Positions 1 to 28,804 of a DNA stretch of 28,804 nucleotides are shown in pieces. The notes under the pieces are model-generated. The model was not told the origin of the DNA. It saw only the letters and a program-made list of their open reading frames with translations, and searched no databases. Each line of letters starts with the position of its first letter. Positions within the stretch are counted from its first letter, which is position 1. The position numbers and the translations under genes were made by a program. Source of the stretch: a virus; IMG/VR virus record IMGVR_UViG_3300032304_000431, positions 1-28,804 of that record; one strand, written 5' to 3'.

Positions 1-1
1 C

Positions 2-1054
2 AGCGCAGTTACTCCAGAGATGTCTAAAAACATGGTTCGCGCAGCGGGCGGCGGCATCTTGGCTTTTGCTGGTGACGACGAAGAAAATGACCCAATGTCG
101 GGGCAGATGGTTTCCTCCCCCGGCGACCCCCGTGCGTACAGTAATTTCAACCAAGAGTTGGTTCGTAGCATGGGCGCTATCCGCGACTTCAAGCCCGTAG
201 GCATGACCGCCAAAGAATACGATGACGCTATCTCCAATCGCTACGCGCTGTTGGGAAGAATGGCTGGTCCAGACCCGTACGCTGCCCAGACTGCAAACAT
301 AGAAGAGCAGCGTAAAGCAATCGAAAGCAGCCGAGGGCTAGGTCAAGCTTCCGCTTTATTTAAGGCGGCAAATGCAGCTGTCCAAGGTAACAATGCAATG
401 CGCGGCCTTGCTGGTGCGGGTGCAGCCTATGGCGAAGAAGCGGCTAAAGTGGCCCAAGCTGGCGCAGCTGAGAAACGTGCTCTAAGCAGCATGAATTTCA
501 ACTTGCTCGACGCACAACGCAAAGAGCGTATGGGTATGTCTCGTGAGGCTATCGAAGCAGCGAACCAAGCACGCAAAGACAAGACCGACCTCAATGCGGC
601 AGAAATCGCAAAGCAAAAAGCTCTCGGCACTCTTGCTGCGGCTGGCGCTCGCGCTACAAAACCTACTGGCACGGGTGGTGCTAATAGAGGTCCAAAGATC
701 AACGAACAGTTGGCTGCGGCTGAGATTGCTTATGAGAACAATCCTACTGAGGCAAACCTCAAAAACGTTAGTGCTTTGCGCCGCGCTGTAACTCTAACTA
801 AGACTACGGATGTAGGCACCCAGAAAGCTGAATTGGCTCGTATGCAGATTCTGTCGGGCGAAAACGCTAAAGTACAGGCTGCAATGAACAAATTACAGTT
901 CAATCCCAAGTATTTGGAAGCCAAAGACCAAGACGCGGTGTGGAAAGCGGAGCTGGAAAAACAACGCTCCCTATTCCCAACACCGGGCACCCCTATTCCC
1001 GTGAACAACAATTCAGGTGATAATACGCCACCGCCCCCTCCGGGTTTCCGATGA
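2..1054 (+). CDS. Probable virion-associated protein, 5' partial
   Basis: The reading frame is open to the left edge, so the true start probably lies outside the window. The first ATG is at 20, but no good ribosome binding site precedes it. The product is rich in alanine, glycine, lysine and glutamate. The middle (about residues 85-215 from the ATG at 20) is predominantly helical in composition with many Ala-Lys-Glu stretches. The C-terminus is a proline-rich tail after a run of asparagines. The N-terminal AAGGGILAFAG segment resembles glycine-rich segments I associate with phage structural proteins. It sits 13 bp upstream of the giant virion protein in the same direction, so a structural or internal virion role is likely. 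No enzymatic motif is visible. The family is not recognised with certainty. Confidence 0.7.
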   Translation, partial: SAVTPEMSKNMVRAAGGGILAFAGDDEENDPMSGQMVSSPGDPRAYSNFNQELVRSMGAIRDFKPVGMTAKEYDDAISNRYALLGRMAGPDPYAAQTANIEEQRKAIESSRGLGQASALFKAANAAVQGNNAMRGLAGAGAAYGEEAAKVAQAGAAEKRALSSMNFNLLDAQRKERMGMSREAIEAANQARKDKTDLNAAEIAKQKALGTLAAAGARATKPTGTGGANRGPKINEQLAAAEIAYENNPTEANLKNVSALRRAVTLTKTTDVGTQKAELARMQILSGENAKVQAAMNKLQFNPKYLEAKDQDAVWKAELEKQRSLFPTPGTPIPVNNNSGDNTPPPPPGFR

Positions 1055-1067
1055 AATAAGGCAAGCT

Positions 1068-4000
1068 ATGGCTCTCAAGACCGCTACCAATGACCAGACA
1101 GGCGAAAGTGTTGTTTTAGTTGGGGGTGAATGGAAGCCGGTTGCCCGAATTGCGACTAATGACAAGGGGGGTAAAGCTTACTTGGTCGGCAACGAATGGA
1201 TGGTGGACGACGCCGCACCTGCGGCCCCCGTTACTGAAAAAGCTACCACCCCTGCGCAAGTTCAAAATACTTTAGCCCCCGATTTTTCTGGTGGCATGGA
1301 TACTGGCGCGTCTGAGATCATGGGCGTGGCTACGCCTAAAAAGAAAAGCGTGCTTGAAGGCAAACAAATGCCAGCCCCTGAGCCATCGCCAATCAGCCGG
1401 GGTGTGGACCCCAAGTTTGTTGCTAGTACTAACGCATACCTTGACTCGTTACCCCGTGCGGAACGTGGCCTTGCTGTCGGCCAACTACAAGCTAAGGGCG
1501 GTATATACGCACAAGTTGCTGAAGCCTACGTACAAAGACACGAAGCGCTGGATGCTACTGCTGAGTCCCCTGTCACCAAACGTCTTGACCCTCGCTTAGA
1601 AGCCAGAACCGAACGCAAGATTGCTCAAGGTCGCGGAGCCGAAGGTGCTGGCCCCGAAACTGCCAAAGACATTCGGATGGGCAACGATGAGCGCTTGGCT
1701 CAGATGACCGCGACGCCGGAAGACGTTATCCGTATCCAAGAAGAATACGGCATTAGCCCAAAGATGAGCGGTATTGATGAGACTGGCCGAGTGATTAAAC
1801 GTATAGGCGCAAAGGGCGTTGCTGCGGGGCAGCAGGGGTACTACGGTGTAAAACAAGCCTTTGCCGACTTTGCAGGGGTAGAAGACGAAGATACAAAAAC
1901 AAAACTAAACAACCTTGACTCTATGTTGAAAAACATGGGCGAGTCCAAGTCAAAGCCCATTCAAATCATTGAAGGTGCTGCGGCGTCAATCATCCAACAA
2001 GCTCCCGCAATTATTGGTGGCCTGCTTACTGGGTCCGAGCCTCTGGTGTTGGCCAGCATGTTTACGCAAGCATTTGGTCAAAGCTACGACGAGAGCCGCC
2101 GACTGGGTCTGTCTTCAGAGGAGAGTCTTGCACGTTCCGCTGCAAACGCGTCGTTTGAACTTGTAGGTGAGAGGTTAGGTCTAGGCGCAACTTTAAAAGC
2201 TATTAAGGCGTCGGGTCGAGGAATTCCACTTTCTGAGTTGTCGGCGTACTACGCTAAAGCATTGGCCAGAGAAATTCCCGGGGAAGAAATTACGTACGCT
2301 GGTCAGTTTGCGGTTGATAAAGCCCACGGCCTCAATAAAGAAGCGGGGGTCAAACAGTTTATTGATGGCGCGGTGGACACCGCCCTTGCTACGGTTACTC
2401 AAGCTGGCATGATGTACGGCGGCGGTGCTGCGGCCAACAAACTTGTAAAGACTGTGCAAAACAAGGGGCTGGGGGAAGAGCCTGAAGTCCAACGCCCAAG
2501 CTATAAACGAGACCAAAGCTACGAAGGCACTGCTGAGGCCATGATGCGTCAGCGGGGTTTCCTGCAACCCGAGACAAAGACCGCACCTGCCGGAAACCAA
2601 CAAGTACCGCCCGCAGATGCACGCGTTGAGCCGACGCTGGATAACGAAGCGCTGTTAAAAGAACAACAGGTATCATCCACCCCCGCCGCTAAAGAGCAAA
2701 AAATTGCTGCGCTCGCCGACCGCATTGCATCCCGTGGTGTTGACCCGCAAGATGCCCTGCGTATTGCCAAGCTACAAGTAGAGTCAGATGAGCAGAAGAA
2801 ACTAGCCGCTGACGAAGCCGCTGCGGAAGAACTGCCGACGTACTATCCCAAAGAGAAGAACAACCGACTGAACGAGATTTTCCTTGAGCTAGTCGACCAA
2901 GGCGTACCGCCAAACAAAGCGCAGTTGATGGCTGGCCAACAGCTTGCTGCGGAGAAGGAAGACCGCAAGATTGCGGCTGCGCAAGGACGTAACATTAAAA
3001 AGGCCAAAACTAATGCGGCTACCACTACAGCTACAACAGGAGCAACAAATGTTGGACAACCTATCACCGAAGCAGGTGGAGTCAGCCCTAAGTTGGCTGG
3101 ACAGCCCGATCAAAACGCCCCCGCCACAGGAGCTGGAAAACTTGCAACCGATGGAGTGGTTTCTGCTGGACCGGATGTTACAGATGCTACTGCGGGAGAA
3201 GCAGTCAAGCCCAGTGCACTGACGCCAAAAGTTGAACTGGAGGTTGACTCCAAAGAAGCCTACGCCGAGCGTACAAAAGATGAGCCGAACGCTCCTAGTT
3301 ATGAAGATACAGACGCACGTGTAAATCGTGTGGCCGACCGCTATGAACAAGCGGGTATGCCTGAGAAGGCGGCAGAAGCACGCGAGTCTTTGCAAAAATA
3401 CCGCCCCAACTACATGGGCACTGCTGAACGCGAAGCTCAGCAAGATAAAGAATTAGCCGCTAAAGCGCCAACAAAGAAAAAAGAAGCTACCGTCAAACTG
3501 GATGAAAGCGGTAGAGGGATTGTTTCTAACGAGTCAGTTCTTGGGGGGCTTCGCAGAATTACTGAAGACGACGATATTACTTTTGATTACCCCAACCGCA
3601 ATGGTGCAGTAATGCTTACCGGTTTGGATAGGCAGGCTGGGGGGGAAAAAGGCCGCGCTTCTAATGCGTTACAAGCTCTAACTAAATGGGCGGATGACAA
3701 CAATGAAAAACTTGTGTTAATGCCTTCCGCCTCGGGGGAGTTAAGTCAGTCCGATCTAACTAGTTGGTACGAACGAAATGGATTTGTTGCACAGTCTGAT
3801 GGGGCAATGGAGCGCTCACCAACAGCTCCTGCGGCGGTAAAGGAAACACCTGCGGCTAAGGAACGGGCACCTTTAGGAACTGACCCGCTGTTTGTATACC
3901 TTGATAAGCGTGATGCGCTTATGACTAAGTTGGATGTAATCCAGCAACAAGGGGATGACTTAACTGACGAACGGGATAAGCTGCGCGACAAAGGAATTCA

Positions 4001-7000
4001 AGAGGGTAAGGGTGGGTCTGAATATCTTGATGAGATGAATGAGATAGACAAACAACGCGAAGCTAAAAACGCAGAGTTTTACGAAATTATTAGACAAATT
4101 GACGAGCTTGACGCCGAAAGAGCCGCAACTAGAGGAGCCCAAGTTGGCACTGAAACCACTGAAACCAAGCAAGCAGAAACGCAAGGACAAGAATCAGCCC
4201 CTGCCGCTGAAGTAAAAGAGAAGGGTAAGCGTGGCCGTAAGCCCCTTGCACCTGAGCAAAAGTCTGTATCTGAGCAGAAACGTAAGCAGCAACGTGTTGA
4301 GTTCAATGCGTTAAACCGCAAGATCGACAAGATCGAGGCCGACCTGAACGATGCCGTCACGCCAATCAATGAAGAAGAGATGGATACCGACGAGCAGATC
4401 AAGTCGTTGGAAGAAGAGAAGCGCCGCAAAAAGAACGCCGCTATCCGTGCGTTGTACGAAATCAGCAGAACCAACCAAGGCGCACCGGGTAAGCGTGCTG
4501 CCGAGCTACTCAAGAACCCAGCCATCACCAAGCGCGAGCTGAATGACGCCACTGCTGCCTACGATTTACAGAAGAAACTGAGTGGCCCGTCGGCTAACCG
4601 TTCTTCAGAAGGTATACCTGACCCAGCGTTTGCCAAGTTTAAAAACGGGGCGCAAGCTCTGACGCACATCATCAAGACTAGCAAGAACCCATTCCAAAAG
4701 TTCTTGGCCGAGCGCCTCCGTAGCGCCGTGGCTGGTGTTGAGTTTATGGTTATCGAGCAGGGTGACCCGCTACCAGCTGTTTTGCAAAGACCAGAAAACG
4801 CAAAAGAATGGGAACGTGCTCGCGGGTTGTTCTTACAAGATGGTAAAAAGCGGTATGTGTTTGTGCGTGGTACTAGCTTCACTGGCAACGTCGGCGCAAA
4901 CAACATTACGGTGCTGCATGAATTACTGCACGCAGCTACAAACAAGAAGCTTGAACTCGGCTTACTCGCAAGCTATCGTGGCTTTGACCAAGACGCAAAG
5001 ATCACCAAGTTTGTTAGAGAAATCAACGACCAGATGAATACGGCCTTTCAGTACTACGAGTACTTGGAAAGTAAGGGCATGGCCCCCATCGAGTTGCGCC
5101 GACTGGTCCAATCCACTGAGGAAATTGACGAAGAGACAGGCGAAAAAGACTACGGTATCTTTACGTTGCCGCAAGAATTCTTGGCGTATGGCATGTCTGA
5201 CCCAGTGTTCCAAGAGTTTTTGAACCAACTGCCGAGCAACAGGAAGAACATGTCTGGGTTTACCCGTTTTGTTACGGACATCTTAGATTTGTTTGGTCTG
5301 GGCAAAGACAAATTAACTGCGCTGTCGGACTTGATTAACGTCACCGACCAGCTCTTATCCGCAAAGAAAACTCCCACCATGCGGTTGGTTGAGTACGGTA
5401 TGCCCGATGAGAGTAAGCCATCTCGCTCGGCTTCGCTCCCACCAGAGGACGAAGAGGAAGTCAAACCCGGCACGTTGAGCAAGACAGCAAGCCCAGATAA
5501 CCGCACGGCAAAAGAAGTAATGCGCGATGTGGACATTGCTATTAACCAAGTGGCTGAGTCCCGCACAGCGGAAGAGTTGGCGAAGGACACTAGTGTGCTT
5601 CAACTGGCTACCGACCCTAAAGCACTGGCGGGGGCCGCTCGACGCATGTATGACTCGGCGTCTTTTGAATCTAAGCGCGTCCTTCTCAACGGGGCTACTA
5701 CTGACTTCATGGTTGAGATGGGCGAACGGGAAATACCTCAACTGCGCACAACATACCGCTATATCCAAGAGATGCACGGCATGACTGCCCGTTTGATGGA
5801 GGGCGCGGTTGACCCTAGTACGGTATTATTCAATGTCGTGAAGCAGGACCCCACCATGATGCGGCCTCTGTACGACTTGGCACTGGAGTCCACACTTGCA
5901 GAGATTGACCCATCTACTGACCGACGCAGTGCCAAACTCAACGCTAAGTACGATGCACTGACTGCCAAAGCGCAAAACGCATACAAGGCTATCCGTGATT
6001 ACTTCACTGACATGGCCTCGCTGTATAGCGCCTTACTAGATGACCAAGTAGCCGAGCTGCGCATTTCGTCAGAAGACAAGGCCAACTTGATGGCCAAGTT
6101 AAAGACTATCTATGAAGTCGGCGGCAACATAGTGCCATATTTCTCGCTTGTCCGACGCGGTAATTTCTGGCTGCGTGTAGATGGGAAGGGGAAAGAGCGT
6201 CAGTTCTACATGTTCCGCACTATGCAGGAACGAGACAAAGTTGCCTCGGAACTTGCGGCTAAACGTAAGTCTAGTGTGGATGAGTTAAAAGATAGCAAAG
6301 AATTTGAGACTGGTAATGACATCCGTTCTTTGCGCTTGGACTCTTACGACAACTCTGCCCCTAAGCTGACCGCAGTGATGGATGCCGTTGACAACATGAA
6401 GTTAACGGAGTCGGATACTAGCGGCACAATGGAGCAGCGCAGGGAGCGGATTCTTGAGGAAAAGAACAAGCTAAAGGATGCTATCTACCAGATGTATCTG
6501 ATGTCGTTGCCAGACCAAAACTTCCGTAAGAAATTTATTTCTCGTGAAGGCGTTACGGGTTTCACAACTGATTTGATGCAAAACTTTTCCGATACTGCGT
6601 CGGCTATGTCTGTGCAGTTAGCGCGTATTAAGTATGGCCGTAAGATTCGTAACTCGTTATTGGCTGCGCGTAAGTCAATTGAAAACCGAGGAGACTTGGC
6701 TCCGTACACTGAAGAGATGGAAAAACGGGTTAACCTTGAATTACCTGTGCACTATGACGAGTCCAAGATAACTCAATACACGGATGCGGCTGCTAACTTT
6801 GCCACTCGTTCCGCGTTCTTGTACTTCTTGTCTGGCGCTTCGTCAGCGTTGCTTCAGCCTATTAGCGTGATTCAGTTTGGATTACCGTTGCTTGGCGCAC
6901 GTCATGGATACGGCGCTACCGCGACTGAGTTTGCTCGTTTATTGGCTGTTTGGAACGGCTACGGTATGACTCGTAAAAACTCCGACGGTAGTACGACTTT

Positions 7001-8534
7001 AATCATGCCGACTATGCGTAACTCTAAGGCCATATCATTGGACCCTATCGAGAAACGTGCGATGGATAACATGATTGGTCGCAACGTAGCTCAAGTCACA
7101 TTGGCTGGTGAATTGATGGCTCGTAAAACCGCAACGACTGAGCAAACTATTTCTACTACCCGTCGTGTTGTTAAAGGGGCTTGGTGGGGCGCTACCGGCG
7201 CGTTGATGCAAACAGCTGAACGCTTGGCGCAAGAGGCTGTGTTCCTGATGTCGTTCCGCTTGTCTCGCCGCAACGCTAAGGAAAAGTTCCGTAAAACAAA
7301 GGCATGGAAAGCCGCTCCCAACAAGGGGCAGGCTATGGCCGATTTTGACAACGCTAACTTCCAAGGTTGGATTGACCAAGCTGTACTTGATACTCACGAG
7401 TCGCTCGGTAACATGACTGCTGAGAACCGCCCACCTCTTATGCGCGGTTCATTTGGTAAGGTTGCGTTGCAGTTCCAAATGTTCCCGCTTCATAACTACA
7501 TCTTGCTCGGCAAGAACAGCATGAAAATGATTGGGTTGATGGATACTAAAGACCGCGCAGAAGCGGCAAAAACATTCTGGGGGCAAATGGGCACGACTGC
7601 TTTGTTAGCTGGCGCAGTCGGCGTGCCGGGAGTCTACACAATGATTGGTTTCCTGAGCGGTATGTGGCGTGACTTCTGGGATTGGTACGATGAAGAAAAC
7701 GAGCGCCCAGCTGACTTGCGCGAGATGGACTTCCAAACTTGGTTCCGTCAAAAGTTCTTGCCTGAGCAGTTAGGCAATGAGTGGGCTAAGCTGGTTGACC
7801 GAGGCGTTTTGAACTACGCTACTGGCGCAGACTTCTCCAGCCGTTTGAGCTTGTCTAATATGTGGCTACGCGAAAGCAAAGAAACCAAGACTGAACGCGA
7901 AGGTGTATCGCAATTTATTATTGACCACTTGGGCGCTACTGTAAGCCAAGCGCTTACCTTTGCCGATGGCTACGATGCGTTCAAGAAAGGTGACTGGCGC
8001 ACCGCCGGTGAAAAAATTGCCCCCGCGTTTGTCCGTAATTGGATGTTCATGGGTAAGCAGGCTGTTGAAGGTGCAAAAGATAGTAAGGGTAGCCAGCTTC
8101 TTTCTAAAGACGCGATTACCACAGGCGAGTTGGTTTGGCGCACTGTTGGCTTTAACTCTGACAAGTTAGCTGACCTCCAGACTAACAACTTCAAAGTGAT
8201 CGGCCTTCAGCAGAAGATTGACAACGAACGTGGGGATATTCTGCAACGCCTCGACCTACACCTGCGTAAAAACGACATGCGGGAATACAAGCGGGCGTGG
8301 GATGACATGGAGAAGTTCAATACCAAGTATCCGTGGGTGCAGATTGACGACATTGCTGAATCCATCGAGAGTAAGCAGCAGCAGCGTGGTGAGTCTTGGC
8401 GCGGCGTAAGAGTTACTGAGAAGAACGCTCCGTATGCTGTGGAAGCGTTGAAAAAATCTCGGCTCGCCGCCGCTGAAGCGGAAAGAGAAGGTAAGGAACG
8501 GATTGAGCTCAAAGGCATGGCAAAGAAGGAATAA
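1068..8534 (+). CDS. Giant virion/ejection-type protein, PLxRFG-like with HELLH motif
   Basis: A 2488-residue protein. I chose ATG 1068 because AAGG lies 7 nt upstream; an in-frame ATG at 1017 would overlap the previous gene and lacks a site. Visible parts: two tandem N-terminal repeats (residues about 5-25 and 27-47, cores VLVGGEWKPV and YLVGNEWMVD); a glycine/alanine-rich helical region around 315-480; two related helical repeats near 546 and 603; a GNAT-like segment near 830-910 ending in WYERNGFV; a coiled-coil region about 943-1021; a zinc metallopeptidase-like HELLH at 1284-1288; a block PYFSLVRRGNFW at 1690-1701 resembling the PLxRFG signature; hydrophobic stretches near 1915-1965 and 2170-2205. 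Giant proteins of this type are found in tailed phages and are thought to be packaged and ejected with the DNA. That role is inferred. It is the last gene of the rightward block. Confidence 0.85.
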   Translation: MALKTATNDQTGESVVLVGGEWKPVARIATNDKGGKAYLVGNEWMVDDAAPAAPVTEKATTPAQVQNTLAPDFSGGMDTGASEIMGVATPKKKSVLEGKQMPAPEPSPISRGVDPKFVASTNAYLDSLPRAERGLAVGQLQAKGGIYAQVAEAYVQRHEALDATAESPVTKRLDPRLEARTERKIAQGRGAEGAGPETAKDIRMGNDERLAQMTATPEDVIRIQEEYGISPKMSGIDETGRVIKRIGAKGVAAGQQGYYGVKQAFADFAGVEDEDTKTKLNNLDSMLKNMGESKSKPIQIIEGAAASIIQQAPAIIGGLLTGSEPLVLASMFTQAFGQSYDESRRLGLSSEESLARSAANASFELVGERLGLGATLKAIKASGRGIPLSELSAYYAKALAREIPGEEITYAGQFAVDKAHGLNKEAGVKQFIDGAVDTALATVTQAGMMYGGGAAANKLVKTVQNKGLGEEPEVQRPSYKRDQSYEGTAEAMMRQRGFLQPETKTAPAGNQQVPPADARVEPTLDNEALLKEQQVSSTPAAKEQKIAALADRIASRGVDPQDALRIAKLQVESDEQKKLAADEAAAEELPTYYPKEKNNRLNEIFLELVDQGVPPNKAQLMAGQQLAAEKEDRKIAAAQGRNIKKAKTNAATTTATTGATNVGQPITEAGGVSPKLAGQPDQNAPATGAGKLATDGVVSAGPDVTDATAGEAVKPSALTPKVELEVDSKEAYAERTKDEPNAPSYEDTDARVNRVADRYEQAGMPEKAAEARESLQKYRPNYMGTAEREAQQDKELAAKAPTKKKEATVKLDESGRGIVSNESVLGGLRRITEDDDITFDYPNRNGAVMLTGLDRQAGGEKGRASNALQALTKWADDNNEKLVLMPSASGELSQSDLTSWYERNGFVAQSDGAMERSPTAPAAVKETPAAKERAPLGTDPLFVYLDKRDALMTKLDVIQQQGDDLTDERDKLRDKGIQEGKGGSEYLDEMNEIDKQREAKNAEFYEIIRQIDELDAERAATRGAQVGTETTETKQAETQGQESAPAAEVKEKGKRGRKPLAPEQKSVSEQKRKQQRVEFNALNRKIDKIEADLNDAVTPINEEEMDTDEQIKSLEEEKRRKKNAAIRALYEISRTNQGAPGKRAAELLKNPAITKRELNDATAAYDLQKKLSGPSANRSSEGIPDPAFAKFKNGAQALTHIIKTSKNPFQKFLAERLRSAVAGVEFMVIEQGDPLPAVLQRPENAKEWERARGLFLQDGKKRYVFVRGTSFTGNVGANNITVLHELLHAATNKKLELGLLASYRGFDQDAKITKFVREINDQMNTAFQYYEYLESKGMAPIELRRLVQSTEEIDEETGEKDYGIFTLPQEFLAYGMSDPVFQEFLNQLPSNRKNMSGFTRFVTDILDLFGLGKDKLTALSDLINVTDQLLSAKKTPTMRLVEYGMPDESKPSRSASLPPEDEEEVKPGTLSKTASPDNRTAKEVMRDVDIAINQVAESRTAEELAKDTSVLQLATDPKALAGAARRMYDSASFESKRVLLNGATTDFMVEMGEREIPQLRTTYRYIQEMHGMTARLMEGAVDPSTVLFNVVKQDPTMMRPLYDLALESTLAEIDPSTDRRSAKLNAKYDALTAKAQNAYKAIRDYFTDMASLYSALLDDQVAELRISSEDKANLMAKLKTIYEVGGNIVPYFSLVRRGNFWLRVDGKGKERQFYMFRTMQERDKVASELAAKRKSSVDELKDSKEFETGNDIRSLRLDSYDNSAPKLTAVMDAVDNMKLTESDTSGTMEQRRERILEEKNKLKDAIYQMYLMSLPDQNFRKKFISREGVTGFTTDLMQNFSDTASAMSVQLARIKYGRKIRNSLLAARKSIENRGDLAPYTEEMEKRVNLELPVHYDESKITQYTDAAANFATRSAFLYFLSGASSALLQPISVIQFGLPLLGARHGYGATATEFARLLAVWNGYGMTRKNSDGSTTLIMPTMRNSKAISLDPIEKRAMDNMIGRNVAQVTLAGELMARKTATTEQTISTTRRVVKGAWWGATGALMQTAERLAQEAVFLMSFRLSRRNAKEKFRKTKAWKAAPNKGQAMADFDNANFQGWIDQAVLDTHESLGNMTAENRPPLMRGSFGKVALQFQMFPLHNYILLGKNSMKMIGLMDTKDRAEAAKTFWGQMGTTALLAGAVGVPGVYTMIGFLSGMWRDFWDWYDEENERPADLREMDFQTWFRQKFLPEQLGNEWAKLVDRGVLNYATGADFSSRLSLSNMWLRESKETKTEREGVSQFIIDHLGATVSQALTFADGYDAFKKGDWRTAGEKIAPAFVRNWMFMGKQAVEGAKDSKGSQLLSKDAITTGELVWRTVGFNSDKLADLQTNNFKVIGLQQKIDNERGDILQRLDLHLRKNDMREYKRAWDDMEKFNTKYPWVQIDDIAESIESKQQQRGESWRGVRVTEKNAPYAVEALKKSRLAAAEAEREGKERIELKGMAKKE

Positions 8535-8538
8535 AAAA

Positions 8539-8559
8539 AGCCCCGCACTAGGCGGGGCT
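8539..8559 (-). terminator. Leftward intrinsic terminator
   Basis: An 8-bp GC-rich stem, AGCCCCGC with GCGGGGCT, and a 5-nt loop. On the minus strand it is followed by seven T residues (complement of 8533-8539). It sits between the two convergent blocks, directly after the giant gene's stop codon, and would end leftward transcription. On the plus strand there is no T tract, so rightward termination is less likely. Confidence 0.85.
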
Positions 8560-8575
8560 AACAGAGGGATGGCAA

Positions 8576-8588
8576 CTAACATTGTTAG
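8576..8588. repeat. Dispersed palindrome, 13-bp form
   Basis: CTAACATTGTTAG, a perfect inverted repeat around one central base. It lies between the leftward terminator and the stop codon of the last leftward gene. This is the only 13-bp copy outside a coding sequence. Confidence 0.8.
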
Positions 8589-8594
8589 TCTACG

Positions 8595-8789
8595 TCAGGT
8601 TCGCCAGACGCGCAACCCCTTAATTCCTTCCTCTATGGTTACTTTAGTAACCACATCAATATCCAGTCGGCGGGTTATCTGAGCGATAGTTTTTCTAGCT
8701 TGCTTGTGGTCGATGCAGGGCACAAAGAAACTGTGCCCCTTTCGGAATTTTCCCCAATTAAGCCGATACGTGACCGTCTCGATTCTCAT
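8595..8789 (-). CDS. Small conserved-looking phage protein, unknown function
   Basis: A 64-residue basic protein with core RKGHSFFVPC and a C-terminal GLRVWRT. The start is supported by GGAGG 9 nt upstream. It overlaps the 3' end of the primase-helicase gene by 32 bp and is the last gene of the leftward block, just before the terminator. The pattern of a short beta-rich N-terminus, a central helix (residues about 28-42) and a Val-Trp-Arg ending recalls small proteins in other phage replication modules. I do not recognise a function. Confidence 0.75.
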   Translation of the reverse strand: MRIETVTYRLNWGKFRKGHSFFVPCIDHKQARKTIAQITRRLDIDVVTKVTIEEGIKGLRVWRT

Positions 8790-11619
8790 CCGTTAGAGCC
8801 TCCACCGGCACAATTCTGTCAAAGTTCTTGGTGTTGAAGTGCAGTGCACGAACAGGTGGGGAATCCATCTTCATGCCCTTGGACATACGCTTGACGATCG
8901 TGTCGATGAACACACCCTCTTCCTTGAGTTGCTTGATCGCGTCGCGGTAGTGGATTTGAAACTTCACGCAGTAGTCTTTGAACGCCTTAGCCGAGATAAA
9001 CAGGTCGCCCGTGTCAGGCTCAAAACGTAACAATAGCTCACCCCTCGGCTCGGCTGTTGGCATAGCCCCCATCTTCGTCCGTGCGTCCACCACGCCATTC
9101 ACCACCAGTGTATTTTGAATGTGAGAGTTCATGAAGTCGCCCAGCATGACGGTCGGGTCTGACGCAGGAGGTGTTACTTCTTCGCGCATATTGGCCAGCA
9201 TACCGAGCAGCCACTTGTAGATAGCCTTCATGTCGTAGTCGTGCAAGCCAAGCTCTTGGGCGATCAAACCACCAGCAATGTTGATGGCAGCGGCGGCTGA
9301 CCAGAAGCGTTCCCGTGCGGTGAACTTAACTTCCTTGTCGATACGGGCTTGGATACTACGGACTAGGTTGGTAGCCTCTTCCAAGTTGTTGACGAGCCAC
9401 TGTGCATAAATGTCACCGGCATGGCCGTAGTTCTCAAGCATCTGATGGTCAAACATTTGCTTGCCTTCTTCGACGCTGATGATGGTGGTGGGCTCTATCT
9501 TGTACTCAAGCAGGCGCATGGATTCGCCGTCGGGGGAGTTCTTTGCCGCGCCGAGTTTCTCGTAGAAGCTAGCGTTCGATGACGCCAAGGTCATGTTGTT
9601 CCACTTAGTATGGTTAGCACGTAGCTCGTTGGTTTGCGACTTAGCGCGGTCCTTGCCTCGGCCTTGAGAGATACTGTAAGCCAAGTCAGAGAACTCCATT
9701 GGGCTGGTGTTCGTGATCTCGTCGATTGTGTTAGGCAGGTTGTTGTGCACACCGAGACGCATCATCTTGGCGTTAAGCGTGTCCTTCCACATGGACGACA
9801 ACTCTTTGGGATGCCCCCATACACTGTTGCACATAAACAACGCTGTCGACTTACCCGAGCCTGACGACTTGTGAATGACGTTGATGATCGCGCCGCTCAA
9901 GCCCGTGAACTTTAACAACGGAGAGCCAAACGCAGTAAGTGCAGCGAACGCGTGGGGTTCCAAACCCTCACGGGCGTACATATTAAAGACTTCTTTCCAC
10001 TTCTCAAACGTACCAGTCGGCACCATCTTCTCGGCGAAGCTGCGGGTGATAGCTGATGGTGGGCTGTAGAACACCCCGTCTTTTGTAATCTCGCGGTCGC
10101 CGACAATGAACTTGCTATCGTTGTCTACCCATCCAAATTGAGTTCTCATAACTTCTGCCTTCCTCACGTACTGTAAATTTTTCATGGAAGCTACGACGAA
10201 TACCGCCAGCAGCTCGTGTTGTTTTTGTGTTGCCATAACACCGTGGTGCGATAGTTGTTTGCGTAGCTCATCTTTCGCTGAGATGGCCGTAGCGGGAACC
10301 GAAAACTCTTTCACCCCATCGTGCGGCAGATGCAGTCTAAACAGGGCCACTTCACCCAGCTCGGGGTCTTTCATGCGCTTGACCACGTACAGGTCATGCT
10401 CGTATACCGACAAAGGTTCGTCTTCCGCTTCTTTTACCTGCATCCAGATACCGCCGTTCTTGCCACGGAAGAAAGGAAACGGATACTCAGGAATACGGTA
10501 GCGTTCGGGGACTGGGATTCCATCTTCGGTTTCCACGTTTCCAGCTTCCACCACGTACTCACCGTCCTCAACCTCAGCTTGAGCGATCTCCATACCGAGC
10601 ACAATCGGGGATTTAATTTTGCCCTTGTGGGGGCAACCATCACATCCAGTTGGGTTCAGCTTCTCAAAAGTTAAGCAGTGGTGTGGGCCACCGTTTGCAA
10701 CCAACTCGGCTACCTTTTTGTCTACCTCGGCGGGGTTGTAGTTGGGGTATTGATTGGACATCATGTGCGCCGCTTTGTCCTTGTCTACGCAGAACGCAGC
10801 AATCGACAGGGCGGAGCGCCACAAGGGTTCCTCGATGGTGTCTTGGTTTTGGTAGCAGTAGTTCAGCTGGGCGCAGCCGTTCTCCGCCTTCATCATGATG
10901 TTCTTAAATCGCTTGATCTTGTTGCCCATCAAGGCTTCCATCATTGGGCTGATGGACGGTAAGAAATCAGGCTTGTCGTCAACTGGCTCGGCACTGCCGA
11001 GTAGCTCTTTCCATTGGGCGTACGTCAGGGTTTGTGTGTTCTCATTAAGAACAGTGACTTCCATCGGTTCGGCTTGTTTAAAGTTAAATGTTCCGGGGAT
11101 ACGCAGTACCCGTGCTGCTTCGAATACGGAGGAATCCACAATGATGCCGTGCTCAACACACAGTTCACGTAGACGGTTTGCGAGGGGGAGCCAGTCGCGG
11201 CGCTCAATAGTTTCTTCAATCAACCAGTAGGCGTGGACGCCATACCCTGAGCTGACCATGATTGGGCGGGGCATACCTGCGGCAATGCAGAACTTCTTTA
11301 GTTCATCCAAGCCAATTTGCTGCGTTAGATACCCTTGAATGACGCCCTTATCATTCGGTACGCCCTTGGTTGGGCCGCAGTCAATATCCATCCACAGTGC
11401 GCGGAAGTGCATGGCGTTGTCTGCTGTGCGCTTGTTCAGAGGGCCGTACTTGGCGCATCCGAAATACACATCAAACTTGTTGTCCACCAGCGTCTTAGCC
11501 TGTGCCTCTACTTCTTCTCTCGTATCGAAAAACTTTTGGTCTGGGTACCGCCCAAGCCCGAGCACACAATACCGACCATTGCTGGGCAGTACGGTATCGA
11601 GAAGGTCGAAGTTAGACAT
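8758..11619 (-). CDS. Primase-helicase: AEP-like primase plus DUF927-type ATPase
   Basis: A 953-residue fusion expected to prime and unwind phage DNA. The N-terminal third looks like an archaeo-eukaryotic primase: a metal-binding WMDID at 76-80 (D78, D80) and the SSGYGVHAYW motif at 123-132 (H129). A Cys cluster follows (C315, C326, C329, with H331 nearby), probably zinc-binding. The C-terminal half resembles DUF927 helicases: an RRF-like N-terminal region from about 375, Walker A SSGSGKST at 585-592 and Walker B-like TIDEIT at 631-636. The ribosome binding site before ATG 11619 is weak, and a hairpin lies in the 59-bp leader. It is downstream of the HTH and SSB-like genes. The domain assignment is from motif recognition and is fairly secure. 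Confidence 0.9.
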   Translation of the reverse strand: MSNFDLLDTVLPSNGRYCVLGLGRYPDQKFFDTREEVEAQAKTLVDNKFDVYFGCAKYGPLNKRTADNAMHFRALWMDIDCGPTKGVPNDKGVIQGYLTQQIGLDELKKFCIAAGMPRPIMVSSGYGVHAYWLIEETIERRDWLPLANRLRELCVEHGIIVDSSVFEAARVLRIPGTFNFKQAEPMEVTVLNENTQTLTYAQWKELLGSAEPVDDKPDFLPSISPMMEALMGNKIKRFKNIMMKAENGCAQLNYCYQNQDTIEEPLWRSALSIAAFCVDKDKAAHMMSNQYPNYNPAEVDKKVAELVANGGPHHCLTFEKLNPTGCDGCPHKGKIKSPIVLGMEIAQAEVEDGEYVVEAGNVETEDGIPVPERYRIPEYPFPFFRGKNGGIWMQVKEAEDEPLSVYEHDLYVVKRMKDPELGEVALFRLHLPHDGVKEFSVPATAISAKDELRKQLSHHGVMATQKQHELLAVFVVASMKNLQYVRKAEVMRTQFGWVDNDSKFIVGDREITKDGVFYSPPSAITRSFAEKMVPTGTFEKWKEVFNMYAREGLEPHAFAALTAFGSPLLKFTGLSGAIINVIHKSSGSGKSTALFMCNSVWGHPKELSSMWKDTLNAKMMRLGVHNNLPNTIDEITNTSPMEFSDLAYSISQGRGKDRAKSQTNELRANHTKWNNMTLASSNASFYEKLGAAKNSPDGESMRLLEYKIEPTTIISVEEGKQMFDHQMLENYGHAGDIYAQWLVNNLEEATNLVRSIQARIDKEVKFTARERFWSAAAAINIAGGLIAQELGLHDYDMKAIYKWLLGMLANMREEVTPPASDPTVMLGDFMNSHIQNTLVVNGVVDARTKMGAMPTAEPRGELLLRFEPDTGDLFISAKAFKDYCVKFQIHYRDAIKQLKEEGVFIDTIVKRMSKGMKMDSPPVRALHFNTKNFDRIVPVEALTDENRDGHVSA

Positions 11620-11648
11620 ATTGATTTTCTTTTAGGGACGGCAAAGCT

Positions 11649-11664
11649 GGGGGCCGAAGCCCCC
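11649..11664 (-). other. GC hairpin in leader of primase-helicase gene
   Basis: A stem of GGGGGC with GCCCCC and, on the minus strand, a TTCG tetraloop, lying between the HTH gene stop (11679) and the primase start (11619). No T tract follows, so a stabilising or processing hairpin or a pause site is more likely than a terminator. The plus-strand sequence 11646-11659 recurs exactly at 11736-11749 inside the HTH gene, where it forms a CTGGGG/CCCCAG stem. Confidence 0.6.
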
Positions 11665-11678
11665 GTCAATGCACGGAT

Positions 11679-11918
11679 TTACTTTTTCGCCTTGAGGCGT
11701 GGGAGCAAGCGCTCGATTTTTTCGCAGTGGTGTCGGCTGGGGGCCGAAGTACCCCAGAACCAGTTGTAGATGGTCGCTCGACTCACATCAAGACGACCAG
11801 CTATCTCACTCACAGGAATATTGAGTTGGATGCAAGCACGGCCAAGGACTACGCCCCATGACTTGTCATCAGCCGCTTTGTTGGCTTCGACCAGTTGGTA
11901 GCTGTATCCGTAGCTCAT
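11679..11918 (-). CDS. Small helix-turn-helix DNA-binding protein
   Basis: A 79-residue protein. ATG 11918 is preceded by GAGGAG at 6-nt spacing, the same bases that end the upstream SSB-like gene. Residues about 34-58 read as a helix-turn-helix: IPVSEIAGRLDVSRATIYNW, a short helix, a turn at Leu-Asp-Val-Ser and a recognition helix. A basic tail (LLPRLKAKK) follows. It is most like small Cro/XRE-type regulators. Its position between the SSB-like and primase genes suggests early or middle expression. It is one candidate for the protein that reads the dispersed CTAACA..TGTTAG palindromes, but nothing in the sequence proves that pairing. Confidence 0.8.
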   Translation of the reverse strand: MSYGYSYQLVEANKAADDKSWGVVLGRACIQLNIPVSEIAGRLDVSRATIYNWFWGTSAPSRHHCEKIERLLPRLKAKK

Positions 11919-11921
11919 CAC

Positions 11922-12815
11922 TTACTCCTCGTCAGACCAAGCTTTAACAACGGCGTCCAAACCCTTTTTGGGGGCTGGAGTAGGTGTAGCAGCTTTAAAG
12001 TTTTCGCGTTTGACTGGCTCGGCAACATCGTCGGCCACAGGCGCGGCGGCTTTAGGGGCAGGTGCAGCCAATGCAGGAGCACGGCCAGAAACATCCGCTT
12101 GGTACGGAGTCATCGTAACCATCTTCTGAACTTCGGGCTTCTTAGCCACTTCGCTTGTAACTGCGTACTCGCCTTTGTTGATGAAGCGGGTCGGCGTAAA
12201 CAAAACTGACTGGTTGTCGTTCTCTTCGTTGAAGCTCAGTTGAGTTACCACGTAGTCCAAGCTCTTACCGTTGTTGGCCAAGTACTTGGTGTAGCTCTCA
12301 AATGGATGGGTGTTGTCGCCCACGCTTTCGCCGAACAAAGACTTGGATGCCAAGTTCAGTTGATAGACTTCGCCTTCCAAAGAAGTACCAAAATCTTCTA
12401 CCAAGTTCACCGCGATGCGGCGGCTGTAACGGCAAGCCTTTGATGTACCTTGACCCGAACCTTTGATGTTCTGAGTGCAGCTATCGCAGCGGCTAGATTG
12501 AGGCGCAGTTGCACCAGCATCAGGAGCGATACCGTCGTTAGAGAAGCAGTCAGGCGCAGTTGGGTCAGCATCAGGTGTCCATGCCTTCGAGTAGAAGATA
12601 CGACCAACTTTGGGTGATGCGCTAACAATGACTACGTCGAGGTTGCCCTTGACCTTACCCATCTCTTCGCCGCCGACCATCTTGCGGAAGATGCCGTTCT
12701 TAGGCACGATTCGCTTAACGCCAGACTTGCCAGCGAGTTGTTTGGTGAGTTCACTGACGCCAGCGGTTTGCAGAAAGTCAGGAAGGTCTTGGTTCAAAAT
12801 TGTGATGTTACTCAT
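11922..12815 (-). CDS. Putative single-stranded DNA-binding protein
   Basis: A 297-residue protein with a beta-rich N-terminal body, a Cys set that could bind zinc (C90, C110, C113, C128), a low-complexity Ala/Pro/Lys linker from about 240, and an acidic, aromatic C-terminal tip ending WSDEE. An acidic aromatic tail on a flexible linker is typical of phage and bacterial ssDNA-binding proteins, which use it to contact replication partners. The central zinc-like insertion recalls gp32-type SSBs, though I cannot align it. The start has GGAG 9 nt upstream. Neighbours (an unknown protein upstream, HTH and primase downstream) fit a replication role. The function is inferred, not proven. Confidence 0.6.
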   Translation of the reverse strand: MSNITILNQDLPDFLQTAGVSELTKQLAGKSGVKRIVPKNGIFRKMVGGEEMGKVKGNLDVVIVSASPKVGRIFYSKAWTPDADPTAPDCFSNDGIAPDAGATAPQSSRCDSCTQNIKGSGQGTSKACRYSRRIAVNLVEDFGTSLEGEVYQLNLASKSLFGESVGDNTHPFESYTKYLANNGKSLDYVVTQLSFNEENDNQSVLFTPTRFINKGEYAVTSEVAKKPEVQKMVTMTPYQADVSGRAPALAAPAPKAAAPVADDVAEPVKRENFKAATPTPAPKKGLDAVVKAWSDEE

Positions 12816-12831
12816 TTTTCATTTCTCCGAT

Positions 12832-13251
12832 TTAAGATTTAGCACGTCGTACCACGACGGTGTATTCATTCTCAACATTCAAACCCATAGGCATAAGCTC
12901 GGGGTTCTCGTTGAGGAAGTCCCTCATGTTGGTCTGGTGCAGTCGCTTCTCAAGCAAGCCAAACGCGCCATGTTCCTCAATGAAGTCGTACATAGAGTCC
13001 CAATCGCCAGTCCAGTATTTCGACTTGACTGAACGAATGATCGTTCCATGTGGGGTCTTGATGCTGTCAGCACCAATTTCTTTGCATGAGTCGAGCATCT
13101 GCTCGGCCAGCATTTTTTGCTGCGCTTCGAGGTCCTTGTCCTCTGCATCAAACATACGTTTGATGTCCGCACGTTTGTCTCGAATCTTCAAGTAGATTGA
13201 AGTCAGCTTATCTAGGTCTGGCTTTTCAGCCACTTCATTTTCTTCGCTCAT
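12832..13251 (-). CDS. Conserved phage protein of unknown function, replication module
   Basis: A 139-residue protein. The first half is a charged helical stretch, probably coiled coil (residues about 10-60, rich in Lys, Asp, Glu and Gln). The second half includes KSKYWTGDWDSMYDFI and a segment LHQTNMRDFLNENPEL, followed by a beta-like end YTVVVRR. I recognise this pattern from small proteins next to SSB or recombination genes in other phages, where the function is unknown. The start has GGAG 6 nt upstream. It is the first gene after the 13281-13308 promoter and lies 16 bp upstream of the SSB-like gene, so the two are probably co-expressed. Confidence 0.75.
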   Translation of the reverse strand: MSEENEVAEKPDLDKLTSIYLKIRDKRADIKRMFDAEDKDLEAQQKMLAEQMLDSCKEIGADSIKTPHGTIIRSVKSKYWTGDWDSMYDFIEEHGAFGLLEKRLHQTNMRDFLNENPELMPMGLNVENEYTVVVRRAKS

Positions 13252-13280
13252 CTAACACTCCGTTGGTTGAAAGAAAACCG

Positions 13281-13308
13281 ACTATATCACAACTTTAGAC
13301 ATTGTCAA
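13281..13308 (-). promoter_or_regulatory. Sigma70-like leftward promoter
   Basis: On the minus strand, TTGACA (13303-13308), a 16-nt spacer and TATAGT (13281-13286). It lies at the 3' end of the helicase gene and would drive the SSB-like, HTH and primase genes. A degenerate copy of the dispersed palindrome, TCAACA-GA-TGTTGA, overlaps its -35 box, as an operator would. Confidence 0.7.
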
Positions 13309-14692
13309 CATCTGTTGAAGATATTTCTTGCCGGTACAAATCAATGATTTGTTGGTGGTTGGATACGTTCCCCCGAAGCATCGAGTAAACCCGACGTTCG
13401 GTTTGGCTCCCGCAGATATGCACGATGGTCATTGGGTTGACCTGACCGGGCCGGTCAATACGTGCGTTAGCCTGAAGATAAGTCTCCACGCTGGTACAGG
13501 GAGCGTACCAAATGATTGTGTCCGCAGCCGTAAGGGTAAGCCCGTGTGACGCAGCTTGTGGCTGAATGATGAGCACCTTAGTAGTCGGCTGGTTTTGGAA
13601 GTCGGTAACAATTTGTGTGCGGCGGTTCACTGGCACTGCGCCGTTAATCACGTCACACGTTATGTTGTTTTTCTGCAAATGATTCTTCAGCATTTCGATG
13701 GTGTGCGTAAAGGGCACAAACACCAGCACCTTGTTACTGCTCTCGTCGATGACTTCTTGCACTACGTTCATACGGTTGGACACGTCGAACTCAAGCACCT
13801 CATGGGTATCGGTATAGACCGAGCCACAAGAAATCTGAAGTAGCTTGCTCATCTTCGTTGCGGCGTTCACTGCGGAGACCTCTTCGCCTGCCGCTTCCAA
13901 CAACATCTCCTTCTTGAGAATAGCGTAGTACTTGGCTTGCTGCGGAGTCAATGGCGCGTCACGGTCGATGAACGTCACAGCGGGTAGGTCAAGGCAGTCC
14001 TTCTTCTCAAACCTAATCGCTGGTTGGAGGATGCTGTGTACCGTGTGCTTGGCAGTCGGCTTCGGAATCCATTTGAACTTGGTTAGTTGGTGCATCACCA
14101 TGTCACGATACTGGCCGTGGAACATTGGGATACCTGCTGGGTTAACCAGTTTGGCCAAACCATACGCATCTAGCGGAGACTGCGCCGCTGGCGTACCCGT
14201 CAACATCCACAAGCCTTTTACAACTTTGTTAATGTCACGCAGGGTCTTCCAGCGAGTTGTCTGCGCGTTTTTGTATGCGGATGCCTCGTCCACAACGATA
14301 AGGTCAAAGCCTCCGTTGATGACGTCATCCTTCACAATCTCAACACCATCAAAGTTGATGATGACGAACTCGGCACCAGACGCAATGATTTCCTTGCGCT
14401 TAGTCCTACTGCCGTGGGCTACTGCTACTGTGCGATGGATAGCGAACTTGAATAGGTCCTGTTGCCATGCCGACTTCATAATTGACAGAGGGCAGATCAC
14501 TAAAACTCTCTTCACTAAACTTCGTTGCATCAAATAGTCCACCGCCCAAATCACTGAAGCTGTCTTACCTGTACCCTGTTCGTTAAAGCAGAACGCCTTA
14601 CGATTAGTGATTAGGAATTGCGCTGTTTCTTTTTGGTGGTTGAATGGCTCAAACCCATGAGGACGAGGCCACTCGTAGTTCTCTAAGCTCAT
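13295..14692 (-). CDS. SNF2/DEAD-type superfamily 2 helicase
   Basis: A 465-residue SF2 ATPase. Motifs in order: Walker A EQGTGKT at 38-44, DEAS (motif II) at 135-138, TGTP (motif III) at 165-168, and QANARIDRPGQ (motif VI) at 407-417 with its arginine fingers. The compact RecA-like pair and the R-I-D-R-P-G-Q form are typical of phage SNF2-like proteins that remodel or unwind DNA during replication or repair. The start overlaps the HNH gene stop as ATGA (14689-14692), so translation is probably coupled. The length is usual for phage members. The 3' end carries the promoter of the next transcription unit. The exact substrate is not evident. Confidence 0.93.
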   Translation of the reverse strand: MSLENYEWPRPHGFEPFNHQKETAQFLITNRKAFCFNEQGTGKTASVIWAVDYLMQRSLVKRVLVICPLSIMKSAWQQDLFKFAIHRTVAVAHGSRTKRKEIIASGAEFVIINFDGVEIVKDDVINGGFDLIVVDEASAYKNAQTTRWKTLRDINKVVKGLWMLTGTPAAQSPLDAYGLAKLVNPAGIPMFHGQYRDMVMHQLTKFKWIPKPTAKHTVHSILQPAIRFEKKDCLDLPAVTFIDRDAPLTPQQAKYYAILKKEMLLEAAGEEVSAVNAATKMSKLLQISCGSVYTDTHEVLEFDVSNRMNVVQEVIDESSNKVLVFVPFTHTIEMLKNHLQKNNITCDVINGAVPVNRRTQIVTDFQNQPTTKVLIIQPQAASHGLTLTAADTIIWYAPCTSVETYLQANARIDRPGQVNPMTIVHICGSQTERRVYSMLRGNVSNHQQIIDLYRQEISSTDVDNV

Positions 14693-14970
14693 TTTTTCTT
14701 CTTGGGTTTGTTCACCTTCACCGTGTGGTCAGAGTTGCGGCTGAACGAACGGTTGGCGCTGGGGGTTTTTAGTTTTAAGTTGCTCGGCGCATTGGTGCCG
14801 CCCTTGCTCAATGGCACGGTGTGGTCGATGTCTTTGCCTGTGCGGTCGATACCTTTTTTATCCATCTCGTTACGGGCACGTTGGCGCTCCATACGGGTTG
14901 GCAGTTCGCCTCGCTCGACTTGCTGGGCGTACTCTTTTTTATACGGACGGGGTTTGTTTACGTAGGGCAT
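14689..14970 (-). CDS. HNH endonuclease
   Basis: A 93-residue protein. ATG 14970 has AGGAG at 5-nt spacing; a longer in-frame reading to 15018 lacks this. After a basic helical N-terminus comes an HNH core: IDHTVPLSKGGTN (D49, H50, N60), then SNL at 63-65 and a final N73 replacing the second His, followed by a very basic tail ending in five Lys. This is the DH..PLS.GG.N form seen in many small phage HNH proteins. It could be a replication or packaging-associated nickase or a free-standing homing-type nuclease; its position inside the helicase/nuclease cluster favours the first. Translation runs into the helicase gene through an ATGA overlap. Confidence 0.88.
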   Translation of the reverse strand: MPYVNKPRPYKKEYAQQVERGELPTRMERQRARNEMDKKGIDRTGKDIDHTVPLSKGGTNAPSNLKLKTPSANRSFSRNSDHTVKVNKPKKKK

Positions 14971-14978
14971 GTTGACTC

Positions 14979-15395
14979 CTAAACTTTGTGAAATTTTTCC
15001 ATGGGTATGTAAATGCACTCTTCAATATCTTTAGGGTCGCCTCGGTCATACCTTCCGCCTTGGCTTGGCTTGTACGATTTCCCCAAACTTACGGCAAATA
15101 TGCCGTCAGTAAACTTAACAATTAAGACGAAGGGTACATTGTATTGCTCAGCTACGACCAAACCATTACGCCATTTGTTTGCACTGAGCATGTACGTAGG
15201 GTACTTGTCACTTGCGTTCTTGCGAGTTTTGATCTCAACTGCCGCCGCCGGTCTGCCATCTTTGTAGCAAATGAATCCATCTATATTCCCAAGTGCGTCG
15301 GTTTGCACAAAGTCGCAGTCCAATGTATCCATTATGTAGGCGTGAACTTCTTGCTCACGCGCCCTATCTTGGGCAGTTTCGTAAATAGGGCGCAT
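14979..15395 (-). CDS. PD-(D/E)XK-type nuclease
   Basis: A 138-residue protein. ATG 15395 is preceded by AGGAG at 5-nt spacing, and the upstream nuclease gene stops at 15397. Core motif: D39 in NIDGF, then VEIKTR with E54 and K56, giving the D-(x)n-ExK pattern of PD-(D/E)XK enzymes; E14 in the first helix may complete the site. The rest is alternating beta and alpha with a hydrophobic FVLIVKF strand. Small proteins like this act as Holliday-junction or structure-specific endonucleases in phages, or as general repair nucleases. The exact substrate cannot be read from sequence. It lies between the Cas4-like and HNH genes in the same operon. Confidence 0.75.
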   Translation of the reverse strand: MRPIYETAQDRAREQEVHAYIMDTLDCDFVQTDALGNIDGFICYKDGRPAAAVEIKTRKNASDKYPTYMLSANKWRNGLVVAEQYNVPFVLIVKFTDGIFAVSLGKSYKPSQGGRYDRGDPKDIEECIYIPMEKFHKV

Positions 15396-15396
15396 A

Positions 15397-16068
15397 CTAA
15401 CTCCTGTTATGTTCACACTGCTTCACTGCACAGAACCGACACAGTGGGCCTGTGACTGGATTCCATACGCCATTTTCCAACGCCGCTTCGATTCGCGCAA
15501 CATCTCGTGTCGGCTGCTCCATGTACTTGGCTACCATAGCGGAATGATGTGTAGCCTTGACGAACTCTTTGCTCACCACGAACAGCAGGGCTGACTTGAT
15601 CTTCTTGATCTTGGGATACTTCTTGAAGATGGCCGTAGCCACCAAGTCCAACTGCTTCACGTCTGCGTAACGGGCACTCTTGCTGGTCTTGTAGTCAACC
15701 GACCACGCCAGCTCGTTCTCCTCGTCCAAGATGACCAAGTCGGCGATACCCCGCCACCATGCTTCGGGTGCGTCAAACGCGCATGGCTCAAGGTCTTTGG
15801 TTAGGCCGAGTTGTTCTTCGCAAAGTTTGATCCCGGGGATAGCAACTAGAGCATCTAGCGTATCCTTAAGATACCCAAAGGCCGGTGGGATTGGCACTCC
15901 GTCTTTGACGTACTCCTCGGCCACAGTGTGCGCCGTCTTACCGTACAGCGTTGCCGTGGTGTCGGACTCGACTATGTCCTTGATTACCTTGGTGTGGTAG
16001 TACTTCTTCGGGCATTGTTGAAACGTCTTCAGGCTACTGAAAGACCATTTAATCGGTTGTATCGTCAT
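15397..16068 (-). CDS. Cas4/RecB-like PD-(D/E)XK nuclease with Fe-S cysteines
   Basis: A 223-residue protein of the PD-(D/E)XK (PDDEXK_1) superfamily. Visible motifs: H47 in KTAHTVAEEY, D110 in GIADLVI, D125 and K127 in VDYKTSK, and Q139 in the following helix. Four cysteines are placed as in Cas4 and AddB 4Fe-4S nucleases: C19 near the N-terminus and C210, C213, C218 near the C-terminus. Enzymes of this kind are 5'-3' or end-processing exonucleases. In phages they sit in replication or recombination modules, as here. There is no CRISPR array nearby, so an adaptation role is not indicated. The start at 16068 lies inside the previous gene's end, with a weak ribosome binding site. Confidence 0.88.
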   Translation of the reverse strand: MTIQPIKWSFSSLKTFQQCPKKYYHTKVIKDIVESDTTATLYGKTAHTVAEEYVKDGVPIPPAFGYLKDTLDALVAIPGIKLCEEQLGLTKDLEPCAFDAPEAWWRGIADLVILDEENELAWSVDYKTSKSARYADVKQLDLVATAIFKKYPKIKKIKSALLFVVSKEFVKATHHSAMVAKYMEQPTRDVARIEAALENGVWNPVTGPLCRFCAVKQCEHNRS

Positions 16069-16321
16069 AGGTTCTTACGTGTGTTCTTGTGGTTATCTTG
16101 GCTCGTTCTTTCAGCGTACCAGCTTCTTTAGCCTCATCGTTGTACATATCTTCTAGTACATTAATCCAGTCGTCGAGCAAGTTAAGTTGTACGTTGCTAG
16201 GCGAAAGGTAGAACTCGGGGGCCATCTTGACTTCGCCGACACCCTTCTTAATCATAAAGATGAGGCCACCAATGTTCATTGACTTCCTGTTGCCTAACGG
16301 TCTTGTCTTAACAGTCGCCAT
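16049..16321 (-). CDS. Small unknown protein between polymerase and Cas4-like nuclease
   Basis: A 90-residue protein. ATG 16321 is chosen because GGAG lies 6 nt upstream, within the last codons of the polymerase gene, which it overlaps by 14 bp. The N-terminal half is basic and beta-like (KTRPLGNRKSMNIGGLIFMI), and the second half is an acidic helical region (LLDDWINVLEDMYNDEA). No catalytic motif is visible. Tight overlaps with polymerase upstream and nuclease downstream suggest co-translation and a possible accessory role in replication. I do not recognise it. Confidence 0.7.
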   Translation of the reverse strand: MATVKTRPLGNRKSMNIGGLIFMIKKGVGEVKMAPEFYLSPSNVQLNLLDDWINVLEDMYNDEAKEAGTLKERAKITTRTHVRTYDDTTD

Positions 16322-18128
16322 AGCTCTCTCCATATCCTGATTCACAGTTCAAGGGCAACTCCATGCCCCACTTGGGCCTGATGCGCATACACATCTCAAC
16401 GTATTCCTGCGCAGTCTTAACTTCTTCGGTGCGTACGATACACGCCACAGCATCATGCACGGTCATAACAACGTGGTACTTCTTGGCAATCATCAGCATT
16501 TGGTCGCCGATGATGATACGGGCTAGGGCTTGGCACACGTTCTCAATTACCTTACCGCCGTAGATACGGTTGGGGATTATGGCTCGGCCTTTCTTGGTGT
16601 CGTACACGATCTCGGTCTTGCCGTCGTCCTCGTTCGTTACCTTGCGTATGTTGGGGTAGCGTAGGTATAAGCCGTTGGGTAGCTTGACGCCGCCCTTACC
16701 TTCGATCTTCAGCACATCATCTCGACCTAACATTGTTAGTTGGTCTCTGAGAATTGCTTCAAGTGCCACACTAGCGGCTTTCCAAAGTTCAGTGATTCGG
16801 GGGTAAGTTTCACGGTAGGTGTCAATAATCCTTTTCGCCTCTTCAAGTGATACTTCCACTCCAAAATTTTTAAGTTGAGCTTTGAACTTCGCCGCGCCCA
16901 TCCCATACCCAGCCCCAAGGATAGTTGTCTTGCCCACGAAACGCTCGTCCTTTGTGATTTCTTCCACCGCCTTGCCGTAGATAGCCGATGCCATGATTTT
17001 GTATACATCTTCACCCCTATCAAATGCTTCAACCAAGTCGTCTTGCCCAGCTAGCCATGCCAGCGTACGGGCTTCAATCTGCGATGAGTCTGAGTCGACC
17101 ATCATGTAACCCGCAGGTGCAAGGATAGCCTTTTTCAGCGTCGAACCCCTCGGCAGGTTTTGCAGGTTTAGCTTGTCGTCACCACCCCACCGTCCTGTGT
17201 GGGCGGCGTAGTAGCGGAGGGGAACTGGCATTGAGCCTCGCCGAGCAATCCCAATAAAACGCTCTGTTCGTGACTCTTCAATCGTAGATTTTGTACCCAG
17301 CCGTGCGGCGACCAATGCTTGTACGCTTGGATTCTCGTGTTCGAGAAGTTCTTTGAACGCTTCATCTGTCTTTGCGAAGGCATAAGTTTCCTTTCCCGTA
17401 GCGGGGCTCTTCTTCATCGGCGGTGTGACACCATGCACCGTAAGCAACTCGGCGAACTTGGGGTTGCTCATCAACGTGTCTTTGTCGAAATTCTCCAGCA
17501 GCTCGGCCTTGCGTTGGCGCTCTTTGTGTAGGTGTACGTTCAGCATCCCTTCGTCCAGTTGCAAGACTGGCTCGGTGAACATACGGATGGTCAGGTCAAT
17601 CAGACGCAACTCAGTCGGCGGGAAGTCTTGGTTCATGCAGTTGAACAAGTCCCATGTCAGGCGTACGTCGTTCTTGCAGTACTCACCGTACTGAGCTAGC
17701 TGTAACGTAGGGAAGTCAGTGCGGCGTAAGCCTTTTGCATCGTTGACCTCAGTGCCCTTCTTGCCGATGCCGTAGAACTCCGCCAGAACCGCTAGGCTAC
17801 CGCCTACGTTCGTACCGTGAAGCGCCCGACCCATCGACAATGTATCTAACCAACCCTTCGGTTTGATTTGGAAGTGCTCGGTCAGGATGAACCCATCGAA
17901 CATTGCGTTGTGGGCTAGGGCGAGAGAGTTGGCCCAGTCGTAGTTCTTCAAAAAAGCGTAGGTGCTGAGCGTGTCCCCGCTGAACCACTCAGGCTCACCG
18001 TCATTGATCTGCACAGCAACACCCACAACTTCAAAGCGCGGGTCACGTACGTATTCTTCAGTAGTCTGTTTAGAGAACCCAAGGTCAGCGGAGTAGTAGG
18101 TCTCGAAATCGACCGTGATGATGTTCAT
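16308..18128 (-). CDS. Family A DNA polymerase with 3'-5' exonuclease domain
   Basis: A 606-residue replicative polymerase. Exonuclease: D7 and E9 in VDFET, N74 to D78 in HNAMFD, and Y150/D154 in YCKND. Polymerase: TGRW at 311-314, motif A DSSQIEAR with catalytic D347, motif B with R396, K400 and GYG at 407-409, and motif C VHDA with D559. The residue matching E. coli Phe762 is Leu404. Motif C reads HDA rather than the usual HDE; the metal-binding Asp is kept. The protein is shorter than bacterial Pol I because it lacks the 5' nuclease. It starts in an ATGA overlap with the VRR-NUC gene, and a 13-bp copy of the dispersed palindrome lies inside it. Confidence 0.96.
   Translation of the reverse strand: MNIITVDFETYYSADLGFSKQTTEEYVRDPRFEVVGVAVQINDGEPEWFSGDTLSTYAFLKNYDWANSLALAHNAMFDGFILTEHFQIKPKGWLDTLSMGRALHGTNVGGSLAVLAEFYGIGKKGTEVNDAKGLRRTDFPTLQLAQYGEYCKNDVRLTWDLFNCMNQDFPPTELRLIDLTIRMFTEPVLQLDEGMLNVHLHKERQRKAELLENFDKDTLMSNPKFAELLTVHGVTPPMKKSPATGKETYAFAKTDEAFKELLEHENPSVQALVAARLGTKSTIEESRTERFIGIARRGSMPVPLRYYAAHTGRWGGDDKLNLQNLPRGSTLKKAILAPAGYMMVDSDSSQIEARTLAWLAGQDDLVEAFDRGEDVYKIMASAIYGKAVEEITKDERFVGKTTILGAGYGMGAAKFKAQLKNFGVEVSLEEAKRIIDTYRETYPRITELWKAASVALEAILRDQLTMLGRDDVLKIEGKGGVKLPNGLYLRYPNIRKVTNEDDGKTEIVYDTKKGRAIIPNRIYGGKVIENVCQALARIIIGDQMLMIAKKYHVVMTVHDAVACIVRTEEVKTAQEYVEMCMRIRPKWGMELPLNCESGYGESYGDC
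16727..16739. repeat. Dispersed palindrome, 13-bp form, inside polymerase gene
   Basis: CTAACATTGTTAG. On the coding strand it encodes Leu-Thr-Met-Leu and starts at codon position 1. Confidence 0.8.
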
Positions 18129-18430
18129 TTAGCTCTGTCCTTACACTCTTGGATTACTTCTTTTAGGTAGTCGATGTTGGTCTCTCTAACCACCAACGTA
18201 TATCCACCAGCCGCATTTACTTCTTTTAGATTTTTCCACTGCAACGCAGTAGGTTCGCCCTTGCCAGCCTTCGCTTCGATCGCCACAAAAAACCCGTTCA
18301 CACAGCACAAGAAGTCAGGGACTCCACTGTTGCCGTACCCCGTGCCCATAGGCATCGCGTAGTACACGCCGTGCTCTTTCAGAACCTTCTTTATCTTCTC
18401 TTTGACTTTTGCTTCGGGTGTTGACGCCAT
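18125..18430 (-). CDS. VRR-NUC domain nuclease
   Basis: A 101-residue protein that is essentially a single VRR-NUC domain: E6, D39 in SGVPDFL, E52 and K54 in VAIEAKAGKG, then Q64 in TALQ, in the order of the PD-(D/E)XK catalytic set. Stand-alone phage VRR-NUC proteins are thought to be structure-specific endonucleases, such as Holliday-junction resolvases. ATG 18430 has GGAG at 4-nt spacing. An in-frame ATG at 18469 falls inside a copy of the dispersed palindrome, as in four other genes here, but has no good ribosome binding site. It is first in the polymerase/nuclease run and is linked to the polymerase by an ATGA overlap. Confidence 0.9.
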   Translation of the reverse strand: MASTPEAKVKEKIKKVLKEHGVYYAMPMGTGYGNSGVPDFLCCVNGFFVAIEAKAGKGEPTALQWKNLKEVNAAGGYTLVVRETNIDYLKEVIQECKDRAK

Positions 18431-18462
18431 GATACTCCAATATTGTACTTTGTCAAGAGGGT

Positions 18463-18476
18463 CTAACATTTGTTAG
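18463..18476. repeat. Dispersed palindrome, 14-bp form
   Basis: CTAACATTTGTTAG, 32 bp upstream of the chosen VRR-NUC start and between it and the candidate structured RNA. It contains an in-frame ATG for that gene. Confidence 0.85.
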
Positions 18477-18490
18477 ATAAAGGTGAGGGG

Positions 18491-18595
18491 TTGGCTGATT
18501 TCTCCCATGCCCCTCGTCATGGTTTGGAAAGTGCTACTTGGTTGATTTTTCTCGGGGGAACCAAATAGCGTGGAGGTGCCAGTCACATCAGCCAA
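18491..18595 (-). ncRNA. Candidate structured RNA or folded leader
   Basis: A gene-free stretch with nested inverted repeats. A 9-bp perfect outer stem pairs 18491-18499 with 18587-18595. Inside it a 10-bp stem pairs 18534-18543 with 18559-18568, and a 5-bp stem pairs 18505-18509 with 18518-18522. In the minus-strand RNA the 10-bp stem has one G-U wobble, whereas the plus-strand RNA would have a C-A mismatch at that position, so the minus strand is favoured. The two inner loops carry CCCC and GGGG and could pair with each other. It lies between the 74-aa gene and the VRR-NUC gene. It matches no RNA class I know. It could be a cis-acting leader, a processing site or a small RNA. Confidence 0.45.
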
Positions 18596-18628
18596 GCTAG
18601 GCCACCCCCACCCAACAAACACCCCCTT

Positions 18629-18853
18629 TTACGGATTGGCGGTAGTAACCTCGCCAAAAAGACCTCTTGACCAAAGCATGTGTGTTTCTTTCACAGCGCC
18701 AGCGTCTTCCAAAGCAAACACCGTGTACGTATGGGTATTACGGTTGGGGTAGCCCGGCCCGACAAAGATAGATGCGTTACGGTAGTGTGGTACATACAAA
18801 ACGTCATTGAGCCTGTACGTGGCGGTTGAGTAGCGTTCTACTGAGTCGCTCAT
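18629..18853 (-). CDS. Small unknown protein
   Basis: A 74-residue protein with a beta-rich, Tyr/Thr/Asn-rich composition, such as NRNTHTYTVFALEDAG. It starts in an ATGA overlap with the DUF3310 gene, with AAGGAG 7 nt upstream, so it is very likely translated. No signal peptide, membrane segment or known motif is visible. It is the last gene before the candidate structured RNA. Confidence 0.7.
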   Translation of the reverse strand: MSDSVERYSTATYRLNDVLYVPHYRNASIFVGPGYPNRNTHTYTVFALEDAGAVKETHMLWSRGLFGEVTTANP

Positions 18854-19380
18854 GCTTGCTCCTTACCGAACTTGGCTATCTCGCGGTTCAAATACCAACG
18901 TGCTTTGAGTAGGTCTTCCTCTCGGTTGCCTTTGCTGTCGGCACGAGCAATGTACTTCACCACGTTACCAAGGTGGTAGCTCAGGTTCTTCGCCTCTATG
19001 AAGTCGATGGTCTCGATACCGCCTACCTTGTAATGAGCAGGTTGATTGACGTTGTCGGCTTGCGGTTCTTCCATCGTGACTTTGTCTTCCATCATCGGCA
19101 TCCCCTGCATCAGAATATTGCCTGTCACTGGGTGCATACGAGTACGGCCTTGGGTCAGTTCAAAGATTCGCTCGGCTTCTTCCTTGAACGGCATCGCTGG
19201 CGTATTGCTCGTAGACAGAGACACGGTCTTCCAACCCTTCCTGTCGCTGTGTCGAATAGCGTATACGTAACCAATGTCTGCGCCGGTAGCTTTTGCCACT
19301 TGTGATGCGGTTGCGTTCGGGTGCTTCACTTGGTACGCACGTACTTGTTCTGCTTTGCTCAGTTTTTTAGCTGTTGCCAT
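18850..19380 (-). CDS. DUF3310 protein with N-terminal HTH-like segment
   Basis: A 176-residue protein. ATG 19380 has GGAG 9 nt upstream and overlaps the end of the RHH-like gene by 14 bp. The C-terminal 65 residues match the DUF3310 (SaV-like) family: NQPAHYKVGGIETIDFIEA, then VVKYIARADSKGN, then LLKARWYLNREI. This domain is common in phages and is often loosely called a nucleotide kinase, but its activity is not well established. The N-terminus (residues about 8-45) looks like a helix-turn-helix, with HPNATASQVAKATGADIGYVYAI, so the protein may also bind DNA. The middle is low-complexity and methionine-rich. Confidence 0.88.
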   Translation of the reverse strand: MATAKKLSKAEQVRAYQVKHPNATASQVAKATGADIGYVYAIRHSDRKGWKTVSLSTSNTPAMPFKEEAERIFELTQGRTRMHPVTGNILMQGMPMMEDKVTMEEPQADNVNQPAHYKVGGIETIDFIEAKNLSYHLGNVVKYIARADSKGNREEDLLKARWYLNREIAKFGKEQA

Positions 19381-19579
19381 TTTCAAATTCTCCAGTTTGG
19401 GTTTGTACATAATTCGCAAGAACTTCACGGATTTTGACCTGCTTGTTGGGAAAGGTCTCGAAATAATCGACTACCTCTCGCGGCAAACGCAAGCTCGTAT
19501 TAACAAGGGTCGGCTTCTTGCTTGGACCGCGCCCTTGTCGTTTTTTCTCTGGTTTTAGATATTCAATTCCTGTTGTCAT
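19367..19579 (-). CDS. Ribbon-helix-helix-like DNA-binding protein
   Basis: A 70-residue protein. A very basic N-terminus (EKKRQGRGPSKKP) is followed by a short beta strand VNTSLRLP, a helix REVVDYFETF and a second helix KIREVLANYVQ. This is the strand-helix-helix order of RHH proteins and resembles the C-terminal half of BrnA-type antitoxins. RHH dimers usually bind short inverted repeats, so this is the second candidate reader of the CTAACA palindromes. No BrnT-like toxin is evident beside it. The start overlaps the previous stop as ATGA; GAGG lies about 10 nt upstream. Confidence 0.75.
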   Translation of the reverse strand: MTTGIEYLKPEKKRQGRGPSKKPTLVNTSLRLPREVVDYFETFPNKQVKIREVLANYVQTQTGEFENGNS

Positions 19580-19815
19580 AGCAGTGCATCCTCTTCAAAA
19601 GATAAAGTTTTGTCGGGCTTGGGGAACCACTTGGGGTCTAGCCTTACGAACGGCCACCAAGCGTTCAGCTCGGCCTGAGTCAGTCGGCGTGATGGCTGCT
19701 CTGACTTTGACCACGTAACAATCTTCTTTTCCTTGGGACTCAACCCATTCTTTAGCGGCTGTTTTTGTTTTGAACGCAACGTAGCCGAAACCTTCGTCGT
19801 CTTTAGTTCTGACAT
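19576..19815 (-). CDS. Small ORF overlapping its neighbour in another frame
   Basis: A 79-residue reading frame in the +1 frame relative to 19595-19867, sharing 221 bp with it. It has a plausible start with GAGGA 4 nt before ATG, and its stop joins the RHH-like gene as ATGA, which is the normal junction style here. The C-terminal half (LTQAELNAWWPFVRLDPKWF) looks like real protein, whereas its N-terminal half is Lys/Ser-rich and shadow-like. Either this is a true overlapping gene, or its second half is the real continuation of the 90-aa frame after a frameshift. Confidence 0.5.
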   Translation of the reverse strand: MSELKTTKVSATLRSKQKQPLKNGLSPKEKKIVTWSKSEQPSRRLTQAELNAWWPFVRLDPKWFPKPDKTLSFEEDALL

Positions 19816-19867
19816 AGCTTCCTCTCGTTGTTCTAACCATGTACGCTGATACGTGTACGCTCTGCAT
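19595..19867 (-). CDS. Small unknown protein, C-terminus uncertain
   Basis: A 90-residue frame. ATG 19867 has GGAG 8 nt upstream and a TAATG overlap with the previous gene. The first about 55 residues look real: GSYVRTKDDEGFGYVAFKTK, a helix AAKEWVESQ and a strand DCYVVKV. After that the frame becomes Arg/Ala/Pro/Gln-rich and less protein-like, while the +1 frame becomes more convincing. The function is unknown. A single-base indel or a +1 frameshift near 19680-19705 would join the two good halves. Confidence 0.6.
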   Translation of the reverse strand: MQSVHVSAYMVRTTRGSYVRTKDDEGFGYVAFKTKTAAKEWVESQGKEDCYVVKVRAAITPTDSGRAERLVAVRKARPQVVPQARQNFIF

Positions 19868-20028
19868 TACGTTCTCTCCTTTTGCTCACGTTGAATTCGC
19901 TCAAACTCTTCGTCTTCAGCTTGCCAATCTTCTTTGGTCTTGCGAAAGATTGCTTCGTAGTTACTGCCGTATTTCTCTTGGTCGGTTGGGCGTTGGGTAT
20001 CGCCCTTACCCGCTTCATTTTTAGTCAT
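19867..20028 (-). CDS. Small conserved phage protein (KGDTQRPTD type)
   Basis: A 53-residue protein. ATG 20028 has GGAG at 7-nt spacing and lies within the end of the preceding 37-aa gene. The segment GKGDTQRPTDQEKYGSNYEA resembles a short conserved block I have seen in small proteins of many tailed phages. The C-terminus is a highly charged helix (AEDEEFERIQREQKER). The function is unknown. Confidence 0.75.
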   Translation of the reverse strand: MTKNEAGKGDTQRPTDQEKYGSNYEAIFRKTKEDWQAEDEEFERIQREQKERT

Positions 20029-20134
20029 CCATAGTCTCCAAAAAATATACAAGCCCCGCTAGTACAGCGAAGGTGATGCCTGCCCCCAACAATAGAAGAA
20101 ACACAATGATTGATACGTTTTCTATGGTAGCCAT
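20021..20134 (-). CDS. 37-aa single-span membrane microprotein
   Basis: A 37-residue protein with a short polar N-terminus and one long hydrophobic segment, IIVFLLLLGAGITFAVLAGL, ending in an acidic tip ETMDD. GGAG lies 5 nt before ATG 20134, and the start overlaps the previous stop (TGATG), so it fits the operon exactly. Its position between another membrane protein and the KGDTQRPTD protein supports it as a real gene. The function is unknown. Confidence 0.65.
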   Translation of the reverse strand: MATIENVSIIVFLLLLGAGITFAVLAGLVYFLETMDD

Positions 20135-20337
20135 CACATCTCCTTTGGTATAGCTATAAGTCGGCCAAGCAACATAATTCCAAACACCACTACGCAGATA
20201 AAGTAAAACACTCGGTCATGTCTTTCCCACATAAACGGGTCAAAGTTCGCGCCTACGATTGCCATGAACGGGTACACCAGCAGTGCCGATACTATGAAAG
20301 GTGTAGTCCATACTAATATTTCTTTTAGTTCTTTCAT
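20134..20337 (-). CDS. Small membrane protein, two spans
   Basis: A 67-residue protein with hydrophobic segments at about 9-29 (VWTTPFIVSALLVYPFMAIV) and 45-61 (FYFICVVVFGIMLLGRL), separated by a charged turn with Trp-Glu-Arg-His-Asp. It starts in an ATGA overlap with the upstream gene, with AGGAG 6 nt before ATG. The topology and size would allow a holin-like or inner-membrane accessory role, but it is in the early/replication block, not next to a lysis gene, so I assign no function. Confidence 0.75.
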   Translation of the reverse strand: MKELKEILVWTTPFIVSALLVYPFMAIVGANFDPFMWERHDRVFYFICVVVFGIMLLGRLIAIPKEM

Positions 20338-20552
20338 ACCGTCTCCTTTTTCTTAGCTTCGATAGCGTTGTTGACAATCGTGCGCCACTCCTCGGGGGTG
20401 AAGCCGTTCCAACCTTCATGCCTAACCGTCATGCCCAGAGCAATACCCCGTACCAATGCCCCCTCCATAACGGTCTGGTGTTCTTCATTAGTCATGTGCA
20501 ACGTGATGGTTGCACTGCCGTCTTCGTGTTCAATGATGTCTGTTACTTTCAT
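20334..20552 (-). CDS. Small unknown protein
   Basis: A 72-residue acidic protein. The N-terminal half is beta-like (KVTDIIEHEDGSATITLHM), followed by helical stretches and TPEEWRTIVNNAIEAKKKE. AAGGA lies 7 nt upstream of ATG 20552, inside the 3' end of the upstream gene, which it overlaps by 23 bp. It ends in an ATGA junction with the membrane protein gene. No known motif. Confidence 0.75.
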   Translation of the reverse strand: MKVTDIIEHEDGSATITLHMTNEEHQTVMEGALVRGIALGMTVRHEGWNGFTPEEWRTIVNNAIEAKKKETV

Positions 20553-20775
20553 TTTGTGTTCCTTCGTTATGTTCTTTAGCTAACCTACGAAACCGTGCGA
20601 TGTTGTTCTTCAATGCCCGCCAGTCTGATTTGCAGTCGGTCACGATCTGCGGTTCGGGGAACTCGGCAAAGATCAACAGCTTGTGCGACCCTGCTCTGTC
20701 TTGTATGTCTACAACATTGAACCCCTCGCGCTCGTACTCTTTTATCTGCTTGCGCATACGTTGAGATACTTTCAT
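20530..20775 (-). CDS. Small basic unknown protein
   Basis: An 81-residue basic protein: a helical N-terminus (SQRMRKQIKEYEREGF), a beta hairpin-like middle (VVDIQDRAGSHKLLIFAEF) and a helical Arg/Lys-rich end (KNNIARFRRLAKEHN). The layout suggests a small nucleic-acid-binding protein, but no family is recognised. The ribosome binding site is weak (GTGAAG). It starts 8 bp after the stop of the 23-aa microprotein, which may couple its translation. Confidence 0.7.
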   Translation of the reverse strand: MKVSQRMRKQIKEYEREGFNVVDIQDRAGSHKLLIFAEFPEPQIVTDCKSDWRALKNNIARFRRLAKEHNEGTQNESNRHH

Positions 20776-20783
20776 GCTTCACA

Positions 20784-20855
20784 TCAATTCTTTGCTAGGT
20801 AATACGCCGCGCATACCAACAGCGTAGCGATCAGTGGTAGCCACTCATTTTTCAT
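20784..20855 (-). CDS. 23-aa membrane microprotein candidate
   Basis: A 23-codon frame with a strong ribosome binding site (GGAGG, 7 nt upstream) whose ATG overlaps the end of the 273-aa gene by 11 bp. The product is a short polar start (MKNEW), a hydrophobic span LPLIATLLVCAAYYLA and a Lys-Asn tip. It fills most of an otherwise empty 69-bp gap between two genes. It is too short for most gene finders. The function is unknown. Confidence 0.5.
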   Translation of the reverse strand: MKNEWLPLIATLLVCAAYYLAKN

Positions 20856-21666
20856 CTTTGTCCTCCAACATTGTGTCTAACAACAACACAAAAATTTCAT
20901 CGTTAACTCGACACCCAATGCCAGTTACCATCTGCTCTTTCTCCACCAGCTTGAGCATACCTAGCTTGCCACGTAGCTCGTGAGGAAAAGTCACGTCGTC
21001 ATACAGTTGTACATTGTCGCGTATCTTAACAATATATTTTCCTTCTGCCAATACCACCAGTGCAGTTTTATTGTTAGCAAACGCATCCATAGTTTCCTTA
21101 ATAGTCACCATGTCGACACTTAGTTCTTCTACCTTTGTTAGGTTGTCCAACATATCTTTCTGGTGCGTTTCGGTAAGCCATGACACGTATTGATTCATGT
21201 TGGCACGAGCCCACTTCATCAGTCCGTTCTCAATCGGGCGCTCGTAGTCACGCGCCTTACTCCTATTCTGGTACGCTTGATTCTCTAGTACACCCTCGGC
21301 TACCTTCATAGCTTTACCAATACGCTCGGATAGGTTCATCGGGCCGAATGTCTTCTTGACTCGCAGGTACGCCTTGTCTACCTTGTCGGTGTGGTATGCG
21401 TTCTTACGTGTGTTGTTCTGCCCAATGCGGTCGTTGCGTACAAACAACTTTGTCTGACTGCCATACCACTCCGCACCGATAGTGCCTAACTCCTCGGTAT
21501 CGCACAGTACACGGTAGTCACGAAAACCCTTGACCTCAATAGTCCACAGCGGGTGCTTGGTTGCTACTTCCCACGCTAGTGCTTTTGGCTCTGCGTGTAG
21601 CTTGCTCTCGTCTATGTTTCCAGCGTTCTTGCCCATACGCACGTTGGGTAATTTCAATAGTTCCAT
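20845..21666 (-). CDS. Unknown protein next to the MoxR/VWA/DUF3150 set
   Basis: A 273-residue protein. ATG 21666 is chosen because AAGGAG lies 6 nt upstream. The sequence is mixed alpha/beta with a basic middle (DKVDKAYLRVKKTFG) and many charged helices. The N-terminal half contains TIEVKGFRDYRVLCDTEELG, which could be a beta-sheet module. No catalytic motif, membrane span or signal peptide is seen. It follows the DUF3150-like gene by 10 bp and so is likely made with that module. Confidence 0.75.
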   Translation of the reverse strand: MELLKLPNVRMGKNAGNIDESKLHAEPKALAWEVATKHPLWTIEVKGFRDYRVLCDTEELGTIGAEWYGSQTKLFVRNDRIGQNNTRKNAYHTDKVDKAYLRVKKTFGPMNLSERIGKAMKVAEGVLENQAYQNRSKARDYERPIENGLMKWARANMNQYVSWLTETHQKDMLDNLTKVEELSVDMVTIKETMDAFANNKTALVVLAEGKYIVKIRDNVQLYDDVTFPHELRGKLGMLKLVEKEQMVTGIGCRVNDEIFVLLLDTMLEDKDEK

Positions 21667-21676
21667 CATCATCTCC

Positions 21677-22540
21677 TTACCATTCAAACTTCTGCAAAAT
21701 TGCGTCTACCTTGTTCTTCAAGTTCTCACGAACCATCGAACTCTCTTTGATGTACTCAATGTCAGCACCTAACATTGTTAGTTCCAACTGCTTACGCGCC
21801 TCCTCTAGCTTGGGGTCGTTCGTAATGTTCATCTTGTCCAGCAACCCGCACAAGTCCACAGCGTTGGTCACAAGCGAATCGTGGTAACGCTTCTTGGACT
21901 CCTTGCCCTCGTCACCCTCCTCGTCGGTTAATTTTTTACTCATCGCACTCAACACCTCATGCAGTCGTTCCCAAGGTGTACGCATAGCCTCGGCCAGTCG
22001 CTCATCGAACTTGGCTTCATACTGCTGCTTCATTTCATCTAAGTCATGCGCTGATATGTCCAAGCGAAAGTCACCTGACTCGGGTATCGGGTCGATCGCC
22101 ATGCGGAACCCGAACTTGTTTCTGACATCTGTCAGATCGGGGTAATCATCTGCCCGATACATCGTGCCCAAGTGCGTCTGTGCCTCGTTCACTAGGCGTG
22201 GGTACTCGAAGAAGAAGTTGTTACACATCTGCTTGAACTGCACCTCGTAGCTGTTCATCGTCTGCTTGTACTCCATGAACAACTTAGTCGGCAACAGTCG
22301 TTGGCCTTTGTCTGCCCAAGGTAACGTATGCTGATTGTGGTAAAGGCGTATCCGCGCCGCGAGCTTCTCGATGTCTTTGCGTAGGCTAGTACCTGCAAAT
22401 AGATTCTTCCGCGTCTGTGACGCATCACGTACCGCTGACGCATTGGTGTTCACCGTGTCAGTCATCTCTCGGTCAACCTTGTTGGCTGGCCACACACTTA
22501 TGTTCAGTTCCACTAGAACCGCGCTTGATGCAATACTCAT
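21677..22540 (-). CDS. DUF3150-like protein
   Basis: A 287-residue protein. ATG 22540 has GGAGG 6 nt upstream, overlapping the VWA gene's last codons; a longer frame to 22657 is unlikely. The central part (FFFEYPRLVNEAQTHLG, then the MYRADDYPD and FGFRMAIDPIP blocks) resembles the DUF3150 family, in which a Tyr-Pro, a Leu-Gly and a Asp-Tyr-Pro landmark occur in this order. DUF3150 genes are often found beside MoxR-type AAA+ and VWA genes on phages and mobile elements, exactly as here. The role is unknown. The C-terminal third is charged and helical. A 13-bp palindrome copy lies in the gene. The assignment is from memory of the pattern, not a search. Confidence 0.65.
   Translation of the reverse strand: MSIASSAVLVELNISVWPANKVDREMTDTVNTNASAVRDASQTRKNLFAGTSLRKDIEKLAARIRLYHNQHTLPWADKGQRLLPTKLFMEYKQTMNSYEVQFKQMCNNFFFEYPRLVNEAQTHLGTMYRADDYPDLTDVRNKFGFRMAIDPIPESGDFRLDISAHDLDEMKQQYEAKFDERLAEAMRTPWERLHEVLSAMSKKLTDEEGDEGKESKKRYHDSLVTNAVDLCGLLDKMNITNDPKLEEARKQLELTMLGADIEYIKESSMVRENLKNKVDAILQKFEW
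21769..21781. repeat. Dispersed palindrome, 13-bp form, inside DUF3150-like gene
   Basis: CTAACATTGTTAG. On the coding strand it starts at codon position 1 and encodes Leu-Thr-Met-Leu, the same reading as in the polymerase gene. Confidence 0.8.
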
Positions 22541-22541
22541 A

Positions 22542-23765
22542 TCAATCCTCCAAGTAAATAGTTTTGCCATGCTCTGATACCGCGCTTGTGTTGCCACCAC
22601 TGATGACCCACATAGTCGGCGCTGTCCACTCGTCACCCCAATTCGGTACATACCCATCGGTCAACACGATCACGCACTCGGGCTTGATGTTCTCGTCACG
22701 CAAGTACTTGGATACGCAAGAAGGGTCAGTACCCCCGCCACCCTTGGGCTTGGTTGAACTAACAATGTTAGATACCGCCGACCCCTCATACTTCTCATGC
22801 CCTGCTACCTCGCCGTCCCAATAGATCAAGTCCACCACCTCGGGGCTTACTTCTTCTGCGATACCCTGTACCTCGGACAAGAACTCAGCAAGCTCAGGCC
22901 CACCGATACTTCCCGATGTGTCGATAGCCACAACCAAGTGACCAACCTTCTCGCCGATCATGCTAGGCATATACGTACCCGTACTCAGGAATCGACGGTT
23001 GACCCTGCGCCATGAACTTGTGTCTTTGTTAGAACACGTAGCCTTGACGAAGTCGCGCAACACCTCACGCCAATCAATCTTGGGTGCGAGTAAGTCTTCA
23101 AGCTCACGGTCTAGTCCGCCGCCGCCCTTGCCCACTTGCTTCTGGTGTGCGATCAAGCCTTGACGAATCGCTTGGTCAATCTCACGCGCCAACTCCTTCT
23201 TGTCTTCATCGGACAAGCCTTCCGCACCTTCCCAGTCATGCTCGTCAAAGCCATCACCACCTTCATCACCTTCGCCACCCCCCTCTTCCTCCTTCTCCTG
23301 CTTGAGAATGTCGAACACTTGCTTGGTGTTCATACCTCGGAACCGCTCGTCAACCAAGCCCATGTAGTCACCCTTCTTACCCTTGGGGTGTCCTGTGTCC
23401 TCGGTGAACCGTGGCATGGCGATCACCGATTCGTTAGGGTCTAAGTCCTTGAGCATCAAGTTAATCACGTAGTCCATCGCGCTGTTGGCCATACGTGCGT
23501 CCTCGGTGTGCAACTTAGTCCACGTTGTCAGGTGTCGGTACATCTTGTGACCCGCTTCGTGTGCGATCACAAACGCCAACTCCCTGTCGTTCAACTTCTT
23601 CACAAACTCGCGCCCATACATCTCGTCGCGTCCGTTGGTACACGCTGTCGGTATGTCGTCACGCACATGGGTCTTGCCCACCATCATCACGCCTTGTAGT
23701 AGTGCGAACTTGGGGTTACGCATCACCGTGATCTTCGCCTTCTGCAATTTACGTTCTTCTAACAT
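22542..23765 (-). CDS. Metallopeptidase-like plus VWA domain protein (DUF2201 type)
   Basis: A 407-residue protein. The N-terminal domain has a zinc-binding HEAGH at 69-73 and a helix SAMDYVIN typical of the DUF2201 putative metallopeptidase domain. A Glu/Gly-rich acidic linker (about 155-185) and a charged helical region follow. The C-terminal VWA domain has an intact MIDAS: DTSGS at 282-286, T346 in GGGGTDPS and D370 in LTDGY. The VWA protein is expected to partner the MoxR ATPase encoded two genes upstream. Its start codon lies inside a 14-bp copy of the dispersed palindrome, with AAGGAG just before it. A 13-bp copy lies within the coding region. The biological role in phages is not known. 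Confidence 0.9.
   Translation of the reverse strand: MLEERKLQKAKITVMRNPKFALLQGVMMVGKTHVRDDIPTACTNGRDEMYGREFVKKLNDRELAFVIAHEAGHKMYRHLTTWTKLHTEDARMANSAMDYVINLMLKDLDPNESVIAMPRFTEDTGHPKGKKGDYMGLVDERFRGMNTKQVFDILKQEKEEEGGGEGDEGGDGFDEHDWEGAEGLSDEDKKELAREIDQAIRQGLIAHQKQVGKGGGGLDRELEDLLAPKIDWREVLRDFVKATCSNKDTSSWRRVNRRFLSTGTYMPSMIGEKVGHLVVAIDTSGSIGGPELAEFLSEVQGIAEEVSPEVVDLIYWDGEVAGHEKYEGSAVSNIVSSTKPKGGGGTDPSCVSKYLRDENIKPECVIVLTDGYVPNWGDEWTAPTMWVISGGNTSAVSEHGKTIYLED
22759..22771. repeat. Dispersed palindrome, 13-bp form, inside VWA gene
   Basis: CTAACAATGTTAG. On the coding strand it starts at codon position 2 and encodes the Ser-Asn-Ile-Val-Ser stretch. Confidence 0.8.
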
Positions 23766-23772
23766 TTGTTAG
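23759..23772. repeat. Dispersed palindrome, 14-bp form, over VWA start codon
   Basis: CTAACATTTGTTAG. The minus-strand ATG at 23765 is the VWA start codon. The ribosome binding site lies immediately beside it. Confidence 0.85.
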
Positions 23773-23778
23773 TTCTCC

Positions 23779-24144
23779 TTAAAAATCTGTTTCAATAGTT
23801 CTAACTGACCGCACTTGGTTGTCGGCGTAATCCGATTGGGTCTCCTCAATGTCACCCGCATCTTCACCTAGGCGCACAAACTCGTAGCACCATCGGATTT
23901 CCTCCTGCTCTGCTAACTCCAAGAAGTTAGACACGAACGCATTGAACGCTTGCACCTCGGGGTAGCTGTCGTACCACTTCACGTGCTGGTCTTCAAACAT
24001 ATACCCTGCGTAGTACTTGTTCTTTATTGGTCGCAAGTTCCCCGCCAACTCCTCGGGAAAGTTCTCGTCCACGAACAGCTTCACAGCCGCCGCCTTGTCG
24101 GGCGTTGCATAGAACGCCGCCGCCACATCACTTCGATAGCCCAT
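23779..24144 (-). CDS. Conserved-looking small phage protein
   Basis: A 121-residue acidic protein beginning MGYRSDVAAAFY, a start I associate with small phage proteins of unknown role. It has a helix with Lys/Glu (TPDKAAAVKLFVDENF), a Tyr/Phe-rich middle (YAGYMFEDQHVKWYDSYPE) and an acidic C-terminal region (GEDAGDIEETQSDYAD). GGAGG with close spacing precedes ATG 24144, and the gene overlaps the upstream one by 17 bp. It lies between the MoxR and VWA genes, so it may be an adaptor or substrate of that pair; this is inference from position only. Confidence 0.8.
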   Translation of the reverse strand: MGYRSDVAAAFYATPDKAAAVKLFVDENFPEELAGNLRPIKNKYYAGYMFEDQHVKWYDSYPEVQAFNAFVSNFLELAEQEEIRWCYEFVRLGEDAGDIEETQSDYADNQVRSVRTIETDF

Positions 24145-24349
24145 CTGATTCCTCCTCGATTGAATTTAATAACTTACACAAACCATCCGCTTGCTCTTTC
24201 TCTGATACGGGGAATGTCTGTACGGTTCTCTTTTCTTTCCAGTCGTACAGCCACCACCCCGCCTGTCGCAACCACACAGACCCACTACCATCCCTGATCT
24301 CTGTGGTCATGGTTCGCACGTTGTACCGTGGGTTGTGCCCGTATAACAT
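24128..24349 (-). CDS. Small unknown protein downstream of MoxR ATPase
   Basis: A 73-residue protein. Its start ATG 24349 lies in a palindrome copy shared with the stop codon of the MoxR gene (TAACAAATG), which suggests translational coupling since no GGAG precedes it. An alternative start at ATG 24310 would give a 60-residue product, also without a good ribosome binding site. It includes a Trp-rich strand pair (SVWLRQAGWWLYDW) and an acidic C-terminus. No recognised family. Confidence 0.7.
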   Translation of the reverse strand: MLYGHNPRYNVRTMTTEIRDGSGSVWLRQAGWWLYDWKEKRTVQTFPVSEKEQADGLCKLLNSIEEESDGLSK

Positions 24350-24356
24350 TTGTTAG
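24343..24356. repeat. Dispersed palindrome, 14-bp form with one mismatch
   Basis: ATAACATTTGTTAG; the first base deviates from the consensus C. It carries both the MoxR stop codon and the next gene's start codon. Confidence 0.75.
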
Positions 24357-25417
24357 AGCAAGTCTTGGTTCTTAGCAACCCAGTCGGCGAACGCCTTAGC
24401 GCCGAACGCAATGGACTGCTTCGATGGTGTCTTCGCAATGTTGATAGCGAACACGGCTTGCCACTCGGCGTCGAACCTCTCCAAGTACTCCATGAATGGG
24501 GCAATGTTGGTCTTGTCGATACGTGCGATAGCACCGAACACCACAATCGCACAAGCGCCCGGACTTGTGGGTACCTTCGTATGCTTAGGGTCTTTGATGG
24601 TGTCTTCCCATGATGGGAGTTGGTCAGAGAACTCGATGTACGCTTGCATATCACGCGCCGCCGCTTCACCAATCGCACCACTGAGCGCCGCAATCACCGA
24701 GTCAGGGTCATTCTGTTTACGTGTACTAACAATGTTAGATGCCGTTGCAAGTGAGCGTGGTGAAACAAACGCAACCTGTGGTTTCTTGGGGTTGAAGATG
24801 TACGGGTTGTCGCCTTGTCCTGCGTCCGTATAGCTTGCCATTGCATGAGGGAATCGGTTAACCCAAGCAAGCACCTCGGCCTCGATGCCGTTGTTCATAC
24901 CCCAATCAATCCATTCCTCGGATGTCGGCTTGGCAATAGTCACGGGCACGATACGGTTCAGACTGTGCGCCTTGATGCTGTCACCCACACCATCGGTACT
25001 CAGGTTACCTGTGAGAAAACAAATCGTGTCTTTGGGCAATGGGATGTCGCCGAGTCGCGGGTTCGCCTTCTCAAGCATGGGGTGCAACATATTCTTAACT
25101 GGGTCAGCGCCTTTGCTGAACTCGTCGAGCATGATGACCATCGGCTTGCCTGTATGAATACCGAATCGGGCATTGGGGTAGTACCGAGTCGTCTTCGTCT
25201 CATGGTCAATCACGGGCATTGCAATGTCGCCCAAGTCCATGTTCGGCACGTCGATGTAGGCATAGTCATAGCCTAGTGGTGCGGCGATTGCTTCTAGTAG
25301 AGAAGACTTACCAATTCCGGGTTCACCACGTAGCATGAACCTTGTGGTCGGGTTGGTGCGAATCAGGTTCGCGGCTTGCTTCAATGTGATGCTCTTACCA
25401 AATTTAACTTCTGACAT
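24353..25417 (-). CDS. MoxR-type AAA+ ATPase
   Basis: A 354-residue ATPase. ATG 25417 has AAGGA 7 nt upstream; an ATG two codons earlier is too close. Motifs: Walker A GEPGIGKS at 31-38, Walker B VIMLDEF at 94-100, sensor 1 asparagine in LTGN at 138, and an Asn-Arg pair at 154-155 as arginine-finger candidate. The DVPNMDLGDI segment after Walker A and the overall length fit MoxR-like proteins, which remodel partner complexes with VWA proteins. It is the first gene after the 25503-25531 promoter and precedes the VWA and DUF3150-like genes. A 13-bp palindrome copy lies inside. The substrate is unknown. Confidence 0.93.
   Translation of the reverse strand: MSEVKFGKSITLKQAANLIRTNPTTRFMLRGEPGIGKSSLLEAIAAPLGYDYAYIDVPNMDLGDIAMPVIDHETKTTRYYPNARFGIHTGKPMVIMLDEFSKGADPVKNMLHPMLEKANPRLGDIPLPKDTICFLTGNLSTDGVGDSIKAHSLNRIVPVTIAKPTSEEWIDWGMNNGIEAEVLAWVNRFPHAMASYTDAGQGDNPYIFNPKKPQVAFVSPRSLATASNIVSTRKQNDPDSVIAALSGAIGEAAARDMQAYIEFSDQLPSWEDTIKDPKHTKVPTSPGACAIVVFGAIARIDKTNIAPFMEYLERFDAEWQAVFAINIAKTPSKQSIAFGAKAFADWVAKNQDLL
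24726..24738. repeat. Dispersed palindrome, 13-bp form, inside MoxR gene
   Basis: CTAACAATGTTAG. On the coding strand it starts at codon position 2 and encodes Ser-Asn-Ile-Val-Ser, as in the VWA gene. Confidence 0.8.
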
Positions 25418-25439
25418 TTTCATTTCCTTCGTTTAGTTT

Positions 25440-25453
25440 CTAACATTTGTTAG
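25440..25453. repeat. Dispersed palindrome, 14-bp form, in MoxR leader
   Basis: CTAACATTTGTTAG in the untranslated leader of the MoxR gene, 49 bp downstream of the -10 box of the 25503-25531 promoter. A TTGGC/GCCAA stem lies just before it in the RNA. Confidence 0.85.
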
Positions 25454-25502
25454 ATTGGCGGGACTGCCAACCCAACACCTCAACTTCTCTACCTCACCAT
25501 AT

Positions 25503-25531
25503 ATTGTATCACACAAACTATACATTGTCAA
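25503..25531 (-). promoter_or_regulatory. Strong sigma70-like leftward promoter of the MoxR operon
   Basis: On the minus strand, TTGACA (25526-25531), a 17-nt spacer and TACAAT (25503-25508). It lies in the 163-bp gap between the 339-aa gene and the MoxR gene. The following leader resembles that of the 28085-28113 promoter over the first 25 bases and around the palindrome. Confidence 0.85.
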
Positions 25532-25570
25532 GTGTATGGGCGTGTCTATCCCCGTGTATATATCTGTGTC

Positions 25571-25584
25571 CTAACATTTGTTAG
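25571..25584. repeat. Dispersed palindrome, 14-bp form, over stop of 339-aa gene
   Basis: CTAACATTTGTTAG, containing the TAA stop of the 339-aa gene and an ATG followed by only 18 more sense codons (25518-25577). It lies 39 bp upstream of the -35 box of the MoxR promoter. Confidence 0.85.
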
Positions 25585-26600
25585 ATGTCCTCCTCCGTCT
25601 TTACGTAGCTGTCGTACTTGCCAGTCGGCACTTTGCCTTCGGGCAACTGCACCTTCGTGAACACCTTGTCGGCGAACATGGTCATCAGAATCTTGTCCAA
25701 CACTTTCTCGAACTGCCCCACGCCCAGCGTTATGGGATGGTCTAGGTTCTCGCGCCAATACAAACTCTGCCCTTGAAGCATCAGCACGTTGAACGCAATC
25801 CAGTAGTTTTGATGGCGTGCGTCATCATCTTGGTCATTCCGTACTAGGTCGAAGAACTTTTCAGACTTCTCGCGGTATTTCTGCCACGCCGTATCCTTGT
25901 TCACGCCGCCGTAGTACTTGGGCTTCTCGCTCAGCTTGTCCCACCAATCTGTATTGGGTCGGACTCGTGGGTCACCTTGGGTTTCATCATCTTTGCCGAA
26001 CACCTCGATCAACTCTGCATACGTTGTTTTGACCACAGTAAAAGGCTCACGCCCCCACATACTCTCAACTTCCGTGCCTTTGAGTTTGGTTACTCCGCTG
26101 ACGTAGTCCTTGAACATCGACACCTGCTTCCTAACATTGTTAGCTTCTTTGCGGCTCACTCGATAGTCGTAGAGCGTCTGCTTCACCTTCGGCATCCACC
26201 GCCCGTTGTCCCGCACCAACACCAGTTCCCCCTTCGCGGGAAGCATCGCCTTGGAGTTGTCGGCAAAATGCAACACCACCTCACCACGCACTCGGTTGGC
26301 GGTCACAGTCGGCACAATCCTAGATATGAATTGGCACGTTGACGCACTCGGCCAGTTGTCTATGTTGATGATGATCTCGTCCTCCACCGTGAACTTGACC
26401 ACGGGCGTCTTGTATAGGATGCACTCGATCGCCTCTGTCCATACGTTTTTGCGTACGCTGTACGTGTCCACATACCTGCGCTCACCCAATGGCCTTGGGT
26501 CATCAGCCCTACCCTTGATGGGCTTGGTGTTGTTGTATTTCTGCAACGCTTCTTTGTAGTCGCGTATCCGTGGCACATTCATTACTGTTGCGTATCCCAT
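25581..26600 (-). CDS. Unknown 339-aa protein upstream of the MoxR module
   Basis: A 339-residue protein with GGAG 7 nt before ATG 26600. It begins MGYATVMNVPRIRDY and continues with a basic region PIKGRADDPRPLGERRYVD, an acidic beta-rich stretch (VKFTVEDEIIINIDNW), and later aromatic, charged helices (KYREKSEKFFDLV and a WIAFNVLMLQ segment). No catalytic motif is recognised. It ends at a palindrome copy and is separated from the MoxR operon by its own promoter. Being last of the first transcription unit, it may be under different control. One 13-bp palindrome copy lies within it. Confidence 0.8.
   Translation of the reverse strand: MGYATVMNVPRIRDYKEALQKYNNTKPIKGRADDPRPLGERRYVDTYSVRKNVWTEAIECILYKTPVVKFTVEDEIIINIDNWPSASTCQFISRIVPTVTANRVRGEVVLHFADNSKAMLPAKGELVLVRDNGRWMPKVKQTLYDYRVSRKEANNVRKQVSMFKDYVSGVTKLKGTEVESMWGREPFTVVKTTYAELIEVFGKDDETQGDPRVRPNTDWWDKLSEKPKYYGGVNKDTAWQKYREKSEKFFDLVRNDQDDDARHQNYWIAFNVLMLQGQSLYWRENLDHPITLGVGQFEKVLDKILMTMFADKVFTKVQLPEGKVPTGKYDSYVKTEEDI
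26131..26143. repeat. Dispersed palindrome, 13-bp form, inside 339-aa gene
   Basis: CTAACATTGTTAG. On the coding strand it starts at codon position 2 and encodes Ala-Asn-Asn-Val-Arg, a different peptide from the other copies. Confidence 0.8.
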
Positions 26601-26617
26601 TACATCTCTCCTTTAAA

Positions 26618-26812
26618 TTAAACCGAAGCCAGTGCAACCGTTGCCCTATCTCTCAACTGCATCATCAGCCCTTGCGGGTTGCGCCCTAGCTTCTTCGCTA
26701 GTTGGCACATTGCGTTACGCTTTGCGTTGTCGATACTTGTGGTCGTGGTGTAGAACGTCAGGATTTCCCCTGCGTTGTTGACTGTCACTTTGAACTTGTG
26801 CTTTTCTAACAT
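26618..26812 (-). CDS. Small unknown protein
   Basis: A 64-residue basic protein. ATG 26812 lies inside a palindrome copy, with GGAGGA 7 nt upstream. It reads as a beta hairpin (KFKVTVNNAGEILTFYTTTT), a helix IDNAKRNAMCQLAKKLG and a short end. The two-strand/helix layout could be a small nucleic-acid-binding fold, but no family is recognised. Confidence 0.75.
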   Translation of the reverse strand: MLEKHKFKVTVNNAGEILTFYTTTTSIDNAKRNAMCQLAKKLGRNPQGLMMQLRDRATVALASV

Positions 26813-26819
26813 TTGTTAG
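26806..26819. repeat. Dispersed palindrome, 14-bp form, stop-start junction
   Basis: CTAACATTTGTTAG. On the minus strand it holds the TAA of the 26816-27010 gene and the ATG of the 26618-26812 gene (TAACAAATG). Confidence 0.85.
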
Positions 26820-27010
26820 TCCTCCATCCATGCGGGTTGCCGTTGCTCAATAGTTACGCCGTACCCAAGCGCCTGTATCGCCTTGAGGTCGGATGGTCGA
26901 AGCGTGGTTGTCCCTGCAATGTCGGCAAACAGTTGCGCCTTGTCGCACACGGGATACACCTTGTCCACTCCGTATACTGTCTTAATACGTACCACAATGT
27001 TCTCATTCAT
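26816..27010 (-). CDS. Small unknown protein
   Basis: A 64-residue protein: a beta-rich N-terminus (IVVRIKTVYGVDKVYPVCD), a helix around KAQLFADIAG, a TLRPSDLKAIQALGY segment and a final strand. The start overlaps the previous stop as ATGA, with GGAGG nearby. Its stop codon lies within a palindrome copy. No known family. Confidence 0.75.
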   Translation of the reverse strand: MNENIVVRIKTVYGVDKVYPVCDKAQLFADIAGTTTLRPSDLKAIQALGYGVTIEQRQPAWMED

Positions 27011-27174
27011 TCTGTAACCTCCTCAATACCTGTGATGTTTGACTCGGCAAGGCCGAAGTCGTCGGGGTTCCACTTCATCCATGCGGCCAACTCTGCGGCC
27101 TCCACGCTGTCGGCTTCCACCTCAATGATGGTTGTCTCGGTGCGCTCAATCGTCACCTTATATGCTTTACTCAT
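27007..27174 (-). CDS. Small unknown protein
   Basis: A 55-residue protein. ATG 27174 is preceded by GAGGAG at 7-nt spacing; a longer frame to 27198 has no such site. It starts as a beta strand (KAYKVTIERTETTIIEVEAD), followed by an acidic helix SVEAAELAAWM and an acidic end. It overlaps the upstream gene by 8 bp and the downstream gene by 4. No recognised function. Confidence 0.75.
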   Translation of the reverse strand: MSKAYKVTIERTETTIIEVEADSVEAAELAAWMKWNPDDFGLAESNITGIEEVTE

Positions 27175-27364
27175 CTTCGCTCTCCTCGTCGGCATCATTG
27201 CCGCAGTCCACGTCCCACTCGGTCTGCGCCATGTCTTTCACGTCGGCCTCGCTCATGTAGCCAAGGCAAGCGTGGGCAAGCATCTCCCATGTCATCTCTC
27301 CCTCGTACACCATGTCGAGTACCTTGTTGGTGTAGATTCGTGCGTAGTTGGTGTTGTAAGTCAT
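27167..27364 (-). CDS. Small acidic unknown protein
   Basis: A 65-residue acidic protein. The N-terminus is Tyr/Asn-rich and helical (YARIYTNKVLDMVYEG), then TWEMLAHACLGYMSEADVK, and the C-terminus is a run of Asp and Glu. It starts in an ATGA overlap with the zinc-ribbon gene. Highly acidic small proteins in phage early regions sometimes mimic DNA or bind host regulators; that is only a possibility here. The ribosome binding site is weak. Confidence 0.7.
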   Translation of the reverse strand: MTYNTNYARIYTNKVLDMVYEGEMTWEMLAHACLGYMSEADVKDMAQTEWDVDCGNDADEESEDE

Positions 27365-27597
27365 AAACGATTTTCTTTCGGGTTAGTCTGTCGTAGGGTT
27401 GCGTGTGCTGACGTAGTTGTAACTAACTGATAGTTACCCTTGGTGTATTCCTGTATAACGCACCACGAAGTACGTTCTGTCTTGGCTCGGTCTTCGCCGC
27501 AGAACTTGCAGTAGTGGTAGCCAAGCGCCCAACGCTCGATGTGTACGTCATCACCGCAGTCGATACATTCTTTCCAGTTGCCGTGTGTTTCTAACAT
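27361..27597 (-). CDS. Small zinc-ribbon protein
   Basis: A 78-residue protein with two CxxC knuckles, CIDCG (residues about 11-15) and CKFCG (30-34), a typical zinc ribbon. The rest is Thr/Gln/Arg-rich with a basic C-terminus. Small zinc-ribbon proteins are common in phage early regions and may bind DNA, RNA or host proteins. ATG 27597 lies inside a palindrome copy, with a GGAG site just before it. It ends in an ATGA overlap with the next gene. Confidence 0.8.
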   Translation of the reverse strand: MLETHGNWKECIDCGDDVHIERWALGYHYCKFCGEDRAKTERTSWCVIQEYTKGNYQLVTTTSAHATLRQTNPKENRL

Positions 27598-27604
27598 TTG
27601 TTAG
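27591..27604. repeat. Dispersed palindrome, 14-bp form, stop-start junction
   Basis: CTAACATTTGTTAG. On the minus strand it holds the stop codon of the 69-aa gene and the start codon of the zinc-ribbon gene. Confidence 0.85.
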
Positions 27605-27810
27605 TTCTCCTGTCCCAAAGCATCCATGTAATTAGCAAGCACGTTGATGCACTCGAAGTAGTCGCTGTCTTTGAGTAACTGCTCGGCATCGTGGTCTTGC
27701 ACGAAAAAGGACTCGCCTGTCTTTTGGTCGGTCACGTTGTACGCCCACCCATTGCCGAACGACTCGATGTGGTAGCGGTTGTCTGCGGTTACGAAAGCAT
27801 TAGTAATCAT
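27601..27810 (-). CDS. Small unknown protein
   Basis: A 69-residue acidic protein. ATG 27810 is chosen because GAGG lies 9 nt upstream; the longer frame to 27825 lacks a site. It has an aromatic beta-rich N-terminal half (NRYHIESFGNGWAYNVTDQK) and an acidic helical C-terminal half (HDAEQLLKDSDYFECINVL). It overlaps the upstream membrane protein gene by 11 bp. No family is recognised. Confidence 0.75.
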   Translation of the reverse strand: MITNAFVTADNRYHIESFGNGWAYNVTDQKTGESFFVQDHDAEQLLKDSDYFECINVLANYMDALGQEN

Positions 27811-27997
27811 TTTTAAAGCCCTCATCTTTGATGTTCAGCACATCGGTCAGCACGTGACCCATGAACATACCGCCGACCAAAAGGCCGAAGTTGCATATTG
27901 GTGTGTCACTACCCCAAGATAGGTAGATGGTTGATATTGCGATGATGGTCATGCCTACGAGGTAGGCGCGTTCTGTGATGAGGTCTTTGCGTGTCAT
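27800..27997 (-). CDS. Small membrane protein, first gene of the leftward block
   Basis: A 65-residue protein with two hydrophobic segments, about 10-28 (AYLVGMTIIAISTIYLSW) and 36-52 (NFGLLVGGMFMGHVLTD), and charged ends. AAGGA lies 7 nt before ATG 27997. It is the first gene after the 28085-28113 promoter, so it is likely expressed very early, when phages often make small membrane proteins that alter the host. No function is assigned. Confidence 0.75.
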   Translation of the reverse strand: MTRKDLITERAYLVGMTIIAISTIYLSWGSDTPICNFGLLVGGMFMGHVLTDVLNIKDEGFKNDY

Positions 27998-28022
27998 TGT
28001 GTATTCCTTTGTTACGTTGTTT

Positions 28023-28036
28023 CTAACAAATGTTAG
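28023..28036. repeat. Dispersed palindrome, 14-bp form, in first leader
   Basis: CTAACAAATGTTAG in the leader of the first leftward gene, 48 bp downstream of the -10 box. This matches the 49-bp distance at the MoxR promoter. Confidence 0.85.
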
Positions 28037-28084
28037 ATTCGGACTAGAAGCGGGTTTTGTTACACTTTCTCCACTTCAACCTAT

Positions 28085-28113
28085 ATTGTACCACAAAGTT
28101 ATGGGTTTGTCAA
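28085..28113 (-). promoter_or_regulatory. Strong sigma70-like leftward promoter
   Basis: On the minus strand, TTGACA (28108-28113), a 17-nt spacer and TACAAT (28085-28090), both near consensus. It is 88 bp upstream of the first leftward gene and shares leader features with the MoxR promoter. Confidence 0.87.
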
Positions 28114-28489
28114 GTATTCGGCTGATTGCATAGTTTGTAACTTTGTGATGTGGGTTGCTTGGGTTGTTACGTTTTGAGGGGCAATGTTATGTAATGATGT
28201 AATGGAAAAAAGGGTGAATGTAACAAAAGATGTAACAATGTGAAATGGCTTAACGGTGCGGGTTACGAAAGAAAAAATGATGTAATGTTACTTTGTTATA
28301 TAAAAATAGAAATAGAGAGAGCGGCGTCTAAAAGTTGGTGTATTACGAATTGCCCAAATTGTGGTGCGAATTGCACTCGCAGAGAAGGTCTTTGTCTCAG
28401 GTTTGCCGACTCTCAATATGCCCAAAACACGTTACATTATAACAATACCCCGCCAACCCGCATGGTTGAGCCATTTGTTTCGTTACACT

Positions 28490-28518
28490 TTGACAATGTA
28501 AAATCATAACAATATGAA
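28490..28518 (+). promoter_or_regulatory. Possible rightward promoter
   Basis: TTGACA (28490-28495), a 17-nt spacer and TATGAA (28513-28518), a weaker -10. A 14-bp palindrome begins 33 bp downstream. If active, it would be divergent from the leftward promoter. No rightward gene is visible before the window ends. Confidence 0.4.
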
Positions 28519-28551
28519 AAACGTAACAAAACCACGTAACAAAGCCACGTT

Positions 28552-28565
28552 CTAACAAATGTTAG
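28552..28565. repeat. Dispersed palindrome, 14-bp form
   Basis: CTAACAAATGTTAG in the control region, downstream of the possible rightward promoter and close to the last GTAAC motifs. Confidence 0.85.
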
Positions 28566-28571
28566 GCTTGC

Positions 28572-28595
28572 CCCTAGCCCCGCCCAGAGAACTGG
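28572..28595 (+). repeat. 24-bp direct repeat, copy 1
   Basis: An exact match to 28653-28676, 81 bp apart start to start. Each copy begins CCCTAGCCCC and contains a small CCAG-AGAA-CTGG hairpin. Confidence 0.85.
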
Positions 28596-28652
28596 TCTTG
28601 GTTTACTCTGCACTCGCGTTCTCTTAGCCGTACTCACGTACAGGCAACACGG

Positions 28653-28676
28653 CCCTAGCCCCGCCCAGAGAACTGG
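28653..28676 (+). repeat. 24-bp direct repeat, copy 2
   Basis: Second exact copy. The 57 bp between the copies holds no recognisable gene. It could be an origin or recombination element. Confidence 0.85.
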
Positions 28677-28713
28677 CATTAAATAAAAATTCGGGTGAAC
28701 AAAAAAGCCCGAT

Positions 28714-28727
28714 CTAACAAATGTTAG
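28714..28727. repeat. Dispersed palindrome, 14-bp form
   Basis: CTAACAAATGTTAG, 10 bp left of the A tract of the terminator, the rightmost copy in the window. Confidence 0.85.
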
Positions 28728-28741
28728 AAGCAGGCGAAAAA

Positions 28742-28761
28742 AAACCCGCCGAAGCGGGTTT
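28742..28761 (-). terminator. Leftward intrinsic terminator
   Basis: An 8-bp stem AAACCCGC/GCGGGTTT with a TTCG tetraloop on the minus strand, followed there by a run of eight T residues (28737-28744, partly within the stem). It would stop leftward transcription entering from the right. A smaller ACTAGGG/CCCTAGT hairpin follows at about 28768-28785. Confidence 0.8.
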
Positions 28762-28804
28762 GGATAAACTAGGGTTTCCCCTAGTGTGTTGATTACTTGA
28801 GATC

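Follow-up and report, generated by a model that had tools for sequence, protein, structure and literature searches.

The closest described counterparts of the locus analyzed here are the stoperators of the cluster A mycobacteriophages L5 and Bxb1, in whose genomes short sites of nearly the same sequence recur tens of times, a minority of them at promoters (PMC6550527). The gene for the repressor, Rep/gp71, adjoins one of these sites, an arrangement for which autoregulation has been proposed, and among relatives the stoperator motif diverges together with the repressor (PMC6550527). The L5 sites are 13–14 bp long, lack dyad symmetry, are bound by a monomer, are oriented with transcription and occur genome-wide (PMC6550527). 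In the temperate phage SPbeta, a dispersed repeat, SPBRE, is bound by one phage repressor, MrpR, a protein with a tyrosine-recombinase fold, at about ten promoter-located 15-bp sites (PMC10516654).

The stretch of DNA analyzed here (the window) comprises the 28,804 nucleotides of the viral record IMGVR_UViG_3300032304_000431. An earlier note on this DNA had claimed sixteen CTAACA-(1-2 nt)-TGTTAG palindromes between positions 8576 and 28727, and a pattern scan re-found every one, six as 13-mers and ten as 14-mers (one of them, at 24343, with a mismatch), with no copy among the virion genes at 1–8534. When up to two mismatches are allowed, the 13-mer pattern matches the window 7 times and the 14-mer pattern 12 times, as compared with 1.17 and 1.05 in dinucleotide shuffles, none of which equalled either count; a reversed control pattern has no match in the window. 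The contig IMGVR_UViG_3300032304_000103 (L202) shares exactly 123 bp with the window at both ends, and judged by these overlaps the two together are a 62,834-bp circle. Beyond the window, this closed genome adds one site, a 14-mer at L202:775-788, and also one 3-nt-spacer variant, TAACAATGTGTTA, at L202:684, both of which adjoin the candidate regulator gene. Its early block carries 18 sites and its 41.6-kb late block none.

The scan of relatives that the earlier note had proposed likewise found the sites kept in related phages and absent from their late genes. Nine near-complete relatives hold 146 core palindromes in their early blocks, at 11–23 sites per genome, and none in 348 kb of late blocks; the rows in this and the other comparisons of relatives are themselves related, and the counts are not independent. 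Absences in L005, L007, L011, L018 and similar loci were excluded as evidence because these contigs span the far end of the block, where sites are few. In the genome parts examined of the isolates DSL-LC04 and HTVC027P there is no comparable palindrome, and a search of the literature on this motif, or on dispersed palindromic phage operators, returned nothing relevant.

The leftward early block opens with a gene (L202:112-660, minus strand) for a candidate regulator of 182 aa; only the final 12 bp of this gene (28793–28804, minus strand; its closing four codons, D L K stop) fall in the window, the rest lying on L202. The protein belongs to family B of an unnamed family of 160–210 aa. All 41 of the distinct regulators compared have at least one site within the gene or from 300 bp before to 150 bp after it, the usual layout being two sites upstream, one near -106 to -171 and the other near -26 to -46 relative to the start codon, with a third directly past the stop. 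Each of the 41 thus has a site near the regulator's own gene, and in the usual layout sites flank the gene around its promoter at constrained distances; flanking alone is weaker evidence of autoregulation than these distances, because site density at the head gene is already high. For many regulators the best promoter-like match lies directly downstream of the distal site; that of the window phage is TTGATT-17-TACAAT at -81/-58. A family B profile search recovered no Pfam or PHROG family and no PDB relative, the structure models are all-helical (pLDDT 77–79), and fold searches with these models gave chance-level matches only and no solved fold, so that DNA binding by this protein is something we infer. 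The head-gene family search used a four-sequence subset of family A, the whole family A alignment having no conserved stretch. Searches by tblastn found no homologue in isolated phages, and the phages that carry the family are a group of uncultured aquatic phages that apparently read their sites with a previously unnamed protein.

We consider it quite likely that the palindromes are binding sites of this head-gene regulator, which would repress and roadblock the early genes, and that the mixed site set is in transition. In our best model the protein is a dimer that binds DNA and regulates its own gene; it would repress early transcription and probably act by roadblocking. A symmetric dimer of it would contact two TAAC half-sites 3, 4 or 5 bases apart (TAACA-N1/2/3-TGTTA); the regulator would repress its own promoter via the bracketing sites, shut down the leftward early and replication genes through sites at other promoters, and roadblock elongating RNA polymerase at intragenic and junction sites, while the late genes, which have no sites, would be spared. 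For a broader proposal we see evenly balanced chances: that a new regulator family of undescribed fold, in apparently virulent podoviruses, uses palindromic stoperators to silence the early half of the genome, and that its cassettes have been repeatedly replaced, the site sets then being rewritten by spacer or half-site. If true, dispersed roadblock-type control would extend from temperate actinophages to a common aquatic phage group, through a small regulator family that is named in no searched database and is amenable to a simple reporter.

Like the L5 system, this one combines repeated, dispersed sites with a regulator gene beside a site and with co-divergence of motif and regulator, although its sites are somewhat fewer (11–23 per relative and 18 here, versus 20–30). 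Unlike the asymmetric, oriented L5 sites, those here are perfect palindromes with mirror-symmetric tolerance and a centre of balanced orientation (A:T 185:153), a difference that the earlier note had rightly drawn; structural genes carry none of them (0 in the late blocks), and neither the integrase nor the parABS of a temperate phage appears among the three families tested. As to homology with L5 Rep, the comparison covered solved structures, Pfam and PHROG families, among which the family B profile finds no match. While not one of the mycobacteriophage stoperators, the system would operate much as they do. It resembles SPBRE/MrpR in having a repeated element dispersed in a phage and one phage repressor, and differs in that sites are also intragenic and the regulator has no tyrosine-recombinase fold match. 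The C1 operators of P1, a temperate plasmid prophage, are likewise dispersed and serve one phage repressor; they are 17 bp long and asymmetric, whereas the sites here are palindromic.

It seems unlikely that the phage is temperate, perhaps plasmid-like, and that the regulator serves it as Rep serves L5, as a repressor for lysogeny or superinfection immunity, and not as a factor that shuts off early genes at the passage to late ones in a virulent phage. Dispersed sites with an autoregulated repressor are indeed the plan of L5 and SPbeta, and the diversification of specificities within close relatives resembles immunity groups, but no tyrosine integrase, large serine recombinase or ParA-type ATPase was found in 12 records, ten near-complete genomes included (PF00589, PF07508 and PF13614, the only families tested), and the late genes are site-free whereas L5 sites are genome-wide. 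It is rather improbable that the sites organize or partition replicating DNA, as a centromere-like element or nucleoprotein scaffold, with secondary effects on transcription. Sharp, near-invariant sites with hardly any degenerate copies are also typical of parS-like sites, and an AT-rich region is surrounded by sites here; no ParA was found, however, and confinement to the early block and constrained placement at the regulator start codon better fit transcription control.

The copies lie in the kinds of place that the earlier note had named: five large genes hold five of the six 13-mers, and the ten 14-mers are all found at leaders, junctions of genes or intergenic positions. The 14-mer at 18463–18476 includes the ATG of the ORF at 18125–18469, and 7 bp separate it from the -35 box of a promoter-like site downstream (18456–18429); a second such site (25531–25503) has a 14-mer 40 bp upstream of its -35 box (25571–25584) and another ~50 bp downstream of its -10 box (25440–25453), and a third (28113–28085) has one ~50 bp downstream of its -10 box (28023–28036). 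Over the early block, promoter-like matches number 19, barely higher than the 16.2 expected by chance. Elsewhere, 14-mers include the ATG of the VWA gene (23759–23772), span the stop of the AAA ATPase gene (24343–24356, the copy with one mismatch), occupy stop/start junctions (26806–26819 and 27591–27604) and lie 228 and 66 bp downstream of the candidate regulator gene (28552–28565 and 28714–28727). Sites upstream of several promoter-like sequences (18463, 25571 and -127 of the regulator) might suggest that the regulator activates or antiterminates early transcription instead of repressing it, but we hold this to be decidedly improbable: many sites are intragenic or directly downstream of promoters, and antitermination sites, being read as RNA, would be oriented, which palindromes with A:T centres at 185:153 are not.

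The intragenic 13-mers lie in the DNA polymerase gene (16727–16739), the ORF at 21677–22657 (21769–21781), the VWA (DUF2201) gene (22759–22771), the AAA ATPase gene (24726–24738) and the ORF at 25581–26600 (26131–26143); the sixth 13-mer, CTAACATTGTTAG, lies between the late and early genes where these converge (8576–8588) and has a same-place counterpart in G004, L002 and L012. The two spacer lengths need not be two systems; the site set looks to be in transition between a 1-nt and a 2-nt specificity, probably towards the longer spacer. In the window phage, with its family B regulator, nearly all noncoding sites have a 2-nt spacer; the intragenic sites would keep 1 nt since adding 1 bp would put the gene out of frame. 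Among relatives the spacer, of 1, 2 or 3 nt, is characteristic of the lineage, and at orthologous junctions the sites differ in spacer length by a single base: 13-mers stand at 23759 in L010/L082, at 25440 in L082, at 25571 in G020, L014 and L087, and at 28714 in G020. Intragenic sites are identical across most relatives, that at 16727 being exact in most close ones despite 72–86% flank identity. A second half-site type, CTGACA, is also present: CTGACATTTGTCAG replaces the sites at 18463 (L003/L084), 25440 (G021/L085) and 28023 (L085), and CTGACAAATGTCAG that at 22759 (G021, L084, L085). The window holds a lone copy of the other type, CTGACATCTGTCAG at 22122–22135, two mismatches from the 14-mer pattern and possibly a relic; in L084, L085, L136 and L140 this type predominates. 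The window phage's own 10-row clade includes TAACA-N1, mixed and TGACA-N2 phages, and the neighboring-gene tree requires at least nine changes of site type. These phages bear on the old question of how the specificity of a regulator can shift if it reads a dozen or more sites, all of which have to follow; close relatives preserve such intermediates as longer-spacer noncoding sites beside frame-frozen intragenic ones, orthologous sites in which the half-site has changed on either arm alike, and genomes that carry two site types at once.

Site type covaries with the regulator. Flanking sites are mainly 1-nt in 23 of 26 family A regulators, and mainly TAACA-N2 in 10 and TGACA-N2 in 2 of 15 family B regulators, the two TGACA regulators having a putative recognition helix MWSRxKD..GR versus YWxRVKxASG. 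The family-to-spacer rule is not strict: the sites near the gene are mostly 1-nt in L221, L222 and L224 of family B, and in family A, G003 and L151 have 3 nt and G027 has 2 nt. That a phage regulator reads the sites, as the earlier note proposed, is most likely; the proteins it named fared worse, and the head-gene product is a better candidate than either the HTH or the RHH-like protein. The SRATIYNWFWG helix of the HTH protein (11679–11921) is the same in close relatives with TAACA-N1, mixed TAACA-N1/N2 and TGACA-N2 sites, and the RHH-like protein (19367–19579), 94% identical between phages that differ in site type, does not track it; both were rejected. The DUF3310 protein, also set aside as a reader, is too divergent for such a comparison. 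A reader other than the head-gene product, whether one of these three proteins or a host regulator, is very unlikely. The HTH protein does have a real HTH_3 domain, and L104, L113 and L124 have an unrelated head protein yet keep the intragenic sites intact, so that 13-mers intact in the window and in these three may still serve the same or another protein; but HTH and RHH sequences are invariant with respect to site type, and a host factor leaves half-site and spacer changes unexplained between phages with ~85% identical neighboring DNA.

The collected sites (292 exact and 71 with one mismatch) also indicate what form of nucleic acid is read. The commonest mismatches form a mirror pair, C1 to A (25) and G13 to T (22), followed by a second, A6 to T (3) and T8 to A (6), and the TAAC/GTTA core has at most three changes; a near-invariant core with mirror-symmetric tolerated changes implies that duplex DNA is read. 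That the palindromes act instead as RNA hairpins in early mRNAs, for processing or translation control, is largely refuted and hardly credible, despite a 5-bp stem with a 3–5-nt loop and AAATG on the sense strand in seven window 14-mers, and despite start codons within several sites, since the mismatches affect single arms and do not keep pairing (a G-U pair is kept in only 2 of the 71), 1-nt centres show no strong strand preference (A:T = 185:153), and some of the sites fall in the gaps between converging genes or ahead of promoters.

A comparable arrangement occurs in the Planktothrix phage Pag-Yong1 (OL906435), which has 21 copies of GGTTCAG-N-CTGAACC (GGTTCAGNCTGAACC). Profile comparison reveals no convincing likeness of its head protein to family A or family B, its palindrome is another sequence, and its sites, mainly at gene junctions, are also found in late genes. 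Alike are the gene cassette, including VWA and ATPase, and the head leftward gene (187 aa), which has a site on either side.

All sixteen palindromes that the earlier note had claimed, of the forms CTAACA-N1-TGTTAG (13-mers) and CTAACA-N2-TGTTAG (14-mers), were found in the window exactly as given, and their absence from the virion genes likewise held (0 sites in 1-8534). These counts lie far over chance in the window, being never reached in any shuffle, and the reversed control pattern gave 0. The window makes up one IMG/VR record, of 28,804 bp. Searching with its right end retrieved contig IMGVR_UViG_3300032304_000103 (34,276 bp; loci L202 and L203). This contig and the window share exactly 123 bp at both extremities (window 1-123 and 28682-28804); joined, the two form a closed circle of 62,834 bp, near-complete relatives measuring 59-67 kb. 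From this exact double overlap we infer that both contigs belong to one phage. The added 34 kb brings rightward terminase, portal and capsid-type genes and, just past the window end, the leftward head gene of the early block (182 aa; L202:112-660), the last four codons of which are window 28793-28804. This added part contributes only a single further exact site, at L202:775-788, and one variant with a 3-nt spacer, at L202:684; each lies upstream of the head gene. An AT-rich noncoding stretch (28100-28550), with the head gene on one side and the first small genes on the other, has many GTTAC/GTAAC words and is a possible origin.

The scan of the full genome and relatives that the earlier note had proposed shows the motif to be conserved and confined to early blocks. 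Across 160 loci, collected by polymerase and VWA-protein searches, the core TAACA-Nk-TGTTA has k = 1, 2 or 3, never 0 as a set, and in most cases a single k per phage. Nine near-complete relatives hold 146 core sites in the early block vs 0 in 348 kb of late block. In an unbiased count the motif is the top palindrome of the window and of 9 of 10 near-complete relatives; the exception, G010, has a single copy, and its head protein differs. Two head-gene copies in this last genome (L174-L177) encode an unrelated protein of 169 aa; AGGGTTAACC words that recur there (e.g. 48385, 52140, 54714; also in L116) are perhaps its own site set. Loci L104 and L135 have another dispersed repeat, TGCTTAAAAAATAGGCA(GT), in 7-9 copies, with a head protein of a third, unrelated type.

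Recognition as DNA, not RNA, is indicated by the mismatch spectrum. The 49 loci that carry spacer-1 sets have 292 exact sites and 71 with one mismatch. The changes fall nearly all at the outer and innermost pairs and are mirror-symmetric in type, with three in the core TAAC/GTTA; a G-U pair would survive in 2 of the 71. At the centre, A and T occur near-equally (185:153).

A candidate regulator emerges from gene-content comparison: a head gene of 158-211 aa is present in eight motif-bearing genomes, diverged in G001 and missing from G010. Two HMM families, A and B, of weak mutual similarity, take in 41 distinct proteins, and all 41 genes have a nearby site. Relative to the start codon, most upstream sites lie at -106 to -171 and -26 to -46, and in many cases the top sigma-70-like match falls just downstream of the distal one (mean score 9.35 vs 8.56 shuffled); often a site also follows just past the stop codon. 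Family A goes with 1-nt spacers in 23 of 26 regulators and family B with 2-nt spacers (10 TAACA and 2 TGACA among 15), a rule that is a tendency only, given the exceptions G003, L151, G027, L221, L222 and L224. The window phage's head gene falls into family B (7.6e-53), in keeping with the 11 two-nt sites of that phage. One phage (L156) has two tandem family A genes (1969-2580 and 3266-3796) and 22 core sites, the outer base mostly other than C/G. The candidate regulator has no match in Pfam, PHROG or PDB, nor did the AlphaFold models, all-helical and of fair confidence (pLDDT 78.5, 76.6), match solved folds. From the alignment we read a helix-turn-helix-like pair with W-x-R-V-K at its end; this is a reading rather than a result.

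A second half-site occurs in L084, L085, L136 and L140, which have 7-10 copies of TGACA-N2-TGTCA, mostly CTGACA-N2-TGTCAG, in place of the TAACA type; the W-x-R helix of TGACA regulators differs from that of the others. G021 is mixed (8 TGACA-N2-type and 10 TAACA-N1 sites). At orthologous positions 18463, 22759, 25440 and 28023, the window's CTAACA-type sites are CTGACA-type in G021, L003, L084 or L085, and the window has a lone CTGACATCTGTCAG at 22122.

The window's 14-mers all lie outside gene interiors, and 5 of its 6 13-mers within genes. At 23759, 25440, 25571 and 28714 a relative has a 13-mer for the window's 14-mer; intragenic 13-mers are unchanged in most relatives. The simplest account is that the regulator changed and that sites then gained a 1-bp insertion at every place where the reading frame permitted. 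Part of this pattern needs no history, since frame limits alone make 14-mers less likely within genes, with only one frame in three open to them and two in three to 13-mers. The VWA-protein tree requires at least 9 site-type changes, and site type differs between window and relatives at up to 90% VWA identity. Where the head protein is unrelated, phages retain TAACA sites inside genes but lack head-proximal ones, as expected if the head cassette and its own sites swap as a unit.

Strong promoter-like elements adjoin several sites: 28113-28085, with a site ~50 bp downstream; 25531-25503, with sites ~50 bp downstream and 40 bp upstream; and 18456-18429, with a site 7 bp upstream. Other sites lie deep in genes or, at 8576, in the convergent gap; at such places elongation would be the most plausible target of a transcription regulator. 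Both placements lead us to favour promoter repression plus roadblocking, probably with autoregulation. Searches of 12 records for integrase, serine recombinase and ParA families found none, for which reason early shut-off in a virulent phage would be favoured over lysogeny; this is the weakest step.

The present set would work as the L5 stoperators (PMC6550527) and the SPbeta SPBRE/MrpR system (PMC10516654) do, but it lacks defining features of each that were tested. Terminase relatives include Pelagibacter phages HTVC023P/027P, phage DSL-LC04 and Planktothrix phage Pag-Yong1. The last, an isolate (OL906435.1 20000-65000; L240), has its own set of 21 GTTCA-N3-TGAAC palindromes, unlike the window's in sequence and mostly GGTTCAG-N-CTGAACC (e.g. 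L240 1478, 9688, 18865, 19556). They sit mostly at gene junctions, in early and late blocks both, and one flanks each side of the head leftward gene, UMO76074.1.

Follow-up and report, generated by a model that had tools for sequence, protein, structure and literature searches.

Dialect-specific palindromes in the early region of a phage family, and E1 as the candidate protein that reads them

Palindromic sites in the window

The window, i.e. the whole stretch of 28,804 nt analysed here, comes from a freshwater phage. A short palindrome recurs along it in leaders, near promoters, at gene junctions and within genes (Table 1). Its 14-bp form, CTAACATTTGTTAG, occurs in nine exact copies and in a tenth with one mismatch; when up to two mismatches are allowed on both strands, 19 matches are found versus 0.29 expected, a number that none of 100 shuffled sequences equalled. 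In addition, there are six 13-bp versions (CTAACAWTGTTAG) and one CTGACA-type site, CTGACAGATGTCAG. Five of the six 13-mers lie within genes versus none of the ten 14-mers (Fisher P = 0.001), and the window looks as though it were in the middle of a switch, with 14-mers outside genes and older 13-mers inside them.

Table 1. Sites, promoters and terminator of the window, in window coordinates
Feature	Positions	Strand
Terminator-like hairpin, probably the end of the E1 gene	28742..28761	-
14-mer in leader, directly past the terminator; its counterpart in relatives is the site following E1	28714..28727	.
14-mer in leader	28552..28565	.
Promoter P1, TTGACA-N17-TACAAT	28085..28113	-
14-mer, 49 bp beyond the P1 -10	28023..28036	.
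14-mer containing a stop (gene ending 27601) and a start (gene at 27597)	27591..27604	.
14-mer containing a stop (gene ending 26816) and a start (gene at 26812)	26806..26819	.
13-mer within gene 25581-26600	26131..26143	.
14-mer at the stop of gene 25581-26600; the P2 -35 lies 40 bp downstream	25571..25584	.
Promoter P2 (moxR), TTGACA-N17-TACAAT	25503..25531	-
14-mer, 50 bp beyond the P2 -10	25440..25453	.
13-mer within moxR, coding for part of TASNIVSTR	24726..24738	.
One-mismatch 14-mer containing the moxR stop	24343..24356	.
14-mer containing the start of a VWA-type gene	23759..23772	.
13-mer within the VWA-type gene	22759..22771	.
CTGACAGATGTCAG within gene 21677-22540 (405 site)	22122..22135	.
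13-mer within gene 21677-22540 (750 site)	21769..21781	.
14-mer, 7 bp upstream of the P3 -35	18463..18476	.
P3, promoter-like, TTGACA-N16-TATCAT	18429..18456	-
13-mer within the DNA polymerase gene	16727..16739	.
13-mer between convergent gene blocks	8576..8588	.

An earlier note on this DNA had proposed that the palindrome embeds the stop codon of one gene and the start codon of the next; it had overlooked the copies in leaders and near promoters, the six 13-mers and the CTGACA-type site. In the window, Met-Leu ORFs (ATG-TTA) indeed open inside it at 23765, 24349, 26812 and 27597, four stops lie inside it (24353, 25581, 26816 and 27601), and a Shine-Dalgarno sequence precedes three of the four starts, i.e. 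23765, 26812 and 27597. The ORF at 24349 does open there, but it has no Shine-Dalgarno sequence and the gene caller prefers 24310. This start was rejected, as was a similar ORF start at 18469, which also has no Shine-Dalgarno sequence and overlaps a promoter-like sequence. Four 14-mers (25440, 28023, 28552 and 28714) contain neither a start nor a stop. Across 19 related genomes or contigs, 79 of 202 sites are intergenic and 61 are inside genes, while 26 hold both a start and a stop, 23 a stop and 13 a start; thus the embedding is real, but a start codon is held by just about one fifth of the sites (39 of 202). Since sites are also found in leaders, past promoters, at stops and inside genes, a start-codon device is not supported, and since the dialect spellings described below are held even inside genes, the embedding appears to be a side effect rather than the purpose. 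What is strongly supported is the note's suggestion of a protein-bound DNA site, without its tie to start codons. Control of translation by an RNA hairpin that hides the start codon is scarcely conceivable: a stem of 5-6 bp is possible (-1.1 to -4.7 kcal/mol) and would take in part of the AUG, but such stems are weak, most sites lie away from starts, some lie upstream of promoters, and the palindrome centre occurs in both orientations. No Rfam match or tRNA was found.

Dialects among the relatives

The relatives, of 61-74 kb, show four dialects: CTAACA/TGTTAG arms placed 1, 2 or 3 bp apart, and CTGACA/TGTCAG arms placed 2 bp apart. The early-strand DNA of 11 complete genomes (208 kb) contains 66 exact copies, and their late DNA (433 kb) contains none. 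Dialects are mixed in the window and in two further genomes (G003 and G005). Near-consensus promoters are accompanied by a site 38-55 bp beyond the -10 in nearly every genome and in every dialect. The early-region DNA showed no similarity to that of named phages, and the same de novo palindrome search revealed nothing comparable in the first 50 kb of Pseudomonas phage KPP25.

The dialects extend into coding sequence, as counted over phages that are non-independent samples. A perfect 13-mer encodes the MoxR peptide TASNIVRTR in 42 of 46 13-mer phages, whereas nearly the same peptide is encoded without the 13-mer in 20 of 29 14A phages, 2 of 2 CTGACA phages and 3 of 3 15-mer phages; nine 14A phages retain it. 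The 13-mer in the VWA gene is present in 33 of 42 phages of the 13-dialect versus 1 of 25 14A phages, that one being the window, and in all three CTGACA phages its position is occupied by CTGACATTTGTCAG, with the peptide altered. In gene 21677-22540, the 750 site is found in 33 of 38 phages of the 13-dialect versus 1 of 25 14A phages, and the 405 site in 16 of 25 14A phages versus 2 of 41 of the 13-dialect. DNA inside conserved genes is under dialect-specific selection. Furthermore, the N-terminus of a protein with the sequence KFKVTVNN follows the dialect, beginning ML- with a CTAACA-type site and MS- with a CTGACA-type site; in G002, where no site is present there, it begins ME-. N-terminal residues (Met-Leu, Met-Ser) as well as synonymous codons in phage genes can be dictated by a DNA site.

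The earlier note had named, as the observation that would speak against it, related phages that keep the junctions but not the palindrome. At retained junctions, the exact 14-mer was indeed lost, its spelling being changed or its site shifted, whereas the palindrome in the wider sense was not. The note had also offered recombination between identical 14-mers, with gene cassettes swapped at the copies. Early gene content does differ among the relatives, and some junctions have a copy; however, about 30% of the sites are intragenic, at conserved positions that are fixed via synonymous codons and rewritten by dialect. As exchange would give neither dialect rewriting nor fixed promoter distances, cassette recombination is not supported, and we give it next to no credence.

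E1 as the candidate regulator

In the complete relatives, the early operon begins with a gene that we call E1; that of the window lies outside the contig, just past its end, and is predicted to be of the 14-mer type, combined with old 13-mers. A dialect-type site lies upstream of E1 in 55 of 58 cases and just downstream in 52 of 59. When trees of the same taxa are compared, 2-5 changes of dialect suffice for E1, while other genes require 3-8; of the genes compared, E1 has the lowest count every time. Two other genes were rejected as the regulator, i.e. an RHH gene (19367-19579) and a DUF3310 gene with an N-terminal HTH-like region (18850-19428), for which dialect needs 5 and 6 changes respectively, versus 2 for E1. 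When about 36 families from 12 complete genomes were ranked by excess association with dialect, E1 came second (permutation P 0.016, uncorrected); the first was a small late gene of patchy occurrence. As judged from these sequences, dialect tracks the fast-evolving E1 more closely than it does any other gene compared. There are a few exceptions: L179/G020 combine a beta-type E1 with 13-mers, L004 and L030/G031 an alpha-like E1 with 14-mers, and the genomes of mixed dialect depart from the match as well. Homology links the two main E1 types (hhalign 97%), and both are predicted to be all-helical or nearly so. E1 gave no convincing match in Pfam or PHROG, and none in the PDB by sequence and fold searches.

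MoxR is ~97% identical between G001 and both G002 and G003, yet E1 type and dialect both differ. This bears on the idea that a host protein reads the sites, e.g. a MatP- or Noc-like nucleoid factor, with the dialect reflecting the host species. The matS site is GTGACRNYGTCAC, and the layout CTAAC-AWT-GTTAG resembles it; however, such closely related phages differ in dialect along with a swapped E1, the E1 tree gives the best fit to dialect, single genomes hold mixed dialects and the sites hug phage promoters, so that a host factor is unlikely. A search through bacterial genomes for a host found no relative. Slightly less probable still is a role of the palindrome in partitioning or compacting phage DNA, in the manner of ParB or KorB, instead of in transcription control. 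KorB of plasmid RK2, a ParB-family protein, is described as silencing genes at long range (PMC11790492); against this, the sites occur only in the early operon and are fixed relative to promoters, neither Pfam nor PHROGs gave a ParB match for E1, and even spacing of the sites was not significant overall.

Stoperators have been worked out in temperate actinobacteriophages. From the observed sites, their early confinement, their promoter spacing, the dialect-specific selection on the DNA and the association of E1 with dialect, we infer binding, dimerisation, repression and roadblocking by E1, and we think it reasonably probable that the palindromes serve E1 as operators and stoperators, through which it shuts off the early operon to which it belongs. 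The palindromes would be bound by a DNA-binding protein of the phage, most probably E1, with a symmetric protein, presumably a dimer, on each; the E1 of a 13-mer phage would bind CTAACAATGTTAG and distinguish it from CTGACAAATGTCAG. The sites 38-55 bp beyond the -10 of the leader promoter and of the moxR promoter, and that beside the third promoter, would be operators, and the junction and intragenic sites would be stoperators acting as roadblocks to RNA polymerase. As E1 accumulates, the early operon would be turned down, including the site-bracketed E1 gene itself. Spacing and arm sequence would form a dialect matched to the version of E1, and a change of E1 would be followed by rewriting of the early-region sites, first in noncoding DNA and later within genes. 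A phage protein, E1 or another, might instead activate or antiterminate early transcription from these sites at the promoter exit and along the operon, as their location past strong promoters and within the transcribed operon would allow; however, near-consensus promoters should need no activator, and sites bracketing E1 are the usual layout of negative autoregulation, which makes activation rather doubtful, albeit the least improbable of the alternatives.

If the palindromes are indeed operators and stoperators for E1, they form a kind of operator 'language'. The phage family is probably lytic; no match to an integrase or resolvase (PF00589, PF00239) was found in 12 long relatives. Tentatively, lytic phages may possess a language in which a new family of helical regulators (E1) and at least a dozen sites, some of them within conserved coding sequence, switch dialect wholesale, perhaps under pressure to escape silencing by co-infecting relatives; if true, this would amount to superinfection immunity without lysogeny. 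Many natural variants exist in this family in which a candidate regulator and its sites have changed in parallel, and coding sequence, in which traces of the old dialect persist, provides an internal control. Two questions thereby become testable: how the specificity of a regulator changes when at least a dozen sites must follow, and whether such systems serve lytic phages in early shut-off or in excluding relatives.

Comparison with known systems

The Start-Associated Sequences (SAS) of Cluster K mycobacteriophages are short repeats near the starts of non-structural genes only, some with an upstream stop (PMC3203893). They are non-palindromic, contain the Shine-Dalgarno sequence and lie, with few exceptions, 3-7 bp before starts, whereas the sites described here are palindromic, coincide with a start in a minority of cases and leave the Shine-Dalgarno sequence outside. 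The 22-bp repeats of T1-like lytic phages (T1, Stevie, TLS) have been likened to stoperators (PMC4319613; PMC11447400), and the passages that describe them assign no role and name no partner protein. Like the sites here, they are dispersed, and their phages are lytic, as those of the window family probably are; as described there, they are asymmetric, predominantly intergenic and oriented with transcription, in contrast to the palindromes of the window family. Rhizobium phage RHph_TM3_14A, a distant relative (DNA polymerase 36%), carries the palindrome GTTACC-N6-GGTAAC in 33 copies at 11/12 or better, versus none in shuffles. As in the window family, these lie mostly in the early block and are also intragenic, but their sequence and spacing are different. 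Its first early gene has no detectable relation to E1, despite a resemblance between ANISKLRQLI and ANIDKMWSRI.

A close parallel is found in the Cluster A mycobacteriophages (L5, Bxb1, TipsytheTRex). Each of their genomes contains 20-30 short sites, of which some lie in promoters and the majority along transcribed stretches; the consensus is particular to the phage and diverges in concert with the regulator that the phage encodes (PMC6550527; PMC9283540). The window family likewise has many short sites of one consensus across transcribed phage DNA, some of them at promoters. However, in Cluster A the site is an asymmetric 13-mer that mostly keeps to one orientation, whereas those here are palindromes of 13, 14 or 15 bp with centres both ways, and the intragenic share found here departs from the Cluster A description. 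The Cluster A repressor is a monomeric two-domain protein of temperate phages; here the candidate is E1, without detectable similarity to known repressors, in phages in which no integrase or resolvase was found. The window family would represent a variant of stoperator-type systems with palindromic sites and a probably lytic lifestyle.

Palindrome spellings in the window and its relatives

The window, a 28.8 kb virus record, represents a fragment from a phage family in which the long members reach ~61-74 kb, with late and structural genes mainly on one strand and early genes in a divergent block of ~20 kb, which encodes a MoxR-type ATPase, a VWA-type protein, a DNA polymerase, helicases and a RecB-like nuclease. 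The closest named phages by DNA polymerase comparison (33-36% identity) are Rhizobium phage RHph_TM3_14A and the Pseudomonas phages KPP25 and Rollin. Phages of this family are probably lytic, since searches of 12 long relatives yielded neither a tyrosine integrase nor a serine resolvase. The window gene at 22542-23765 (minus strand), located near the MoxR-type ATPase gene, belongs to a family labelled 'HNH endonuclease' in PHROGs, yet it encodes DTSGS, a motif characteristic of VWA/MIDAS domains, and the label looks wrong.

Among relatives gathered via MoxR and DNA polymerase, the palindrome has four spellings, i.e. CTAACA-N-TGTTAG (13), CTAACA-NN-TGTTAG (14A), CTGACA-NN-TGTCAG (14G) and CTAACA-NNN-TGTTAG (15), and one of them, the dialect of the genome, usually dominates. 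Exact sites in 11 complete genomes are confined to early-strand DNA (66 in 208 kb vs 0 in 433 kb of late DNA). The window holds nine exact copies of CTAACATTTGTTAG and one with a single mismatch, where ~0.3 would be expected, and a gap-aware search added six copies of CTAACAWTGTTAG (13 bp) and one of CTGACAGATGTCAG. Its ten 14-mers are all either extragenic or at the ends of genes, and 5 of the 6 13-mers are intragenic (P = 0.001); furthermore, of the phages compared, the window is the sole 14-mer-majority one to carry 13-mers at the VWA position and the 750 site of the following gene (21677-22540). The simplest reading of this distribution is that the window is a palimpsest of a recent dialect change, with noncoding sites the first to be rewritten.

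Embedded codons and intragenic sites

According to the earlier note, the copies embed start and stop codons, with four genes starting inside them. Three of these starts (23765, 26812 and 27597) and all four stops are borne out, and the start at 24349 lacks a Shine-Dalgarno sequence, as does a similar ORF at 18469. The embedding looks like a by-product of placing, at tight junctions, an element in which TAA (or TGA) and ATG happen to occur, because sites with such codons are minority classes among 202 sites in 19 related genomes and contigs (79 intergenic, 61 intragenic, 26 start and stop, 23 stop, 13 start). A direct demonstration is that the N-terminus of the KFKVTVNN protein varies with the site spelling: it reads MLEKH in the window, MLDAKEKF where the site is a 13-mer (relative G003), MSEITHKQ where it is of the CTGACA type (G004), and MEKHK in G002, which lacks a site there.

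Intragenic sites follow the dialect as well. Of the 46 phages with mainly 13-mer sites elsewhere, 42 encode the nearly invariant MoxR peptide TASNIVRTR by a perfect 13-mer, and the same stretch lacks the palindrome in 20/29 14A, 2/2 14G and 3/3 15-mer phages. The VWA gene carries a 13-mer in 33/42 13-dialect phages vs 1/25 14A phages, the latter being the window; in all three CTGACA phages CTGACATTTGTCAG occupies the same position, which turns the peptide VSNIVSST into VSDICQTT. The gene that follows has one position that tracks the 14-mer dialects (16/25 14A vs 2/41 13-dialect) and another that tracks the 13-mer dialect (33/38 vs 1/25 14A). These associations (Fisher P 3e-7 to 4e-12, uncorrected for phage relatedness) point to selection for a DNA site fitting the genome's own reader.

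A candidate reader and the early promoters

The likely reader is E1, the first early gene product (~160-195 aa, highly variable), although the association is correlative. Allowing one arm mismatch, dialect-type sites flank E1 upstream in 55/58 cases and downstream within 120 bp in 52/59. NPSxxWxRVR versions go with 13-mers, YWxRVK with 14A, NIDxMWSRVKD with CTGACA, and one NFSVVKGRIR version with 15-mers, the exceptions being the relatives L004, L030/G031 and L179/G020. With three mixed phages left uncounted, E1 required the fewest dialect changes in each same-taxa comparison (2-5 vs 3-8 on MoxR, VWA, terminase, RHH, DUF3310 and other trees); in a wider comparison of 12 genomes it ranked second among ~36 families. 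Homology links the two main E1 types, their predicted structures are mostly helical (mean pLDDT 77-79), and no convincing match was found in Pfam, PHROGs or PDB. In the window, E1 lies beyond the contig end, and possibly only its final D-L-K-stop is visible.

A ribbon-helix-helix (RHH)-like protein (19367-19579, minus strand), small, kept in many relatives and weakly matching a PHROG antitoxin, was considered as a second regulator and does not track dialect. In some relatives the leader harbours an additional RHH-like gene, situated between E1 and the early operon (6861-7283 in G015 and 415-924 in G004, oriented contigs of L153 and L124, respectively). The DUF3310/nucleotide-kinase-like protein (18850-19428, minus strand) has a C-terminal domain conserved among relatives, with an extremely variable HTH-like N-terminal region and middle linker.

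The near-consensus sigma-70 promoters of the early block (leader and moxR) are followed by a site 38-55 bp beyond the -10, a spacing found in nearly every genome and every dialect; at the third, ahead of the VRR-NUC/polymerase genes, the site lies upstream of the -35. In the window, P1 and P2 were also the top two matches in a separate scan.

Early promoter-like sequences of the window and their palindromes
Promoter	Position	Strand	Palindrome
P1 (leader)	28113-28085	-	28036-28023
P2 (moxR)	25531-25503	-	25453-25440, 25584-25571
P3 (third)	18456-18429	-	18476-18463

We infer that E1 would bind the palindromes as a dimer, sit on promoter-proximal operators and downstream roadblocks, and thereby shut off the early operon, its own gene included. 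The leader (28010-28541) is also dense in TGTTAC/GTAACA/TGTAAC/GTTACA hexamers (13 of 37 in the window fall in 28020-28560), possibly a second short motif.

Comparison with known systems

The palindromes would act in the manner of Cluster A mycobacteriophage stoperators (PMC6550527, PMC9283540), but differ in two respects: they are symmetric, and searches gave no sign of lysogeny. Repeats of lytic T1-like phages have also been likened to stoperators, with their role given as unknown (PMC4319613, PMC11447400). RHph_TM3_14A carries a dispersed palindrome of its own, GTTACC-N6-GGTAAC, with 33 copies at at least 11/12 identity and 0 in shuffles; in its segment L336 (12000-60889) the copies lie mostly in early genes, some of them intragenic. 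One copy is positioned 4 bp downstream of a promoter-like sequence's -10. This cultured distant relative offers a laboratory entry point.
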